Assembly (NCBI RefSeq): GCF_017894385.1
Contig: NZ_CP059560.1
Span: forward strand, 372,001 to 436,000
From: Aromatoleum petrolei
Lineage (GTDB): Bacteria > Pseudomonadota > Gammaproteobacteria > Burkholderiales > Rhodocyclaceae
Direction: 5' to 3'
DNA length: 64,000 nt
How positions within the stretch are numbered: the first letter of the stretch is position 1; each line of letters starts with the position of its first letter. This document shows positions 1 to 64,000 of this stretch, in pieces. Under the pieces are notes generated by a model. It searched no databases and was not told the DNA's origin. It saw nothing but the letters and a program-made list of their open reading frames with translations. Both the position numbers and the translations under genes were made by a program.

Positions 1-454
1 TCTGGGCATCACTGCCCCTGTCGGGCTGAGTGATCATCCAGCAGCCGATCTTGTCGCGGCAGAGGTCGACCAATTCGGAATTGCCGGCGGCCTTCGCCAT
101 TTCCAGCGGAAAGGTGACGCAGGCCAGCGAGACCCCCAGACCGGCGTCACCCCAGCCCATTTCCTCGCCGATGATCGACTCGACCCGGATGGCCGTTTCC
201 GGCGGCATCTGCTCCAGCAGGCTGGAATCGAGGCCGAGTTGCGCGGCCTTGGCCAGAACCTCGTAGTACGGAGAACCCGGGGCAATCACCTGCTCCGCGC
301 TCATCTTGTCCAGTTCCTGGCCGGCGGGCCGCAGCACATCCTTGGCAAACCGGTGCAATGTCTCCTGGATGGCCAGCTCGGTCTCGTTGAGCGGCGCCTC
401 GAAGCCGGTCAAGCCCACGGCCGGAAGCGTCAGTTCCGTTTTCAGGTTAATCAT
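1..454 (-). CDS. Acyl-CoA dehydrogenase, N-terminal part (runs off the window edge)
   Basis: The minus-strand frame opens at an ATG at 454 and stays open to base 1, giving 151 codons. The visible part is the helical N-terminal domain of an acyl-CoA dehydrogenase, with WGDAGLGVSLA followed later by ITQPDRGSDAQ, the usual flavin/substrate-contacting segment (typically ITEP.aGSD). The family oxidises acyl-CoA thioesters to 2-enoyl-CoA, passing electrons to ETF. A GGGGAA ribosome-binding site lies just upstream, and the gene follows the membrane protein at 480-1229 after 25 bases, so the two are probably co-transcribed. The C-terminal catalytic part lies outside the window, so substrate class cannot be judged. 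Confidence 0.85.
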   Translation of the reverse strand, partial: MINLKTELTLPAVGLTGFEAPLNETELAIQETLHRFAKDVLRPAGQELDKMSAEQVIAPGSPYYEVLAKAAQLGLDSSLLEQMPPETAIRVESIIGEEMGWGDAGLGVSLACVTFPLEMAKAAGNSELVDLCRDKIGCWMITQPDRGSDAQ

Positions 455-479
455 TCAAGTTCCCCAGTCGAAGGTTTGC

Positions 480-1229
480 CTAGTGAGCCAGCGCATGGGC
501 GCCGGCCGTCTGGGTGCTGACCTGGGTACGTTTGAGGTCCTTGATACACAACCGGCTCACCCACATCAGATAGCAGAAGAATGTGATCCAGACGAAATAC
601 CAATTCCAAAGACCGTCATACGAGAAGATGAAGGTATGGTCGAACGGAATGAGCGCCAGGGTGGCATAGCCGCACGCGAGCATTACACCAATCAGACCGG
701 TGGATTTCGGGATGAGCGGATCCTTGCCGTTGTCACAGATCCCCATCAGGCCAATGGAGCCAAATTGGGCGATGGTGACCCAGTAGGTGCCATCGAACAC
801 ATACCAAGTCATAACGTGGAAGAACTTGACCATGTCAGGATCCAACTGAGTGGAAAACTCAGCCAGCGCGCACCACATCATGGCGGCCATCATCCCGACC
901 CAGCCCGTCAGGAGACCGCCGACGAGCTGCACCGTCGACAGCACGTGGTGACCATTCCTTTCCCTGCGCTTCATTTGGTTCGCTATCTGGGAAACAAACA
1001 GCATGAAGACGCCGGCATCGAAGCTGGCGATGGTCATTCCGATCATGATGCGGGTGCTGTGTTCCTGGTAAAAATCGAAGTGCTGCTGGGCAGTCGCTGC
1101 GGGACTGATCATGAACGGCCCGGCACACATCCCCAGAATTCCCCAGCCGATCACGTAGCCAACGATGCAGAACATTCCACTTCCGGCCAGCCACATCTCG
1201 ATCTTCTTTGTCGCGCTTTCTGAAACCAT
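480..1229 (-). CDS. Uncharacterised multi-pass membrane protein
   Basis: A 249-residue hydrophobic protein with about six membrane segments (near residues 15-40, 60-82, 98-120, 140-160, 178-200 and 208-230). I do not recognise the family and no catalytic motif is evident. The ATG at 1229 has a good GAGGTGA ribosome-binding site, and codon use matches neighbouring real genes. It is the first gene of a likely two-gene unit with the acyl-CoA dehydrogenase, which suggests a role linked to uptake or sensing of the substrate whose CoA ester is oxidised. That link is inference from position only. Confidence 0.75.
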   Translation of the reverse strand: MVSESATKKIEMWLAGSGMFCIVGYVIGWGILGMCAGPFMISPAATAQQHFDFYQEHSTRIMIGMTIASFDAGVFMLFVSQIANQMKRRERNGHHVLSTVQLVGGLLTGWVGMMAAMMWCALAEFSTQLDPDMVKFFHVMTWYVFDGTYWVTIAQFGSIGLMGICDNGKDPLIPKSTGLIGVMLACGYATLALIPFDHTFIFSYDGLWNWYFVWITFFCYLMWVSRLCIKDLKRTQVSTQTAGAHALAH

Positions 1230-1610
1230 CTCGTCACCTCGATTAGGACGTGATTAATTATTTTCTTGCCTCGAGTCCCGTCCCGATGCGTACAGTCGCC
1301 GCGGTGATTGCCTATCGGGACGGTGCCCACTTTATCCCCGGGATTTGGACGTAGCTCCCCCCCATCTCGGGTGGAAGGGGCACGGCTGCAACGCGAACAC
1401 TTTCCGTGGATCAAGTGCGGCAACAGTTTTGAAGCGGTGCGCGGCCATGAGCATTTCCTCCGATGTTCTTTAGCGCGTCCATGGAGGCACATTAAGCGCT
1501 CCGGCCTTGTCGAAATTGACAGGCGGTGACACCGGTTTGACATTTCGTGATTTGCTGCGGCGCACGAAAGCGATGTAGTGGCGAGAAAGGGCGGTTGAAG
1601 GGCGCGGCCT

Positions 1611-1668
1611 CCGTGAGCCGAATCACCCGCTTAATCGGCTCACGGATACTGCAAAAATGAGCCGAATG
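1611..1668 (+). promoter_or_regulatory. Three copies of TGAGCCGAwt upstream of fic
   Basis: CCGTGAGCCGA (1611-1621) and TCGGCTCACGG (1635-1645) form a perfect 11-base inverted repeat, and a third copy, TGAGCCGAAT, lies at about 1659-1668, some 40 bases before the fic start. The shared core is TGAGCCGA(a/t)T, present twice in direct and once in inverted orientation. The arrangement looks like an operator array. The Fic protein carries a C-terminal winged-helix-like region, so autoregulation is plausible but not shown. The rest of 1230-1609 shows no gene. Confidence 0.5.
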
Positions 1669-1709
1669 ATGCTAGGATTCAGCTTACCGTCCTACCGAAT
1701 CGCGCCCTG

Positions 1710-2891
1710 ATGTCCCGCTGGATCTGGCAACACCCCGATTGGCCACATGTCACCTGGCAGTCCGCCACGCTGGCCCCCCTGCTGCGCCGGGTCACGCTCG
1801 CTCAAGGAGCTTTGCTCGGCCGTGCCCAAGGCTCCGTGCCCGAACTGCGCGCCGAATTCACGCTGGATGCTCTGCTGCAGAACATCGTCGATTCCAGCGC
1901 GATCGAAGGGGAATCGCTGAATGTCGGCTCGGTGCGCTCCAGCATCGCCCGTCGCCTCGGGTTGGCCGAGGCAGACGAAGCCGCTCCCGAGCCGCGCAGC
2001 GAAGGACTTGCGCAGATCATGTGGGACGCCACGGCCAACCTCGATGCCCCGCTCACCGAGACTCGCCTGTTGCAGTGGCATGCCTGGCTATTCGCCGGGG
2101 AAGAGAGTTCCGTTGGCCGCATGATCCGGGTCGGCGACTGGCGCGGGACCGACACCATGCAGGTTGTCTCCGGCCGCATCGACCGCCCTACAGTGCACTT
2201 CGAAGCGCCGCCCCGCGAGGGGCTGGAAGCGCGCATCGCCGAATTCCTTGCGTGGTTCGACCGCAGCCGCAGCGATGCCATGCTCGATCCCCTACTGCGC
2301 GCAGCCCTGGCCCACTTCTGGTTCGTCACCCTGCACCCCTTCGACGACGGCAACGGTCGCATCACCCGCGCGCTCACCGATCTCGCCCTGGCCCAAGGCG
2401 AGCACCAAAGCATCCGTTTCTATGCGATGTCGGTCGCCATCCTCGCCGATCGCAAGGGGTGCTACGCGCAACTTGAAGCCACCCAGAAGATGAAGGCGTC
2501 GGCCTCGCCGCTCGACCTCACTCCCTGGCTGCACTGGTTTCTGGTCACCCTGCTGCGCGCCGTCGAGGGCGCGTCGGCGCAAATCGACCGGGTACTCGGC
2601 AAGAGCCGCTTCTGGCTTGTACACCGCCCCAAGGCACTCAACCCGGAGCAGATCAAGGTGCTCAACCACCTGCTCGACGGCGACCAACCCGGCCGGGGCG
2701 GTTTCGAGCACGGCATCAGCGCGGCGCAATATCAGGCAGTCGCCAAGGTGTCCAAGGCCACCGCAACCCGTCATCTGGCCGACTTGGTGGCCAAGGGCTG
2801 CCTGGAAAAACTGCCCGGGGGAGGCCGTTCCACACGCTACCGAATTCACTGGCCCGGCCGAATTCCGGAAACCGGGGGCATTGAACACTGA
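1710..2891 (+). CDS. Fic family protein (DUF4172-Fic-HTH)
   Basis: 393 residues. The N-terminus (WIWQHPDWP) is the DUF4172/Fic_N type. An inhibitory-helix motif SSAIEGE at 62-68 fits (S/T)xxxE(G/N) of class II Fic enzymes, where the Glu blocks productive ATP binding. The catalytic loop HPFDDGNGRITR at 209-220 is intact, with the His base and the Asp/Glu-type metal ligand position as D. About residues 300-375 resemble a winged-helix DNA-binding domain (a KVSKATATRHLADL helix). Family role: transfer of AMP from ATP to Ser/Thr/Tyr of a target protein. No clear Shine-Dalgarno precedes the ATG, so the start is less certain. The upstream repeats suggest self-regulation. Confidence 0.9.
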   Translation: MSRWIWQHPDWPHVTWQSATLAPLLRRVTLAQGALLGRAQGSVPELRAEFTLDALLQNIVDSSAIEGESLNVGSVRSSIARRLGLAEADEAAPEPRSEGLAQIMWDATANLDAPLTETRLLQWHAWLFAGEESSVGRMIRVGDWRGTDTMQVVSGRIDRPTVHFEAPPREGLEARIAEFLAWFDRSRSDAMLDPLLRAALAHFWFVTLHPFDDGNGRITRALTDLALAQGEHQSIRFYAMSVAILADRKGCYAQLEATQKMKASASPLDLTPWLHWFLVTLLRAVEGASAQIDRVLGKSRFWLVHRPKALNPEQIKVLNHLLDGDQPGRGGFEHGISAAQYQAVAKVSKATATRHLADLVAKGCLEKLPGGGRSTRYRIHWPGRIPETGGIEH

Positions 2892-2962
2892 CGAGGGCTA
2901 CCCGGTCGGAGAAGCCGTTTTACCCTACGATACCCGTCCCCTTCCCCCAACAAAGAATACCA

Positions 2963-3610
2963 ATGCAGATCGACCCCTCGCGCCATTCGCCAGCCGACAA
3001 CTACAAGCTTCTCACCAACCTCGTCGTGCCGCGGCCCATCGCCTGGGTCACCAGCGTGAACGCCGCCGGCACCGTCAATCTGGCGCCCTTCAGCTTCTTC
3101 AACGCCGTCGCCTCCAATCCCCCTTACGTGATGATCAGCGTCGGTCGCAACGATGCCGGCCATCCCAAGGACACGGCGGCCAACATCGAGGCCACGGGCG
3201 AATTCGTCGTCAACATGGTCACGGAAGACCTCTTCGCTGCGATGAACATCTCGGCCGCCGATTTCCCGCCCGACCATAGCGAAATCGAGGCGGCTGGCCT
3301 CGCCACCGAAGCGTCGATCCATGTCCGCGTACCCCGGGTGACCCAGGCGCAGGTCAGCCTCGAATGCCGCCTGCACACCAGCCTCGTGCTCGGCACGAAC
3401 ACGGTGTATGTCGGCGAGGTGGTAATGTTCCACGTGGCCGACCACCTCGTCGGGCCGCGACTGCATATCGAAGGCTTCGCCCCCCTCGGCCGCCTCGGCT
3501 CACCGTCGGTCTATTGCCGCACGACGGACCGCTTCAACGCGCCGCGGATCTCCTATGCCCAGTGGCTCGAACAGAACCGCCGGTCTGCGGTTGGCGCTGA
3601 GAGTTCGTGA
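2963..3610 (+). CDS. Flavin reductase-like, FMN-binding split-barrel protein
   Basis: 215 residues. The N-terminal half has VPRPIAWVTSVNAAGTVNLA followed by PFSFFNAVASNPPYVMISVG, the typical beginning of the flavin reductase-like split barrel. These proteins bind FMN and either reduce free flavin for a partner oxygenase or act as flavoprotein reductases. There is no partner monooxygenase next door. The gene lies 71 bases after fic, and an IS element begins 8 bases after its stop codon, so whatever originally followed may have been displaced. Only a weak AAAGAA precedes the ATG. Confidence 0.85.
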   Translation: MQIDPSRHSPADNYKLLTNLVVPRPIAWVTSVNAAGTVNLAPFSFFNAVASNPPYVMISVGRNDAGHPKDTAANIEATGEFVVNMVTEDLFAAMNISAADFPPDHSEIEAAGLATEASIHVRVPRVTQAQVSLECRLHTSLVLGTNTVYVGEVVMFHVADHLVGPRLHIEGFAPLGRLGSPSVYCRTTDRFNAPRISYAQWLEQNRRSAVGAESS

Positions 3611-3618
3611 TCATTGCG

Positions 3619-3643
3619 TGGCCTGCCCCCGATTCTCCGGACA
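3619..3643. repeat. Terminal inverted repeat of the IS3 element (OrfB-distal end)
   Basis: These 25 bases, starting TGGCCTGCCCCC, are the exact reverse complement of 4844-4868. They lie 8 bases after the flavin reductase stop codon. Confidence 0.93.
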
Positions 3644-3653
3644 GTTTCGGTAG

Positions 3654-4520
3654 CTACACAGCCACCATATTTTCTTCAAACTGAACCGGGCTGAGATATC
3701 CAAGCACGGAGTGACGCCGCCGCGGATTGTAGAAGCGTTCAATGTAGTCGAACACGTCCGCCCGAGCGTCGTCGCGTGTCGGATATCGCTTTCGCGCGGC
3801 ACGTTCCGTCTTGAGGCTGGAGAAGAAGCTCTCCATCGCGGCGTTATCCCAGCAGTTGCCCTTTCGACTCATGCTGCAAACGATGCCCTGGTCGGCTAGC
3901 AGCCGCTGGAAGTCTTCGCGGGTGTATTGGCTACCCTGATCGGAATGGTGTAACAGCTCCTTGGGTTTACCGCGCCGCCAGACCGCCATCAAGAGCGCAT
4001 CGATGACCAGTTGCGCAGTCATTTCCGCCTTCATTGACCAGCCGACAATTCTTCGCGAGTACAGGTCCAGCACGGCCGCAACGTATAGCCAGCCTTCGTC
4101 GGTCCACAGGTACGTGAAGTCGGCCAGCCACTTCTTGTTCGGCGCATCCGCCTCGAACTCGCGCTGCAGCAGATTCGGTGCAATGCTGTGTTCGGGCCGC
4201 AGGCCCGCATCGTTGGGCGAGCGACGACGCTTCTTGCGCGCAGCCAGCCCGGCCGCCCTCATTAGGCGAGCAACGCGATGAATGCCGCAGTGCTCGCCCC
4301 AGGCAAGCACGTCGTGCCAAACACGTCGGCTACCGTAGGTCCGATCGCTCGCTTCGAAGCTTTGCCGAATCAGCCCCGTGAGCTTCTCGTTGGCGCGGGT
4401 ACGCGGGCTTGGCCGCCTACTGAACCATTCGTAGAAGCCGCTGCGGGAAATTCCGAGCACTTCACATAGAACCCGAACCGGCCACACCGCCCGATGTTTG
4501 GCAACGAAGCCGAACTTCAC
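3654..4520 (-). CDS. IS3-family transposase OrfB (DDE integrase domain)
   Basis: 288 residues with the rve integrase core. The catalytic triad is visible as D in WLADFTYLW, D in HHSDQGSQY and E in NAAMESFFSSLK, followed by the usual C-terminal RRRHSVLGYLSPVQFEE. The annotated GTG start overlaps the OrfA stop (GTGA), but the productive product of this family is an OrfAB fusion made by -1 frameshifting. The frame is open upstream through the slippery site, which supports that. Confidence 0.95.
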   Translation of the reverse strand: MKFGFVAKHRAVWPVRVLCEVLGISRSGFYEWFSRRPSPRTRANEKLTGLIRQSFEASDRTYGSRRVWHDVLAWGEHCGIHRVARLMRAAGLAARKKRRRSPNDAGLRPEHSIAPNLLQREFEADAPNKKWLADFTYLWTDEGWLYVAAVLDLYSRRIVGWSMKAEMTAQLVIDALLMAVWRRGKPKELLHHSDQGSQYTREDFQRLLADQGIVCSMSRKGNCWDNAAMESFFSSLKTERAARKRYPTRDDARADVFDYIERFYNPRRRHSVLGYLSPVQFEENMVAV

Positions 4521-4810
4521 GTCGGGTCCTTCGCGAAGTAGCCGAGCGCCTTTTTTAAGATATCGCGCTCCATCTTCACCCGCGCCAGTTCGCGCCGCAG
4601 TTGCTCAAGTTCCGCCTGGCTGTCGCTCTTCAGAGGCCTGCCAGGCGTCAAATCGGTGCGACCTTCTTCCGCATTCAACATCCATCGGCGCAGCACGCTG
4701 CGCTCGAGTCCCAGATCTCGGGCGACCGCTGTCGCCGTCATACCCGGCTGCGTTGCCAAACGCACCGCCTCGCGCTTGAACTCGTCCGAGAACTTCCTTC
4801 TTGTTCGCAT
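4517..4810 (-). CDS. IS3-family transposase OrfA (HTH_Tnp_1)
   Basis: 97 residues. The N-terminus RRKFSDEFKREAVRLA and LGLERSVLRRW form the helix-turn-helix that recognises the element ends. The C-terminal ELEQLRRELARVKMERDILK is the leucine-zipper region. Near the 3' end the frame reads TTA AAA AAG, containing the A AAA AAG heptamer (4550-4556 on the plus strand) where ribosomes can slip back one base into OrfB. Confidence 0.95.
   Translation of the reverse strand: MRTRRKFSDEFKREAVRLATQPGMTATAVARDLGLERSVLRRWMLNAEEGRTDLTPGRPLKSDSQAELEQLRRELARVKMERDILKKALGYFAKDPT
4550..4556 (-). promoter_or_regulatory. A6G slippery heptamer for -1 programmed frameshift
   Basis: On the minus strand AAAAAAG occurs inside OrfA codons TTA AAA AAG. 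Slipping one base back joins OrfA to the OrfB frame, which has no stop between here and the OrfB GTG. This is the canonical arrangement of IS3-family elements. Confidence 0.8.
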
Positions 4811-4843
4811 CGATTCCTCCTAGACACATGTTGCCATGCAATG

Positions 4844-4868
4844 TGTCCGGAGAATCGGGGGCAGGCCA
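4844..4868. repeat. Terminal inverted repeat of the IS3 element (OrfA-proximal end)
   Basis: Exact 25-base reverse complement of 3619-3643. The HicA-like ORF starts only 7 bases beyond it, so that ORF's promoter must lie in the IS end or has been lost. Confidence 0.93.
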
Positions 4869-4875
4869 ATCATTC

Positions 4876-5199
4876 ATGCACTACTGCAACGACAAGGACA
4901 TCAACCGCCTGATCAAGGAAATGGTACGGAGCGGGTGGCGTTTCGAGCCAGGCCGGCATGGCAAGCTTCGTCATCCGAAAGGAATCGGACTTATCACCTT
5001 TCCTAAAACACCTAGTGACCACCGATGCCTAAAAAATATGCTTCGTGATGTTCGACGACTCGAGTCGACGAAAAGCCAAACTTCGGTTAGCAAACGGGCC
5101 GACCGAAGCGCAGGGCGCGAGCCTCGTCGCAGACTGGCTCGGCCGCAGCGGGCGCAGTCTGCCGCGGGTCGATCGACGTCACCTGTCGACGCTCAGTGA
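4876..5199 (+). CDS. HicA-like small protein, with probable out-of-frame tail
   Basis: From the ATG at 4876 the first ~63 residues match the HicA/YcfA dsRBD-like toxin pattern: DINRLIKEMVRSGWRFEPG, then a RHGKLRHP segment and a region ending LKNMLRDVRRLE. HicA proteins are mRNA interferases of about 60-80 residues, so this part would be a whole protein. The catalytic His in the usual GSHH position is replaced here (GRHGK). After about base 5065 this frame loses its coding character (Arg/Ser-rich), while an overlapping frame (5045-5350) takes on strong GC3 bias. Either the gene is frameshifted near 5060 or two genes overlap. No HicB antitoxin is evident. Confidence 0.55.
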   Translation: MHYCNDKDINRLIKEMVRSGWRFEPGRHGKLRHPKGIGLITFPKTPSDHRCLKNMLRDVRRLESTKSQTSVSKRADRSAGREPRRRLARPQRAQSAAGRSTSPVDAQ

Positions 5200-5350
5200 T
5201 GAGTTCGCCCGCCAGCTTGCCGGCGCGCTGTCGCGCGAGGCCGGACTCCACACGGCGCACGAGATGATGGAAGCCCTCGATTCCAACTACGGTTCCGAGC
5301 TGGCCCGTGCACTGATGGCCGAATGCGCAAAGCTGCTCGACTGCGTCTGA
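5045..5350 (+). CDS. Hypothetical protein overlapping the HicA-like ORF
   Basis: 101 residues from a GTG at 5045 (ATG alternative at 5048). From about base 5085 onward this frame has strong G/C third-position bias, so it is coding here while the HicA-like frame is not. The C-terminal part (FARQLAGALSREAGLHTAHE, then ALDSNYGSELARALMAECAK) is helical and acidic. I do not recognise a family. It could be the downstream partner of the HicA-like gene or its frameshifted continuation. Confidence 0.5.
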   Translation: MMFDDSSRRKAKLRLANGPTEAQGASLVADWLGRSGRSLPRVDRRHLSTLSDEFARQLAGALSREAGLHTAHEMMEALDSNYGSELARALMAECAKLLDCV

Positions 5351-5406
5351 CTCATCTTGCTTGGCAACGCCCTCGACCAGCCCACGCCCGCCGCGCGAAT
5401 CTTCAA

Positions 5407-6966
5407 CTACCCGGCTTCCATTGACGCGGGTGCAAGCGCAAAGCACCTCTTGCCAACGGTCTTGGCCTGATACATCGCGGCGTCGGCCTGTTCCAGCAAC
5501 ATCTGAGAAGTGAACTCTGGATTCGTACAGATCGCAACGCCAATGCTCGCGGATATCTCAATTAGTTCCAGGCCGATGGGATAGGGATCCGAAATACTTT
5601 CCACCAATTTTTTCGCGATGACCTGTGCCGCGTCGCTTCCTGCTGCGAACATCACGACCACGAACTCATCTCCACCCACGCGCACCGCCAGATCGGAACT
5701 TCGGATACCCGCCCGTATTCTTTGAGATACGGCGCGCAATAACTCGTCGCCAGTGGGATGGCCGAATCGGTCATTGACCGCCTTGAACCCATCTAGATCG
5801 ATATAAAGCAGAGCGAGCTCAGTCTCCTGCCTGCGGGACAGTGCCAACTGCTGGTCGACAATCACCTTGAAGAGGGCTCGGTTGCCCAAGCCTGTAAGCT
5901 CGTCGTGATGAGCGTCGTAGCGTGCCTGTTGCAACATCCTGGAGGCCTTCATCAGGGCCGCTGCGACCTCGTCAGCTTCCTTCAGATCAAGAGAACGAAT
6001 CACGACGGGCTCACCAGAGCCTAGAGCGAGGGCCGGATCGGTCAGTCCGCGAAAAGCATCGGCAATCCGTCCGCCAAGCCTCCAGGCAACAATGAGGCTG
6101 CCACTGAGTAACACGACCGTCCCGAAGACCAACCATACCAGTGACTGCTTGAGTTGGCTCACCAATGATTCCTTCGGAATATTGATTACCACCGCCCAGT
6201 CAGAAACGGCCGATCGAGTGAAGACGGATACGGCAGGTAAGCCTTCAGCGGTGATCGCCTCGACCGAACCTTCCGCAGACATCGCCCCCGTCAGTGAAAG
6301 CGCACTTTGCCGCCCGACGAATCGTTTCAAGTCATGGGTGCGCGCGGCGATGTTGCCGCCGCGGTCCAGTATCTCACCCGTCCAGCCGAGCGGCAGTTGC
6401 TGCGCGGTCAGAATCTCAGACAATCTGCCGGGGAAGAATCCCATACTCAGGTTGTAGATGATCTGACCGTTGCGACGCACTGGAACCGACACACTCACCG
6501 CGAGACGCCCCGTAACCGGGCCTACAAAAAGATCGGACACGAATGGCCTACCGGTGTCGAGAACGCGTCGCATCTGGGGCATGATCCCTTGCGCGGTCAA
6601 AACTTCTCCGAACGGCCGAAGCGTGTTGATCACTTGCCGCCCCGTAGTGTCAGTCAAGACGACGTTGTCGGCGATCTGGGTACGTAGTACGTCCTGAGCC
6701 TGCCCATAGAAGGCGGAAAAATCACCCGAATCAAGATGGGGTGACGTCGCCAGGACTGTCAAAGCTGATTCCACAGCGGAAAGTTCACGGTCGACGACGG
6801 AACTCAGCGCGCGGGTTGTGGCGATAGCGTCGCGCACAAGCTGGGCGTTCTCGCGCTGATAGTTGTGCACGACCAGCGCCGTTGCCAGCATTCCCATCGG
6901 TAGGATGCACGCGGTGATCAGGAGGATTAGCCGGGAGCGGATTGTGGGCATGGACGCTGGAGTCAC
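5407..6966 (-). CDS. Membrane-bound diguanylate cyclase (periplasmic sensor + GGDEF)
   Basis: 519 residues. A first membrane segment (about 11-32) is followed by a large periplasmic sensor region of dCACHE type (about 35-270), a second membrane segment (about 276-296) and a C-terminal GGDEF domain (about 350-512). The active site GGDEF is at 431-435, and the inhibitory I-site RSSD at 422-425 has the standard five-residue spacing, so c-di-GMP synthesis with product feedback is expected. No EAL domain is present. The longest start is GTG at 6966; an ATG at 6951 is possible, and neither has a strong ribosome-binding site. The gene stands alone. Confidence 0.9.
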   Translation of the reverse strand: MTPASMPTIRSRLILLITACILPMGMLATALVVHNYQRENAQLVRDAIATTRALSSVVDRELSAVESALTVLATSPHLDSGDFSAFYGQAQDVLRTQIADNVVLTDTTGRQVINTLRPFGEVLTAQGIMPQMRRVLDTGRPFVSDLFVGPVTGRLAVSVSVPVRRNGQIIYNLSMGFFPGRLSEILTAQQLPLGWTGEILDRGGNIAARTHDLKRFVGRQSALSLTGAMSAEGSVEAITAEGLPAVSVFTRSAVSDWAVVINIPKESLVSQLKQSLVWLVFGTVVLLSGSLIVAWRLGGRIADAFRGLTDPALALGSGEPVVIRSLDLKEADEVAAALMKASRMLQQARYDAHHDELTGLGNRALFKVIVDQQLALSRRQETELALLYIDLDGFKAVNDRFGHPTGDELLRAVSQRIRAGIRSSDLAVRVGGDEFVVVMFAAGSDAAQVIAKKLVESISDPYPIGLELIEISASIGVAICTNPEFTSQMLLEQADAAMYQAKTVGKRCFALAPASMEAG

Positions 6967-7165
6967 ATTCTTGGCGCCATTTCAGTTCTGACCGTGGGAA
7001 CCTTGCTTCGGAGTAAGTCTGCTTGCTCCATTCGCCTGGCGCCCCCAAGAGCTCCAGACTGTAGCCACGTCGCCGTGGCGGGAGTCGCTAGAGCGACGCG
7101 AAATCGCAATTGCCGGCATCTGGACGAGACATTCTACAACGAGCACATGCCCAGGGCCTCTGGAC
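6967..7165. other. Intergenic, no gene seen
   Basis: About 200 bases between the cyclase start and the remnants that follow. I see no convincing reading frame, RNA or repeat. The cyclase promoter probably lies in the first half. Confidence 0.5.
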
Positions 7166-7370
7166 TCAAATGACATGAGGCGTGCTCGCCTTGTAGACCT
7201 TAGCGCCGCGCACCACATCGCCACACTGGACGACATGAACCATGGCTTCCTTGCCGCTCATGAGCTGACGCATGACGTGGTCGACGAAACCGCCGGTCTC
7301 CAGTGGTTCAATTCTGCTCGGGATCTTCACGTATTGGGTCGGCTCCTCGGCGCCTTGCCGTCGGTCACAG
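7166..7370 (-). pseudogene. 3' remnant of an unidentified gene
   Basis: A minus-strand frame ending at TGA 7168-7166 has coding-like composition for about 60 codons: YVKIPSRIEPLETGG, then FVDHVMRQLMSGKEAMVH, then VVRGAKVYKASTPHVI. It has no sensible start and merges upstream into sequence facing the SagB-like remnant. I cannot name the family. An internal ATG at 7261 would give only 31 residues. It is best read as the tail of a gene whose 5' part was lost at a rearrangement junction near 7370-7390. Confidence 0.35.
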
Positions 7371-7389
7371 CCGGCGGCCCGGAGGCGGC

Positions 7390-7971
7390 GCGCAGCGTCT
7401 CAAGATACAGCGCCTCCAACTGTTCGAAACCCCCTGCGTGCATCCTGTGTTCTTCGTGCACCGCGTCGATGGCCTCGACCCCGGCATCTACTGCCTGCCC
7501 CGGGCACCCGGCGCGCTCGCCGACCTGCGCGCCGCCATGCGCGAAGACTGGCTCTGGGCAAGCGTTCCGGGCTGCCCCGAACACCTGCCCTTATACCTGC
7601 TGGCACCGTTGGACGCGCGCGACTTTGCGACCACCGCCTCCTGCCATCAGGACATCGCCGCCGATTCGGCATTTAGCCTCGGCATGCTGGCCCGTTTCGA
7701 CGACATCGACGCCGCCCATCCGTGGCTTTACCGCCAGCGATTCTGGGAGGCCGGCATGCTCGGCCAAGTGCGTTATCTCGAAGCCGACGCGGCCGGCGTC
7801 CAGGGTACCGGCATCGGCTGTTACTTCGACGACGCCGTGCACGAGGCACTCGGACTCAACACCGAGCGCTTTCAAGATCTCTACCACTTCACGGTTGGCA
7901 AGGCCCTCGTCGACAGGCGACTAACCAGTGTGTCCGGTTATGCGTTTCTTGAGCGAGACGCCACGCCCTAA
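7390..7971 (+). pseudogene. C-terminal remnant of a SagB/ThcOx-type nitroreductase
   Basis: The frame reads as the second half of a SagB-type dehydrogenase: VHPVFFVHRVDGLDPGIYCL, CPEHLPLYLL, CHQDIAADSAFSLGMLARF, and finally GTGIGCYFDDAVHEALGL and YHFTVGKALVDRRLTS, the conserved end of this nitroreductase subfamily. The N-terminal half, with the first FMN-binding arginines, is missing, and upstream in-frame sequence is low-quality and without a start. These enzymes use FMN for azoline oxidation or related redox steps. Without its N-terminus this copy should be inactive. Confidence 0.6.
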
Positions 7972-8205
7972 ACGCAACGACCGTACCCCATCGCCCCCTT
8001 TTCAGCCTCAATCCGTTGCCGGCAGCGACAGCAGGTCGGCCTCAGCCGTCATTCGCTAACGGCTACCGGTGCAGCCGCAATGCGCCGGTCACCTGCCGCT
8101 CAGCCGCGAAGGCGCGACGAGCGGCAGCTTCTCTATCCCCTGAGCGGGGACTGACGACCCATAGCGGACCTAGGTGGATTGCGAAAGCGGTCTTTCAGGA
8201 ACGTG
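7972..8205. other. Intergenic, no gene seen
   Basis: About 230 bases between the SagB-like remnant and the DUF1801 stop. No supported frame, RNA or repeat. Confidence 0.45.
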
Positions 8206-8628
8206 CTAGCTCAGGGGCGCGTAGCCGGCTTGCCGGCGGAGCATCCCTCTGGAGCGGCGGGTTGGGTCTAACGGCTTCGGAGACGCCTTGAGCGCCAAGA
8301 GAAGGTACTCACCGACATGCTTTTCCGCAATGTCTGGTACAGACGTAAGCTTGATATGGCGGCGTAACTTGCCTTCGCCCTCAAGCACCTTGAATTTGTC
8401 CGGGAGAGACGCGCCAGCACCAAACTCCAACGAAACGTGCTTTGCGTAAGAGAAGATGCCGCAAAAGGGCTTCTCGGCGGAGAACAAGATGCCACCGTAC
8501 TTCACTTCCTCGGAGATGGAGGGGGCTAAACCCAAAACGATCTTTCTCAGTGCTTGCACAATCTCGAAGCGTTCAGAATCAAGAAGGCGTATGTCTTCGA
8601 GCAATTTTGAAATGCGGTCGGCGGGCAT
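8206..8628 (-). CDS. DUF1801 family protein
   Basis: 140 residues starting at ATG 8628. The pattern ISEEVKYGGILFS followed by CGIFSYAKHVSLEFGAGA and GKLRRHIKL is characteristic of DUF1801 (YdhG-like) proteins, whose biochemical role is unknown. It begins 4 bases after the VOC gene stop and shares its reading direction, so the two are surely co-transcribed. Reading further upstream in this frame is a shadow of the VOC gene. The C-terminus (SKPLDPTRRSRG onward) is basic and may be unstructured. Confidence 0.8.
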   Translation of the reverse strand: MPADRISKLLEDIRLLDSERFEIVQALRKIVLGLAPSISEEVKYGGILFSAEKPFCGIFSYAKHVSLEFGAGASLPDKFKVLEGEGKLRRHIKLTSVPDIAEKHVGEYLLLALKASPKPLDPTRRSRGMLRRQAGYAPLS

Positions 8629-8632
8629 GGCG

Positions 8633-9025
8633 TCAGGACTTGTAGTACTGCTTGAATTCCGGGCTAGGTTCGCGCTCGGAGTAGATGTAAAGAACGATGC
8701 CATTAGGGTCTTGAACGGCAAAGCCGCGATCTCCCCAGGGATGATCTTCAAGTGGCATGGCAGCAACCAAACCAGAGGCCGCGAGTGACTGAAACTCAGC
8801 GTCGACATCGGAAACGCTGAAGTTGTAAGTGAGGCCAGCGGGATTGCAAGCCGGCTGATCGGGCTGAGGCGCCATGAACTGAAGAGATGCCCCAGTTCCG
8901 AATTCGAGGTTGACGTACCAGCCGCAGTCGAAGGTGATCTTCGCGCCAAAGTACTTGACGTAAAAATTGCGGGACTCTTCGACCTTCGCAGTAGTGATGC
9001 AGGGGGACAGTGAATTAGCAAGCAT
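8633..9025 (-). CDS. VOC family protein (glyoxalase/bleomycin-resistance fold)
   Basis: 130 residues. ITTAKVEESRNFYVKYFGA at the N-terminus and FAVQDPNGIVLYIY near the C-terminus are the two beta-alpha-beta-beta-beta repeats of the vicinal oxygen chelate fold. Members include glyoxalases, dioxygenases and drug-binding proteins, and the substrate here cannot be deduced. A strong AAGGAG site precedes the ATG at 9025. It is the first gene of a pair with DUF1801, a combination common in small stress or detoxification operons. Confidence 0.88.
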   Translation of the reverse strand: MLANSLSPCITTAKVEESRNFYVKYFGAKITFDCGWYVNLEFGTGASLQFMAPQPDQPACNPAGLTYNFSVSDVDAEFQSLAASGLVAAMPLEDHPWGDRGFAVQDPNGIVLYIYSEREPSPEFKQYYKS

Positions 9026-9546
9026 AGAGGCTCCTTATTGTGAGACCCAACTAGTAGTAGACGACAAAATTGTCCAATATTCTGGCGCGTGTCCAATAAG
9101 CTGGAATACAGGACAAAGCCGCAGTCCTTGCCAGACGGGCGTTCTCAAACGAAAGGTGTTTATGCGGCATGGGGACAAGGGGGTTGAAACCGGACAGCTT
9201 GCCATTGTACTGAAGCCATTTATGCAGTTGCCAACTTGTTGAGCGTCTGCTTTGCAGGAATTTTCTGAATGGCAGCAGTTGACCGGTACTTCGCGTTCGA
9301 CGGTTAGCGAAGCCGCGGTTCGAACCTTCTCAAGGCTGAACGGCAGGTAACCAATGGATTGCTGCCCGATTGAGGGCGACAGGCCAACGACGGCAATGGC
9401 CGAGTTGCACGCGTAGGCTACCCGGCAGGCATAAGAGCGAACCGGACACTCGACTGGGAAGTTCGTCAAATGAACCAGCAGCAACTCAGGGCCGACGCCA
9501 CATCCGCCCAACCCCATCAACTGCGGTCAAGATCCAAAGACGTTTC
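9026..9546. other. Intergenic, 520 bases without a supported gene
   Basis: Open frames exist on both strands but have no ribosome-binding site, no coding bias and no family signal. The VOC promoter should lie at the left end. I see no RNA gene or repeat. Confidence 0.5.
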
Positions 9547-10131
9547 CTACAACGGATGCGCCTGAATCGCATTGCTGGCACATACGAAATTCCCGCCCCC
9601 CAAATGGTGGATCGTGTGCAGCGCGGTATTCTCGCCAGTGAAAGACCAGCGTCCCTTGACAAACACGCGCTCGTCGGCGGCTGCGGCGACGACCTCACCG
9701 AAGCAGGTGTCGTAGGCGTCTTCCGTGTGGGATTCCGGGATCAGGCGGCATTCGAGCCAGGCGGCGCATCCGGTCTCGAGCAGGGGCATGCCGAGTTCGG
9801 GTCCGGGTGTGGCCGTGATGTTGTAGCGGGCGAATTTATCAAGATCGCGTCCGCTTGCGCTCCCCACCGCATAGGTCAAATCCACGAGTTCTGCGCCGGG
9901 GATGCAGATGGCGAATGCGCCGCTCGCGGCGATGAGTTCGCGCGTGTAGGTGCGCTTGTCGATCACGATGGCGATGCGAGGAGGCGTGAACTCCACGGGC
10001 ATGGACCATGCGGCGGCCATGACGTTGCGCCTCGTGCCGTCGGAGGACGTCACCAGGACGGTGGGGCCGTGATTGACGAGCCGGCTGGCGTGTTCGAGCG
10101 CAACGGGTCGGAAGAAATTTGAATTGGTCAT
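9547..10131 (-). CDS. Flavin reductase-like protein (second copy)
   Basis: 194 residues from ATG 10131. RNVMAAAWSMPVEFTPPRIA and IVIDKRTYTRELIAASGAF, plus FAICIPG, match the FMN-binding flavin reductase-like split barrel, here of the short-chain type that binds FMN and NAD(P)H. It differs in sequence from the copy at 2963-3610, so the two are not recent duplicates. An in-frame ATG at 10149 would add six residues; neither start has a clear Shine-Dalgarno. No oxygenase partner is adjacent. Confidence 0.83.
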   Translation of the reverse strand: MTNSNFFRPVALEHASRLVNHGPTVLVTSSDGTRRNVMAAAWSMPVEFTPPRIAIVIDKRTYTRELIAASGAFAICIPGAELVDLTYAVGSASGRDLDKFARYNITATPGPELGMPLLETGCAAWLECRLIPESHTEDAYDTCFGEVVAAAADERVFVKGRWSFTGENTALHTIHHLGGGNFVCASNAIQAHPL

Positions 10132-10341
10132 TGGATGGACACGCACCATGGATGGAAACCAAAAGATAACGCATCCATGGGCCAAGGCGACGACCTCCTC
10201 CCATCTCGATCTCCCTCCTCTTCGCGAGGGGGGCGATTTTCTCTCAGACGGCCTAATCTCACCCTAGCCGCGCACGATCACAGACGCGGATGCGGATTCA
10301 GGCGGATGCCTGAGCCCGAAACCCTGATGGGGGAGACGAGC

Positions 10342-10557
10342 ATGCAGCAACGGATCAAGAAGTCGCGCAAAATCATCCGCTCCATGGCGGTCGGAGTTTG
10401 CCTGCTGGCCGCCGGCGCACTTCCGGGCGGGATTGCGGTCCGCGTGGCAAGCGACATGACCCCACGCGATCCGGCAACCCCGGTCGCTTCGTTCCAGCCG
10501 GAGTCGCATCGCGCTTCTCAAGCCGGACTGGACTCTTTCTGGCATTACTGGCAGTAG
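10342..10557 (+). CDS. Small exported or membrane-anchored protein
   Basis: 71 residues with a basic N-terminus (QQRIKKSRKIIRS), a hydrophobic stretch at about 15-33 and a polar tail ending LDSFWHYWQ. A GGGGGAGA site lies 7 bases before the ATG. It could be a signal peptide or a single membrane anchor. No family is recognised. Longer in-frame starts upstream lack ribosome-binding sites. Confidence 0.5.
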   Translation: MQQRIKKSRKIIRSMAVGVCLLAAGALPGGIAVRVASDMTPRDPATPVASFQPESHRASQAGLDSFWHYWQ

Positions 10558-10690
10558 TGATCGCCTGAATCAGGCGCTCCAGCGCCGCGGCCTGCCCCCC
10601 GAGAGGCAGGCGCCAGGCCGCCCTGCCCTGCTCCTTGCGGAGCCGGTCATGGCAAGCCTGGTACGCGTCGCTCGTCTCGGGCTGCCGAAA

Positions 10691-10990
10691 TCACCACGAG
10701 AACGGATAACCTTCCGGCCCGGAATAGAAAGCAGCGGCGGTGAGGAACAGGTACTCGGTACGCGAGAAATGGTCGCCGCCTTCGGTACGCGCGGGGGCGG
10801 TCACTTCCTGTGCCGCATATTGCTCCGGACCCGACGAGAATCCACTTCCGGTCAGGAAGGCCCCGTAGATGTCGGCGTAGTGTTCCCCGGTGATTGCCCG
10901 CTGGCCAGCGCTCCCGTCTTCCGCGCACCCGGAACCGATTCCTGCAAACATCAGAAGCAGTGCCGCAATCGGACGCAATGAATATTTCAT
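10691..10990 (-). CDS. Small secreted protein, possibly a lipoprotein
   Basis: 99 residues from ATG 10990, preceded by GAGGAGAC. An N-terminal signal sequence ends near Cys-24 (GIGSGC), but the residue at -3 is Gly, a poor lipobox. The mature part contains two related segments, AFLTGSGFSSGPEQYA and LFLTAAAFYSGPEGYP, a short internal repeat. Function unknown. It stands 70 bases downstream of the korB stop in the same direction, too far to assume co-transcription. Confidence 0.6.
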   Translation of the reverse strand: MKYSLRPIAALLLMFAGIGSGCAEDGSAGQRAITGEHYADIYGAFLTGSGFSSGPEQYAAQEVTAPARTEGGDHFSRTEYLFLTAAAFYSGPEGYPFSW

Positions 10991-11058
10991 GATCTGCCGT
11001 CTCCTCAATTATTGTCGTCACTGATACCAGTGATCGTTTGTTGCGCAACGCGACTGAA

Positions 11059-12081
11059 TCAATCGATGGTCCAGGTATCGCCACTGTTGAAGAGTTTTTC
11101 GAGCGTTCCCTGGCCTCTTTGCGCGCGCGCATCCTCCGCGAGGCCGGTGCTGAGTTGCTCATAGACCGGCGCCTCGACAGCGCGGAAGACTCCCAGCGGC
11201 ACCGGCAGCGGCGCTGCGAACTGCGACAGGAAGAATGCCAGCCCGCCGTTGGCGGCCGATTCGTCGTGGATCGCCAGATCTGCTTCCGTGACGCCACCTT
11301 CGCCGACCGTCACCACTTCGGGCTCAAAGCCGCGCATGCGGATGCCCCGGTTGCTGTCCTTGCCGAAACGCATCGGCTGGCCATGCTGAAGCAGGAGGCG
11401 CGCGTCGTCCCGCGTCTCCCTGTCGGCCAGCGCGTTATAGGCACCGTCGTTGAAGACGATACAGTTCTGGAGGACCTCGACGAAGGCCGTGCCGGGGTGT
11501 TCCGCGGCGCGTTTCAGGGTGTCGAGCAGATGCGGGTGGTCGCTATCGACGGTGCGCGCAACGAAGGTCGCACCGGCGCCCAACGCGACGGACACGGGGC
11601 TGAAGGGACGGTCGATGCTGCCGAGCGGTGTGGTCTTGGTCTTCTTGCCGAACTCCGAGGTCGGCGAGTACTGGCCCTTGGTGAGGCCGTAGATGCGGTT
11701 GTTGAGCAGGATGATCTTGAGGCCGATATTGCGCCGCATCGCGTGGATGAAGTGATTGCCGCCAATCGCGAGCGAATCGCCGTCGCCGGACACGACCCAC
11801 ACCGACAGCTCGGGCCGCGCGAGCTTCAAGCCGCTCGCGATGGCCGGCGCCCGGCCGTGGATGCTGTGCATCCCGTAGGTTTCCATGTAGTACGGGAAGC
11901 GGCTGGAACAGCCGATGCCGGAAATGAATGCGAAGTTTTCGCGCGGGATGCCAAGCGCCGGCAAAAGCTTCTGGACCTGGGCGAGCAAGGCATAGTCGCC
12001 ACAACCCGGGCACCAGCGCACATCCTGGTCCGACTCGAAGTCCTTTCGCGTCAGCGGCTTGATTTCAGTCATCTGATTCAT
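11059..12081 (-). CDS. korB: 2-oxoacid:ferredoxin oxidoreductase, beta subunit
   Basis: 340 residues. CPGCGDY (24-30), SGDGDSLAIGGNH (98-110) and LLNNRIYGLTKGQYSPTS form the thiamine-diphosphate and Mg site typical of OGOR/KGOR beta subunits. With the alpha-gamma fusion next to it, it would oxidatively decarboxylate a 2-oxoacid (most likely 2-oxoglutarate) to the acyl-CoA and reduce ferredoxin. In Thauera aromatica such an enzyme supplies reduced ferredoxin to benzoyl-CoA reductase. Here no dearomatising reductase is visible, so that role is only an analogy. Start ATG 12081 has GAGGAA; the alpha subunit ends 10 bases upstream. Confidence 0.93.
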   Translation of the reverse strand: MNQMTEIKPLTRKDFESDQDVRWCPGCGDYALLAQVQKLLPALGIPRENFAFISGIGCSSRFPYYMETYGMHSIHGRAPAIASGLKLARPELSVWVVSGDGDSLAIGGNHFIHAMRRNIGLKIILLNNRIYGLTKGQYSPTSEFGKKTKTTPLGSIDRPFSPVSVALGAGATFVARTVDSDHPHLLDTLKRAAEHPGTAFVEVLQNCIVFNDGAYNALADRETRDDARLLLQHGQPMRFGKDSNRGIRMRGFEPEVVTVGEGGVTEADLAIHDESAANGGLAFFLSQFAAPLPVPLGVFRAVEAPVYEQLSTGLAEDARAQRGQGTLEKLFNSGDTWTID

Positions 12082-12091
12082 GGTCGGTTCC

Positions 12092-13969
12092 TCAGCACAG
12101 TTCCAGGATTCGGTCGTAGATTTCGGACACCTTGAACATCTTTCCCTGCACCTTGGACATGAGGGTCACGTCGCGCAGGTAGCGTTCGCGCAGCAGCTTC
12201 GAGAGCTGCCCGAGGTTGAGTTCGGGCACGAGCACGGTCTTGTAGCGGGCGAGAATGTCGCCCAGCTCGGCGGGCAACGGGTTGAGGTGGCGCAGATGGA
12301 CGTGGGCGACGGATTTGCCGGCGGCCTCGGCCTGCTCGCGCGCCTGCACGATCGAGCCGTAGGTGCTGCCCCAGCCGACGATCAGCAGGTCGCCGCTTTG
12401 CGGGCCTTCCACCGTCAGCGGCGGGATGTCCTTGGCGATGCCGGCGACCTTCGCCGCGCGCACATTGACCATGCGCTCGTGATTGATCGGGTCGTGCGAG
12501 ATGTTGCCGGTGAGGAAGTGCTTCTCCAGGCCACCGACGCGGTGCTCCATGCCGGGCGTGCCGGGGCGCACCCAGGCGCGCGCGAGGTGCTCGTCGCGGG
12601 CGTAGGGCTGGAATCCGTCCGCGTCGGTGCGGAACTTGACCTCCAGCGGCGGCAGGTCGGCCGGATTCGGAATCCGCCACGGCTCGGCGGCGTTGCCGAT
12701 GCCACCGTCGGAGAGGAGGATCACCGGCGTCATGTACTTCACGGCGATGCGGAAGGCCTCGATCGCACAGTCGAAACAGTCGGCCGGCGAACGGGAGGCG
12801 ATCACCGGGATGGGGCACTCGCCGTTACGGCCATAGACGGCCTGCAGCAGGTCGGACTGCTCGACCTTGGTCGGCAGGCCGGTCGAGGGGCCGCCGCGCT
12901 GCACGTTGGTGATCACCAGCGGCAGTTCGAGCATCACCGCGAGACCCAGCGCCTCGGTCTTCAGCGCCATGCCGGGACCGGAGGTCGTCGTCAGCCCCAG
13001 CACGCCGCCGTAGGCGGCGCCGATCGCGGAGCAGATGCCGGCGATCTCGTCCTCGGCCTGGAAGGTCGTGATGTTGAAGTGCTTCAGCGCCGACAGCTCC
13101 TGCAGGATGTCGGTCGCCGGCGTGATCGGGTAGGAGCCGAGGAACAGCGGCACCTTGGCGAGTTCCGACGCCGCCGCGAAACCGAGCGCCGCGGCGTGGT
13201 TGCCGGTGATGCTGCGATAGCGGCCCGGCTTGATGTCGGCCGCGCGCACCTGGTAGGTGCTGACGAACATCTCGGTGGATTCGGCGTAGGCGTAGCCCGC
13301 GCGCAGCGCGATGACGTTCGCCTCGGCGATGTCCGGCTTCTTCGCGAACTTCGCGCGGATGTTCTGTTCTTCGTCCTCGATCGGCCGGCTATACAGATAG
13401 AGCATCAGCCCAAGCGCGTAATAGTTCTTGCAGCGGCCGATCTCCTTCTTCGCGATCCCGGTGTCCTTGAGCGCCTGATTCGTCAGGTCCGAGATGTCGA
13501 TCGTGTAGAGACGGAAATCGATCAGCGTGCCGTCGTCGAGCGGATTGCTCTGGTATCCCGCCTTCTGCAGGTTGGCCTTGTTGAAGGCACCGGCATTGGC
13601 GATGATCATCCCGCCGTGCCTCAGGTCTGGAAGGTTGGTCTTCAGCGCCGCAGGGTTCATCGCGACGAGCACGTCGGGCGCATCGCCGGAGGTGAACACC
13701 TGGCCCGACGAGAACTGGATCTGGTAACCGGAAACGCCGAACAGCGTGCCGGTCGGGGCGCGGATTTCGGAGGGGTAGTCCGGGTGCGTCGCGAAATCGT
13801 GGCCGGCGCGGGCGACCGATTTCGAGAATTCGTTGCCGGTGAGTTGCATCCCGTCGCCCGAATCGCCGACGAAGCGGATCACGACACTCTTGATCTCCTC
13901 GATCGGCCGGGTCTTCTGCATTCCGCCGACGACCCTGGGCTCGTCCACCGTCATGGTTTGAGTATTCAT
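12092..13969 (-). CDS. korA: 2-oxoacid:ferredoxin oxidoreductase, fused gamma-alpha subunit
   Basis: 625 residues from ATG 13969 (AGGTG upstream); a longer frame to 14032 lacks support. The N-terminal gamma domain (VVIRFVGDSGDGMQLTGNEF, ~190 residues) is fused to the pyrimidine-binding alpha domain (GNHAAALGFAAASELAKVPL, YPITPATDIL, EDEIAGICSAIGAAYGG) and a C-terminal transketolase-like domain (VGWGSTYGSI, HVHLRHLNPLP). This gamma-alpha fusion is the KorA architecture found in two-subunit 2-oxoglutarate:ferredoxin oxidoreductases. It contains no ferredoxin-type iron-sulfur domain, so an external ferredoxin is required. First gene of the korAB operon, divergent from the Cys-rich ORF. Confidence 0.93.
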   Translation of the reverse strand: MNTQTMTVDEPRVVGGMQKTRPIEEIKSVVIRFVGDSGDGMQLTGNEFSKSVARAGHDFATHPDYPSEIRAPTGTLFGVSGYQIQFSSGQVFTSGDAPDVLVAMNPAALKTNLPDLRHGGMIIANAGAFNKANLQKAGYQSNPLDDGTLIDFRLYTIDISDLTNQALKDTGIAKKEIGRCKNYYALGLMLYLYSRPIEDEEQNIRAKFAKKPDIAEANVIALRAGYAYAESTEMFVSTYQVRAADIKPGRYRSITGNHAAALGFAAASELAKVPLFLGSYPITPATDILQELSALKHFNITTFQAEDEIAGICSAIGAAYGGVLGLTTTSGPGMALKTEALGLAVMLELPLVITNVQRGGPSTGLPTKVEQSDLLQAVYGRNGECPIPVIASRSPADCFDCAIEAFRIAVKYMTPVILLSDGGIGNAAEPWRIPNPADLPPLEVKFRTDADGFQPYARDEHLARAWVRPGTPGMEHRVGGLEKHFLTGNISHDPINHERMVNVRAAKVAGIAKDIPPLTVEGPQSGDLLIVGWGSTYGSIVQAREQAEAAGKSVAHVHLRHLNPLPAELGDILARYKTVLVPELNLGQLSKLLRERYLRDVTLMSKVQGKMFKVSEIYDRILELC

Positions 13970-14309
13970 ACGAAAGCACCTGATGTCCGTTAATGGAGTG
14001 AGGCAACCGGAGAACGCAAAGGTCATCCACACGTCGCTTGGCGGAATCGATTAGGCGCTTTGGGAATGAACGGTCGATTGACGAGGCGAGCCAATTTTTT
14101 GACTTTCTGTCTCATGCCTCCCCCCACCGCACGGGTGGGGAGCAGTGATCGCCTTAGCGTTCGCGGCACTGGTCGCAGCTCGCATTCGGCGCCCCGTCGC
14201 CGTTGGTACGAAACGTCAAGGCAACGCCCCGGCAGGTCAATTACGCCTTCGCCAAAGTGCTTAACGTGGTCGCACAAAAAAGCAATTCATAGACGAAGGA
14301 GACACCGCC
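13970..14309. promoter_or_regulatory. Divergent intergenic region between korA and the Cys-rich gene
   Basis: 340 bases without a supported gene. It must hold promoters in both directions. A short GC hairpin, CCCCACC (14122-14128) with GGTGGGG (14134-14140), lies in the middle. It resembles other C-run/G-run hairpins in this window. No clear activator site was recognised. Confidence 0.45.
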
Positions 14310-14705
14310 ATGACGACGAAAAAGGTCATCCCCCTCAGCCCGATGCGGAGCGATCACCCGGACGAAATCGACGCGCTGCACGAACGGCTCGAACGCGCCG
14401 GCTACATGCGCATGATGCAGATCGGCGAGCCGCGGCTTTCCGAGCTGGTCGCGAAGTACAAGGTCAAGGGCTACGAGGTCGAAGTCGTCCCCTACGTCGA
14501 TGACGGGGACGATGGCTCCGCTCCCGCCCCGACCGGCGGCTGCGGGCCAGGCTCCTGCAGCTCGGCCTCCAGCTCGCCCAGTTGCAGCTCAGGCGGCTGC
14601 AGCTCGGGCTCCGCCCCGGTCCGCCGCACCGGCCCGCGCGTCGTCATTCCGGACGTCGGCACCATCTACGTGCGCATGAACGTGGCGCCTGCCACATCTG
14701 CCTGA
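14310..14705 (+). CDS. Small Cys/Ser/Gly-rich hypothetical protein
   Basis: 131 residues with a good GAAGGAGA site. Residues 1-66 look like a compact alpha/beta domain. Residues 70-101 form a low-complexity Gly/Ser/Cys segment with four cysteines at 78, 83, 92 and 97 (CGPGSC ... CSSGGC). The end, RRTGPRVVIPDVGTIYVRMN, looks like a beta hairpin. Paired cysteines suggest metal or iron-sulfur binding or redox activity, but no family is recognised. It is divergent from korAB, which makes a ferredoxin-related or maturation role worth considering. That is inference. Confidence 0.7.
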   Translation: MTTKKVIPLSPMRSDHPDEIDALHERLERAGYMRMMQIGEPRLSELVAKYKVKGYEVEVVPYVDDGDDGSAPAPTGGCGPGSCSSASSSPSCSSGGCSSGSAPVRRTGPRVVIPDVGTIYVRMNVAPATSA

Positions 14706-14730
14706 TCCGCACCCACCCGCCCCGGCGGGG

Positions 14731-14765
14731 CGGGATGCCCCCCCACCACCGAGGGGTGCATCCCG
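14731..14765 (+). terminator. Hairpin after the Cys-rich gene
   Basis: CGGGATGCCCC and GGGGTGCATCCCG pair with one bulge to give a long GC stem, 25 bases past the stop codon. There is no T-run, so this is a terminator-like structure of uncertain efficiency. Confidence 0.35.
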
Positions 14766-14956
14766 CCGCGTACGGCCGTAGGATATCTCTCAGTCTCGGG
14801 ACGAAACGTGGCGGGCAAACGCCCCAACCGGACACCCCGTTACCGCGGAGACGGATGCGTCGTCATCCCCCTCCGCACCTTCAACCATAAGGAAGCCGGA
14901 GGCCGGTTCCCCCTGTGTGGAGCCCGGTCGACCAGGCAAATCCGGAGGGGACAACC

Positions 14957-16288
14957 GTGGCAACGCACGTCGCTGACGCGAGCGCGAACATTCCATACAC
15001 GCAGACCGTGTCGCGTTCCTTCGCGTGGATTGTTTTCGCACTGACTTTTGGCCTTTTGATTTCCGACTACATGTCGCGGCAGGTGTTGAATGCCGTCTTT
15101 CCGGTGCTCAAGGCCGAATGGGGCCTGTCCGACACGCAACTCGGATCCCTGAACAGCATCGTCGCCCTGCTCGTCGGGCTCCTGAGCTTCCCGCTGTCGG
15201 TCCTGGCCGACCGCTGGGGACGGGTTCGCAGCATCGTGCTGATGGCGGGCCTGTGGAGCCTTGCCACCCTGGCCTGTGCGTTGGCCGAAGGCTTTGGCCA
15301 GATGTTCGCCGCGCGCTTCTTCGTCGGAGTCGGCGAAGCGGCGTATGGCAGCGTGGGCATCGCCCTGATCCTGAGCGTCTTTCCGCCGCACCTGCGTTCC
15401 TCGCTCACGGGCGCCTTCATGGCCGGCGGCGCGGTGGGCTCGGTGATGGGCATGGCGCTGGGCGGGGTCGTATCGACGCACCTGGGCTGGCGCTGGGCCT
15501 TCGGCGCGATGGCCCTGTTAGGCCTCGCGCTCGTCATCCTCTACGCCCTGATCGTCACCGAGACCCGCCTGTCCGCAGGAAACAACGGGAGCTCCCCGGC
15601 ACACAAGATCGGAGCTTCAGGGCGTTGCGCCCCTCCGTCCCTGCGCAACCTGTTCTCCGCGCTGTTCTCGTCGATCTCGGTCGTCTGTGCCTATGTCGGC
15701 AGCGGCCTGCAACTCTTCACCATGGCGTCGATGATCGCGTGGCTGCCAAGCTACGCCAACCGCTACTACGGGCTGCCGCCCGACAAGGCGGGCCTTGCGG
15801 CGGCGGCCTTCGTCCTCATCGGTGCGGTCGGCATGACCACTTGCGGCATCATCACCGACCGCCTCAGCCGCGATCACGCCGTGCGCAAATGGCTGATCGC
15901 GATCGTCTATTCGGTCACCTCCTGCGTCCTGCTGGTTGCGGGCTTCCTGCTACCGGCGGGTCCGCTGCAGTTCGTGGTCATAGGCTTGGGCATGTTCTTC
16001 GTCGCCGGAACCACCGGTCCCGCAGGTGCGATGGTCGCCAATCTGACCCACACGTCGATCCATGCAACGGCTTTCGCCACACTGACGCTCGCGAACAACC
16101 TCCTGGGACTGGCGCCAGGCCCGTTCGTCACGGGGATGCTTGCCGACCGCATCGGCCTGCTCTCCGCGATGCAACTGATACCGCTCGTCGCCCTGTCCGC
16201 CTCGGTCGCCTTCGGAATCGGCTATTGCCATTACGGGGCGGATCTCATGCGGATCCGCGCGCGGCATGCCGCCCAGCGCCTGCAGTGA
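14957..16288 (+). CDS. MFS transporter
   Basis: 443 residues with 12 membrane segments. The GTG at 14957 is chosen because GGAGGGG lies 6 bases before it; longer starts lack a site. The MFS signature is present as LADRWGRVRSIVLMAGLWSL between helices 2 and 3. It is closely similar to the transporter at 40966-42267 along its whole length, for example SDYMSRQVLNAVFPVLKAEW and LTLANNLLGLAPGPFVTG. Family members export or import organic anions, and the substrate is unknown. It is followed 132 bases later by a TauE-type permease. Confidence 0.88.
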   Translation: MATHVADASANIPYTQTVSRSFAWIVFALTFGLLISDYMSRQVLNAVFPVLKAEWGLSDTQLGSLNSIVALLVGLLSFPLSVLADRWGRVRSIVLMAGLWSLATLACALAEGFGQMFAARFFVGVGEAAYGSVGIALILSVFPPHLRSSLTGAFMAGGAVGSVMGMALGGVVSTHLGWRWAFGAMALLGLALVILYALIVTETRLSAGNNGSSPAHKIGASGRCAPPSLRNLFSALFSSISVVCAYVGSGLQLFTMASMIAWLPSYANRYYGLPPDKAGLAAAAFVLIGAVGMTTCGIITDRLSRDHAVRKWLIAIVYSVTSCVLLVAGFLLPAGPLQFVVIGLGMFFVAGTTGPAGAMVANLTHTSIHATAFATLTLANNLLGLAPGPFVTGMLADRIGLLSAMQLIPLVALSASVAFGIGYCHYGADLMRIRARHAAQRLQ

Positions 16289-16420
16289 GGAATCGAAGCG
16301 CAATACTCGTGGCTGACTGGCACGCTTATTTGGGGTATACGACTCCGCACTTGTCATCCACGAGGTATTCCGCTTGCACGATCCGATACCTTCCCTTATT
16401 CCCGATCGCACGCTTCGCCA

Positions 16421-17251
16421 ATGAGCGTGGGGATCGGGCTGATCGTCGGTCTGGTGCTGGGGCTGACGGGGGCGGGCGGCTCGATCTTCGCCGTGCCGCT
16501 GCTGATGGCTGGACTCGGTTATTCGATTACCCAGGCCGCGACCGTTTCATTGCTGGCCGTTGCAATATCGGCGGGGGTCGGGACCGCGATGGCATGGAAG
16601 CGCAGTTACGTGCGCTATCGCGCAGCCTCGTTGATGGCGGCAGTCGGCGCCCTGTTCGCACCACTGGGCATCGGGGTCGCGGACCGCATGTCACAGACGA
16701 ACCTGACACTGATCTTCGCTCTGGTGCTTGCCGTGGTCGCTGTGCGCATGTTCCACACCGCGACGGTATCGAGGGACGACGCCACCGTCGTGCGCTCGGC
16801 AGTGGCGGGTGAAGGCCAGTCCTCCATCGGCAGAGTCGGCCGTGTGCATGCAAGGACCGGCCGGCTGATCTGGACTCGCCCGGTTGCCATCATCGTGTCC
16901 CTGATCGGCGCTGTAACCGGTTTTTTTTCTGGGCTGCTGGGGGTTGGCGGGGGATTCATCATCGTTCCCGCGATCCGTGCGACATTGCCGCTGTCGATGC
17001 ATTCTGCAGTCGCAACCTCGTTGATGGCGATCGCGCTCACCAGCTCGCTCACCTTTGTCGGAGGCATCCTGCAGGGACGGCCCGCGCCCCTGGCGACCGC
17101 CCTGCCCTTTGTCGCAGGCGCGGTTCTCGGCATGATCCTGGGACGCAGGGTGGCCCCCCTGATCTCCGGCCCTGCGCTACAGCAGGGATTCGCCATCACG
17201 GCCGGGATCATTGCGGTCGTGATGGCCCTCAAATCCTGGTCGGCGCTGTGA
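16421..17251 (+). CDS. TauE/SafE family sulfite or organosulfonate exporter-like permease
   Basis: 276 residues, about eight membrane helices in two repeats. The family signature appears as GLTGAGGSIFAVPLL near residue 15 and GFFSGLLGVGGGFIIVPAI near residue 170. The family exports sulfite, sulfoacetate or related anions. The next gene, converging from the other strand with 11 bases between stops, is a rhodanese, so sulfur metabolism is a common theme. No Shine-Dalgarno is obvious before the ATG at 16421. Confidence 0.88.
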   Translation: MSVGIGLIVGLVLGLTGAGGSIFAVPLLMAGLGYSITQAATVSLLAVAISAGVGTAMAWKRSYVRYRAASLMAAVGALFAPLGIGVADRMSQTNLTLIFALVLAVVAVRMFHTATVSRDDATVVRSAVAGEGQSSIGRVGRVHARTGRLIWTRPVAIIVSLIGAVTGFFSGLLGVGGGFIIVPAIRATLPLSMHSAVATSLMAIALTSSLTFVGGILQGRPAPLATALPFVAGAVLGMILGRRVAPLISGPALQQGFAITAGIIAVVMALKSWSAL

Positions 17252-17262
17252 AGGAGCCGGAC

Positions 17263-17676
17263 CTAGGGGCCGCATTTTCCGCATCCGCTGACGATCCACG
17301 GCAAACCGTCGAAACGCCAACCGTTAACTTCACCGCGTCGAAGCGTAGGCCCGACATCACCCTCGCAGCCATACAAGACAGTGGCTACGTTCGAGAAACC
17401 GGCTTCTTCGAGCGCTCCACCCGCCGCCACCGAGCGGTCCCCTGTCCGGCAGATCAACACCACGGGGCGATCGTGCCGACCGCCGACCATCCGCGTGACC
17501 TCGGCGATGAAGCCGGGATTGACCTCCCAGCCCGGCCCGTCATTCCATGACACTTGCTGCGCACCGACCGGATGACCGGCGAAACGGTATTCCATTTCGC
17601 TGCGACAGTCGATGAACAATGCGTCGGAATGGTCGCGCAGGTACTGCGCGGCTTCCTTCGGATAAAGATGCTTCAC
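17263..17676 (-). CDS. Rhodanese-like domain protein
   Basis: 137 residues from GTG 17676, which has GGGGGG just upstream; longer in-frame starts are not supported. A single rhodanese domain with the catalytic Cys at residue 76 in LICRTGDRS. Such single-domain proteins move sulfane sulfur (thiosulfate or persulfide to an acceptor). C-terminal SGCGKCGP adds two further cysteines, unusual for the domain. It converges with the TauE-like gene. Confidence 0.88.
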   Translation of the reverse strand: MKHLYPKEAAQYLRDHSDALFIDCRSEMEYRFAGHPVGAQQVSWNDGPGWEVNPGFIAEVTRMVGGRHDRPVVLICRTGDRSVAAGGALEEAGFSNVATVLYGCEGDVGPTLRRGEVNGWRFDGLPWIVSGCGKCGP

Positions 17677-17921
17677 CGCTACCCCCCATCGTCGATTGGG
17701 CCATCCGCCACGCACGGGGATATGCCCCCGACCGGAGCCGTTGAACGCCCTGGGTAATGCCCCCCGCCCCCGAAAGCCCTGCCCATAATGCGGAGACGAT
17801 GGGCTTCTCCTCTTGCCGGATGGGGACGAGGGTTTGACATTTCGCGACACGCCGATGAACTGAAACGACGTCGGTACCGCCCGCATGGCTCCCGGCAAGG
17901 TCATGACGTCACCCCGGCAGC

Positions 17922-19727
17922 TCACACCTTGAAGGCGCCTACGGCCTCGCGCAGCGAGAGGGCCATGGTCTGCAGTTCCTGGGCGACGTCTTCGGCCCGC
18001 ATCGCGGAGGCGGCGTTGCCCTCGCTCATCCGCACCACGCGTTCGACCTGACGGGAGATCTCCTCCGACGATGCCGAGTGCTCGCGCAAGGCCAGCGAAA
18101 TGTCATTGACGGCCTCGGAAAGCTGGCGGGTGTTGGACTGGATCGCAATGATGCGCTCGGCCGCCTGATTGGCATGCGTCTGCCCGTCCCTGACCTTGCC
18201 CCCGACGGTCGCCATGTCGCTATTCACATTGCCTGCGAGCCGCTGCATCGCAAGCACCATGCCGCCGATGTCTTCGGTGGCGATGCGCGTCCGCTCGGCC
18301 AGTCCGCGCACCTCATCGGCAACGACCGCGAAGCCGCGCCCTGCTTCGCCCGCCCGGGCGGCCTCGATCGCCGCGTTGAGCGCGAGCAGGTTCGTCTGGT
18401 CCGCGACCTCCTTGATGAGCTGAACGATGGCCGAGATCCGCGTGGAATGGGTGCCGAGTTCCTGGACAGTGGCTTCCGCCTCGCGTACGCGGTCGGAAAT
18501 GTGTCCCACCTCGACCGCCGTCTGCGCGATGATGGCTGCGCCCTCGTCGGCGGCCGTTCCGGCCCCGTGCGAACAATCGACCGCGTCGCCCGACGACTGG
18601 GCGATGTGGCCGATGCTGACGGTCATCTGCTCGACGGCGGCGGCCATCGCAGCCGCAGAGTCGGTCTGCTGGCGCGAGGCTTCGGCCACCTCCTCGGCCG
18701 CGCCCAACGTCGTGTCGGCGGCCGTGCGGATGCCTTCCGCATTGCGCAGCACGAGCGTGAGAAGCGTGCGCACCGAACCGAGCAGGCTGTTGAACGCCCG
18801 CGAAGTGTCGGCGATCTCGTCCTTTCCGTCGAACTCGACGTTCAGCGTGAAGTCCCTGCGTTCCGCGACGGTCGCCATGGTCTTGCGGAGCTTGTCCAGC
18901 GAACCGGTGATGCCGCGCACCGTGAAGAAGATCAGCAAGGCCAGCCCAGCCGCCGCCGCGAGCGATACCAGGGCGATCGCCCCCTGCGCGCTGCTTCGGG
19001 CTGTTTCTGCCGATTCCTTTATCAGTTGGGCATTGGCCTTCACGAGCGCGTTCAGCTGGTCCATCTCGGTTTCGGTGCGCTCCCACACCGCGCCGACGCG
19101 ATCGTCGATCATCTGGAAGCGCTGCATCACGTTCAGCACCTGATCCCAGGTCTGCGCGCTCGCCATCTCCTCGAGGAGCGGCACGACGGGTTCGAACGTG
19201 TCGTCGAACTCCTTCAAGCGCTCCTCGACCGCGGCCCATTGCCTGGCTTCATCATCGCTCTTCGGCAGGGCAACGTAGCTCGAGAGGGCATGATGCGCAT
19301 GGTTTTCGGCCTCGGTTCGCCGCCCGATCACCGAACGCGCCAGATCGTTCGCCTCGGTGATGCCATCCTGGCGCAACTGTTCGGCAGCGAAGCGCTCGGG
19401 ACGCCACGTTGCGATGTCGCGCGTCACGAGCAGGGACTTCGCTTGCCACATGCGCATTTCTGCCATCAGGACCACCGCTGGCGCGCTGCGATCGGTAATT
19501 TCCTTCAGCGCGCCGGCCAGGTGACTGACCGAGAACCACCCCACCGCGCCGATCACCGCCAGATTGAACAGCGAGAAGGCCGCCATCGACCAGAGCTTGG
19601 CCCTGATCGTGATCCGGTCCAGGCGGAAACGCAGCGAAGGCATCATGCTGCGCGTGCCCACGTTGTTCAAGGCGAGCTCCTGACCGTGCATACGTTGTTC
19701 CGGCAAGATGATTTTGGAGAAAATCAT
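17922..19727 (-). CDS. Methyl-accepting chemotaxis protein
   Basis: 601 residues from the first ATG; an ATG near residue 29 may be the true start because membrane helix 1 begins near 46. A periplasmic four-helix-bundle type sensor lies at about 70-245, helix 2 at about 247-270, a HAMP domain next, and a long cytoplasmic signalling domain. The highly conserved tip is intact: [19 protein letters not shown] followed by [18 protein letters not shown]. No CheB/CheR-binding pentapeptide is seen at the C-terminus (ends REAVGAFKV). It acts at the cell pole with CheA/CheW. The ligand is unknown but may be one of the compounds handled by neighbouring transporters. Confidence 0.93.
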
Positions 19728-19749
19728 TCTCCAGTATTGGCATTGGCTT

Positions 19750-19773
19750 GCCCCCCCACTTGCATGGGGGGGC
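19750..19773. repeat. Perfect 9-bp C-run/G-run hairpin
   Basis: GCCCCCCCA (19750-19758), loop CTTGCA, TGGGGGGGC (19765-19773). It lies between the thiolase stop and the chemoreceptor start, so it could terminate transcripts leaving the chemoreceptor region or be an intergenic palindromic repeat. No T-run. Confidence 0.5.
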
Positions 19774-19808
19774 TCGTCACACGGTTCGGGCGACGTCGGG
19801 CAGGGTGC

Positions 19809-21002
19809 TTACAACACCTCGAAGATCCCCGCTGCGCCCATGAGGGTGCCGATGCACATCGTGACCATGCCGTAGCGCTTGCCGGTGCGGCGCATGCCAT
19901 GCACGAGGGTAGCGGTGCGGATCGCGCCGGTCGCGCCCAGCGGATGGCCCAGCGCGATCGCGCCGCCCTGGGGGTTCACCTTCGCCGGGTCGATGTCGAG
20001 GCTGCGCATCACGGCGAGCGCCTGCGCGGCGAAGGCCTCGTTGAGTTCGAACCAGTCGATGGCGGCAAGAGTGAGGCCTGCGGCCTTCAACGCGCGCGGG
20101 ATCGCCTCAACCGAGCCGATGCCCATCATCTCGGGCGGAACGCCGGCGACCGCGAAGCTGACGAAGCGCGCGAGGGGCTCGACGTTGTAACGCTTGAGTG
20201 CGGCCCCGCTCATCAGCACCACCGACCCGGCCCCGTCCGACATCTGCGACGCGTTGCCGGCCGTGACCGAGCTCTTCGCGGCGAACTCGGGGCGAAGTTT
20301 GCCGAGCTGTTCAGGGGTCGTGCCCGCGCGCGGGCCTTCGTCGTTGCGGCACAGGCGTTCGACGCGCTTCACGATTCTGTCGGCGCCCGGCAGATATTCG
20401 GTCACTGCATAGGGCGTGATCTCGGTGTCGAAATGCCCCGCTGCCATCGCGGCAAGTGCCTTGGCGTGGCTCGCCGCGGCGAAGGCGTCCTGGGCGGCAC
20501 CCGACACTTTCCAGCGATCGGCCACCCGCTCGGCCGTGAGGCCCATGCCGTAGGCGAGCGCGACGTGCTCGTCCTGCATCCATTTGGGGTTGGCCGAGTA
20601 GCTCGTGCCGAACATCTGCGGCATCGCGCTCATCGACTCGACGCCGGCTCCGATCGCGACGTCGGCCTCGCCCAGACGGATGCGGTCGGCCGCCATCGCG
20701 ACCGCGTTGAGCCCCGAGGAACAGTAGCGGTTGATCGTGATCGCGGGCACGCTGTCGGGCAGCCCGGCCATCAGCACCCCGAGGCGCGCGAGGTTCATGC
20801 CCTGATCGCCTTCGGGGATCGCACAGCCGACATACACGTCGCCAATCTCATGCGGATCGAGTTGCGGCACCTGCGCGACGCTCGCCCGCAGCACATGGGC
20901 GAGCATGTCGTCCGGGCGGACGTTCCTGAACATGCCGTGGCGTTTGGCAACCGGCGCACGGGTGGCGGACACCAGATAGGCATCCTTGAGATTCCATGTC
21001 AT
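19809..21002 (-). CDS. Acetyl-CoA C-acyltransferase (thiolase)
   Basis: 397 residues. The nucleophilic Cys is at 94 (NRYCSSGLNAVAMAADRI), the His is in GGAIALGHPLGATGAIR, and the second catalytic Cys is in MCIGTLMGAAGIFEVL. The last motif normally reads CxGGGMG, and Gly-Gly is replaced by Thr-Leu here. The enzyme cleaves 3-oxoacyl-CoA with CoA at the end of a beta-oxidation round. Directly upstream on the same strand lies a ruined fadB-like gene, and CoA-transferase genes follow further upstream. The remaining thiolase may therefore still serve another pathway. Length is normal for the family. Confidence 0.9.
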   Translation of the reverse strand: MTWNLKDAYLVSATRAPVAKRHGMFRNVRPDDMLAHVLRASVAQVPQLDPHEIGDVYVGCAIPEGDQGMNLARLGVLMAGLPDSVPAITINRYCSSGLNAVAMAADRIRLGEADVAIGAGVESMSAMPQMFGTSYSANPKWMQDEHVALAYGMGLTAERVADRWKVSGAAQDAFAAASHAKALAAMAAGHFDTEITPYAVTEYLPGADRIVKRVERLCRNDEGPRAGTTPEQLGKLRPEFAAKSSVTAGNASQMSDGAGSVVLMSGAALKRYNVEPLARFVSFAVAGVPPEMMGIGSVEAIPRALKAAGLTLAAIDWFELNEAFAAQALAVMRSLDIDPAKVNPQGGAIALGHPLGATGAIRTATLVHGMRRTGKRYGMVTMCIGTLMGAAGIFEVL

Positions 21003-21018
21003 TGCGATGCGTCTCCGA

Positions 21019-21372
21019 TCAGTTGCGCAGGGGCTCGCCGCTGTCCAGCATGTTCCGGATGCGCGCCGGGGTTCCCGGGCCGCGGGCGAGCGCGACGAAT
21101 TGCTGGCGTTCGACGTCGAGCAGCCACATCACGCCGATGCGGTTCGCGACAAAGCTGGGAGCGTCCTTCGCCCGCGCCACGCCCTTGCCGAGGCGCGAGA
21201 CGAGCCATGGCTCGAGTCGGTCGAGCACCCTGGGGCGCGTCGCCGGTGCCGTGATCAATTCGACGAGCGGCACGTAGCGAGGGGATTGAAGAAATGTACG
21301 CCGCAGAAGTCCGCACGCTTGTCCGAAGGTTCAAGCGGCAGCCCGCGAGGGGCCGCGCAGAGGGATAAAAAG
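21019..21372 (-). pseudogene. Degraded 3-hydroxyacyl-CoA dehydrogenase/enoyl-CoA hydratase (fadB-like)
   Basis: Three pieces of a FadB-type protein are visible. One frame reads GLPLEPSDKRADFCGVHFFNP. One base missing in a C-run at about 21281-21284 shifts it to the next frame, which reads PRYVPLVELITAPATRP and GVARAKDAPSFVANRIGV. It then jumps directly to the extreme C-terminal LLDVERQQFV and ARIRNMLDSGEPLRN. The N-terminal NAD-binding part and several hundred residues between the dehydrogenase and the C-terminal end are missing. The piece lies 16 bases upstream of the thiolase, the usual fadB-fadA order. It cannot make a working enzyme. Confidence 0.72.
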
Positions 21373-21481
21373 GGAGGTGTCCGAATCCCGGAGAGAGAGG
21401 AGTAGATGTGGTCTGGTGGACACCCCCGCAAAACGGTCGCCTTTTGGCAAGGCGGGAGAGGCGTGTGTCGGTCCCGTGGCG

Positions 21482-22138
21482 TCAGCCGAAATTCATCGCC
21501 TTCAGTTCGTCCGAAATCGCGAAACGCGCCTTCGTCTGCGCCCTGAGGTCTTCCACCGTGACGCCCGGCGCGTGCTCGATCAGCACGAATTCGCCGTGCG
21601 TGATGCGGAACACCGCGAGTTCTGTGACGACCATCGCCACCCGTCCCTTCGCAGTCAGCGGCAGCGTGCAGCGGTCGAGGATGCGCGGCTCGCCCTCCTT
21701 CGTGCAGTGCTCCATCGCGACGATGACCTTGCGCGCGCCGGTGACGAGGTCCATCGCGCCGCCCATGCCCGGCACCATCTTGCCGGGCACCATCCAGTTC
21801 GCGAGATTGCCCTCCTCATCCACCTGCAGCCCGCCCAGCACGGTGACGTCGACGTGGCCGCCACGGATCAGCGCGAAGGACATGGCGCTGTCGAACATCG
21901 CCGCACCGGGCATCAGCCCGCAGGGCTGGCCACCGGCATTGACGACACCCGGCAGCGGTTCGCCGTCGAGCGGCGCGAGGCCCAGGAAACCGTTTTCCGA
22001 CTGCAAGGTGATGTGCATCCCCGCGGGCAGATAGCGCGGGACCAAGGTAGGCAGGCCGATGCCCAGATTGACGACGTAACCTTCGTGAAACTCCTGCGCG
22101 ACGCGGCGCGCGATCACTTCCTTTGCCTGCATGTTCAT
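21482..22138 (-). CDS. CoA-transferase subunit B (3-oxoacid type)
   Basis: 218 residues. The catalytic Glu is in [10 protein letters not shown], and [10 protein letters not shown] and [20 protein letters not shown] are hallmarks of the beta subunit of class I CoA-transferases (AtoA/PcaJ/ScoB type). With subunit A it transfers CoA from a donor such as succinyl-CoA or acetyl-CoA to a free carboxylic or 3-oxo acid. The start overlaps the end of subunit A by 4 bases, so translation is coupled. The acceptor acid cannot be read from sequence. Confidence 0.92.
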
Positions 22139-22797
22139 TGCCTCCGCGCGAGGACGATCTTGTCCACCAGCGCCGCCGGGGTCATCACATGGTCGGGGTC
22201 GATCTCGCCGATCTCGACGATCTCATCGACTTCCGCGATCACGAGATCCGCGGCCAGCGCCATGATCGGGTTGAAGTTGCGCGCCGCCCGCTCGTACACG
22301 AGGTTGCCGGCGCGATCGGCCCGCTTCGCCTTCAGGATCGCGACATCGGCCCTCAGCGGCAGCTCGACGAGAAAGGTCTTGCCATCGACGACCATCTTCG
22401 CCTTCCCCTCCTCCACGACGGTGCCGACACCGGTCGGCGTGAGCACGCCGCCGAGCCCTGCGCCACCGCAGCGGATGCGCTCCGCGAGGGTGCCTTGCGG
22501 CACGAGGTCGACGTCCAGCTCACCCGCGATCATCTTCTTGCCCACCACGGGATTCGTGCCGATGTGCGACACGACGACCTTGCGCACATGGCCATCGGAG
22601 ATGAGCGGACCCACCCCCGTCTCCGGGGCGGCGGTGTCGTTGCCGATGAGGGTCAGGTTCTTCCTGCCCTGTTCGCGCAGCACCGACACCAGGCCTTCGG
22701 GCGTTCCCACACCGATGAAGCCGCCGAACATGACGCTCATCCCGTCATGGAAGAGCGGTCCCACGTCGGACCAATCCACCTGCTTGTCCAAAGCCAT
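22135..22797 (-). CDS. CoA-transferase subunit A (3-oxoacid type)
   Basis: 220 residues with the glycine-rich [18 protein letters not shown] and [16 protein letters not shown] of alpha subunits. [20 protein letters not shown] is the other characteristic stretch. A strong GAGGAGA precedes ATG 22797. First gene of the coupled AB pair, lying about 110 bases downstream of the YeiH-type permease. Confidence 0.92.
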
Positions 22798-22909
22798 TTT
22801 TCTGTGTCTCCTCGATGCGGACGAAGATGTCCCCTCCCGGCCCGTCGGGCGGGCCGGGGGTCACCGTCTGCCAATGATTGTTTTTCGCGTTGCGCCGCGC
22901 GGGATCCGC

Positions 22910-23923
22910 TCAGCGCATCAACAGCAGCCCGCCCAGGATCAGCGCGGCCAGGAAGACCGTGTTCGCGGTGAGCATCACCACCGGTCGCCACCCGAGCGCG
23001 GCGAGCTGCTGGAACGAGGTCTTCACTCCCAGCGCCGCGATCGCCACGACCAGGCACCAGCGCGACAGGCTCGATGCCGCGTCGGTCACCGGCTTGGGGA
23101 TGAAGCCGAGGCTGTTCACCACCACCAGCACCGCAAAGCCGACGAGGAAGCCCGGCAGCACCGGCGGCTTCTTGCCCGTTGCCGTGCCGTCGCGAAACAG
23201 CACCGACACCACCGCCACCACCGGCAACAGCATCGCCACGCGGAAGAGCTTCACGAAGACTGCCCCGTCGCCGACCTCGGGCGAGAGGATGTAGCCGGCC
23301 GCCACTACCTGCGCGACGTCGTGGATCGTGCCGCCGAGGAAGACCGCCGCCGCATTCGCATCCAGCCCGAAGGCCTTCACCAGCGACGGATACACCACCA
23401 TCGCCACCGTCGAGAGCGCCGTCACCCCCACCACCGTGAAGAGCGTGAAGCGCTGGTTCGCCTCGTTCTTCGGCAGCACCGCCGAGATCGCCAGTGCCGC
23501 CGACGCCCCGCAGATCGCCACCGCGCCGCCGGTGAGCACCCCTTCGGTGCCGGGACGGCCGAGCAGGCGCCCGACGAGTGCGCCGAAGAGGATGGTCGCG
23601 AGCACCCCGCCCGCCACCATCGCAATCGACTGCGCCCCGAGGCCCGCCAACTGCTCCGCGGTGATGCGCGCGCCCAGCAGCGCCACACCGAAGCGCAGCA
23701 CCTGGCGCGAGGCGAACTCGATGCCGCGGTGGATCTTCTCGCCCTCCGCGGCAAAGTTGAACGCCATGCCGAAGAACAGCGCATACAACAGCTGCGGCCC
23801 GCCCTGGTGCTCGGCGACGAAGCTCGCCGCCAGGGCGATCGTGATCGCCGTCAGCACGCCCGGCCACAGTTGCGACCACGCCGGGAAACTGAATATCGTC
23901 ATTGCACGCATGTGAACGCTCAT
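22910..23923 (-). CDS. YeiH family putative sulfate exporter
   Basis: 337 residues with about ten membrane helices. The pattern LLGARITAEQLAGLGAQSIA, LTGGAVAICGASAALAISA and GGTIHDVAQVVAAGYILS is that of the UPF0324/YeiH (PSE) family. The transport function of this family is largely predicted. The gene follows the RND gene of module A by 18 bases, so it probably belongs to the same transcript. Downstream ATGs at residues 5 and 8 are alternative starts. Confidence 0.87.
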   Translation of the reverse strand: MSVHMRAMTIFSFPAWSQLWPGVLTAITIALAASFVAEHQGGPQLLYALFFGMAFNFAAEGEKIHRGIEFASRQVLRFGVALLGARITAEQLAGLGAQSIAMVAGGVLATILFGALVGRLLGRPGTEGVLTGGAVAICGASAALAISAVLPKNEANQRFTLFTVVGVTALSTVAMVVYPSLVKAFGLDANAAAVFLGGTIHDVAQVVAAGYILSPEVGDGAVFVKLFRVAMLLPVVAVVSVLFRDGTATGKKPPVLPGFLVGFAVLVVVNSLGFIPKPVTDAASSLSRWCLVVAIAALGVKTSFQQLAALGWRPVVMLTANTVFLAALILGGLLLMR

Positions 23924-23941
23924 CGATCGGTTCCGCCTCTG

Positions 23942-26392
23942 TTATCGCGTTGCCAGGCCGAGCACCGGCATCGCCCCCACACGCTGCACGCCTTTCGGGC
24001 TCCTGAGCAGGAAGTGCGACAGGGCCGGGATCAGGATCAGCGCCCCGACCATGTTCCACACGAACATGAAGGTCAGCAGGATCCCCATGTCGGCCTGGAA
24101 CTTGATCGGCGACCAGATCCACGTCACCACCCCCGCCGCGAGCGTCACCCCCACCAGCGCGACCACCTTGCCGGTGAATTGAATCGAGCGCCGATAGGCG
24201 TCCGCGAGCGAGGCCCCTGCGCGCTGCTGCGCGAGCTGAATGGAGAGCAGATACAGCGCGTAATCGACGCCGATCCCCACCCCCAGCGCGATCACCGGCA
24301 AGGTGCCGACCTTCACGCCGATCCCCAGCACCACCATCAGCGCCTCGCACAGGATGGACGTCACCACCAGCGGCACCACCGCCACCACCACCGCGCGCCA
24401 GTTGCGGAAGGTGATGAAGCACAGCACGATCACCGCCCCATACACGTAGAAGAGCATCGTGCGGTTGGCTTCCTTCACCACGATGTTGGTCGCCGCCTCG
24501 ATGCCGGCGCTGCCCGCCGCGAGCAGGAACGCTCGCTCGGGCGTGCTGTGCGCCTCGGCGAAGCCCGCCGCCGCCGCCACCACGCGGTCGAGCGTCTCGG
24601 CGCGGTGGTCGGTGAGGTAGGCGATCACCGGCATCACCGAGCAGTCGTTGTTGAAGAGATCGGGGTTATTCACCGAGGCCTGCTGCGCGCCGTAGTTGAG
24701 CACGTCCTGGTTGCGCGCGAGCGTCACCCACTTGGGGTTGCCCTCGTAGGAGCCGGCGGTGATCTGGCGCACCGCGTCACCGAGGAAGACGGTCGTCTGC
24801 ACGCCGGGCACCTGCTGCAGGGTCCACGCGAGGCGGTCGGCCTCGATGAGCGTGTCGTACTTGAGGCAGCCTTCGGCCGCGGTCTTCACGATCACCGCGA
24901 ACTGGTCACTGGAGAGCGAGTAGTTGGCGGTGATGAAGGCGTTGTCGCGGTTGTAGCGCGAGTCGGCGCGAAGCTCGGGCGCGCCCGGTTCGAGGTCGCC
25001 GATCTTGAGCTGCAGGCTGACGACGAAGCCCGCCACGGTGAGCACGACCGACACCGCGATCGCGCCGATCGCCCAGCGCCGCTCGGTGAAGCGTTCGAGC
25101 CAGGCCCACAGTCCGGTGCTCGCGCTCGATTCGGCCTTGAGGCTGCGTTGGGCAGCGGTAGCACTGACGCCGGTATAGGACAGCAGCACCGGCAGCAGGA
25201 TCAGGTTGGTGAAGATGAGCACTGCCACGCCGATGCTCGCCGAGAGCGCGAGCGACTGGATCACCGGGATGTCGATCACCATCAGCACGGCGAAGCCCAC
25301 GGCGTCCGCGACCAGCGCCGTCATGCCGGCGAGGAAGAGACGACGGAAGGTGAAGCGCGCCGCGATCAGGCGGTGCGTGCCGCGGGCGATGTCCTGCACG
25401 ATGCCGTTCATCTTCTGCGCGCCGTGCGACACCCCGATGGCAAAGATCAGGAAGGGCACGAGGATCGAGAACGGATCGAGTGCGAAGCCGAGGCCGGCAA
25501 TCAGCCCCAACTGCCACACCACCGCCACCACCGAGCAGGCCACCACCAGCGCGGTGCTGCGGGCGCAGCGCGTATAGGCGAAGATCACGATGATGGCGAT
25601 CAGCGCGGCGATCGCGAAGTAGGTCATCACCTGGCTCACGCCGTCGATGAGATCGCCCACGAGCTTGGCGAAGCCGATGATGTGGATGTTGACCGCGGGT
25701 ATGGCCTGTCCGCCGCCCTGCTCGAACTTCGTACGGATGTTGTCCTCGAGGGTCGCGGACAGCGCGCGGTAGTCGATCGGCGCACCGGTGGCCGGATCCT
25801 TGTCGAGCAGCGGCACGAAGATCATGCTGGACTTGAAGTCGTTGCCGACGAAGCGTCCGACGATGCCCGCGCGCGCGATGTTGAGCTTCAGGGCTTCGGT
25901 GGCCTTCGGCGAGCCGTCGTAGGCGTCGGGCATCACCGGGCCGCCCTGGAAGCCTTCCTCGGTCACTTCGGTCCAGCGCACCGAAGGCGTCCATAGCGAC
26001 TTCACCCACGCGCGGTCCACCCCGGGGGTGAGGATCAGCTCATCGTTGATCTTCTTCAGCGTGTCCTGGTAGGCCGGGTCGAAGATGTCGCCTTCGCGGC
26101 TGGCCACCACCACGCGCAGCACGTTGCCCAGGCCACGCAGTTCATTGCGGTTGTCCAGGTAGTTCTGGATGTAGGGTTGGCTTTGCGGCAGCATGCTTTC
26201 GAAACTGGCGTTCAGATGCAGTTTCGTCGCGGCCACCAGCGCCAGCGCCACGGTGACGAACGCACACAGCACCATCACCGCGAGGCGGTGGTTGAAGATC
26301 ATGCGTTCGAGGGCATTGCCCGAGTTGCGATCGAACTCGGCAAGGGAGCGCACCACCGGAGCCCGGTCGTGCGAGTCGTGTGCGACGGCCAT
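23942..26392 (-). CDS. RND/MMPL-type inner-membrane transporter (module A)
   Basis: 816 residues with the hydrophobic pattern of the RND superfamily: helix 1 at about 37-57, a large periplasmic loop, helices 2-6, a second loop and helices 7-12. GVSHGAQKMNGIVQD and ALGVGIGVDYALYLLSIQLA are the conserved helix-4 and helix-10 regions seen in MMPL/HpnN-like lipid transporters. It is not of the drug-efflux tripartite length (~1040 residues), and no membrane-fusion protein gene is nearby. It follows the YCF48-like gene by 15 bases. Lipids, steroids or other hydrophobic molecules are the usual cargo of this class. Cargo here is unknown. Confidence 0.9.
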   Translation of the reverse strand: MAVAHDSHDRAPVVRSLAEFDRNSGNALERMIFNHRLAVMVLCAFVTVALALVAATKLHLNASFESMLPQSQPYIQNYLDNRNELRGLGNVLRVVVASREGDIFDPAYQDTLKKINDELILTPGVDRAWVKSLWTPSVRWTEVTEEGFQGGPVMPDAYDGSPKATEALKLNIARAGIVGRFVGNDFKSSMIFVPLLDKDPATGAPIDYRALSATLEDNIRTKFEQGGGQAIPAVNIHIIGFAKLVGDLIDGVSQVMTYFAIAALIAIIVIFAYTRCARSTALVVACSVVAVVWQLGLIAGLGFALDPFSILVPFLIFAIGVSHGAQKMNGIVQDIARGTHRLIAARFTFRRLFLAGMTALVADAVGFAVLMVIDIPVIQSLALSASIGVAVLIFTNLILLPVLLSYTGVSATAAQRSLKAESSASTGLWAWLERFTERRWAIGAIAVSVVLTVAGFVVSLQLKIGDLEPGAPELRADSRYNRDNAFITANYSLSSDQFAVIVKTAAEGCLKYDTLIEADRLAWTLQQVPGVQTTVFLGDAVRQITAGSYEGNPKWVTLARNQDVLNYGAQQASVNNPDLFNNDCSVMPVIAYLTDHRAETLDRVVAAAAGFAEAHSTPERAFLLAAGSAGIEAATNIVVKEANRTMLFYVYGAVIVLCFITFRNWRAVVVAVVPLVVTSILCEALMVVLGIGVKVGTLPVIALGVGIGVDYALYLLSIQLAQQRAGASLADAYRRSIQFTGKVVALVGVTLAAGVVTWIWSPIKFQADMGILLTFMFVWNMVGALILIPALSHFLLRSPKGVQRVGAMPVLGLATR

Positions 26393-26407
26393 CGCGTCGG
26401 TCTCCTG

Positions 26408-27454
26408 TTAGCGAAGGGGCTGGACGCGCACGCCGCGGGCACCCGCGACGACCACCGCATCCGTGCCGAGGGCGTGCACCGCCGAAGCCGGCGTGGCGCG
26501 CTCGAGCTTCACGGGCGAGAAACGCTCGCCGCCATCCTGGCTCACGAGGATGCGCCCGGCCTGGCTGGCGAGCAGCACGCCGCCCTCGCCCAGCGCGGCG
26601 CCGGCCGTGAGCCCCTCCTGCACCCCGGTCTCCACTTTGTGCCAGGTGGCGCCGCGGTCGGTGCTGCGGTACGCGTTGCCGCGCAGGCCGAAGACGATGA
26701 CGGCGCTGTTCGTGCCGGTCACGCCGAAGTAGCTGCCCGGGTACGGGGTGGCGACGCGCGTAAAGCGTCCGGCCGCCGCGTCGAGGCGCAGCACGAGGCC
26801 CTGTTCGCCCACGACATACACGTCGCCGGCGGCGCCGCGGATGCCGTAGAGGTGCAGCGCCTGCGGGTTGTCGGTGCGGTCGAGCCACGGCGTCCAGCGC
26901 TTGCCACCGTCGGTGGTGCGCAGGATCAGGTTGAAGGCGCCCACGACGAAGCCGTTGCGCTCATCGCTGAACCACACGTCGAGGAAGGGGTTCTCCGCGC
27001 CCTGCGCGGCGAAGCGCTCGGCCTCGACGATCCACGCCGCCTCGCCCTTGGCCTTGTAGTGCGCGAGCATCACTTCGCCCAGCGCCCGGCCGTCAAGCTG
27101 CTTGGTCCAGCTCGCACCGGCATCGCTCGTCGCGAGCACCACGCCGTCGTGGCCCACCGCCCAGCCCTGCTGCGGCGTCGGGAAGCTCACCGCGACGAGG
27201 TCCGAGCTCACCGGCACTTTCGCCTGGCGCCAGCTCCGGCCCTGGTCGTCGGAGTACACGACGTGGCCGCGCTGGCCCACGCCGACCACCCGCGACCCCG
27301 CCTGCGCAAGGCCGTTGATCAGGCCCTTCGTCGCCAGCTCGCTCGCCATCGCCGGCACGTCGAGCACGTCCTGGAAGCCCGCGGCGGCGGGGGCCGCGGC
27401 CGGCATCAGCAGCGCGAGCGCGAGCGCTGCGCCACCGAATCGATGCACATTCAT
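26408..27454 (-). CDS. YCF48-like beta-propeller periplasmic protein (module A)
   Basis: 348 residues from ATG 27454 (GAGGAAAG upstream), starting with a signal peptide of about 25 residues. Repeated blades are visible: WRQAKVPVSSDLVAVSFPTP, GWAVGHDGVVLATSDAGASW, NGFVVGAFNLILRTTDGGKRW, AVIVFGLRGNAYRSTDRGATW. This is the BNR/YCF48 type otherwise known from photosystem II assembly factors (HCF136). In non-photosynthetic bacteria it recurs with RND and DUF1329 genes, where its role is undefined. A scaffold between the RND periplasmic loops and the DUF1329/DUF1302 parts is a reasonable inference. Confidence 0.87.
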   Translation of the reverse strand: MNVHRFGGAALALALLMPAAAPAAAGFQDVLDVPAMASELATKGLINGLAQAGSRVVGVGQRGHVVYSDDQGRSWRQAKVPVSSDLVAVSFPTPQQGWAVGHDGVVLATSDAGASWTKQLDGRALGEVMLAHYKAKGEAAWIVEAERFAAQGAENPFLDVWFSDERNGFVVGAFNLILRTTDGGKRWTPWLDRTDNPQALHLYGIRGAAGDVYVVGEQGLVLRLDAAAGRFTRVATPYPGSYFGVTGTNSAVIVFGLRGNAYRSTDRGATWHKVETGVQEGLTAGAALGEGGVLLASQAGRILVSQDGGERFSPVKLERATPASAVHALGTDAVVVAGARGVRVQPLR

Positions 27455-27535
27455 GGTCTCTTTCCTCGGTCGGGGGCGGAAGCGAGGCACGGCCTGCGCC
27501 GCACCCCGCTCCCGGGGACGAGATTTATTATGGTT

Positions 27536-28885
27536 TTAGCGGATGCCCGAGCCGGCGAGCGAGTCGGGTGACCAGTCGCGGTCGGTGAGCGGCTTGGTCT
27601 GGCGCATGCCGCCGGTCTCGGCGGCGAAGCCGGTCAGCGAGTAGATGCCCGCCACGAGGTCGTAGTGGCCGAACATGTCGGTGTAGGGCGCGGGCAGGTC
27701 GTAGCTCGGGGCCATGTAGGCGAAGCCCGCGCGGTAGAGCTGGCCACGGGCGTCGTACTGGTCGGAGGCGAGCGCCGCCCACGAGTCCTCGTCGAGGTAG
27801 AAGGTGCGCTTGCTATACACGTGGCGCTTGCCTTCGCGCAGCGTCGCTTCCACCACCCACACGCGGTGCAGCTCCCAGCGCACGAGATCCGGGTTGAGGT
27901 GGTTGGGTTTGAGCAGATCGTCCTGCTTCGCCTGGTACACCGCGGTGTAGGCGTTGTACGGCACGATCATCTCCTTCTTGCCCACGAGCTTGAAGTCGAA
28001 GCGGTCCATCGAGCCGATGAAGATGAAGATGTCGTCGAAGGTGTTGCCGCCGGCCGTGCCCGGGTTGGGGGTGTCGTGCGAGAGGTCCGGGGCGACTTTT
28101 ACGCGCCGCTGACCCGGCAGGTAGGTCCACGCACGCCGGTCCTTGGTGCCGATGTCGAGCGGATCGACGATCAGGAGCGCCTCGCCCGCGCGCCGCGCGG
28201 GGCCCGTGTAGGTGTTCTTGATGCGCCAGTAGGTCTCGGCCGAGCTCTTCGACGCATCCCAGAACGGGTACTCCTGCACGTTCACGCCTTCGGTGGCGAG
28301 CGTGGTGCGCCCGGCCGCATCGACGTTGAGGTTGCGGTACTTCACCTCGTAGGCCTGGCCGTTGTAGCGCACGAGGTGGTTCCACATCGCTTCATAACCC
28401 GTCTTGGGGATCGGGAAGGGGAAGCCGGCGTGCGCGCCTTCGATCGAGCGCCCGTCGTTGTTGGTCTTGGCCTGCGTGGCCGTCTTGAGCGTGTTGTCGG
28501 CGACGAACTTGGGGAAGGCGACGCTGCGGTGCGTCGGATAGACGTCGACGCGGAAGCTGGGGTACTTCTGCAGCAGCGCCTTGGTGCCTTCGGTGAGCTT
28601 GTCGGCGTGCTGCGCCAGGTTCTTGGCGTCGATCACGAGGCGCGGCTTCTCGTTGGCGAAGGGGTTGGGGCGGATGCCGTCGCCCGCCTTGAAGCCCGCC
28701 GGGGCCGTGGTGAGCCCGCCGGTGTACTCGGGGATGGTGCCGTCCTTGTTGCCGGCCTTCTCGGCGCCGACCGCGGTGAGCGTGGTGCCGAGCTTCTTCG
28801 CCTCTTCGGGCGTGATCGCGGCCACCGCCGCGCCGCTCAGGGCCAGCGCGAGTGCGGCCGACAGCAGGGTTTGCGTGAGTCTCAT
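27536..28885 (-). CDS. DUF1329 (LolA-like) periplasmic protein (module A)
   Basis: 449 residues from ATG 28885, which has GAGGAGGAGG upstream; longer frames are shadows of DUF1302. A signal peptide ends near AVAA (residue 23). The DUF1329 pattern is clear: VDVYPTHRSVAFPKFVADNT, AWTYLPGQRRVKVAPDLSHD, MDRFDFKLVGKKEMIVPYNA and YLDEDSWAALASDQYD. The family falls in the LolA-like superfamily of hydrophobic-cargo carriers, so it may ferry a lipophilic compound across the periplasm. It sits between DUF1302 (14 bases) and the YCF48-like gene (81 bases). It is paralogous to 59905-61281. Confidence 0.9.
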   Translation of the reverse strand: MRLTQTLLSAALALALSGAAVAAITPEEAKKLGTTLTAVGAEKAGNKDGTIPEYTGGLTTAPAGFKAGDGIRPNPFANEKPRLVIDAKNLAQHADKLTEGTKALLQKYPSFRVDVYPTHRSVAFPKFVADNTLKTATQAKTNNDGRSIEGAHAGFPFPIPKTGYEAMWNHLVRYNGQAYEVKYRNLNVDAAGRTTLATEGVNVQEYPFWDASKSSAETYWRIKNTYTGPARRAGEALLIVDPLDIGTKDRRAWTYLPGQRRVKVAPDLSHDTPNPGTAGGNTFDDIFIFIGSMDRFDFKLVGKKEMIVPYNAYTAVYQAKQDDLLKPNHLNPDLVRWELHRVWVVEATLREGKRHVYSKRTFYLDEDSWAALASDQYDARGQLYRAGFAYMAPSYDLPAPYTDMFGHYDLVAGIYSLTGFAAETGGMRQTKPLTDRDWSPDSLAGSGIR

Positions 28886-28899
28886 GGGGGTCCTCCTCC

Positions 28900-30582
28900 T
28901 CAGAAGGTCGTCTTCAGTGTCAGGCTCACGAAGCCGCGGTCCTGCAGCAGCGTGGTGAAGCCGTTTTGTGTGGTGAGCGCGGTGCCGTTGTCGCGGTACT
29001 TGCCGAAGTAGTCGATGTACTTGAGATCGATGCGGTACTTCTGGAACACGTCCGCCGAGAGCCCGACGCTGTAGTTGCCGTTGCCTTCGTTGCCGCCGAA
29101 CACCGTCGGGGCGTTGCCCGAGAGGCCCACCGACACCGCCAGCGGCGCCGACAGATCCACCCCGGGCAGCACCTGGTACCAGGTCGGGGTGAAGGCGAGC
29201 GCGAGGCCGAAGAAGTCCTTGGTCGTGCAGCCGTCCCACTTGTCGCGGCCGGCACAGGGGGCGAAGCCGGTGGCGTAGAAGAGGCGTTCGCCGCTACGCA
29301 CCTTGTCCCATTTGGCCCAGGTGAGCTCGGCCGCCCAGCTCGCGGCATCGAACGCCGGGGTCTCGGAGACGAGCCCCAGCACGTTCACGAGCCCGTGGAA
29401 GGTGTCGCCACGCGGGCCGCTGGTGTCGCCCCGATCGGGTAGCCCCGTGGTCGAGATGCCCAGCACCTGCGAGTTGAGCGGGGTGTTGCGGCGGTAGGAG
29501 AGTTCGGCGCCGACGCTCACGCCGCCGATGTTCTTGGCCAGGCTCACGCCGAAGAGGTCGATGTCGTCGGCGTAGATGAGGTTGTAGCGGGAGACGCCCG
29601 GGCCGACCCGCGTGAGGAAGGTCTGCGGCAGCTTGTCGGCGTAGCGGCGGTAGTAGAAGCCGAGCGTGCCGTCGAGCGCTTCGGGCGACCAGCGCAGCGA
29701 CACGCCGTATTCGCCGGACTGCCTGGGCTCGACCGGCTTGCCGTTGGCGGCGAAGCCCAGCCCGCGGCTGATGAACTGGCGGTCGGGGCCGTTGAAGGCG
29801 AAGTCGACCGGGCCGAGGTAGGTGCCCCCTTCGGGGTAGCGGTAGGCTTCCCATTCCATGAAGTACTGCGCCGACACCGACAGCGTGTCGGTGAGCTGGG
29901 CCTGGCCCGAGAGCTGGTTGAGCGGGCGGAAGAGTTCCTTCGCTTCGGCGCCGGGGGTCGCGAAACCCTTCTGCAGGTCGAGCGGCATCTGCGCGTAGGA
30001 GACGCTGTGCAGCGCGCCGCCGAGGAACAGCGATTCACCCCAGAACACCGTGTGACGGCCCGCCTTCAGGCGCACCGGCACGCTCGCGGCGTCGAAGTTG
30101 GCGAACACGAAGGCGTCGAGCAGCTCGCCCGAGGGGCCGGCGTAGTAGCGCTTGGTGTAGCGGCTGTACTCATGGTCCCGGTAGCTCGGAATGGCCGCGA
30201 ACGGGGCGTTCGGGTTCGATTCGCTCTTGTCGCCGTAGGCCGCGTCGACCCACGCCGCGCCGCTCACGCGAAAGCCGGTCTTGCCCTGGTACACCACGTC
30301 GAGCTCGGACAAGAGGTCGAGGCGGTTGGCCACCAGATCGCCCCGGTCGAAGCTGTACGTACCCTCGTCGGTGAGCGCCGAGTTGGCAAACTTGCTGTTG
30401 CGCGACTCCACCCGCGAGGCGATGTTGTAGCGCACGGTGTTGTCCCAACGAACCTGCAGGTCCGCGTTCCCCGTGTCAAGCTCGAACGCCTGTGCGGTGC
30501 CGCTCAGGGCCAGCGTCGCTGCGGCGACGGCCAGCGCCATCTTCCTGCGCGCCGGAGCCGAACCTTGTCTCCTCATATTCAT
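28900..30582 (-). CDS. DUF1302 outer-membrane beta-barrel protein (module A)
   Basis: 560 residues from ATG 30582 (GAGGGGC upstream). A signal peptide ends at TAQA (about residue 32). The mature part begins FELDTGNADLQVRWDNTVRY, the DUF1302 start, then alternating beta strands rich in aromatic residues (GVSLRWSPEALDGTLGFYYR). It ends in Phe (VSLTLKTTF), the usual outer-membrane assembly signal. The predicted role is an outer-membrane channel for hydrophobic or aromatic compounds. First gene of module A, about 206 bases downstream of the acyl-CoA ligase in the same direction. Confidence 0.9.
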   Translation of the reverse strand: MNMRRQGSAPARRKMALAVAAATLALSGTAQAFELDTGNADLQVRWDNTVRYNIASRVESRNSKFANSALTDEGTYSFDRGDLVANRLDLLSELDVVYQGKTGFRVSGAAWVDAAYGDKSESNPNAPFAAIPSYRDHEYSRYTKRYYAGPSGELLDAFVFANFDAASVPVRLKAGRHTVFWGESLFLGGALHSVSYAQMPLDLQKGFATPGAEAKELFRPLNQLSGQAQLTDTLSVSAQYFMEWEAYRYPEGGTYLGPVDFAFNGPDRQFISRGLGFAANGKPVEPRQSGEYGVSLRWSPEALDGTLGFYYRRYADKLPQTFLTRVGPGVSRYNLIYADDIDLFGVSLAKNIGGVSVGAELSYRRNTPLNSQVLGISTTGLPDRGDTSGPRGDTFHGLVNVLGLVSETPAFDAASWAAELTWAKWDKVRSGERLFYATGFAPCAGRDKWDGCTTKDFFGLALAFTPTWYQVLPGVDLSAPLAVSVGLSGNAPTVFGGNEGNGNYSVGLSADVFQKYRIDLKYIDYFGKYRDNGTALTTQNGFTTLLQDRGFVSLTLKTTF

Positions 30583-30676
30583 CGTCTGCTGCCCCTCTTT
30601 TATCGTTGGCTTGAGCTGCTTCTCTGTCCGGTCACTGTATTCCGGATGATGTTCATTGTGCGCACCGGGGAGCCTA

Positions 30677-30705
30677 CCCTTCCCCCCAGCGACGGGGGGT
30701 AAGGG
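30677..30705. repeat. C-run/G-run hairpin between the ligase and module A
   Basis: CCCTTCCCCCC (30677-30687) pairs with GGGGGG-T-AAGGG (30694-30705) apart from one bulged T. Placed between the ligase stop (30789) and the DUF1302 start. It could attenuate read-through between the two. Confidence 0.4.
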
Positions 30706-30788
30706 GGGTGTGGGGGGTAGCGCTCGGGGGGTGAAAAAAACCGGGGGGCCCGAACGCCCCCCACAGTGCTGCCTATTGGCGACGGAAA

Positions 30789-32435
30789 TCAGGCAGTCCG
30801 CTCGCGCAGAACCTTCTTGTTGATCTTGCCGACGCTGGTCTTCGGAATTTCCGCGACGAATACGATGCGTTCGGCATCCGGCACCGCGTACTTGCTGATG
30901 CGATTCGACTCCACGAGCCCCAGCAGATGGAGGCGGATCGCCTCCACATCGACGGTCACCCCGGGCTTGCACACCACGTAGGCCATCGGGCGCTCACCCC
31001 ATTTCTCGTCGCGCACGCCCACCACAGCCGACTCCTGGACGCCCGGCACCTCGCCGATCAACCCCTCGACCTCGATCGACGACACCCACTCGCCGCCGGT
31101 CTTGATCACATCCTTGATGCGATCGACGATCTGCACGAAGCCGTCCGGCCGCACCACCGCAACGTCCTGCGTGTGCAGGTAGCCCCCCGCCCACAGCTCC
31201 TCGGACGCCTCCGGTTTCTTGAAATAGCCCTGCGTCAGGAAGGGCGCGCGCAGCACGATCTCGCCCTGCGTCTTGCCGTCGCGCGGCACGTCGTTCATGT
31301 CGGCATCGACCACGCGGAAGTCCACCAGCGGCACAGGCCGACCCGTCAGGCAGCGCAGATGCACCTCCTCGCCCAGATCCGCCGTTACGTCGTCAGCCGA
31401 CAGCTGAGCGAGCGCCACCACCGGCCCCGTCTCCGACATCCCGTAGCCCGCGAACACATCGATGCCCCGCTCCACTGCCGCGCGGCACAGCACCGGCGAC
31501 AGCGCCGAACCGCCGATGATGATCTTCCAGCCGGAAAGATCCTGATCCGCCCCGGACGGCGCCTGCAGCAGCATCTGCAGGATCGTCGGCACGCAATGAG
31601 AGAAGGTCACCCTCTCCTCGCGCTGTAGCTTCAACAGCAGGTCCGGCACGTAGCGCCCCGGCAGCACCGTCCGCAGGCCCAGCAGCATCGCGATGTAGGG
31701 CACGCCCCACGCCAGCACGTGGAACATCGGCGTGATCGGCATGTACACGTCATCGCGATGCAGCCGCTGCCCCTCTGGCTGCGAAGTCAGGCTCAGGGCC
31801 GTGCCCAGCGTGTGCATCACGATCTGGCGGTGGCTGTAGCACACCCCCTTGGGGTCGCCCGTCGTGCCGGTCGTGTAGAAAGTCGCCGCCTTCGTGTTCT
31901 CGTCGAAATCGCGGAATTCGAAATCCGCCGACGCCGCCTCCACCAGCGCCTCGTACTCACCCGCAAAGGAGAGCGACGTCGCCGGCACCGCCTGCCCGTC
32001 GGCCATCACCACGATCTGCCGCACGTTCTTCAATTCGGGCTTCAGCTGCTCGAGCAGCGGCACGAAGTCCGCATGCACCAGCACCACCTCCGCCTCGGAA
32101 TCGTTGAGCGTGTAGGCGATCTGCTGCGGCGACAGGCGCACGTTCACGGTGAACATCGTCGCGCCCATCATCGGGATGCCGAAGTAGCTCTCCAGATAGC
32201 GATGGCTGTCCCAATCCATCACCGCCACCGTCGTGCCGTGGCGCACACCCAGCGCCGTCAGCGCCGACGCGAGCTTGCCGACGCGCGCGCGGAAATCGCG
32301 AAAGGTGTAGCGCATCTCCCCGCGATAGGTGATCTCCTGGTCGCCATGCAGGTTGACCGAATTGAGCAGCAGCTGCTTCACCAGCAGCGGGTAGGTATAG
32401 GCCGAAGGCGTGGCGACGATCGTATTGTCCGGCAT
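30789..32435 (-). CDS. Acyl-CoA ligase (AMP-binding, medium/long-chain type)
   Basis: 548 residues from ATG 32435, chosen because ACGGAGAC lies just upstream; an ATG 15 bases earlier has no site. The AMP-binding motif YTTGTTGDPKGVCYSHRQ, the A5 motif GYGMSETGPV and the C-terminal KTGGEWVSSIEVEGLI and PKTSVGKINKKVLRE are all intact. The enzyme activates a carboxylic acid to its CoA thioester at the cost of ATP to AMP. It precedes module A on the same strand, which suggests that compounds brought in by the module are CoA-activated. The SnoaL-like gene is divergent. Confidence 0.92.
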   Translation of the reverse strand: MPDNTIVATPSAYTYPLLVKQLLLNSVNLHGDQEITYRGEMRYTFRDFRARVGKLASALTALGVRHGTTVAVMDWDSHRYLESYFGIPMMGATMFTVNVRLSPQQIAYTLNDSEAEVVLVHADFVPLLEQLKPELKNVRQIVVMADGQAVPATSLSFAGEYEALVEAASADFEFRDFDENTKAATFYTTGTTGDPKGVCYSHRQIVMHTLGTALSLTSQPEGQRLHRDDVYMPITPMFHVLAWGVPYIAMLLGLRTVLPGRYVPDLLLKLQREERVTFSHCVPTILQMLLQAPSGADQDLSGWKIIIGGSALSPVLCRAAVERGIDVFAGYGMSETGPVVALAQLSADDVTADLGEEVHLRCLTGRPVPLVDFRVVDADMNDVPRDGKTQGEIVLRAPFLTQGYFKKPEASEELWAGGYLHTQDVAVVRPDGFVQIVDRIKDVIKTGGEWVSSIEVEGLIGEVPGVQESAVVGVRDEKWGERPMAYVVCKPGVTVDVEAIRLHLLGLVESNRISKYAVPDAERIVFVAEIPKTSVGKINKKVLRERTA

Positions 32436-32450
32436 GGTTGTCTCCGTCAT

Positions 32451-32913
32451 GGTTGTTCGAGATGAAACCGGTGTGCGATCAGCGGATCGGGGCGCAAGAT
32501 CAGCATAGCCCCTGTACGCGATCGCACAGACTGGAGAAAGCTTATTGAAGGCTTGGCGCGCCCTCCCCCCCTGTGGCGAGGGGGAGCAAGGGCCGGCTCA
32601 GGGAAAGCGTGGAGAGCTGTCGGGCGGCCCGCCATCAGCACGCGCGATCCGCCAGCGGCGCACATCGGCACTGTGTATCGAGGCCGACAATTCGAATGAG
32701 CCGGGCGTAGAATCTCCGGCGTAACGGCGGCGGAAGATATCAATATATCCATAGGGCAATTGTCCGACAGCAACCGTTGTGGTTGCACACGATATTGTTA
32801 TTGTCCCGAAGCGAGCGGTATCGGACTTGCCAGCGACGTCTTCCAACCGGAGACCCTCAGGTCGCAACGCCGCCCGACCGGATGGAGCTACTGACAATTG
32901 CAGGGGAACCACG
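32451..32913. promoter_or_regulatory. Divergent intergenic region, ligase and SnoaL-like gene
   Basis: About 460 bases without a supported gene. A GC hairpin with CTCCCCC and GGGGGAG lies at about 32563-32586. An inverted repeat GCAACC (32770-32775), spacer GTTGT, GGTTGC (32781-32786) is flanked by two ATTGTCC copies, a plausible regulator site for either gene. No sigma-54 promoter was recognised. Confidence 0.4.
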
Positions 32914-33339
32914 ATGGGCATCGAAGAGTTCATGCAGGGGTACAAGGCCGCCTGGGAGGCGCGCGACGAAGCGAGATTTGTCGCCCTGTTCACACCCGAC
33001 GGGGCCTACCACAACACCCCCTTCGCAGTGCAGCGCGGGCCGGCCGAGTTGGCCGCGTACTGGGAGCGCGTGAAACTGCAGGAGGATGTGCAGGTCACCT
33101 ACGAAGTTCTCGCCAACACCGGAGACTCCGGCATTGCTCACTGGCACACGACCTACCAGGTCGCGTCGGAGGAATTGTTCCAGATCTGGGCGAAGTCGAC
33201 CGGTACGAACTTGGTCGCCCGCCGCCCCGGAGATCCGTTGCCGCGGATGGTGCTCGACGGAATCCTGCACGCGAAATTCGCGGGCTCGTTGTGCTCCGAA
33301 GCCCGCATCTGGTGGCACAGCATGCCGCAAACCTCTTGA
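32914..33339 (+). CDS. SnoaL/NTF2-like small protein
   Basis: 141 residues from ATG 32914 (AGGGGAA upstream). FMQGYKAAWEARDEARFVAL, followed by FTPDGAYHNTPF and GPAELAAYWERVK, is typical of the SnoaL-like/NTF2 fold, which includes ketosteroid isomerase-like enzymes and small binding proteins. Catalytic residues cannot be assigned. It is divergent from the acyl-CoA ligase and converges with the LuxR/MalT regulator gene. Confidence 0.75.
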   Translation: MGIEEFMQGYKAAWEARDEARFVALFTPDGAYHNTPFAVQRGPAELAAYWERVKLQEDVQVTYEVLANTGDSGIAHWHTTYQVASEELFQIWAKSTGTNLVARRPGDPLPRMVLDGILHAKFAGSLCSEARIWWHSMPQTS

Positions 33340-33380
33340 GCCACGGGGGGGCAAGCGCCCCGACCGGTGAGGGCTGAGCG

Positions 33381-36086
33381 CTACTCGGCCCCCTCCAGCA
33401 AGCCCAGCAACTGCGCCCGCCGCACCACATGCTTGCGGTTCGCAGCATCGAGCTTGCCGAACAGGTTCTTGAGGTGCCACTTCACGGTTTCCTCGCCGAC
33501 GCCCATCGCCTGCGCGACCTCCTTGTTGGAGAGGTTGCGCGCGAGGAGTTCGAGCACTTCGCGCTCCTTGGGCGTGAGCACCATGCTCGGAATCGCACGC
33601 GGACCGGCGGCGTCACGGGGGGGCGTGGGCGTTGCCGGACGCAGGACGCGGGCCACGGCGATGCTGCGGCCGGGTTCGGGATCGCCGGATACGTCTACGG
33701 ACAGGCTGCGCGCCCAGTCGGCGATGGCGGGGTGGGCATCGACGAAGACGCGGACGAGCCCGTACGTGTGGGCGAGATCCATGGCTTCCCGCAGCAGCTC
33801 GCGGCCGTGTTCGCTCGAACGGTCGAGCACCCAGGCGCGCAGCGCCATGTTCTCGATGTAGGCGCGGCCGAGCTTGAGGCCTTCGGCGAAGGGCGCGGCG
33901 CGTTCGAGGGCATCGCGGGCGCTGCGCCAGTCCTGGGCGGCGATGGCGGCGTTGGCGTGGGCCATCGTTCGTTGCAGTTCCACCATGCGCTGCCACACGG
34001 GGCCGTGTTTGCCCTCCTCGCGCGCGAGGATGTCGTCGACGCGCTGGGCGAGCGCGCGGCAGGTTTCGGGGCGAAAGCGGCCGGCGTGCATGCGGGCCTG
34101 TTCGGCGAGGCTGACGACGCACAGGCGCGGCATGTTGCGCGCGGCGCCGATCGCGAAAAGGGTCTCGAGGAGGTCCAGCGCGCGGTGCTCCACGCCCTGC
34201 GCGGCAGCGACGCGGGCGGCCGTGCGGTAGGCGAGCAGCGCGGTTTCGGGGGTGCCGGTGCGTTCCAGCACGTCGAGGCGGTTGGCGAGCAGCGCGGCGG
34301 CTTCGTCGACGCGGTCGCGTTCGTAGGCCGCGGCGGCCAGCAGCGAGGCGAGCATGCACGACAGCGGATGGCGACGGCCGAGCGCTTCGTCGGCGTGCAC
34401 GAGCGCCGGGCGCAGCACCTCTTCGACAAGTCGCACCTGCCCTTCCCACAGGTAGCTCAGGCCGGTGATGAACTCGCCCCAGCGTGCGGAGTAGGCATAG
34501 GCGACGCCGTATTCGCCGCGCGGCACCTGCTGCTGGTGACGGCGCGCGAGTGCCGGGTCGCCGCGCAGGATCGCGAGCACCGAAAGGCGGTTGGCATGCA
34601 TCTGCAGCAGCCGCGGTTCGCGCGCGGGAGGCGCGTCCGCCCAGGGTTCGAAGAGAGCGATGCAGCGGTCGGGCTCGTCGCCGTAATAGGCGGCGCCGCT
34701 ACCGATGAGCGCGCATTCGTAGCGCAGGCCGAGGTCGACGTCCGCCCCCTCGAGGATGCGCGCGACGAGGCGTTCGGCCGCGTCGTGGCGTTCGCTCAGC
34801 GCGAGCACCCAGGCGGCGGCGAGGCGTAGCCGCGGGCGCTTGTCGAGTTCGGCTTCGGGCAGCAGTTCCACCCAGTCGAGCACCATGCCGACCTGGCCCT
34901 GCAGCGCGGCTTCGTAGAGGCACTGCTCGGCGAGGCCGAAGGCGACGTCGCGCTCGCCCGCCGCGAGCGCGTGGCGGGCGGCCTCCTCGAGCATTCCGTG
35001 GGCTTCGAGCCAGCGCATCGCGCGGGTGTGCACGTCCGCCTGTTCGGCTGCGGGCAGTTCGGCAAGGCGGGCCCGCAGGGCGTCGCGGGCGAGCGTGTGC
35101 AGGCGCACCCATTCGCCGTCGTCGCCGACGGCGAAGATGGGAATGTCGCGCATCAGCCGCGCCATGCGTTCGGCCGCATCGGCAACGCCGGTGAGCGCGC
35201 CGCACAGGTCGGGGTGCAGCATGTCGACAACCGAGATGCGCATGAGGAAGGCCGCGTCGTCGGGCGCGAGCTTGGCGAGCAGGCCGCCGAGGAGCTGGTC
35301 CTGGCGGCTGCCGGCGCGTGCCGCCAGGGCATCGACGACGAGGCGCGGGTCGCCGCCGCTTTCGAGAGCCGCGAGCGCGAGCTGCAGGCCCAGCGGCCAG
35401 CCTTCGATGATCTCGTGGATGCGCGCGCAGGTGTCGGTGTCGACCTTGGTACCGAAGCGGTTGCGCACGAGGTCGAGCGTCTCGTCGAGACGGAAACGCA
35501 GCGATTCCGCGCCGAGGAGGACGCAATAGCCGTAGGAGCACAGGTCCGCGACCTCGTGCTCGAAGCCGCTGCGCGCGGCGACGACGAGGCGCAGGTTGGG
35601 CGGCGCGTTGTGCAGCAGGTAGGAAAGCAACGCGAAGGAGGCTTCGGGCAGGCGCTCCGCCTCGTCCACCATCAGCACAAGGTCGAGCGAGGTCTGAGCG
35701 ACTTCGGCGAGCCAGGCGGTGACGCCTTCGAGCTCGCTCGCCGACGCCCCGGCGCCCTCGATCAGGATACGGCCGAAGGCGGGCCGGCCGCAGCCCGAGC
35801 GCACGGCCTGCACGAGGCTCTGCAGCAGGCGCTGCGGGTCGGTATGTTCGTCGACCGAGATCCACGCGACCGCCGCGCCGCGCGCGAGGATCTCGCGCCG
35901 CCACTGCGCGAGCAGCGAGGTCTTGCCGAAGCCCGGCGGGGCCTGCACGACGACCACCTGCCGGTCGCGGAACTGTTCTTCGTCGAGACTGAGCCGGGGG
36001 CGCAGCAGCAGATGGCGCGGCGCGCGAGGCGGCGTGGTCTTGAGAACGAGTTCCGGCAGCGCGGCAGCGCCGATCGCAGAGGTCAT
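33381..36086 (-). CDS. LuxR-family ATP-dependent (MalT-type) transcriptional regulator
   Basis: 901 residues. The N-terminus carries an STAND-type ATPase with Walker A APPGFGKTS (49-57) and a Walker B-like LDLVLMVDEAERLP. The middle is a long helical, TPR-like repeat region. The last ~65 residues are a LuxR helix-turn-helix (LTPKEREVLELLARNLSNKE, MGVGEETVKWHLKNLFGKL). Such proteins bind an inducer through the repeat region and activate transcription when ATP-bound. In proteobacteria relatives commonly sit beside DUF1302/DUF1329 genes, so it is the best candidate regulator of module A and possibly B. Confidence 0.9.
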   Translation of the reverse strand: MTSAIGAAALPELVLKTTPPRAPRHLLLRPRLSLDEEQFRDRQVVVVQAPPGFGKTSLLAQWRREILARGAAVAWISVDEHTDPQRLLQSLVQAVRSGCGRPAFGRILIEGAGASASELEGVTAWLAEVAQTSLDLVLMVDEAERLPEASFALLSYLLHNAPPNLRLVVAARSGFEHEVADLCSYGYCVLLGAESLRFRLDETLDLVRNRFGTKVDTDTCARIHEIIEGWPLGLQLALAALESGGDPRLVVDALAARAGSRQDQLLGGLLAKLAPDDAAFLMRISVVDMLHPDLCGALTGVADAAERMARLMRDIPIFAVGDDGEWVRLHTLARDALRARLAELPAAEQADVHTRAMRWLEAHGMLEEAARHALAAGERDVAFGLAEQCLYEAALQGQVGMVLDWVELLPEAELDKRPRLRLAAAWVLALSERHDAAERLVARILEGADVDLGLRYECALIGSGAAYYGDEPDRCIALFEPWADAPPAREPRLLQMHANRLSVLAILRGDPALARRHQQQVPRGEYGVAYAYSARWGEFITGLSYLWEGQVRLVEEVLRPALVHADEALGRRHPLSCMLASLLAAAAYERDRVDEAAALLANRLDVLERTGTPETALLAYRTAARVAAAQGVEHRALDLLETLFAIGAARNMPRLCVVSLAEQARMHAGRFRPETCRALAQRVDDILAREEGKHGPVWQRMVELQRTMAHANAAIAAQDWRSARDALERAAPFAEGLKLGRAYIENMALRAWVLDRSSEHGRELLREAMDLAHTYGLVRVFVDAHPAIADWARSLSVDVSGDPEPGRSIAVARVLRPATPTPPRDAAGPRAIPSMVLTPKEREVLELLARNLSNKEVAQAMGVGEETVKWHLKNLFGKLDAANRKHVVRRAQLLGLLEGAE

Positions 36087-36218
36087 GGGCGTCCCGACAG
36101 GTTTGGATCCGGCTCATACGCCACGGCGTTCGCTCCTCCGGATAGCGGAGAGCACCGCACAGGGCGCCATTGCAGCTTATACCCACGCTCCGGCGAGGGG
36201 TGGGCAATTATAGGCACA

Positions 36219-36257
36219 CCCCCCGTGGGGGGCCTCCCCCCCTTATACGAGGGGGGT
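36219..36257. repeat. Two adjacent C-run/G-run hairpins
   Basis: CCCCCCGTGGGGGG (36219-36232) is directly followed by CCCCCCC ... GAGGGGGG (about 36235-36256). They lie in the divergent gap between the regulator start and the Rieske gene, and resemble the hairpins at 19750 and 30677. Confidence 0.4.
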
Positions 36258-36317
36258 GGCCCTTGGGCCCCCTCTCTACCATCCGTTTCAAGTCATCCCC
36301 CATGCGAGGAGAAGCGG

Positions 36318-36632
36318 ATGCAATACGTCGATGTCTGCGCAGTGGAAAACATCGCCCCGGGCGACTCGCTGGCCGTGCGTGCCGGCGGTCGCGACCTTGC
36401 GCTGTTCAATGTCGATGGCGTGGTGCATGCGATCGAAAACGCATGCCGTCATGCCGGCGCGGCACTCGCGGGCGGAAAGCTGTGCGGCCGCATTGTCGCC
36501 TGCCCGGCCCACGGATGGAAGTACGACGTCACGACGGGCGCGCTCCTCGTGGCCCCCGAGATTTCGGTACAGAAATATCCGGTCGAAATTGTCGACGGCA
36601 GGGTGCGCGTCGCGCCCGACAGCGCCGCCTGA
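36318..36632 (+). CDS. Rieske [2Fe-2S] ferredoxin
   Basis: 104 residues with GAGGAGAAG before ATG 36318. The cluster ligands are Cys43-x-His45 and Cys62-x2-His65 (CRH and CPAH). This is the stand-alone Rieske ferredoxin type (BphF/NirD-like) that passes electrons to oxygenases or other partners in the cytoplasm. It precedes the UspA-hemerythrin gene by 31 bases, and a TauD-type dioxygenase lies further downstream, although TauD enzymes do not normally need a ferredoxin. Electron partner unknown. Confidence 0.9.
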   Translation: MQYVDVCAVENIAPGDSLAVRAGGRDLALFNVDGVVHAIENACRHAGAALAGGKLCGRIVACPAHGWKYDVTTGALLVAPEISVQKYPVEIVDGRVRVAPDSAA

Positions 36633-36663
36633 GTCCCCACCCGCCCAGCCTCCAGGAGTAGCC

Positions 36664-37689
36664 ATGTATCGCCATCTGCTCGTGCCCATCGACGGTACCG
36701 ATCTCGCGACCGAAACCGTCAGCAACGCCGTCGAATTCGCCCGCAGCCTCGGTGCCCGCATCACCTTCTTCCACGCGCAGCCGAACCATGCGGCGGCGTT
36801 CGGGGGCGAATCCGAGATCGTGCGCCTGACCTCGCCGGCCGACTTCGCCTACGCCTACCAGGGGCGCGCCCGCGAACTGCTGGCGAAGGCCGAATCGGCG
36901 GCGCGGGCGCTCGGTGTGCCGTGCGATTCCTCCACCGCAGTCAGCGATTCGCCCTGGCGCGCGATCATCGCCGCGGCACAGGATTCCGGCTGCGACCTGA
37001 TCTACATGGCTTCGCACGGACGGCGCAGCAGCATCGGCATGATGCTGGGTTCGCAGACGCTGAAAGTGCTGGTGAATGCGGGCATCCCGGTGCTGGTCGC
37101 AGCGACGTCGAGCCCGCCCGCCACCTCGCAGGCGATCGGCATCATCCGCGACGAACACCGTTCGCTCGCCGCGGTGCTGCACGCCTGGCTGCACCTGCTG
37201 GAAACGGATGGCAGCCCGACCGAGGGCTCGCGCGACGAACTGATGCGCGCGATGCTTCACTACATCAAGGCCTTCCCGGTCGCGCTGCACCACCCGAAGG
37301 AAGAGGACTACCTGTTCCGCAAGCTGCGCGAACGCACCTCGCAGTGCAACGCCGAACTGGACGAACTGGAGCGCCAGCACGAGCGCGACCTGCAACTGGT
37401 GGATGCACTGGCCGAAGCGGTGGACCGCCATACGGCCGGCGAGGCAGACCTCGCGAGCGTGAAGGAAGCGGTGAGCCGCTACGCGCTCTTCATCTGGGAG
37501 CACATGGGGCGCGAGGAAGGCGTGATCCTGCCCGCCGCGCAGCGCTACCTCACTCAGGAGGACTGGGACGAGATCAACGCAGCCTTCTCCGAAAACTGCG
37601 ATCCGCGCTTCGGTCGCGACACCGACGCGGAATTCAAGCGGCTGTTCTCGCGCATCGTGAATCTCGCGCCCTCGCCCGCGAAGCAATAA
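36664..37689 (+). CDS. UspA-hemerythrin fusion protein
   Basis: 341 residues. Residues 1-147 are a universal stress protein domain (MYRHLLVPIDGTDLATETVS, DLIYMASHGRRSSIGMMLGS; the ATP-binding G-2x-G-9x-G region is near 119-130). Residues about 155-320 are a hemerythrin HHE domain with likely di-iron ligands His165, His209 or 210, Glu214, His239, His280 and Glu285. Hemerythrins bind oxygen or nitric oxide, so this protein could sense or buffer O2/NO under changing redox conditions. The two halves are in one unbroken frame. Start ATG 36664 has CCAGGAG upstream. Confidence 0.88.
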   Translation: MYRHLLVPIDGTDLATETVSNAVEFARSLGARITFFHAQPNHAAAFGGESEIVRLTSPADFAYAYQGRARELLAKAESAARALGVPCDSSTAVSDSPWRAIIAAAQDSGCDLIYMASHGRRSSIGMMLGSQTLKVLVNAGIPVLVAATSSPPATSQAIGIIRDEHRSLAAVLHAWLHLLETDGSPTEGSRDELMRAMLHYIKAFPVALHHPKEEDYLFRKLRERTSQCNAELDELERQHERDLQLVDALAEAVDRHTAGEADLASVKEAVSRYALFIWEHMGREEGVILPAAQRYLTQEDWDEINAAFSENCDPRFGRDTDAEFKRLFSRIVNLAPSPAKQ

Positions 37690-37748
37690 AGAGCTTTACT
37701 TAAAACATACCGCGGCCGCACTTCGCGCCGCAGCAAGGAGCACACAGC

Positions 37749-38729
37749 ATGGCCAATGCGATTCGAATCCACGAGACCGGCGCGCCGGAAGTGATGCGCT
37801 GGGAATCCGTCGAAGTCGGTGCCCCCGGCCCGGGCCAGGTCCGCCTGCGCCACGAGGCCGTCGGCCTGAACTTCGCCGACACCTATTTCCGCACCGGCCT
37901 GTATCCGATCCCGATGCCCAACGGCCTCGGCGTCGAGGCCGCGGGCGTGGTCGAGGCGGTCGGCGAAGGCGTGACGAACGTCACCGAAGGCGACCGCGTC
38001 ACCTACACCGGCTTCGTGAATACCCTCGGCGCCTACAGCACCGCACGCCTCATCCCCGCCGCGCCGCTGATCAAGCTGCCGGACGCGATCTCGTGCGAGA
38101 CGGCCGCGGCGATGACGATGCGCGGCCTGACCTCGGCCTACCTGATGCGCCGCATCTGGCCGCTGCAGGCGGGCGACACGATCCTGCTGCATGCGGCGGC
38201 GGGTGGCGTCGGGCTGATCGTATGCCAGTGGGCGAAGCTGCTGGGTCTCACCGTGATCGGCACGGTGTCGAGCGAGGAGAAGGCGGAGATCGTCCGTGCG
38301 CACGGCTGCGACCACGTGATTTTCTACCGTCGCGAGGACGTCGCGGCGCGGGTACGCGAAATCACCAACGGCGCCGGCGTCTCGGTGGTGTTCGACAGCG
38401 TCGGCAAGACGACCTTCGAGGGCTCGCTCGCCTCACTCAAGCGCCGTGGCCTGATGGTGTGCTTCGGCACCGCGTCCGGCCCGATCGATGCCTTCAACCC
38501 GCAACTGCTGGCGATGAAGGGTTCGCTCTACCTGACCCGCCCCGCGCTGGCCGACTACATCGCCACCCCGGAAGAACGCGACGCGCTCGCCGGCGAGCTC
38601 TTCGACCACGTCGCCGCCGGCCGCATCAGGATCGAGATCAACCAGCGCTATGCGCTGCAGGACGCCGTGCAGGCGCACCACGACATGGAAGCCGGCAGGA
38701 CGATCGGCTCGTCGATCTTCACGGTCTGA
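37749..38729 (+). CDS. Quinone oxidoreductase (zinc-free MDR family)
   Basis: 326 residues, GCAAGGAG before ATG 37749. The Rossmann motif HAAAGGVGLIVCQWAKLLG and HEAVGLNFADTYFRTGLYP at the N-terminus are typical of NADPH:quinone oxidoreductase 1 (QOR/Qor). Zinc ligands of alcohol dehydrogenases are absent. It reduces quinones or conjugated enones with NADPH. It starts a run of closely spaced plus-strand genes (TauD-type, BKACE, MFS, hydrolase). Confidence 0.9.
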   Translation: MANAIRIHETGAPEVMRWESVEVGAPGPGQVRLRHEAVGLNFADTYFRTGLYPIPMPNGLGVEAAGVVEAVGEGVTNVTEGDRVTYTGFVNTLGAYSTARLIPAAPLIKLPDAISCETAAAMTMRGLTSAYLMRRIWPLQAGDTILLHAAAGGVGLIVCQWAKLLGLTVIGTVSSEEKAEIVRAHGCDHVIFYRREDVAARVREITNGAGVSVVFDSVGKTTFEGSLASLKRRGLMVCFGTASGPIDAFNPQLLAMKGSLYLTRPALADYIATPEERDALAGELFDHVAAGRIRIEINQRYALQDAVQAHHDMEAGRTIGSSIFTV

Positions 38730-38797
38730 ACGAATACAAGAAAAGTCGTCCCGCAGAGAGATAACGAGAACCCACGGACACACAGGAGACAGGTTTC

Positions 38798-39736
38798 ATG
38801 AATCAGACGACCCAGGACAGACCCGCAGCGCCGGCCTTCGTGCGGCCAAGCGTGCTGAACAGCTCGGTCAAGTTCGAGCCGCTCACCGCCAGCATTGGCG
38901 CCGAGCTGGTCAACGTAAACCTCGGCGACGCCTCGCGCGACCCGGCGCTGTTCGCCGAGATCAAGGCCCTGCTGCTCGAATACAAGGTGCTGTTCCTGCG
39001 CGATCAGGACATCACCCGCGCCGAGCATGTCGCCTTCGCCGAGCGTTTCGGCAGGCTCGAAGACCACCCCGTGGCCGGCAGCCACCCGGAACACCCCGGC
39101 CTCGTGCAGATCTACAAGTCGCCCGACCAGCCGATGGACCGCTACGAGAACGCCTGGCACACCGACGCCACCTGGCGCGAGGCGCCGCCGATGGGCTGCG
39201 TGCTGCGCTGCGTCGAGTGCCCGCCGGTGGGCGGCGACACGATGTGGGCCAACATGGTGCTCGCCTACGAGCGCCTGCCCGAGGACATCAAGGCGAAAAT
39301 CGAGCACCTGCGCGCCCGCCACAGCATCGAGGCGAGCTTCGGCGCGGCGATGCCGATCGAGAAGCGCCTGGCGCTGAAGGCCCAGTACCCGGACCCCGAA
39401 CACCCGGTGGTGCGCCTGCATCCCGAGACCGGCGAGAAGGTGCTGTTCGTGAACGCCTTCACGACCCACTTCACCAACTTCCACACCCCGGCCAACGTGC
39501 GCTTCGGCCAGGACTACGCCCCGGGCGCGTCCGAGCTGATGCAGTACCTGGTCCGCCAGGCCTTCGTCCCCGAGTACCAGGTGCGCTGGCGCTGGAAGCC
39601 CAACAGCATGGCGATCTGGGACAACCGCAGCACCCAGCACTACGCCGTCATGGACTACGCGCCCTGCCATCGCAAGATGGAACGCGCCGGCATCATCGGC
39701 GACAAGCCCTACGGCCTCGAAGGCCCCGGCGCCTGA
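38798..39736 (+). CDS. TauD/TfdA family 2-oxoglutarate-dependent dioxygenase
   Basis: 312 residues with AGGAGAC before the ATG. The Fe(II) facial triad is visible as His121 and Asp123 (WHTDATW) with distal His281 (NRSTQHYAVMDY). The 2-oxoglutarate-binding Arg is in HRKMERAG (292 or 296). Family members hydroxylate taurine, 2,4-D, alkylsulfates or trimethylaminobutyrate. With a BKACE enzyme next to it, hydroxylation of a side chain to give a beta-hydroxy or beta-keto acid is a possible role (inference). Confidence 0.92.
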   Translation: MNQTTQDRPAAPAFVRPSVLNSSVKFEPLTASIGAELVNVNLGDASRDPALFAEIKALLLEYKVLFLRDQDITRAEHVAFAERFGRLEDHPVAGSHPEHPGLVQIYKSPDQPMDRYENAWHTDATWREAPPMGCVLRCVECPPVGGDTMWANMVLAYERLPEDIKAKIEHLRARHSIEASFGAAMPIEKRLALKAQYPDPEHPVVRLHPETGEKVLFVNAFTTHFTNFHTPANVRFGQDYAPGASELMQYLVRQAFVPEYQVRWRWKPNSMAIWDNRSTQHYAVMDYAPCHRKMERAGIIGDKPYGLEGPGA

Positions 39737-39791
39737 AGCGCGCCGACACGAATCCCCCAATCGCTACCCATCCCCGCAAGGAGCACCTGAC

Positions 39792-40850
39792 ATGAATTTC
39801 CTCGACGGATCGCTGTTCCCCGAAAACCAGCAGAAACTCGTCATCACCGCCGCGCCCTACGGCCCCGAGTGGATGCCTTCCGACTTCCCCGAAGACATTC
39901 CCGTGACGATGGAGGAACAGATCCAGAAGGCGGTCGACTGCTACAACGCCGGCGCAACGGTGCTGCACGTGCATGTGCGCGAACTCGACGGGCACGGGTC
40001 GAAGCGCCTGTCGAAATTCAATGAACTGCTCGCCGGCATCCGCGCCCGCGTGCCGGACATGATCCTGCAGGTCGGCGGCTCGATCTCCTTCGCCCCCGAG
40101 GGTGATGGCGAGGCGGCCAAGTGGCTCTCCGACGACACCCGCCACATGCTCGCCGAGCTGCAGCCGACGCCCGACCAGGTGACGATTGCGATCAACACCA
40201 ACCAGATGAACGTGGTCGAGCAGATGTGCGCCGCCGACGTCGCCGGCACTTCGCTCGGCGAGCCGGCGATGTACAAGGCCTACCGCGAGATGACGATTCC
40301 GGCCGGCCCGGAATGGGTCGAGGAGCACATCCGTCGCCTGTCGTCGAAGGGCATCCAGACGCACTTCCAGCTCGCCAACATCACGCAGCTCGAGACCGTC
40401 GAACGCATGATGCGCCGTGGCGCCTGCAACGTGCCGCTGATCCTGACCTGGGTGGCGATCGGTGGCGGTTTCGATGCGCCGAACATCTACAACCTGGCGA
40501 ACTTCGTTCGCGCCTGCCCGGACGGCGCCGTACTGACGCTGGAAACCTCCATGCTCAACGTGCTGCCGATCAACATGATGGCGATCGCGATGGGCCTGCA
40601 CGTGCGCTGCGGCATCGAGGACAACATCTGGACCCAGCGCCGCGACCGCAAGATGGGCTCCGTCGAGCAGATCGAGCAGCTCGTGCGCATCTCGCGCGAG
40701 TTCGGCCGCGACGTCGCCAATGCCAAGGAAGCGCGCGAGATCTACAAGATCGGCAAGTTCTACGAAGGCGCCGACGAGACCCTGGCGAAGAACGGCTTCG
40801 CACCCAACCGCAAGCCGGGCCAGGTCGGCTTCCTGCAGCACGCAGCATGA
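39792..40850 (+). CDS. BKACE family beta-keto acid cleavage enzyme (DUF849)
   Basis: 352 residues. ITAAPYGPEWM at the N-terminus, the Zn-binding His59-x-His61 (VLHVHVREL), VGGSISFAPEG and ANITQLETVERMMRRG follow the 3-keto-5-aminohexanoate cleavage enzyme family. These enzymes condense a beta-keto acid with acetyl-CoA to give acetoacetate and a new acyl-CoA. Known substrates include dehydrocarnitine, 3-keto-5-aminohexanoate and dicarboxylic beta-keto acids. Substrate here is open. It is 55 bases after the TauD-type gene and has GCAAGGAG before the ATG. Confidence 0.92.
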   Translation: MNFLDGSLFPENQQKLVITAAPYGPEWMPSDFPEDIPVTMEEQIQKAVDCYNAGATVLHVHVRELDGHGSKRLSKFNELLAGIRARVPDMILQVGGSISFAPEGDGEAAKWLSDDTRHMLAELQPTPDQVTIAINTNQMNVVEQMCAADVAGTSLGEPAMYKAYREMTIPAGPEWVEEHIRRLSSKGIQTHFQLANITQLETVERMMRRGACNVPLILTWVAIGGGFDAPNIYNLANFVRACPDGAVLTLETSMLNVLPINMMAIAMGLHVRCGIEDNIWTQRRDRKMGSVEQIEQLVRISREFGRDVANAKEAREIYKIGKFYEGADETLAKNGFAPNRKPGQVGFLQHAA

Positions 40851-40880
40851 TTCTCGGCACAAGGTAATACCGATGCAGTA

Positions 40881-40912
40881 CGGGCAAGGGAGCGATTTCG
40901 TCCCCTTGCCCG
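40881..40912 (+). other. Strong stem-loop between BKACE and MFS genes
   Basis: CGGGCAAGGG (40881-40890) pairs perfectly with CCCTTGCCCG (40903-40912) over a 12-base loop. It lies 30 bases after the BKACE stop and 53 bases before the MFS start. It may be an intercistronic mRNA-stability structure or a weak terminator; there is no T-run. Confidence 0.45.
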
Positions 40913-40965
40913 CATAAAGCGCCGTCCCGCGATGCCGGAACGGCCACCAATAAGAGGAGACAAGC

Positions 40966-42267
40966 TTGGCCGCGTATATTGCAGAGGCCCTGCCGGAGGC
41001 ATCGACCTCCACCCCGACCGCTCCGCGCACCTACGCCTGGATCGTGTTCGCACTGACCTTCGGACTGCTGCTGTCCGACTACATGTCGCGCCAGGTCCTG
41101 AACGCCGTGTTTCCGGTGCTGAAGGCCGAATGGACGCTCACCGACACGCAACTGGGCTCGCTCAGCAGCATCGTCGCCCTGCTCGTCGGCCTCCTGACCT
41201 TCCCGCTTTCGGTCGTCGCCGACCGCTGGGGCCGAGTGAAGAGCGTGACCCTCATGGCCACGCTGTGGAGCCTGGCCACCCTCGGCTGCGCGCTGGCCGC
41301 CAACTACAACCAGATGTTCATCGCCCGCTTCTGTGTCGGCGTCGGCGAGGCCGCCTACGGCAGCGTCGGCATCGCGCTGATCCTGAGCATTTTCCCGGCG
41401 CACCTGCGCTCGACGCTCAGCAGCGCCTTCATGGCCGGCGGCCCGGTCGGTTCCGTGGTCGGCATGGCCTTCGGTGGCATCATCGCCGCGCAGCTCGGCT
41501 GGCGCTGGGCCTTCGGTTCGATGGCGGCCTTCGGACTTGTGCTCGTCGTGCTCTACGCCCTCATCGTCCGTGAAAGCCGCCTGTGCCCGTACGGCGGAAC
41601 GCGCCGCGTCGCGCAGCGCACCGCCCGCCCCGGCCTGCGGATGATCTTTTCCGGGCTGTTCGCATCCGTGTCGGTCATCGCCGCCTACATCGGCAGCGGG
41701 CTGCAACTCTTCATCATGGCGTCGATGCTCGCATGGCTGCCGAGCTTCCTCAACCGCTATTACGACCTGCCCACCGACAAGGCCGGTGTCGGCGCCGCTG
41801 CCTTCATCCTGATCGGCGCGGTCGGCATGATCGTCTGCGGCATCGTCACCGACCGCCTCAGCCGTACCAACACGGAGCGCAAATGGACGATCGCGATGAC
41901 CTATTCGCTGACTTCGGCCGCGCTGCTGCTCCTCGCCTTCCAGTTCCCGCCCGGACCCGTGCAGCTCGTGCTCCTCGGCGCAGGCATGGCGATGGTCGCC
42001 GGCACCACCGGCCCGGCCGGCGCGATGGTCGCCAACCTGACCCCGGCCCCCATCCATGCAACCGCCTTCGCGACGCTGACGCTCGCGAACAACCTTCTGG
42101 GCCTGGCCCCCGGCCCCTTCGTCACCGGCCTCATTGCCGACCGCGTCGGCCTGATGGACGCGATGCAATTGGTGCCGCTGGTCGCCCTCGGGGCCGTCGC
42201 CGCCTTCGCCATCGGCAAGCGCCACTACGCCGAAGATCTCGCGCGCATCCAGGCGCAGCAACACTGA
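40966..42267 (+). CDS. MFS transporter, paralogue of 14957-16288
   Basis: 433 residues, 12 membrane helices. It starts at TTG 40966 with GAGGAGAC upstream. VADRWGRVKSVTLMATLWSL is the MFS loop 2-3 signature. It is similar throughout to the earlier transporter (shared SDYMSRQVLNAVFPVLKAEW). Because it follows the TauD/BKACE genes, it probably imports their substrate. The substrate itself is unknown. Confidence 0.9.
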   Translation: MAAYIAEALPEASTSTPTAPRTYAWIVFALTFGLLLSDYMSRQVLNAVFPVLKAEWTLTDTQLGSLSSIVALLVGLLTFPLSVVADRWGRVKSVTLMATLWSLATLGCALAANYNQMFIARFCVGVGEAAYGSVGIALILSIFPAHLRSTLSSAFMAGGPVGSVVGMAFGGIIAAQLGWRWAFGSMAAFGLVLVVLYALIVRESRLCPYGGTRRVAQRTARPGLRMIFSGLFASVSVIAAYIGSGLQLFIMASMLAWLPSFLNRYYDLPTDKAGVGAAAFILIGAVGMIVCGIVTDRLSRTNTERKWTIAMTYSLTSAALLLLAFQFPPGPVQLVLLGAGMAMVAGTTGPAGAMVANLTPAPIHATAFATLTLANNLLGLAPGPFVTGLIADRVGLMDAMQLVPLVALGAVAAFAIGKRHYAEDLARIQAQQH

Positions 42268-42300
42268 TTTCCCGTCTCATCCTTCGCCACGCACAAGAAC

Positions 42301-42888
42301 ATGACGACCACCCCGACCATCCTGATCGTTCCCGGCCTGCGCGACCACGTCGCCGAGCACTGGCAGACCCTCCTCGAACAGAAGCTCCTCGCCGCAGGCA
42401 AGCCGGCGCGCTCGGTCCAACCGCTGGAGCACGACAAGCTGAGCCGCGACGCCCGCGTCGCGGCGCTCGACCAGGCGCTGGCCGCCATCGACGGCCCGGT
42501 GATCCTCGTCGCGCACAGCGCCGGCGTCATGATCACCGTGCATTGGGCACAGCAGCACACCCGGACTATCCTCGGCGCCCTGCTCGCCGCGCCGGCCGAT
42601 CTAGAATCGCCCTTCCCGCCCGGCTATCCGAGCACCGAGGCGCTGCGCGACAACGGCTGGCTGCCGATTCCGCGCAGTCCCCTGCCCTTCCCGAGCATCG
42701 TCGTCGCGAGCACGAACGACCCCCTCGGCAACATCGATCGCGTGGCCGAACTCGCCGACGCCTGGGGCAGCCGGTTCGAGAACATCGGCGCCGTCGGCCA
42801 CCTCAATCCGGCTGCGGGCTTCGGCGAATGGCCGCTCGCGGAGAGCCTGATCCGGGAACTGGAAACGCAGGCGACGCACATCGCCTAG
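42301..42888 (+). CDS. RBBP9/YdeN-like serine hydrolase
   Basis: 195 residues. ILIVPGLRDHVAEHWQTLLE is the SerHydrolase family start, with nucleophile Ser73 (VAHSAG), Asp140 (STNDPLG) and His167 (VGHLNPAAG). Small alpha/beta hydrolases of this group act on esters; many have no known substrate. It starts 33 bases after the MFS stop with no clear ribosome-binding site, so translation may be coupled. It may release an acid from an ester in the same pathway. Confidence 0.87.
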   Translation: MTTTPTILIVPGLRDHVAEHWQTLLEQKLLAAGKPARSVQPLEHDKLSRDARVAALDQALAAIDGPVILVAHSAGVMITVHWAQQHTRTILGALLAAPADLESPFPPGYPSTEALRDNGWLPIPRSPLPFPSIVVASTNDPLGNIDRVAELADAWGSRFENIGAVGHLNPAAGFGEWPLAESLIRELETQATHIA

Positions 42889-42978
42889 CGGGGGCGCGCT
42901 CCTTGCTGCGAGGCAGGACAGCGCGCTGAACGGCGGGCACCTCATCGAAGGCAGCCCGCCGCGATCACTCGTGTCCCA

Positions 42979-43953
42979 TCACCGGTCCCCGGCCTTGCGC
43001 GCGTGGAAGATGAACCCGATGCTGTTCATCAGCAGCTGCGCGGCGAGGATCGAGGTCGTGCCGGTCGGATCGTAGGCCGGCGCGACTTCGACCAGATCCA
43101 TGCCGACGATGTTGCCCCGGCTGCGCTTCGCGAGCGCCTGGATGATTTCCAGCACTTCGTAGTACAGGAACCCACCGTGGCTCGGCGTGCCGGTACCCGG
43201 CGCAATCGAAGGGTCGAAGCCATCGATGTCGATCGTGATGTAGTACGACACGCCCTGCGGAATCTTCGCGAGCACGCCTTCCGTGCCCAGCCGGCGCACG
43301 TCGCGCACCGACAGGATCTGGGAACCGGCTTCGCGGGCGGCCATGTAGTCGTCGCGGTTCGACGACGAGACGTTGCGAATGCCGATCTGCGTCATGCCGA
43401 CGATGTGGTCCATCTCGGACGCGCGGCGCAGCGGGTTGCCGTGGCCGAAGCGCACGCCGTGACGCTCGTCGACGAAGTCCAGATGCGCGTCGACGTGCAG
43501 GATGTGGATCGGCCCGCGGCCTTCGAAGGCCTTGATCACCGGCGCGTGGATCGAGTGGTCACCGCCGAGCACCAGCGGCATCGCGCCCTTCTCGAGGATC
43601 TTGCGCACCGCGAGCTCGATGTTGGCGTTGCTCTTCGCCATGTCGGTGTGCACGATGTCCGCGTCGCCGACGTCGGTGATACGCACCTCGTCGCGCGTCA
43701 GGTACATCACGTCGTCCTCGAAGTCGTACGCACCCGCGTGGCCGAACGAGAACAGCGTCGAGGCCTCGCGGATGCCGCGCGGCCCGAAGCGCGCCCCCGA
43801 GCGCCATTGCGTGCCCATGTCGTTGGGCGCGCCGAGCACCGCGACGTCGGCATCGATGTTGTCCCAATCGACGCACGGGGGCGACTTCGCGAAGGTGCAG
43901 TGTCCGACGAAGGGAAGGTTGAGGCGGCCGGATTCATAAGCGTTGTTGGACAT
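42979..43953 (-). CDS. Ureohydrolase of the agmatinase/guanidinobutyrase group
   Basis: 324 residues. The Mn-binding residues are all present: His133 (GGDHS), Asp155-His157-Asp159 (VDAHLD), Asp242 and Asp244 (TIDIDGFDP). These enzymes hydrolyse a guanidino group to urea and an amine (agmatine, 4-guanidinobutyrate, 3-guanidinopropionate or guanidine itself). The exact substrate is not readable here. ATG 43953 has AGGAGAC. As the last gene of a unit with ALDH, GMC oxidoreductase and NCS1 permease, a guanidino-acid substrate fits best (inference). Confidence 0.9.
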   Translation of the reverse strand: MSNNAYESGRLNLPFVGHCTFAKSPPCVDWDNIDADVAVLGAPNDMGTQWRSGARFGPRGIREASTLFSFGHAGAYDFEDDVMYLTRDEVRITDVGDADIVHTDMAKSNANIELAVRKILEKGAMPLVLGGDHSIHAPVIKAFEGRGPIHILHVDAHLDFVDERHGVRFGHGNPLRRASEMDHIVGMTQIGIRNVSSSNRDDYMAAREAGSQILSVRDVRRLGTEGVLAKIPQGVSYYITIDIDGFDPSIAPGTGTPSHGGFLYYEVLEIIQALAKRSRGNIVGMDLVEVAPAYDPTGTTSILAAQLLMNSIGFIFHARKAGDR

Positions 43954-43978
43954 GTTCGGTCTCCTGTCGAAGCGGGGG

Positions 43979-44716
43979 TCAGAAGTTGTATTTCAGGCCG
44001 AGCACGACGGCGGCTCGCCCGAGGTTGCGCGAATCGCCGGTCATCCCGGCACCCGGGTTGTAGAAGTCGCGTTGCGCGTCGGTCGCGATCAACGAGATGC
44101 TCGGCACCAGGCCGTCGAAATCCTTGGAGAGCGTCAGCGCGACGTCCGCATAGCTCGCATCGCTCGAGAACGGTCCGCTGATGTACTGGTAACCGACGTG
44201 CGGCACGAGCGTGTAGCCGTCGCCGAGATCGAGCGTCGCGCCGAGCTCCGCGTACCAGCTCTCGCCGCTGTCGGGAATCGCCAGGAAGTTCTTGCTGACG
44301 GTCCGGCTGAATTTCAGCTTCGCGACGCCGTAGCTGAGGGCCGCGTAGAGCTCGGTGGTATCGGCACCGGGATGGAGGTTGTTGTTCGGAAAGATGTAGC
44401 GCAGGAAGCCCACGTCGTAACCGATGCCTTCGGTCAGTTCCCCGGCGTAGCCGCCGTAGAGGTCGAGCTCGTAGACGGCGTCACCGCCGGGGATGTCCTC
44501 GATCCATTGCATCGTCGATGCGAAGGCGCCCAGGTAGAGGCCGCCGTTCGTGTAGTCCGCGCCGGCCTGCAGTGCGGGATTGAAGCGGGATTGCGACAGG
44601 CCGCGGGCGCGGTACTCGCTGACGGCGGCGACGTTCAGGACGAGGTCGGCGTGCGCCTGGCCGGCGGCCAGCACGGCGCAGAAGCCCAATGCGCGGGCAA
44701 GGGTGCGGAGTTTCAT
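43979..44716 (-). CDS. TorF-type putative porin (Gcw_chp family)
   Basis: 245 residues with a signal peptide ending AHA (about 23). LNVAAVSEYRARGLSQSRFN is the signature of the TIGR02001/Gcw_chp family (SDYrfRGiSQs), and the chain ends LGLKYNF, an outer-membrane beta-signal. Beta strands alternate throughout. The family is presumed to form outer-membrane channels. It lies between the GMC oxidoreductase and ureohydrolase genes, with GAGGAA before the start, and probably lets the pathway substrate cross the outer membrane. Confidence 0.85.
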   Translation of the reverse strand: MKLRTLARALGFCAVLAAGQAHADLVLNVAAVSEYRARGLSQSRFNPALQAGADYTNGGLYLGAFASTMQWIEDIPGGDAVYELDLYGGYAGELTEGIGYDVGFLRYIFPNNNLHPGADTTELYAALSYGVAKLKFSRTVSKNFLAIPDSGESWYAELGATLDLGDGYTLVPHVGYQYISGPFSSDASYADVALTLSKDFDGLVPSISLIATDAQRDFYNPGAGMTGDSRNLGRAAVVLGLKYNF

Positions 44717-44813
44717 CGGTGAGTTCCTCGGAATTAGGGGCGTAGAGGTCCCCGGAGGGGGCGCTCGGGCCTCCTCCGCGGGTACGGCAAGGGGTGAATT
44801 CAGGGGATGCGGA

Positions 44814-46499
44814 TCAGACCGCTACACGACGCACCGGACTTCGGCTGCGCTGCTTCGTCTCCCAGTCTTTGACGAAGCCCACCGGTGCGTCGGCGGACGC
44901 GAGCATCGGCCTGCTGCGCACGAGGTCGGCAGCCCGCTCGGCGACCATGATGGTCGGCGCGTTGAGGTTGCCGTTCGGCTCGGTCGGGAACACCGACGAG
45001 TCGATCACCCGCAGCCCCTCGACGCCGCGCACGCGCAGGTTCGAATCGACCACCGCCATGTCGTCCTCGCCCATGCGGCAGGTGCCGCAGGGATGCATCG
45101 TCGACTCCATGTTCTCGCGCACGAAGGCGTCGATCTCGTCGTCGGTGCGCACGTCCGGCCCCGGCGCGAGCTCCTCGCCGCGGTAGCGGTCCATCGCCGG
45201 CTGGCCGACGATCTCGCGCGTGAGGCGCACGCAGCGGCGGAAGCCTTCGCGGTCGGCTTCGTGCGACAGGTAGTTGAAGCGGATCTCCGGGTGCACGTAG
45301 GGGTCGGCCGACACGAGACGGACATGGCCGCGGCTCTTGGGCTTGTTGGGCCCCGTCAGCACCATGAAGCCATGTCCCTCGATCGGCTTGTGGCCGTCGT
45401 AGCGCATCGCCGCCGGCAGGAAGTGGAACTGGATGTCCGGCCAGCGCAGCCCCGGTGCGGAGCGGATGAAGCCGCCCGCCTCGAAGTGGTTGCTCGCGCC
45501 GAGTCCGTCGCGCTTCATCAGCCAGCGCGCGCCGATGGCTGCCTTGCCCATCAGGTCCATGCTGCCGTTGAGCGTGATCGGTTCCTTGCACGCCCACTGG
45601 ATGTAGATCTCGCTGTGGTCCTGCAGGTTGGCGCCGACGCCGGGCAGATCGTGGCGCACCGCGACGCCGGCGCGCTGCAGCACGTCGCCCGGTCCGATGC
45701 CCGAGCGCTGCAGCAGATGCGGCGATCCGATCGGCCCCGCCGCGACCAGCACCTCGCGCCGAACACGGACGGTGCACACGTCGCCGCCGGTCTCATAGCA
45801 CACGCCGACCGCGCGCTTGCCTTCCATGACGATCTCGCGCGTCATCGCATGCGTGACGACCTTGAGGTTGGGTCGGTTCATCGCCGGACGCAGGTAGGCG
45901 TTCGCCGTCGACCAGCGCACGCCGTCCTTCACCGTCATGTGCATCGCGCCAAAGCCTTCCTGCATGTAGCCGTTGCAGTCCTCGGTCTTGATGTAGCCCG
46001 CCTGCGCACCCGCTTCGACCCAGGCGCCGTAGAGCGGATTCGCCATGTTGTTGCCGTTGTTGGTGTGCAGCGGACCGCCGTCGCCACGGTAGGCGTCCCC
46101 GCCGAACTTGAAGTGCTCGGCGCGCTTGAAGTACGGCAGGCAGTTGCGATAGCCCCAGCCGTCGGCGCCGAGCGATTCCCATTCATCGAAGTCGCAGGCG
46201 TGGCCGCGGATATAGACCAGTCCGTTGATCGAAGACGATCCACCCAGCACCTTGCCGCGCGGGCAGTGCAGGCGCCGACCCTTCAGGTGCGGCTCAGGCT
46301 CAGTCTCATAGTGCCAGTTGTAGCGGCGCGTGTTCATCGGCAGCGAGAATGCGCTCGGCATCTGGATGATCACGCTGCGGTCGCTGCCGCCGTATTCGAG
46401 GACCAGCACGCTGACGTCCGGATCCTCGGTGAGTCGTGCGGCGAGCACGCAACCTGCGGAGCCCGCGCCGACGACGATGTAGTCGAAAGTTTCTTGCAT
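44814..46499 (-). CDS. GMC oxidoreductase (choline-dehydrogenase-like)
   Basis: 561 residues from ATG 46499 (GGGGAG upstream). FAD-binding [17 protein letters not shown], the GMC signature [18 protein letters not shown] and [20 protein letters not shown], and C-terminal [10 protein letters not shown] and [16 protein letters not shown] are all present. Length and motifs match BetA-like alcohol dehydrogenases, which oxidise choline and other alcohols to aldehydes at the membrane with quinone or oxygen as acceptor. It is co-transcribed with an aldehyde dehydrogenase that could take the product onward. It is not adjacent to betB/betI, so the substrate may not be choline. Confidence 0.92.
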
Positions 46500-46512
46500 G
46501 TCCGTCTCCCCG

Positions 46513-48012
46513 TCACCGAACGATCGCATCGACCGCGGGCTCCACGACCGCGAGCGACTCGACCGTCGTCCCGGCGCCGGAGGCGATGCGCTCGCCGTAG
46601 TCGCCGAAACGCCGGCTGCCGAACATCCGCGTCCCCACCCACTGCACGACGGCCGCGGCGACGAAGGCCGGCATCGACGCCGACAGCAACGTGAAGCCGG
46701 GGCCCGCTGCGAGCGTCTGCGGGTTGAACACGAACACATAGACCGCCGAACCCGCCACCAGAGCCGTCAGCGCGATCGGGTTGAAGCCGCCCCAGTACGC
46801 GAAGGGGCTCCGCTCGGGCGACGCGAACACCGCGCGCAGGCTGATGTGCTGGCGCCGCAGCACGAAATAGTCGGCCATGCCGATCCCCGCGAGCGTCGCG
46901 TTCAGGGCCGAGGTCCACACGAGGAAGATGAAGAAGCCGTCGTAGATGCCGGGCGCCGCGAACGCCACGACGAGCGGCACGACACAGAAGGCGGCGACGA
47001 GCATGTCCCACGACAGGCGCCCGAGCACCGGTCCTGCCAACTGCCGCAGCCCCACGACCGACGTGTAGAGGATGTTGATCATGCTCGTGACGTTGGCGAA
47101 GGCGATGAAGCCGAGCGCGACGATGCCGATCGCGACTCCCCCGATCGAGGTCATCCAGATCGTCGGGTCGGCGTTGCCCAGGGCAGCGGCGCCCAGCAGT
47201 CCGACGATCTCGCCCAGCGACGCGGCACCGAACACCCCGACCACGTTGGGCCAGAACGAGGTGCGCTCGTTCTTCGACAGGCGCGCGAGGTTGCCGAGGT
47301 AGGGCCACCACGAAAAGCCGGCGGCCATGTTCACCTCCACGGCGATCATGAAGTTGAGCCGCTTGTCCTCCGTCGGCGGTGCCAGCGCGGGCAGGCCCAA
47401 CAGCTCGGCCGGCTGATGCTGGCCGAGGATCAGCCACATCATCACGAACATCAGCAGCACCAGCGCGGGCGACATGATCATGTTGAAGAATTTGATCGAC
47501 GTCGGCCCGCGTGCGACGACGAACCCGGTCACGATGATCGCCACCGCGGCCAGCACGGACACCAGCAAACCGTTTGCGGGTTCGGTGACGGCCTCGCCGG
47601 TCTTGAGCAGCGTGAGCATGCCGTCGACCGAGCGTCCGAACATCATGCCGAGCACGGCGAGCCAGCCGAGCGTGAGCAGCACGACCGCCAGCGCATACAC
47701 GAGCCGGCTGCCGTTGCGTCCGAAGGTGCTGCGCAAGAGCGTGAACTGCTCGACGCCGTACTTGCCACAAGGCAGGCAGGTCGGCAGCGTGACCAGCATC
47801 ACGCCGAGGATGTTGCCGATGATGATCGCCGCGATGCCCTCGCGCGGCCCGACGAAGGCCGCGGTCGCACCGCCGATCAGGAAGGCCCAGGTCGCGATCG
47901 CGAGGGCCGAGTTGGCGTACGTAAATTCCCAGAAACCCCACAGGCGCTCGCCCGGCAGCAGCGGGGTATCGCCGCGCTCGGCGGCCTGGCGGAACAGTTC
48001 GGCGTTCGACAT
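46513..48012 (-). CDS. NCS1 family permease (purine/cytosine permease type)
   Basis: 499 residues with 12 membrane segments. The N-terminus [20 protein letters not shown] and ATWAFLIGG are the NCS1 (Nucleobase:Cation Symporter-1) start, which normally carries the helix-1 substrate site. This family imports cytosine, allantoin, hydantoin, thiamine and related N-rich compounds with Na+ or H+. The start codon follows the stop of the small one-TM protein after one base, and its ribosome-binding site (GGGGGGTG) lies inside that gene. The two are translationally coupled. Confidence 0.88.
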
Positions 48013-48013
48013 C

Positions 48014-48187
48014 TCACACCCCCCAGATGTAAAAGCCGATCACCAGCGCCACGGTCAACGCGAGCGCCAGGCAGTAATCGAGCGCGGTCATCGCGCCCGG
48101 CCAGTACGGCTGGTCGGCCAGCCTCTCGTAGGCGCGCAGGCGAAGCTCCAGATCCTGTTCGCGCTCCCGATCCATTGTCGTTTGCAT
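48014..48187 (-). CDS. 57-residue one-TM protein coupled to the NCS1 permease
   Basis: 57 residues from ATG 48187 with GAGGAGAC upstream. Residues 1-30 are charged (DREREQDLELRLRAYERLAD), followed by one membrane helix (about 33-56, LDYCLALALTVALVIGFYIW). It ends one base before the permease start. Small membrane subunits of this kind accompany some other transporter families, and a similar role for NCS1 would be little described. Confidence 0.72.
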   Translation of the reverse strand: MQTTMDREREQDLELRLRAYERLADQPYWPGAMTALDYCLALALTVALVIGFYIWGV

Positions 48188-48264
48188 GTTTGTCTCCTCG
48201 TCGCCTGCCGCCGGCGCGCGTCTCTGTTCTTGCGCGCGTCCGGCCGCAGCGTTTATCGGTGTGT

Positions 48265-49770
48265 TCAGGGCAGCGTGATCCACACCGCCTTGGTTTCCGT
48301 CAGGAAGTCGAGCTGCTCGGCGCCCAGATCCCGCCCGAAGCCCGACTGCTTGAAGCCGCCGAAAGGCATCGCCGGATCGATCGTGCTGTGCGCGTTCACA
48401 TACACCGAGCCGGCCTTCAGGCGCGGAATCAGCCGATGCACGCGTCCGAGGTCGTTCGAGTAGATCGCCGCGGCCAGCCCGTAGGGCGAATCGTTCGCTT
48501 CCGCCACCGCCGCATCGAGATCGTCGAAGGGCGCCGTCACCAGCACCGGCCCGAAGATCTCCTCGCGCACGATGCGCATTTCACTACGAGTATGGGCGAA
48601 GATCGTCGGTTCGACGAAGCATCCGTCCTGCGCTCGCCCGCCATAGGCAAGCTCCGCCCTTTCGGTGATCCCGGCGTCGATGTAGCTCGCAACCCGGCGC
48701 TTCTGCTGGACCGACACGAGCGGACTGATGAAGCATTCGGGATCCAGGCCGGGCGCCATCTTCAGCGTGCGCGTCACGTCGACGAGTTCGCGCATGAATT
48801 CATCGTGCACATCGCGCTGCACATACACGCGCGTGCCCGCGTCGCACACCTGGCCCGAGTTGAAGAACACACCGTTCGCGACCGCGCGCGCCGCCGCCTT
48901 GAGATCGGCGTCCTCGAGCACGAGCACCGGCGACTTGCCGCCAAGTTCCAGCGTCAGACGCTTGAGGCTGTCGAGCCCGGCACGCCCCACTTCCTGCCCC
49001 ACCGGGGTCGAGCCGGTGAAGCTCAATTTGTCGATGCCGGGATGGCGTGACATTGCGGCGCCGATGTCGCGACCGGTGCCGGTCACGATATTGACGACCC
49101 CGCGCGGGAATCCGGCTTCCTCGACGAGTTCGGCGAAGCGCAAGGTCGACAGCGAGGTCAGCTCGGCGGGCTTGACCACCACCGTGCAGCCGGCGGCGAG
49201 CGCCGCAGCGAGCTTCCATGCCATCGTCTGCAAGGGGAAGTTCCACGGCACGATCGCCCCGACGACACCGACCGGTTCCTTGCGCGTGAAGGCGACGTAA
49301 TCGCCGGGGAGCGAGGCCGGCTCCACGGTGCGACCGTGGATTTTCGTCGCCCAACCGGCGAAATAGCGAAAGGTATCCACCGTGCCCTGCACGTCGACGT
49401 CGCGCGCGCTGGTGACCGACTTGCCCATATCCACCGACTCGATCTCGGCCAGTTCGCCCGCATTGGCCTCGATCAGGTCAGCCAACCGGTGCAGCAGGCG
49501 CTCGCGCGCCAGCGGCTTCATCGTGCGCCACGGTCCGGTGTCGAAGGCCGCGCGGGCGGCGGCAACGGCACGGTCCAGGTCGGCCACGGTGGCAAGGGGG
49601 ATCTGCGTGATGCAGCCGAGCGTCGACGGCTCGGTCACCTCGGCCGTCGCGCCGTCGCTCGCGGCCACCCACTCGCCGTCGATGTACATCTTCTGCGTCT
49701 TGTTGAGGAATCGCTGCGCCGCGGGAGACACCCCGTAGCGCTGCAGGTAGGTTTCGACGATGCTGTCCAT
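48265..49770 (-). CDS. Aldehyde dehydrogenase (ALDH superfamily)
   Basis: 501 residues from ATG 49770 (GGAGAC upstream). Catalytic Cys309 (NSGQVCDAGTR), general base Glu275 (LTLELGGKSP), GSTPVG for NAD binding and IVPWNFP are intact. Length and sequence fit betaine-aldehyde/gamma-aminobutyraldehyde type enzymes. It oxidises an aldehyde to the acid with NAD(P)+. It follows the 48-residue ORF and precedes the NCS1-linked small protein by 77 bases. The GMC oxidoreductase of the same unit is its likely supplier. Confidence 0.93.
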   Translation of the reverse strand: MDSIVETYLQRYGVSPAAQRFLNKTQKMYIDGEWVAASDGATAEVTEPSTLGCITQIPLATVADLDRAVAAARAAFDTGPWRTMKPLARERLLHRLADLIEANAGELAEIESVDMGKSVTSARDVDVQGTVDTFRYFAGWATKIHGRTVEPASLPGDYVAFTRKEPVGVVGAIVPWNFPLQTMAWKLAAALAAGCTVVVKPAELTSLSTLRFAELVEEAGFPRGVVNIVTGTGRDIGAAMSRHPGIDKLSFTGSTPVGQEVGRAGLDSLKRLTLELGGKSPVLVLEDADLKAAARAVANGVFFNSGQVCDAGTRVYVQRDVHDEFMRELVDVTRTLKMAPGLDPECFISPLVSVQQKRRVASYIDAGITERAELAYGGRAQDGCFVEPTIFAHTRSEMRIVREEIFGPVLVTAPFDDLDAAVAEANDSPYGLAAAIYSNDLGRVHRLIPRLKAGSVYVNAHSTIDPAMPFGGFKQSGFGRDLGAEQLDFLTETKAVWITLP

Positions 49771-49795
49771 GCGTTGTCTCCGTGATTGTGCGCGC

Positions 49796-49942
49796 TCAGG
49801 CGTGGGCGCGAAGGCGGGTGGTGAAGTGGAAACGATCGAGCGAAAGCGTCGACTGGCCGGCATGCGGGTCGACGCGGAAGAACTTCGGGGTTGCGGGCGC
49901 GCGCTGGCTGCGACGCGCCGCGAGGGCGGGTTTGGTGGGCAT
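49796..49942 (-). CDS. 48-residue basic leader ORF of the ALDH-GMC operon
   Basis: From ATG 49942, preceded by a strong GAGGAGAC at the ideal distance, a 48-residue peptide MPTKPALAARRSQRAP...RLRAHA ends 25 bases before the aldehyde dehydrogenase start. It is rich in Arg, Pro and Ala with one Phe-Phe and a Phe-His-Phe segment and no Cys. No family is recognised. It is too small to see in routine calling and has the best ribosome-binding site of the operon, so I regard it as translated. It could be a leader, a small regulatory peptide or a modified precursor peptide. The last possibility is speculation. Confidence 0.55.
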   Translation of the reverse strand: MPTKPALAARRSQRAPATPKFFRVDPHAGQSTLSLDRFHFTTRLRAHA

Positions 49943-50005
49943 TGCGGTGTCTCCTCGTTCGGTATGCGCCGCCCCGGTTCTGACGACCGGCGTCGGGCAT
50001 GGGCG

Positions 50006-50040
50006 GACTATATTTCCGCTCTTGCTTCGGAAAAATAGTC
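50006..50040. promoter_or_regulatory. Near-perfect 13-bp inverted repeat, candidate LysR operator
   Basis: GACTATATTTCCG (50006-50018), 9-base spacer, CGGAAAAATAGTC (50028-50040): 12 of 13 positions pair. It lies between the operon's first start (49942) and the LysR start (50092), where LysR-type recognition sites occur. A second, perfect palindrome GATGTTAACATC follows at 50048-50059. Together they are good candidates for the recognition and activation sites of this regulator. Confidence 0.6.
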
Positions 50041-50091
50041 GCGACAAGATGTTAACATCGGAATTTACGAAGAAACCCACGGAGCAAAGCG

Positions 50092-50994
50092 ATGAAGCAA
50101 CTGCAGGATGTCGACCTGAAACTGGTCCGGGTTTTCGTCGCGGTCGTCCGCCACGGCGGCTTCTCCGCCGCGCAGGCGGCACTGAATGCGAGCCAGAGCA
50201 CGATCAGCGAGCAGATGACGACGCTGGAGACCCGCCTCGGGCTGAAACTGTGCGAACGCGGACGCAGCGGTTTCCGCCTCACCGAGCACGGCCACGCGAC
50301 CTATGAAGCGGCCCAGCGCCTGCTGCTCGCGGTCGAAAATTTCTGCATGGACACGAGCGTGCTCGCGCAGCGCATCGCGGGACGCCTGCAACTGGGGCTC
50401 ATCGACAACACGGTCACCGACGAGAGCTCCCCGATCCTCCCCGCCCTGCAGCGCTTCCTCGCACTCGGCCACGACGTGCAGATCGACATCTACATCGGCA
50501 GTCCGGCCGAACTGGAAGCCCGCATCCTCGACGGCCGCCTGCACGTCGCGATCGGCCACTTCCCGCTGCAGGTCGCGGGTCTGGATTACGTCGCCCTCTA
50601 CGACGAAGCCGACGGCCTCTTCTGCGGCCGGGGCCATCCGCTCCACGCCGCGCCCGACGACGGCGACGCGCTACTGGAGTTGATCTCGACAAGCCGTGTC
50701 GTCGCGCGCGCTTATATGCAGGAAAGGGATCTGCGCCTGCTCAAGGCGAACATGGCAGCGGCCACCGTGGACAACGTCGAGGCGCAGGCCATCCTCATCC
50801 TTTCCGGCGCCTACATCGGTTTCCTGCCCCTGCACTACGCGCAACGTTGGGTCGATTCCGGGCGCATGCGCCGGCTGCGTGCGCGCGACCTCGAAAACCG
50901 ATGGCCGTTCTCGGTCGTTACCCGTCGCAGTCAAGCAATGCCCGCCGTGCTGAGGGCCTTCGTCGACGGGTTGATGGGGCCTGGGGACAGCTGA
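50092..50994 (+). CDS. LysR-family transcriptional regulator
   Basis: 300 residues, GGAG before ATG 50092. The N-terminal winged helix (LKLVRVFVAVVRHGGFSAAQ, LNASQSTISEQMTTLETRLG) is followed by the usual ligand-binding domain (about 95-295). The HTH shows the Ser/Gln-rich recognition helix. It is divergent from the ALDH/GMC/NCS1 operon and very likely controls it, using a pathway compound as inducer and the palindrome in between. Confidence 0.93.
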   Translation: MKQLQDVDLKLVRVFVAVVRHGGFSAAQAALNASQSTISEQMTTLETRLGLKLCERGRSGFRLTEHGHATYEAAQRLLLAVENFCMDTSVLAQRIAGRLQLGLIDNTVTDESSPILPALQRFLALGHDVQIDIYIGSPAELEARILDGRLHVAIGHFPLQVAGLDYVALYDEADGLFCGRGHPLHAAPDDGDALLELISTSRVVARAYMQERDLRLLKANMAAATVDNVEAQAILILSGAYIGFLPLHYAQRWVDSGRMRRLRARDLENRWPFSVVTRRSQAMPAVLRAFVDGLMGPGDS

Positions 50995-51950
50995 AACCTG
51001 AAACGCGGGTGCGCTGAGCCAGCAAGCCTGAGGCAGTCAGGCCTTCATCTCCTAAAGCCGAGCAAACTGTCGTTAGATTGATGTGGCGCGATCACGTGAT
51101 CATTCTCCCGCTGCACTTCCGTGATCGGCACACCGTTGCGTCCCTGAATCGACTGATTGGCGTCACGAACTCAAAAGCGACACCTGGGAAGACGGCTTGG
51201 TCAGTCCGTGGATCTTGCAAGGTTTGCGGGATGCGAACGGTAGCCGCAAAGATGTGGCATATGCCAAAAAAGTACTCAAGGAGATAATCGGCCTGAACGC
51301 ATGGCCTCTGGAACAGCAAACGCTTCCGAGGTTACCGTAAGCATTGCGTGATCGGAATTGCACCGATGCCCCTATCTCCGGGAAACGAGTCCAGTGCTCA
51401 ATTCAGCCGAAACAAGCACATGCATCGCTCTTGGTAATATGCCTTTTGGCTTCAACGAGAGCTGCAAGTGCTTGAATATATGGGGCGACATACCGGGATC
51501 GAACCGGTGACACCTGGAGCCACAATCCGACCTTACAATTCCGCAAAATCAATACTTTAGACTCGATTTTTCGTAAGAACATCGCCTTTAAAGGCCAGTA
51601 TCGGCGGGAAACGGCCACGCGATCTTACGAAAAAATTCGAGCTCTCCAGACGACAACAAATGCGTAGGCAAAATCGTCGCGAGCTCCACGGTTTGCCATC
51701 CCGACGAGGCCACGCGGGGCAACAACCGCAGCGGGCGTTCCGGTCACTTCAGCTTACCCTTGATCCTCGCCAATTCTCGACACATAGCTCACCGCCCCGG
51801 CGGAACTCCCCTTTGTTGGCCGTGACGGCGCAAGCCCCCCGATGGACCGCAGCCAGCAATCCGGCCCGTGAAAAGGGTCAATCGGACGCCCTTCCTGACG
51901 CGGCGTTGCACGGACCGCCGCGCGAAATTCACTTTTCGCGCGCCAGGCGT
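50995..51950. other. Gene-poor region with remnant-like frames
   Basis: Nearly 960 bases hold no convincing complete gene. A plus-strand frame without a start at 51125-51340 has protein-like composition (SDTWEDGLVSPWILQGLRDA, VAYAKKVLKEIIGLNAWPLE) and may be the 3' remnant of a gene I cannot name. A tRNA-like fragment sits at 51481-51528. Base composition is lower in GC than the neighbours. The stretch looks like the edge of an integrated or deleted element. Confidence 0.45.
51481..51528 (-). tRNA. tRNA 3'-half-like fragment (possible att site)
   Basis: Read on the minus strand, the segment contains ACCGG TTCGATC CCGGT, a perfect T-arm with the GTTCGATC loop signature, followed by ATGTCGCC and CCA. 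Upstream it resembles an anticodon stem-loop (GGA-TTGTGGC-TCC, reading GTG). No D-arm or 5' acceptor strand is present. It looks like the 3' part of a tRNA, as left at an integrase attachment site. It is not a functional tRNA gene. Confidence 0.4.
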
Positions 51951-52253
51951 TCACACCGGCGCGTGGCGTGGTGCCGCGTGCAGTTGCAGGCCCAACGCGT
52001 GCGTCACCTTGAGGATGGTGGCAAAGCTCGGATTGCCCTCGCCGGAAAGGGCCTTGTACAGGCTCTCCCGCCCCAGACCGGTGTCCTTGGCCAGTTGGGT
52101 CATGCCTTTGGCGCGGGCAATATCGCCCAGTGCCTTGGCGATGAAGGCCGCATCGTCCCCGGCTTCTTGCAGGCAAGCCTCGAGGTAGAGCGCCATTTCC
52201 TCCTCGGTCTTGAGGTGCTCCGCCGTGTTCCATTTTCGCAGCTTGAGTGCCAT
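51951..52253 (-). CDS. HigA-type antitoxin (XRE family)
   Basis: 100 residues with AGGAGA before ATG 52253. AEHLKTEEEMALYLEACLQE, and LGDIARAKGMTQLAKDTGLG with RESLYKALSGEGNPSFATIL, are the putative addiction module antidote (HigA/DNA-binding prophage type) pattern, including an XRE helix-turn-helix. It lies 9 bases after the toxin stop, the toxin-first order typical of HigBA. It neutralises the toxin and normally represses the operon. Confidence 0.9.
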   Translation of the reverse strand: MALKLRKWNTAEHLKTEEEMALYLEACLQEAGDDAAFIAKALGDIARAKGMTQLAKDTGLGRESLYKALSGEGNPSFATILKVTHALGLQLHAAPRHAPV

Positions 52254-52262
52254 CGCCTTCTC

Positions 52263-52553
52263 CTACAGTTCCCGTGCCAACTTCAAGGCGGTCTTGATGT
52301 CCTTGGCTTGGGTGGTCTTGTCGCCGCCCGCCAGCAGGATCACCACTTCCATGCCGCGCTGGGTGAAATACACGCGGTAGCCCGGCCCATAATGGATCCG
52401 CATCTCTGAAACCCCCTCTCCCACCGATTCACAGTCGCCGAAGTCGCCCAACTCTGCCCGGCCGATCCGCATCTTGATGCGGGCCGCTGCCTGCGGGTCC
52501 CGGAGACAGGCAAACCAAGCGTCGAAGAACTCGGTGGTAAGAGTGGTCTTCAT
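52263..52553 (-). CDS. RelE/HigB-type toxin
   Basis: 96 residues from ATG 52553; a longer frame adds twelve unlikely residues. FFDAWFACLRDPQAAARIKM, EMRIHYGPGYRVYFTQRG and VVILLAGGDKTTQAKDI match the addiction module killer protein group of the RelE/ParE superfamily. Members cleave ribosome-bound mRNA or act on gyrase. The conserved core (RIHYGPGYRVYF ... LLAGGDK) is intact. It is paired with the HigA-type gene. Confidence 0.9.
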   Translation of the reverse strand: MKTTLTTEFFDAWFACLRDPQAAARIKMRIGRAELGDFGDCESVGEGVSEMRIHYGPGYRVYFTQRGMEVVILLAGGDKTTQAKDIKTALKLAREL

Positions 52554-53047
52554 GCGACGGATTGTATCTTTTGGGATACGTGTGAGCAACGACCCCGGAC
52601 TGCTGCCTCGGCACCCGTCGTCAGGGATACGGCGGCGAAGGCGTCGCGCACTTCAACACCCTGCCGCTATTACAGCTACGGTTGCGGTCGAATGGCCGAA
52701 ATCAGACAGCCCTCTTCCGCGCCGTTGAGGGGGACGTGCTTGAAAATAGGCGTATCACAGCGATTGCCTTTCCCACGGAATACATTGCGCATGATGCTCT
52801 GATCCCAGGCGATTTACGCCTAACCGCTATATGGTCGTACCGCAGACCGTCGATGCGGTAGGAGCCTGTGGTCTTGGCCCTTCCGCGAACGACTCGGCAC
52901 TTGTGCAAGAACCAGTTTCCTTACGAAACGGAGTCGGGGAAAAAACGCGCCCCGCTAAGGAGGCGCGAAGGGATGCTCCTCGACGGTGACGGAGACGTTG
53001 CGACTCGCCGTCGCTTAACGGCAGCATCCGTGGGACGATTCCGAGCC
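52554..53047. other. Gene-poor region, about 490 bases
   Basis: A plus-strand frame without a start, ending at TAG 52859-52861, has protein-like text (VAHFNTLPLLQLRLRSNGRN, ALFRAVEGDVLENRRITAIA) and may be a gene remnant. I cannot assign it. The right-hand end holds no terminator I can support for the ALDH gene that stops at 53048. Confidence 0.4.
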
Positions 53048-54472
53048 TCAGGCTTTCATGATCTTCAGCGTCTGGATCGAGGTGTATTCCTCCAGGCCGT
53101 AACGACCGAACTCGACGCCCAGCCCCGACTGCTTCACGCCGCCGAAAGGTGCGTCGGGCTGAACCGCGCCGTGTTCGTTGATCCACGCCGTGCCGCACTC
53201 CAGTTGCAGCGCGAGCTCGGCGGCTTTCTTGCGGTCGTTCGACCACACCGAGCCACCGAGGCCGTTTTCGTTGTCATTGGCGCGGGTCAGCACCGCATCG
53301 ACGTCCGAGTAGCGGATCACCGGCAGCACCGGCCCGAACTGCTCTTCATCGACGACGCGCATGCCGTCCTTCGCATCGGCGATCACCGTCGGCTCGTAGA
53401 AATAGCCCTTCCCGGGTCGCGCCTTGCCGCCCGACAGGATCCGCGCACCGTTCGCGCGTGCGTCCTCGACCAATTCGTGCACGAAGTCGAGCTGGGCCTT
53501 GTTCTGCACCGGGCCGAGCTGCGTGCCTTCGACCAGACCGTCGCCGACGACCGTATCGCGTGCAAGACGCGCGAGCTCCTCGACGACTTCGTCGTAGATG
53601 GAGTCATGCACGTACAGGCGCTTGAGGCAGGCGCAGGTCTGACCGTTATTGTGGAAACCGACGCCGAAGAGCTTGGGCGCAACCGCCTTCGGATCGACAT
53701 CGGGCAGCACGATTCCCGCGTCGTTGCCACCGAGCTCCAGCGTGAGCCGCTTCAGGTTGCCCGCGGCGTTCTGCATGATGGTCTTGCCGGTCGGCGTGGA
53801 GCCGGTGAACACGATCTTGTTGATGTCGGGATGCTTGGCGATCGCCGAGCCGACCCCGCTCTCGCCGGTGACGATATTGAGCACGCCCGGCGGCAGGATA
53901 CGGTTGGCGAGCTCGGCGAAGCGCAGCGTGGCAGTGGGTGTCAGGCCAGACGGTTTCATGACGACCGTGTTGCCCGCGCGCAGCGCCGGGATCACGTGCC
54001 AGATGGCGATCATCAGCGGCCAGTTCCACGGGGTGATCGACGCGACCACGCCCAGCGGCTTGCGATGGACTTCGATACGGGCGATGTCATCGTCCTGGAT
54101 CACTTCGACCGGCAGATCCAGATCAGCGGTGACGTGCGTCCAGGCGATGGAACCCCCGACCTCCATGCCCGCGCCCACGCCGTTCAGGCCCCCGAGCGGC
54201 TTGCCACTCTCCTTGGTGACCAACTCCATCAGGGTTGGCATGTCCTCCTCGATCGCAGCGCCCAAGGCATGCAGCAAGTCCTTGCGACGCGCGTCCGGCG
54301 TGCGGCTCCAGTCATGAAACGCGGCACGTGCGGCTGCGACCGCCTGGTCCACGTGCCCGGCATTTCCGGCCTGCACGCACGCGAAGGCCTCGCCGGTCGC
54401 CGGATTGATGACGTCGAACGCGCTGTCGGCCTTCACGGGCTGGCCGTTGATGATCATGTCGAAAACTTGCAT
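53048..54472 (-). CDS. Aldehyde dehydrogenase (last gene of the amine/module B operon)
   Basis: 474 residues from ATG 54472 (AGAGGAGA upstream). Catalytic Cys280 (NNGQTCACLKR), Glu246 (LTLELGGNDAG) and SITPWNWPL are intact. A double Cys (CAC) follows the nucleophile. The sequence is distant from the ALDH at 48265-49770. It lies 133 bases after the YCF48-like gene on the same strand. It would oxidise to the acid an aldehyde such as that formed by the amine oxidase of the same operon. It has no signal peptide, so that aldehyde would have to reach the cytoplasm. Confidence 0.92.
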   Translation of the reverse strand: MQVFDMIINGQPVKADSAFDVINPATGEAFACVQAGNAGHVDQAVAAARAAFHDWSRTPDARRKDLLHALGAAIEEDMPTLMELVTKESGKPLGGLNGVGAGMEVGGSIAWTHVTADLDLPVEVIQDDDIARIEVHRKPLGVVASITPWNWPLMIAIWHVIPALRAGNTVVMKPSGLTPTATLRFAELANRILPPGVLNIVTGESGVGSAIAKHPDINKIVFTGSTPTGKTIMQNAAGNLKRLTLELGGNDAGIVLPDVDPKAVAPKLFGVGFHNNGQTCACLKRLYVHDSIYDEVVEELARLARDTVVGDGLVEGTQLGPVQNKAQLDFVHELVEDARANGARILSGGKARPGKGYFYEPTVIADAKDGMRVVDEEQFGPVLPVIRYSDVDAVLTRANDNENGLGGSVWSNDRKKAAELALQLECGTAWINEHGAVQPDAPFGGVKQSGLGVEFGRYGLEEYTSIQTLKIMKA

Positions 54473-54605
54473 CGGATCTCCTCTTGTCCATAGGTAAGTG
54501 TCACAACGCCGCCATATGGGCATGACGTGTGACGCTGAAAGTGCAGGCTGATCGGGCGAACCGCTGCCCCGTTAGCCGAATTCGGCAGAGCGAATTCCCC
54601 CGCGC

Positions 54606-55583
54606 CTACTGCGGCACGACGCCGGCGCGCGAGAACAGGACGAGCTGCGACAGGTCGGTGCCCACGGCAGTAGTGAGCGAGAGCCGGTCGGGGCGCTGGC
54701 TTGCCGCGAAGCTTCTGCCGGCGTCACGGCTTTCCAGCATCAGGCCGTCCAGTCCGACCGCCAGCACCCGGTCCGCGAGGGGGACGAGCGACGTGATCGA
54801 ACTCTGCGTGCCGGTCTCCACCTTCTGCCAGCTCTCGCCGCCATTGCCGCTGCGATACAGGCTCCCGCGCAGCCCCGCCGCGAGCAGGGTGCCGTCGGCA
54901 AGAGCCGTGCCGCTCCAGAAGGAGCCGCGATAGCCGGACGGCAGGTAGGTCCAGGTCTGGCCGTGGTCAAGGGAGCGGAGTACCGTGCCGCGCTCGCCGA
55001 CCACGAAGAGGGCTGCATTGCGATCCGCGAAAACGTGCATCAGGTTGCGGTCGGCTCGGCTGTCGTTCGGCGGAGGGGCAAGTTTCACGGTATCCCAGGT
55101 CCTGCCGCCGTCGGCCGTCCGCAACATCAGCGACCAGAGCCCGACCGCGATGCCGTGCTGTGCGTCGGTGAAGCGCACCGAGAACAGGGGCCGGTCCTCG
55201 GATGTATCCAGGCGCTGCGAGGTCCAGGTCTCGCCCCCGTCGACAGTGTTGAGGATGGCCCCCCAGTGCCCCACCGCCCAGCCGGTGTTCTGATCGACGA
55301 AGGAAACGGCGGTGAGCGCAGCATTTACCGGCACCTTCGCTGCCTGGCGCCAAGTGAGCCCCTTGTCGTCCGACAGCAACACGACCCCGCGTTCGCCCAC
55401 GGCGACCAGACGCTCTCCGGCCTGTGTGGCCGCGAGGATCATCGACTTGCCCGCTGCCGCGGAGCGCTCGGCGGCGCGCGGTGTGAGCGTCGCCGCGTCC
55501 GCCGCTCCTGCGAACGCATTCATCGACGCCGCGATCATCACCGGCACGATCGCCCCGAGGATTACTCGAAATCCGTTCTTCAT
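54606..55583 (-). CDS. YCF48-like beta-propeller periplasmic protein (module B)
   Basis: 325 residues with a signal peptide ending near AFAGAADA. Blades read AGERLVAVGERGVVLLSDDK, WAVGHWGAILNTVDGGETW, GIAVGLWSLMLRTADGGRTW and LAAGLRGSLYRSGNGGESW, the BNR/YCF48 pattern. It is clearly paralogous to 26408-27454 but shorter. GGAGA lies before the ATG, and the gene follows the RND gene by 13 bases, so they are co-translated. A scaffold or chaperone role beside the RND protein is inferred. Confidence 0.86.
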   Translation of the reverse strand: MKNGFRVILGAIVPVMIAASMNAFAGAADAATLTPRAAERSAAAGKSMILAATQAGERLVAVGERGVVLLSDDKGLTWRQAAKVPVNAALTAVSFVDQNTGWAVGHWGAILNTVDGGETWTSQRLDTSEDRPLFSVRFTDAQHGIAVGLWSLMLRTADGGRTWDTVKLAPPPNDSRADRNLMHVFADRNAALFVVGERGTVLRSLDHGQTWTYLPSGYRGSFWSGTALADGTLLAAGLRGSLYRSGNGGESWQKVETGTQSSITSLVPLADRVLAVGLDGLMLESRDAGRSFAASQRPDRLSLTTAVGTDLSQLVLFSRAGVVPQ

Positions 55584-55596
55584 TGCATGTCTCCGC

Positions 55597-57993
55597 TCAG
55601 TGCGCCAGGATGCCCGGCGCGCGCACGGCGCTCCGCCGCGGGAAGAGCCGTTCGAGCCAGACGGCCAGCGCGGGCAGCGCGGTCATCGCCATCACCATGT
55701 TGATCATGAACATGAAGGCCAGCAGCTTGCCCATGTCGGCCTGGAACTTGAGTTCCGAGAACATCCAGGTCGCTACGCCGACCGCCAGCGTGATCGCGGT
55801 GAAGATGGTCGCGGTGCCGACTTCGAGGATCGCGTGTTCCAGCGCCTTGACGATGTGCTGGCCGTTGGCGAGGTGCAACTGCAGGCGGTTGTAGATGTAG
55901 AAGGCGTAATCCACGCCTATCCCCACCGCCAGCACCATCACCGGGAGCGTCGCCACCGTTAGCCCGATCTCCAGCTCCTTCATGAACCAGTAGCCGATGA
56001 AGGTGCCGACCGTGAGCGGCAGGCAGCACGCGATCACGGCACGGAAATCCCGATACACGAGGGCGACGAGGATCACAATCGCCGCATAGACGTAGAGCAT
56101 CATCGGGAGTTCCGACTTGTGCACCTCCTCGTTCACCGCCGCCTGCACGCCGGCGTTGCCCGACGCGAGCCGGATACCGATCCCGTCTTCCCGGTCACGT
56201 TCGCGGAAGGTTTTCACTTCCCGGATCACGCGATCGATCGTCGTGGCCTTGTGGTCGGTCAGGAACAGATGGACTGCCGTCATGCTGCAATCCTTGTTCA
56301 TGAAGCCGCGCACGCGGCCGATCTCAGTCGCGAGGGAGGCGTAGTTGCCGGCATCGATCGGCACCACCGACATCTTCGGATTGCCCTCGTTGTAGCCCTC
56401 GTTGTAGGTGCGCAGCTGCCCAGAGAAGGACAGCGCGGACAGCACTCCCGGCACATACTGCATCGCGGCGACGAAGCGATCCTGGTAGAGGCCGACCTTC
56501 ACGTTCTCGCACGACTCCGGCGGCGCCTCGAAGATCACGGTGAGCCAGTCGAGGCCCGTGTCGTAGCTGCCGGAAATCGCCACCGCGTCGCGATTGAAGC
56601 GCGCCTCGGGCCGCAGCTCCGGGGCTCCGGGTTGCACGGTGCCGACGACCCGGTCGCTGCTCTGCCATACCGCCGTGACGAAGACGGCCGCCGTGACGGC
56701 GATGACGATCGCGGCGTTGCGCGGCTCGGCGACGCGCGCGAGCGTCCGCAGCCAGGTCGCGCGCCGCTCGCGCTTGAGCATCGCGCGGTCGGCGTAGTCC
56801 TTCGTGAAATGGCACAGCGACGCGGCCAGCGGCAGCATCACGAGGTTGGTGACGATCTTGTAGCCGACCCCCAGAGATGCGGTGATCGCCAGCTCGCGCA
56901 CCATCGGAATGGGGATCAGGACCAGGGTCACGAAGGACACGAAGGCGGTCACGAGGGCGAGCGTGCCGGGGATCAGCAGCCCGGTGAAGCTCGCGCGCGC
57001 AGCCTCGTCGGTGCTGCGGCCGTGGGAGAGTTCGCGCACGATGAAGTTGATCTGCTGCACGCCGTGCGAAACGCCGATCGCGAACACCAGGAAAGGCACC
57101 AGCACGGCGAGCGGATCGAGTCCGTAGCCGAGCAGCTTCAAGGTGCCGAACTGCCATACCAGCGAGGTGAGCGAGCACACGATGGGCAGCAGCGTGAAGC
57201 GCACGGACTGGCAATACCAGTACACTGCAAGCGCCGTCAGCAGCAGCGCGATAGCGCAGAACTCGAGCACCGCCGATGCTCCGTCGGCGATGTCGCCGAT
57301 CTGCTTGGCAAAGCCGATGATCTGGATCTCGAACTCGCCGTCCTCGAACTTGCTGCGCAGCTGCTCTTCGAGGATGCGGTTGTACGCGACGTAGTCGACG
57401 CGATTGCCGTCGCGGTCGTGCTCCAGCAGCTCGGCGACGATCATCGCGCTAGTCTGGTCGCGGGCCACCAGTGTCCCGACGAAGCCGCCCTGGCTCGCCG
57501 CGCGCTGGATCGCCGCGAGGACGTCGGGCGTCAGATCCTTCGGCATGATCGTGCCCGCGATCAGCGGATCGGCGCGAAAGCCTTCCTCGGTGATCTCGTT
57601 GACGAAGGAGTTCGGCGTCCACAGGGACTGCACACCCAGCCGGTCGATATTCGGCAGGAAGCTCACCGCCTGCGTCACTTCATAAAGACGCGTGAGCGCG
57701 TCCTGCGTCCAGATCGTGCCCTTGCGCGCCTTGACGACGATGTTCAGCCGGTTCGCGCCGAGCACGTCGTCGCGGTACTGGTTGAAGGTCTGGATGTATT
57801 CGTGACCGACCGGCATCTGCTTCTCGAAGCCGGCGTCCATGCGCAGCTGCAGCGCGAACCACCCCATGAGCCCGGTAAATAGCGCGAGCAGGATCAGGAC
57901 GGTGCGCCGCTGGCCGAAGCAGAATGCCTCCAGCCGTCGCAGGCTGCGGGTGAGAAAGCTGTCGACCTCGTCGACGCTGAGTGGATTCAGCAT
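55597..57993 (-). CDS. RND/MMPL-type inner-membrane transporter (module B)
   Basis: 798 residues, twelve membrane helices in two halves with large periplasmic loops. GVSHGVQQINFIVRELS and LAVGIGVDYAFYIYNRLQLH are the conserved helix-4 and helix-10 regions, almost the same as in module A. The N-terminus is extended by a soluble segment (LNPLSVDEVDSFLTRSLRRL). No membrane fusion protein or TolC-like gene is nearby. It follows DUF1302 by 72 bases. Substrate unknown; hydrophobic cargo is expected for this class. Confidence 0.9.
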   Translation of the reverse strand: MLNPLSVDEVDSFLTRSLRRLEAFCFGQRRTVLILLALFTGLMGWFALQLRMDAGFEKQMPVGHEYIQTFNQYRDDVLGANRLNIVVKARKGTIWTQDALTRLYEVTQAVSFLPNIDRLGVQSLWTPNSFVNEITEEGFRADPLIAGTIMPKDLTPDVLAAIQRAASQGGFVGTLVARDQTSAMIVAELLEHDRDGNRVDYVAYNRILEEQLRSKFEDGEFEIQIIGFAKQIGDIADGASAVLEFCAIALLLTALAVYWYCQSVRFTLLPIVCSLTSLVWQFGTLKLLGYGLDPLAVLVPFLVFAIGVSHGVQQINFIVRELSHGRSTDEAARASFTGLLIPGTLALVTAFVSFVTLVLIPIPMVRELAITASLGVGYKIVTNLVMLPLAASLCHFTKDYADRAMLKRERRATWLRTLARVAEPRNAAIVIAVTAAVFVTAVWQSSDRVVGTVQPGAPELRPEARFNRDAVAISGSYDTGLDWLTVIFEAPPESCENVKVGLYQDRFVAAMQYVPGVLSALSFSGQLRTYNEGYNEGNPKMSVVPIDAGNYASLATEIGRVRGFMNKDCSMTAVHLFLTDHKATTIDRVIREVKTFRERDREDGIGIRLASGNAGVQAAVNEEVHKSELPMMLYVYAAIVILVALVYRDFRAVIACCLPLTVGTFIGYWFMKELEIGLTVATLPVMVLAVGIGVDYAFYIYNRLQLHLANGQHIVKALEHAILEVGTATIFTAITLAVGVATWMFSELKFQADMGKLLAFMFMINMVMAMTALPALAVWLERLFPRRSAVRAPGILAH

Positions 57994-58065
57994 GTGTAGG
58001 TGCTCTGTGGGGTTGGGTGCCGCGGATGACGCAGCGGCGCTTCGGGCAGCCGCTGCGTGGCCTCG

Positions 58066-59817
58066 TCAGAAGTTGCGCGAAACGAATCCGCCGATGAAGT
58101 CGCGGTCGCGGAACGGAGCGCTGACGGGCATGTCGCCGCCCCAGAACTTCGTGTAGTTGATGCCCGCCTGCCACGTGGCCGGATTGCGGTTGAAGAGCAC
58201 GTAGAAGTTGGCCGACTTCGCGCCCTCCATCCAGTTCGCCATGAAGTTCGGCGTGTTGCCCTGGACCGCGTGCGACAGGAACACGCCCGGGATCACCTGC
58301 CAGCCGGGAATCAGCGTGCTGTCGTAGGTCAGGCTGAAATCGAACATGTAGCCCCAGGACAGCTCGTCGCCCACCCCCTTGAAGGCGCCGTTGGCGTCGA
58401 GATAGGTCCACGCGCCCGCCGCGGGAAGCTGCTGGTAGCTCACGCCGTTGCGAGTGCGCGTGAACACCTTGTTCGAGCTCACGCCCGGGTAGGCGATCGC
58501 GACGGCCTCGCCGAGGAAGGTACCGGTCTGCGCGCCTACGAGGTCGAGGAACCAGCCGTGGTCGCTGGGCGTCAGGCTGAGGATGCCGGTGAGGTGGAGC
58601 TGGTAGCGCTCCCTGTCGATCGAGCCGTTGCACTCGTCGACGCCCGCGAGTCCGCCTGTCGCCGGATCGAGGCACACGCTCGTGGCGACCGCATCCTTGG
58701 GCCGGTAGGAGAGTTCCGCGCCGACCGCCCAGTTGCCGATCGACGTGTTCGCGCTGATGCCGTACAGCTCGCGGTCTTCCAGAAAATACACCTTCGTGTT
58801 GTTCTGCGCGTTCCAGTACTGGAAGTTCGGCGTCTTGTCGTGGAAGCGCTGATAGTAGAAGCCCAGGTCCACGTCCCAGCCTGCGGGGCGGACCTTCAGC
58901 GAGACGCCGTACTGCCCGCTGTCGCGCGGATCGTCGTCGCGGCCGACCGGAAAGGCTTCGCCTGCCGCCAGCATCGAGGCCTTCGCGCTCGACAGCGACT
59001 GCCCGAACAGCGGATCGCCCGGCGTGCGGATACGGCTCGCCGCGTCGGGCGTGAAATACAGCAGCTTATCGCGCCCTTTGTCGAAGGTGTCGCCCATCGA
59101 GAAGTAGGTTCCCGCAGGCGGAAACTCGTACTGCTTCCACTGAAATTGGTAGTAGGCCTCGAGGTTCACGCCGCGGCCGAGCCCTGTCGCCACGCTCAGC
59201 ATCGGCGACGGCAGGAAGGCCTCCTTCAGCTGCACGCCGGGCGACGACAGGCGCTGCAGGTCCATCGCGACGTTGGAATTGATGCCGCCGACCATGAACA
59301 AGCTCTCGCCCCAGCTCACAACCTGGTTGCCGAGCCGCACGCGGGCGCGCTGGCCGCCGAAATCGAGCTCCTTGCTCACCCACAGGTCGTAGAGCCGCGC
59401 ATAGCGGCCGACGGCGCGCTTCGCCTCGCCGTCGAGCGAGGTGCGCGCGGTCTCATCCGCGACGAAGTCGTACAGCCAGCCGACGCGGCCCATGAACTTC
59501 CATTCGTCGGGGAAGCTCAGCAGCAGTTCATGCGAGCCCTTCAGGTGCGTCGTGAAGAGATCGCCCTTGTCGTAGTTGAGATTGCCGTCGTCGGCGTTCC
59601 CCCATTGCACGGTGTTCGCACCGGCGCCGCAGCTTGTGGATTGATCGCCGTGATGATCGCAACGCTGGCCTTCGACACGCTGGCCGAAGCCGAGCGTGAG
59701 GGTGGTGTCGAACGAACCGGTGATCGAACCCGCCTCGAACTGGAACGCTTGCGCCGCGGGGGCGAAAATGCCCGCGAAAGCGAGACACAGCACCGTCCGT
59801 TTCAGATGGATGCTCAT
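58066..59817 (-). CDS. DUF1302 outer-membrane beta-barrel protein (module B)
   Basis: 583 residues; GAGGTAAG before ATG 59817. A signal peptide ends AAQA (about 23), then FQFEAGSITGSFDTTLTLGF, the DUF1302 opening. Aromatic-rich alternating strands continue (VDLGFYYQRFHDKTPNFQYW) to the end IGGFVSRNF with terminal Phe. Two cysteine pairs occur (Cys in GQRCDHH and TSCGAG near residue 55), absent from the module A copy, so an extracellular or periplasmic disulfide is possible. Predicted outer-membrane channel. Confidence 0.9.
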   Translation of the reverse strand: MSIHLKRTVLCLAFAGIFAPAAQAFQFEAGSITGSFDTTLTLGFGQRVEGQRCDHHGDQSTSCGAGANTVQWGNADDGNLNYDKGDLFTTHLKGSHELLLSFPDEWKFMGRVGWLYDFVADETARTSLDGEAKRAVGRYARLYDLWVSKELDFGGQRARVRLGNQVVSWGESLFMVGGINSNVAMDLQRLSSPGVQLKEAFLPSPMLSVATGLGRGVNLEAYYQFQWKQYEFPPAGTYFSMGDTFDKGRDKLLYFTPDAASRIRTPGDPLFGQSLSSAKASMLAAGEAFPVGRDDDPRDSGQYGVSLKVRPAGWDVDLGFYYQRFHDKTPNFQYWNAQNNTKVYFLEDRELYGISANTSIGNWAVGAELSYRPKDAVATSVCLDPATGGLAGVDECNGSIDRERYQLHLTGILSLTPSDHGWFLDLVGAQTGTFLGEAVAIAYPGVSSNKVFTRTRNGVSYQQLPAAGAWTYLDANGAFKGVGDELSWGYMFDFSLTYDSTLIPGWQVIPGVFLSHAVQGNTPNFMANWMEGAKSANFYVLFNRNPATWQAGINYTKFWGGDMPVSAPFRDRDFIGGFVSRNF

Positions 59818-59904
59818 CGTTTCTTACCTCGAAAGGGTCTCCGGCGGCCGGGGACAGCCCCGGTCGCGGCGAAGAGAGATCGGATTTCGGGAGAGGCTGG
59901 AGGA

Positions 59905-61281
59905 TCAGCGGTCGCTGATCGCCCGCAGGTTGTCGGGCGTGTAGAAATCGTCCCGGTACTTGGGATCGTTCGGCTCGGTCGCCCACGCCATGTCCTGCCC
60001 GGCGCCCAGCGAACCCTGGTCGTACAGCACTCGGCCGGACGCGAGGTCGTACTGCACGAAGGCCGGGTTGTCGCAGGTGCCGGTCTCGGCGACGGGGATC
60101 AGGAAGCTTTCGCGCACCTTCCAGAGCTTGCCCTGCGCGTCGTAATCCTCGGCTCCCATCAGCGCCCACGAATCCTCGTCGAAGTAGAACCGGCGCTTCG
60201 GCGCCACGTGGCGCACGCCGCTTTTTGCCGTCGCCTCGACGACCCACACGCGATGCAGCTCGTAGCGCGCCGCCTTCGCATCGACGCCCTCCGGGGTCAC
60301 GACCTTGTGGCGGTCAGCCGCCGGGTCGTACATGCCGAACGCGTTGTACGCGACATACATCTCCTTCTTCCCGATCAGCTTCCAGTCGAACCGGTCGGCC
60401 GGACCGTTGAACACGCGCGGCTCGTCCATCGTGTATTGATTCTCGAAGCCGATCTGCGGTGCGTCGTACGAATAACTCGGCATGCGGCGCACACGGCGCT
60501 GGCCTGGAAAGTAGTAGAAGGTGTCACCCGTCTTGTCGGTGTAGGAGGTGACGAGCAGCGCCTGACCGGCGAGCGCGGTGGGCGACGCGTAGGCGAAATA
60601 GGTGTTGTACTCGACTGGAGGCAGTTCGCTGAGCTTCTTGGCGCCCTTGCGTCCCCACGGGTAGTAGTAGGTCTGCGTCGACTTCGCCTCGATCCAGTCG
60701 CCGCCGCTCGCCCGCGGCGAGAGCATCGTCCACTGCGCGGGCAAGGTGATGCCGACGCCCGCGTATTTCATCTTGGCGTTCCACAGCACCTCGATTCCGC
60801 TCGTCGGCACCGGGAACGGGACGCCAGGCACGACCGCTTCGGCGAGGCTCCAGCCATCGCTTCCCAGCTTGGCTGCGGTGATGTTCTTCCGGGTGCTGTC
60901 CTGCACGAAGTCCGGCGCCGAGCAGTGGCGATGCGTCGGGTACACGTCCATGCGGTAGTTCTTCAGCGTCTTGAGCAGGGCACGCTGGCCTTCACCCAGC
61001 TTGTCCGCGTACTTGTCGGCATTCGAGCCATCGATCGTGTAGAGCGGCTTGTCATCCTTGTACTTGAAGAAGTTGCCGCGCGGCTTTCCATAGGCCCACC
61101 CGGGGCTGAGCGCGCCTCCGTCCTGCCATCCAGGAATCGAGTTGTCCTTGTTGGCGGCCTTCTCGCCACCCAGCGGGGTGAGATCCTTACCGAGCCTGTC
61201 GGCGTCCTGAGGCGCGGCCGCCAATGCGGCGCCGGCGGCCAGGGCCAGCGTCAGCAGGCCCGTTGTGCGTAATGCTTTCAT
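59905..61281 (-). CDS. DUF1329 (LolA-like) periplasmic protein (module B)
   Basis: 458 residues from ATG 61281 with GAGGAGAC upstream. A signal peptide ends ALAA. The DUF1329 landmarks are VYPTHRHCSAPDFVQDSTRK, YYFPGQRRVRRMPSYSYDAP, DRFDWKLIGKKEMYVAYNAF and YFDEDSWALMGAEDYD, matching those of module A. Family fold: LolA-like half-barrel for hydrophobic ligands. First gene of module B. It lies 72 bases after the SnoaL-like gene. Confidence 0.9.
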   Translation of the reverse strand: MKALRTTGLLTLALAAGAALAAAPQDADRLGKDLTPLGGEKAANKDNSIPGWQDGGALSPGWAYGKPRGNFFKYKDDKPLYTIDGSNADKYADKLGEGQRALLKTLKNYRMDVYPTHRHCSAPDFVQDSTRKNITAAKLGSDGWSLAEAVVPGVPFPVPTSGIEVLWNAKMKYAGVGITLPAQWTMLSPRASGGDWIEAKSTQTYYYPWGRKGAKKLSELPPVEYNTYFAYASPTALAGQALLVTSYTDKTGDTFYYFPGQRRVRRMPSYSYDAPQIGFENQYTMDEPRVFNGPADRFDWKLIGKKEMYVAYNAFGMYDPAADRHKVVTPEGVDAKAARYELHRVWVVEATAKSGVRHVAPKRRFYFDEDSWALMGAEDYDAQGKLWKVRESFLIPVAETGTCDNPAFVQYDLASGRVLYDQGSLGAGQDMAWATEPNDPKYRDDFYTPDNLRAISDR

Positions 61282-61353
61282 CCTTGTCTCCTCGCATCGT
61301 CGTGCGTTGTTGTCGTTTTGCATCCGGGCGGCGTCGTACGCCGCCTCGGCGTC

Positions 61354-61803
61354 CTACATGCTGCCCATCGTGTAGCTCTCGGCCACGACCCGCCAGCCGG
61401 CACGGGTCTTCTTCCATACGAACAGCGCGCGAACCTCGTAGTCGGCCGCGCTCGTGTCGGCGGGGCTGCAACGGTAGGTCGCGAAGGAATAACCAAGGCC
61501 GGCGGAGGCCTGGCGCGCGCCGTCAGGCTTGATCGCGCAGCTCCGTGTGCTCTTGGCGATGTCCATCACCACAGGCAGGAGCGCCGCTCGACCGCGGAGG
61601 ACCTCCTTTGTCCCCTCGCCTGTCACAACGGTGTCCGCCGTATACATTTCCTCGTACCAGCGCGCACCGTCGCGGGCCTCGATGGCCGCCTCGACCGCGC
61701 GATAACGCTGATCCAGGGCCCTCGCGAATTCCTCGCCGGCTGCGTGGGCGGCAAGCGGGACCGCCATCGAAGCCATGGCAGCAAGCACAACTCGTTTCAT
61801 CAT
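61354..61803 (-). CDS. Exported SnoaL/DUF4440-like protein
   Basis: 149 residues from ATG 61803 (AAGGAGAG upstream; an ATG one codon later is equally possible). A signal peptide ends AAHAAG. The mature part, FARALDQRYRAVEAAIEARD, TADTVVTGEGTKEVLRGRAA and VRALFVWKKTRAGWRVVAES, is an NTF2-like cystatin fold (SnoaL/DUF4440). It is periplasmic, between cytochrome c and DUF1329, so it may bind the operon's substrate or product. Two cysteines (SCAIK, RCSPA) may form a disulfide. Confidence 0.75.
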   Translation of the reverse strand: MMKRVVLAAMASMAVPLAAHAAGEEFARALDQRYRAVEAAIEARDGARWYEEMYTADTVVTGEGTKEVLRGRAALLPVVMDIAKSTRSCAIKPDGARQASAGLGYSFATYRCSPADTSAADYEVRALFVWKKTRAGWRVVAESYTMGSM

Positions 61804-61869
61804 CTGTCGTCTCTCCTTGAGTCGGATCGGAATATCCGTTTCATTCGGCAAAGCAGCGGACTACGCGTA

Positions 61870-62238
61870 TCAGCGCAGTCCCTTCAGCGCGTCGATGACT
61901 TCCTGCCGCGCCACGGCGTCCTTCAGCCCGGAAAAGGCCATCTTGGTACCGGGGGCGTAGGTCTGCGGTGCCTCAAGCCAACGGTGCAGTTCTTCCTCGG
62001 TCCAGTTCCCGCCACGCGCCCGCAGGGACTTCGAGAACACGAAGCCCGGCGCGTGCGCCACCGCTTGGCCGAATACGCCGTTGAGGTTGGGACCGACCGT
62101 GTGCGGGGCACCCTTCTCAATCGGATGGCAGGCCACGCACTGGGCCAGCGGACCGGACGCGGTTTGTGCTGCGCTGGCCGAAAGGGCGGCGGCAGCGGAC
62201 AGGGCAAGCCCTGCCCCGAGGGCAATCACAAGCTTCAT
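61870..62238 (-). CDS. Small periplasmic class I cytochrome c
   Basis: 122 residues with a signal peptide ending ASA (about 23). Heme-binding Cys34-x2-Cys37-His38 (CVACH) and distal Met100 (GTKMAF) fit a mono-heme cytochrome c of the mitochondrial/c2 type. AGGGGAC lies before ATG 62238. The gene starts 12 bases after the Tat-exported amine oxidase, which suggests it accepts electrons from that enzyme in the periplasm and passes them to the terminal oxidase or denitrification chain. Confidence 0.92.
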   Translation of the reverse strand: MKLVIALGAGLALSAAAALSASAAQTASGPLAQCVACHPIEKGAPHTVGPNLNGVFGQAVAHAPGFVFSKSLRARGGNWTEEELHRWLEAPQTYAPGTKMAFSGLKDAVARQEVIDALKGLR

Positions 62239-62250
62239 CGCACCGTCCCC

Positions 62251-63720
62251 TTATGCTTTCTGGCGCAGCGCGCCGGACACCGCCTGCGCGACCTGCAGAC
62301 CGGATTCGATTGCGCCATCGATGAAGCCGCGCCAGCCCGCGGCGATGTCTGCCCCAGCGAAGAACAAGCGTCCTTCGGGCGAGCGCAGATCCCGCACATA
62401 ACGGCTGAACTGTCTGGGCCGGTAGGTGCACCAGGTGCCGAGCGAGTACGGATCGAGATGCCAGTCGTAGGCGAGCACCTCGGTCACGCTCACATGCGGC
62501 AGGAATTTGCGGATGAAGGGCTCGACCGACTTCGGGTTGTGCACGTCGAAGCCTTCGAAATCGGGCACGCCGAATCCGATCAGCGTTCCACCGTCAGCGC
62601 CCGGATGGTCCGTGAAGATCAGGTTCAAGGGTTCGGATTCGGGCGCATACATCATGACGGAGCCGAGTTCGCCCTTGACCTTCATGTACACCTTGTGACC
62701 GGCGCCGGCGTGGTGCTCGCGCGCCATCGCCTGCTTGCCCGGCAACAGCGCAGGCTGGAATTCGATCGCGCCCGTGGTGTTGACGGGAATCGCCATGACG
62801 ACGTACCGCGCCTCGATCCGCTCGTCGGCCTCCGTGGTGATGACGACGCCGGCGGCCGACTGTTTGATCGACGATACGGCCGTCGACAGGCGCACCTCGA
62901 AGCCGCCGTCGCCGACCATGCGATCGATCAGCGAGGAAGTGCCGCCCTTCAGCTTGTAATGCGCGCAGGCATCGAAGAGGCGCAACACGTCACGGTCGGC
63001 CAGCGTCCACCAGCGCAACATCTCGGTGAACGCGCCGTCACCGGTGCGGTTGTGGCAATTGGTCGCCATCAGGCCGGCGAGCAGATCGCGCTGGACAGGC
63101 GGAAGGTTCAGCTGCCGGATGCGATCCGCAATGGACAGTTCATCGAGCATCGCACCATCGTCCGGCAGGAAGGGCAGATAGGGCCGCGGGAAGACCTTCT
63201 CGGAGCCCTCGTGGAAGCGATTGCTCGCATCGATCAGCAATTTCATGCTGTCCTCGATGGGCACTTCCTGCACCTTCCCCTCCGACAACCACATCACGCG
63301 CTCGGGCGCCGACGCGCCGATGGTTTCCTCGAGGTCCAGGCCGTAACGCATGATCTCAGCCCACACGTGGGGCTGGGACCAGTGAACCCAGGTACCTCCC
63401 AGCTCGACCTTCTTGTCACCGAACTGCGTATAGAAGGTCCGGCCTCCGAGTCGATTGCGCGCTTCGAGCAACAGCACGCGCGCCCCCGCATGCGCCAGCT
63501 CGCGTGCAGCCGTGACGCCGGCAAAGCCGCCGCCCACGACCACGACGTCAGGCTTTTTCATGGCGCCTGACCTCGCCGCCGCGTTTACGTCGATAGACAG
63601 GGCTGAACCCGCTGCCGCGGCCCCTGCCAGCCGCAGGAAATTGCGCCGGGATGCTCTTGCCGAATCCGACAGCTCGTGCGGGGCATTAGCCGACGAGCCA
63701 TCCGAAGATGGTTTTTGCAT
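62251..63720 (-). CDS. Tat-exported flavin amine oxidase/dehydrogenase
   Basis: 489 residues with GGAGGAGA before ATG 63720. A twin-arginine signal ASRRNFLRLAGAAAAG lies at 23-38. FAD-binding VVVVGGGFAGVTAARELAHA and LLLEARNRLGGRTFYTQFG, and the C-terminal LFFAGADIAAGWRGFIDGAI, place it in the flavin monoamine oxidase family (MAO/NicA2/Pnao-like). It would oxidise an amine to an imine and then an aldehyde or ketone in the periplasm. The adjacent cytochrome c indicates a dehydrogenase with cytochrome acceptor rather than an oxygen-using oxidase, by analogy with NicA2. First gene of the eight-gene operon. Confidence 0.9.
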   Translation of the reverse strand: MQKPSSDGSSANAPHELSDSARASRRNFLRLAGAAAAGSALSIDVNAAARSGAMKKPDVVVVGGGFAGVTAARELAHAGARVLLLEARNRLGGRTFYTQFGDKKVELGGTWVHWSQPHVWAEIMRYGLDLEETIGASAPERVMWLSEGKVQEVPIEDSMKLLIDASNRFHEGSEKVFPRPYLPFLPDDGAMLDELSIADRIRQLNLPPVQRDLLAGLMATNCHNRTGDGAFTEMLRWWTLADRDVLRLFDACAHYKLKGGTSSLIDRMVGDGGFEVRLSTAVSSIKQSAAGVVITTEADERIEARYVVMAIPVNTTGAIEFQPALLPGKQAMAREHHAGAGHKVYMKVKGELGSVMMYAPESEPLNLIFTDHPGADGGTLIGFGVPDFEGFDVHNPKSVEPFIRKFLPHVSVTEVLAYDWHLDPYSLGTWCTYRPRQFSRYVRDLRSPEGRLFFAGADIAAGWRGFIDGAIESGLQVAQAVSGALRQKA

Positions 63721-63784
63721 GGTTCCTAGTCTCCTCCGTCGAGGCCGGTTGCTTGGTTGGCAACGGCCTGCGTTGTTTGTTTCG

Positions 63785-63803
63785 CTCGAACCTCAGGTTC
63801 GAG
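63785..63803. promoter_or_regulatory. 8-bp inverted repeat upstream of the amine oxidase gene
   Basis: CTCGAACC (63785-63792), spacer TCA, GGTTCGAG (63796-63803), perfect arms. It lies 65 bases upstream of the amine oxidase start, in its probable promoter. It may be the binding site of the AraC-type regulator or a terminator stem of that gene. Confidence 0.4.
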
Positions 63804-63852
63804 TCGTGGAGGTGAGACTAGTGAAGAAGACCGACGGGGCGGTATCCGCTTT

Positions 63853-63871
63853 CAGCACGAAATTCGTGCTG
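63853..63871. promoter_or_regulatory. Perfect 19-bp palindrome between the AraC-type gene and the amine operon
   Basis: CAGCACGAA (63853-63861), one base, TTCGTGCTG (63863-63871). It stands about 30 bases past the AraC-type stop. No T-run follows on either strand, so an operator or attenuator is as likely as a terminator. Confidence 0.45.
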
Positions 63872-63901
63872 CGGTGCAGTGTCGATCGACCCGGCGGACT
63901 C

Positions 63902-64000
63902 TCAGCTTTCCGGCGTATTCAATTGGGAGCCCTGCTTCCGCGTTTCCGAAGGCAGTTCCCCGAACAGGCCCCGGTAGTACTCTGCGAATCGCGGCAGATG
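63902..64000 (-). CDS. AraC-family regulator, C-terminal end (partial)
   Basis: Thirty-two codons and a TGA stop are in the window: HLPRFAEYYRGLFGELPSET and RKQGSQLNTPES. This matches the end of the second helix-turn-helix of AraC/XylS proteins (ShFsRaFkrrFGvsPseyR). The rest lies beyond the window edge. Its position directly upstream of the amine oxidase operon on the same strand makes it a candidate activator of that operon. Confidence 0.6.
   Translation of the reverse strand, partial: HLPRFAEYYRGLFGELPSETRKQGSQLNTPES

Follow-up and report, generated by a model that had tools for sequence, protein, structure and literature searches.

AmeABCD-type four-family modules of the cell envelope in Aromatoleum petrolei and a module lineage that adjoins amine-oxidizing enzymes

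The closest described counterpart of the modules analysed here is AmeABCD of Castellaniella defragrans, which is built from the same families as both of our modules, namely AmeA (DUF1302), AmeB (DUF1329), AmeC (COG4447/YCF48-type) and AmeD (an RND protein, there assigned to HAE3), and for which the available part of the report describes a deletion phenotype on monoterpenes; like the modules of A. petrolei, this cassette is linked with hydrocarbon catabolism and comes without a separate membrane-fusion protein (MFP) or TolC (PMC6394551). In Pseudomonas putida, PP_0765/PP_0766 and PP_2018/PP_2019 are required for use of Tween 20 and were modelled as a transport system in the sections available (PMC10866462); judged by their description they are a DUF1302 protein, a DUF1329 protein, a periplasmic protein and a multidrug-efflux-type transporter sharing one phenotype, and they sit at two places, split into the halves seen in the half-modules below, whereas modules A and B keep the four genes together. 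The “Nanopod” cluster of ORM2a, expressed during benzene degradation, groups DUF1329, YCF48-related and MMPL genes in the same way; the part of that paper at hand does not name DUF1302 and has a porin-like hypothetical protein in its place (PMC13101534). In addition, excerpts of work on Delftia place a DUF1302 protein in the outer membrane and DUF1302 and DUF1329 proteins in nanopods (PMC3110197). The four-part system is thus already known, and the initial annotation's statement that its mechanism is not described does not hold as a novelty, since AmeABCD and the P. putida parts are already in print, as far as the excerpts of both papers go. What is added here is the co-occurrence of the families, the adjacency of gene pairs, the co-variation of YCF48 with the RND protein, the TM4 histidine and the amine enzymes of the module B lineage.

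The window, meaning the whole analysed stretch of 64,000 nucleotides, carries two such modules (Table 1). All eight genes lie on the minus strand and score above the curated Pfam cut-offs for their families, so the initial assignment of DUF1302, DUF1329, YCF48 and RND to both stretches is borne out, as are the gene orders given for them: DUF1302-DUF1329-YCF48-RND in module A and DUF1329-DUF1302-RND-YCF48 in module B. Module A has the AmeABCD order, a likeness drawn by families and not by AmeD sequence, and is a plain AmeABCD-type member; monoterpene genes were not recognised in the 64-kb window. Module B differs from AmeABCD in order as well as in neighbours and is, because of its order, a variant of the AmeABCD type. 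A Pfam scan of 49 window ORFs found no MFP or TolC-type family, in agreement with the initial reading.

Table 1. Features of modules A and B and of their flanks (window positions).
Feature	Position	Strand	Evidence
Thiolase and two CoA-transferase subunits, downstream of module A	19809..22797	-	PF00108/PF02803; PF01144 twice
Cons_hypoth698 protein, copied along with module A	22910..23923	-	PF03601
Module A RND permease, 816 aa	23942..26392	-	PF03176 (MMPL/RND) 45 bits; TM4 His323, TM10 Asp710-Tyr711
Module A YCF48-type propeller, 360 aa	26408..27490	-	PF14870 (PSII_BNR/YCF48) 88 bits
Module A DUF1329 protein, 449 aa, LolA-like, putative periplasmic carrier	27536..28885	-	PF07044 473 bits; LolA_like PF17131 32 bits; signal-like N-terminus by eye
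Module A DUF1302 protein, 558 aa (from script-chosen ATG), predicted outer-membrane barrel	28903..30576	-	PF06980 397 bits; signal-like N-terminus by eye
AMP-binding acyl-CoA ligase, upstream of module A	30789..32450	-	PF00501; NCBIfam PRK06187 632 bits (cut-off 476)
LuxR-type regulator with AAA domain, adjoining module A	33381..36086	-	PF00196, PF13401
Aldehyde dehydrogenase, downstream of module B	53048..54523	-	PF00171 495 bits
Module B YCF48-type propeller, 325 aa	54606..55583	-	PF14870 95 bits; PDB Ycf48 structures at E about 1e-20
Module B RND permease, 798 aa	55597..57993	-	PF03176 75 bits; TM4 His310, TM10 Asp695-Tyr696
Module B DUF1302 protein, 583 aa, predicted outer-membrane barrel	58066..59817	-	PF06980 440 bits; signal-like N-terminus by eye
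Module B DUF1329 protein, 472 aa, LolA-like, putative carrier	59905..61323	-	PF07044 418 bits; LolA_like 35 bits
SnoaL-like protein, between module B and cytochrome	61354..61851	-	PF13474 22.7 bits (cut-off 22)
Small c-type cytochrome	61870..62238	-	Direct reading: signal-like N-terminus, one CXXCH
Flavin amine oxidase/dehydrogenase, Pnao-like	62251..63720	-	PF01593; twin-arginine-like signal SRRNFLRLAG by eye

The 5.41 Mb contig holds 11 complete modules, A and B among them, counting as complete one (L018) whose carrier fell below the script threshold in one locus comparison; this number in one genome is a further difference from AmeABCD. Three half-modules are also present, two outer (DUF1302-DUF1329) and one inner (YCF48-RND), split along the same line as the gene pairings described below. 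The A-type order recurs in five further modules of the genome, and module A has a twin (G000:C1:340283-347980) with 96.9% nucleotide identity over 7.7 kb (window side 22910-30614), copied together with the Cons_hypoth698 gene, whose product we take to be YeiH-type. The RND protein of module B has its closest copy in the genome at 4.097 Mb (56% identity), while it shares just 38% identity with its counterpart in module A. Thus the two modules are both real, as first described, but are not each other's closest paralogues, and simple duplication of one into the other is ruled out by the 38% identity and by the position of A's twin elsewhere. The genes flanking the other modules and half-modules (40 scanned) are largely catabolic and vary between modules.

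To count how often the families occur together, as the initial annotation had proposed, we used strong-match limits chosen after the tables were seen (DUF1329 E<=1e-50, RND E<=1e-100, DUF1302 E<=1e-24) on 398 sampled genomes, a set that includes the A. petrolei genome and gives counts uncorrected for kinship. DUF1329, DUF1302 and RND were found together in 52 genomes, against totals of 53, 56 and 53 genomes for the respective families, so that their co-occurrence is near-perfect. At looser limits, where only about 4, 2 and 3 candidates per genome were scored for DUF1329, RND and DUF1302, matches appeared in 127, 89 and 104 of the 398 genomes, respectively. Among 124 complete modules, DUF1302 lay beside DUF1329 and YCF48 beside RND in 123, across several gene orders; the order of module B was found in 37 of the 124, and as the named loci were chosen by similarity to an RND profile whose first row is module B, its lineage is over-represented. 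The co-occurrence and adjacency counts rule out chance or paralogue noise as the source of the four-family grouping. Outer-membrane barrels often end in phenylalanine; a C-terminal Phe in 81 of 125 DUF1302 frames speaks for such a barrel, and an Ile in 33 of 125 speaks against it. Single-sequence searches of the PDB yielded no relatives of DUF1302 or DUF1329.

The best NCBIfam model for both RND proteins is HAE3 TIGR00921, at 122.8 bits for A and 149.9 bits for B, under its cut-off of 351.9. A classical HAE1 tripartite efflux pump was rejected, given the window scan and the weak scores (25-42 bits) of HAE1-type models on the module B protein. By profile, the closest solved RND structures are HpnN and MmpL proteins (PDB 6wu0, 5khn, MmpL3/4/5; E 2.5e-12 and weaker). 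In the aligned HpnN sequences the N-terminal relay helix carries an Asp and the C-terminal relay helix lacks one, whereas the proteins studied here pair a TM4 His with a TM10 Asp. The TM4 His is present in 154 of 156 main-family RND proteins, the exceptions being an Asn in L018 and a gap in a fragment (L063), and 14 of 16 weaker RND matches carry Asp, which makes this position a near-invariant His in four-part RND proteins and Asp in most three-part ones. The two remaining weak matches, L171 and L172, have His in genomes that gave no YCF48 match; these, together with a few lone main-family RND proteins with His, show that the residue does not mark YCF48 strictly.

Over the 124 modules, partial correlations of evolutionary distance were highest for RND-DUF1302 (0.53), RND-YCF48 (0.47) and DUF1302-DUF1329 (0.41), followed by RND-DUF1329 (0.36), YCF48-DUF1329 (0.05) and YCF48-DUF1302 (-0.09). 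Furthermore, 13 of 15 distant loci, selected out of 36 genomes whose RND matches were weaker, hold carrier, RND and barrel genes without YCF48, and in 13 of these 15 genomes YCF48 had no match genome-wide. As it co-varies with no part but the RND protein and is absent from the distant relatives with three parts, the YCF48 propeller looks like an RND accessory and not a bridge, and the idea of a propeller spanning the two membranes is weakened on the same grounds. The inspection for fusion proteins is uninformative on contacts, the longest among the best 120 matches of each RND protein search being 867 aa. Within the overall explanation that we prefer, barrel, carrier and RND probably form the core, to which YCF48 was added in the main branch.

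We consider it fairly probable that every module is a transport system of the AmeABCD type, dedicated to whichever hydrophobic substrate the adjacent catabolic genes act on. DUF1302 would be the barrel in the outer membrane, DUF1329 a soluble LolA-like periplasmic carrier and the HAE3-like RND protein a proton-driven engine in the inner membrane, on which the propeller may dock as an accessory. The carrier would hand small hydrophobic molecules one at a time between barrel and RND protein, and carriage of this kind would make a continuous MFP/TolC tunnel unnecessary. The trans-envelope path sketched in the initial annotation is supported in part, by the co-inheritance of the system, the signal-like N-termini, the LolA_like sub-match in both carriers and the HAE3-like RND protein with no MFP or TolC among the scanned window genes, but the place of the propeller within this path is weakened, as YCF48 follows the RND protein alone.

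Families, co-inheritance, adjacency, co-variation, neighbours and conserved residues were obtained here, and membrane placement, energy coupling, carriage and direction are inferred from them; on direction we give a net inward, assimilatory flux of growth substrates roughly an even chance, favouring it over export. The published reading of AmeABCD, in which toxic hydrophobic compounds are picked up by the RND protein in the inner membrane and released by way of carrier and barrel, which gives tolerance, is a serious though somewhat less probable alternative. The accessible results for C. defragrans bear on both (PMC6394551). The ameABCD deletion reduces growth on apolar monoterpenes, with poor growth on limonene alone; more than 5 mM limonene harms the mutant even if acetate is supplied, an effect that the authors interpret as export, but at 3 mM limonene with acetate it grows as the wild type, and its growth on perillyl alcohol is normal. 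Mutant cells treated with CCCP accumulate slightly more Nile Red and PAbN increases accumulation in the wild type, yet real-time Nile Red efflux is nearly equal in both strains. HpnN, an HAE3 example summarised in that paper, transports lipid outward, and our literature search found nothing on HAE3 uptake. On the other side, the Tween 20 dependence in P. putida concerns growth on a mild substrate (PMC10866462, in part), and catabolic neighbours that change between modules are more in keeping with substrate handling than with general tolerance.

An unlikely reading is that of two separable machines, an outer DUF1302-DUF1329 and an inner YCF48-RND one, which mix and match and share an operon for convenience without forming one complex. 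The half-modules of the genome agree with it, as do 8 of 65 sample loci with YCF48-RND and without the other pair in the fetched stretch (in another two that pair lies several kb away) and the two places of the P. putida genes in the excerpted report (PMC10866462), but the RND-DUF1302 and RND-DUF1329 correlations and the genome-level co-occurrence argue against it. A role of the proteins in forming outer-membrane vesicles or nanopods, with secondary effects on transport, is very improbable despite the Delftia nanopod proteins (PMC3110197) and the name of the ORM2a cluster (PMC13101534), given that the available text of the latter itself favours benzene movement across membranes and that the nanopod protein list, as excerpted, also holds other outer-membrane proteins.

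To return to modules dedicated to the substrates of their neighbours, the lineage of module B adjoins amine dehydrogenases of three kinds that are unrelated to one another: the TTQ type, the quinohemoprotein type and, at module B itself, a flavoenzyme with a Tat-like export signal together with a cytochrome c. This flavoenzyme resembles the cytochrome-linked amine dehydrogenases of the Pnao/NicA2 type in belonging to the flavin amine oxidase family and in having an export signal and an adjacent exported cytochrome c (signals by eye); its top PDB sequences are 7u6l (429 bits) and 7e7h (428 bits), and NCBIfam at E<=1e-20 gave no match. The cytochrome had no match in the Pfam scan, and a 64% homologue adjoins a module in Thauera (L021). 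For the aldehyde dehydrogenase, the top NCBIfam models were aminobutyraldehyde and phenylacetaldehyde dehydrogenase, both under cut-off, and a PDB search at a very strict limit gave no match. In its genes the flank resembles Pnao-CycN of Pseudomonas putida S16, an export-signal flavin amine dehydrogenase with a c-type cytochrome; the part of that report at hand mentions no transport module, whereas the flavoenzyme here adjoins one (PMC9396064). On a tree of 57 rows (three fragments omitted), with amine-enzyme labels taken from BLAST clusters, the TTQ label alone required 9 changes against 9.4 in shuffles and is therefore not clustered. Eight more B loci hold a DAO-type FAD oxidoreductase, which is outside the amine-enzyme count.

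Taken as a whole, we tentatively suggest that the B lineage is a distinct AmeABCD-type branch serving periplasmic amine oxidation, which may bring a hydrophobic amine inward or deliver the aldehyde that the periplasmic enzyme forms from it through the inner membrane to the aldehyde dehydrogenase in the cytosol, keeping this job while its partner enzyme was swapped among the three kinds. Its RND protein would run on the TM4-His/TM10-Asp relay as in other four-part modules, with YCF48 as an RND-bound regulator.

The routes by which bacteria take in hydrocarbons, fatty acids and other hydrophobic nutrients of this sort across two membranes are poorly understood. For the present system, which is widespread, a single whole-module deletion study was found in the literature. 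The three-part core, the RND-bound propeller and the unusual relay pair offer testable features, and the B lineage provides a concrete candidate substrate class, amines or their aldehydes. Moreover, with 11 modules beside differing catabolic genes, one organism makes a good place for learning the specificity and the direction of these systems.

All eight genes of the two envelope modules proposed in the initial annotation proved real, all on the minus strand; signal-like N-termini were judged by eye on the barrel (DUF1302), carrier (DUF1329) and propeller (YCF48) proteins, and the carriers of both modules also match LolA_like. The modules are of an already known kind, the AmeABCD system of Castellaniella defragrans, with which module A shares the four families and the gene order in the part of the description available (PMC6394551). 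Module A is a plain member, and module B is a variant by order, clade and neighbours. The RND permease of A shares 96% identity with a partial protein of Aromatoleum toluclasticum (93% of the query covered) and 88% with an Azoarcus sp. KH32C protein, and the B permease shares 94% with a KH32C protein; these matches would make the host a relative of Aromatoleum/Azoarcus. Module A is flanked by an acyl-CoA ligase gene on one side and Cons_hypoth698, CoA-transferase and thiolase genes on the other, with a LuxR-type regulator present. Elsewhere in the window, a probable addiction-module antidote and a Gp49-like gene, likely a toxin-antitoxin pair, lie among catabolic genes (51951-52589), and a transposase with integrase core, presumably IS3-type, occupies 3654-4810 with a small overlapping ORF upstream.

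Genes of modules A and B, with window positions and rank in transcription order.
Gene	Position	Strand	Rank
Module A DUF1302	28903-30576	minus	1st
Module A DUF1329	27536-28885	minus	2nd
Module A YCF48	26408-27490	minus	3rd
Module A RND	23942-26392	minus	4th
Module B DUF1329	59905-61323	minus	1st
Module B DUF1302	58066-59817	minus	2nd
Module B RND	55597-57993	minus	3rd
Module B YCF48	54606-55583	minus	4th

The single contig of 5,407,396 bases, of which the window is 372001-436000, holds 13 DUF1329, 13 DUF1302, 12 RNDs of this kind (E<=1e-70; four weaker matches lie at E 1e-7 to 1e-4) and 12 YCF48 places. Grouped by position, these form 11 complete modules and three half-modules: DUF1302-DUF1329 stands alone at 491-494 kb and again at 715-718 kb, and YCF48-RND at 595-599 kb. 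Of these, 8/11 complete modules and 3/3 half-modules fall within the opening 0.79 Mb (40-786 kb) of the 5.41 Mb. The Cons_hypoth698 gene and the entire module A (window 22910-30614) recur about 55 kb away as a 7.7 kb copy, 96.9% identical in nucleotide sequence, at contig position 340283-347980 (L011 5283-12980), a recent duplication. A universal-stress-protein gene lies near each copy, with a mere 73% likeness between the two. Among 40 flanking proteins scanned around the other own modules and half-modules were Rieske oxygenases (L019), molybdopterin enzymes (L009), hydantoinase A/B-type genes (L018), PPDK-type genes (L016), an acyl-CoA dehydrogenase (L017) and thiolases (L010 and L014), besides regulators and proteins without assignment; the pattern suggests that each catabolic set has a module of its own.

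The families co-occur. Among 398 genomes sampled from the phylum (the own genome is one of them), and at strong-match thresholds chosen after viewing the tables, DUF1329 was found in 53, the RND (profile A1) in 53 and DUF1302 in 56, with all three together in 52. DUF1329 and RND share the same genomes (53/53); four genomes have strong DUF1302 alone, and one has the other two without it. YCF48, assessed at the 65 strong RND places listed outside the own genome, adjoins the RND at 64 (exception L149). The modules are genuine, and their parts are co-inherited. At these 65 sample loci, the YCF48-RND pair stood without the other pair in the fetched stretch at 8 and several kb from it at 2, and a few lacked one recognised partner. 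Main-family RNDs without the other three families recognised alongside were seen at L054, L056, L057, L061, L062, L079 and L149; on the RND tree L054 and L056 sit immediately beyond the B lineage, and L061 is a short contig. Among the 124 complete modules drawn from the own genome, the named loci and the sample, and with barrel written as B, carrier as C, YCF48 as Y and RND as R, the order was BCYR in 77, CBRY in 37, YRBC in 5 and BYRC in one, with the halves on opposite strands in four. Barrel and carrier adjoin in 123/124, as do propeller and RND; the exception is L107, where one of two carrier genes lies between barrel and propeller and the script picked the other.

Partial correlations, and distant loci that lack YCF48, indicate that barrel, carrier and RND form the core of the system and that YCF48 goes with the RND. 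Partial correlations of pairwise distances across the 124 modules, with kinship kept in, were 0.53 for RND-DUF1302, 0.47 for RND-YCF48, 0.41 for DUF1329-DUF1302, 0.36 for RND-DUF1329, 0.05 for YCF48-DUF1329 and -0.09 for YCF48-DUF1302, a pattern stable in 300 subsamples of 60%. In 15 genomes taken from 36 with weaker RND matches, 13 loci carry DUF1329-like, RND and DUF1302-like genes without YCF48, the other two being cut or incomplete. A search for YCF48 throughout these genomes found none in 13/15; the remaining 2 have matches in long frames on other contigs. Small genomes of a single family group account for 11 of the 13 three-gene loci.

An alignment of 156 main-family RNDs, which also takes in those of half-modules and a small number of lone ones, revealed a TM4 motif S-H-x-x-Q, with His in 154/156, and a TM10 Asp-Tyr in 156/156. 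The L018 RND (2049-2051 kb) has Asn at the TM4 place, the sole such case among 155 with a letter there. Weak RNDs have Asp (14/16) or His (2/16) at this place, and in the PDB sequences of HpnN an Asp aligns in the first half, with no counterpart in the second. By analogy with RND transporters in general, the TM4 His and TM10 Asp would be proton carriers.

Amine dehydrogenases of the TTQ and quinohemoprotein types reside in the periplasm. The neighbours of module B include an aldehyde dehydrogenase, a small c-type cytochrome with a single CXXCH and a signal-like N-terminus, and a member of the flavin amine oxidase family that bears a twin-arginine-like signal; among solved structures, 7u6l and 7e7h are the best relatives of this last protein. 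In the portion available, the paper naming 7u6l describes Pnao as a dehydrogenase using cytochrome CycN, with export signals predicted on both (PMC9396064). The same cytochrome and flavin amine oxidase family genes flank a Thauera module (L021). The other own B-order module, L020, lies with a quinohemoprotein amine dehydrogenase alpha subunit and a radical-SAM maturase, both above curated cut-offs, whose counterparts at Aromatoleum L060 are 90% and 97% identical. Ten more loci (nine in B order, and L024, which is cut) have homologues of TTQ amine dehydrogenase heavy and light chains; the five proteins tested (L036 and L049 heavy and light, L023 light) matched methylamine dehydrogenase models below their cut-offs, as would suit an amine dehydrogenase of a related kind. 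The heavy chain was found at 9/42 B-order loci versus 0/104 A- or C-order loci, and aldehyde dehydrogenase at 25/42 versus 6/104 others; 30/42 B-order loci had none of the three amine enzymes within the stretch examined. The light chain was found in 16/35 B-lineage genomes searched versus 0/14 A-order genomes, inside the module locus in 9 and elsewhere alone in 7; a search of the own genome found none. On a quick RND tree, with long branches flagged, the amine label required 8 changes, and the TTQ label alone clustered no more than shuffled labels. Close relatives there have unlike enzymes (TTQ at L047 beside L020/L060; module B and L021 amid TTQ loci), which can mean repeated exchange, loss, or links missed at contig ends. 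No paper pairing DUF1329 or DUF1302 with either amine dehydrogenase name was found in the open-access library searched.

As for mechanism, the anatomy speaks against a sealed tunnel and in favour of a carrier shuttling from barrel to RND or back. Available excerpts report strong AlphaFold contacts for P. putida PP_2018-PP_2019 and weak ones of PP_0766 with PP_2019 and with PP_0765 (PMC10866462). Inward or assimilatory use is favoured by the catabolic neighbour genes and by mutant growth defects on limonene, Tween 20 and phenanthrene: in the excerpts available, deletion of ameABCD impairs growth on apolar monoterpenes alone and leaves it normal on acetate, perillyl alcohol and 3 mM limonene with acetate (PMC6394551), P. 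putida requires PP_0765 (DUF1302), PP_0766 (DUF1329), PP_2018 and PP_2019 for Tween 20 (PMC10866462), and a Delftia DUF1329 gene is reportedly required for good phenanthrene growth (as cited in PMC13101534). Support for outward use comes from the Nile Red and tolerance data and from the precedent of HAE3, the RND family of AmeD; the ameABCD mutant suffers above 5 mM limonene even with acetate, and its authors propose export (PMC6394551, in part). Our computed results favour neither direction decisively. Partial texts further report an expressed DUF1329, YCF48 and MMPL gene cluster in a benzene-degrading Desulfobacterota strain (PMC13101534), and one DUF1302 protein in the Delftia outer membrane and one DUF1302 and one DUF1329 protein in its nanopods (PMC3110197). 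To this known system the present analysis adds a three-part core, the reading of YCF48 as an accessory of the RND, the His/Asp pair, and the link to amine enzymes.
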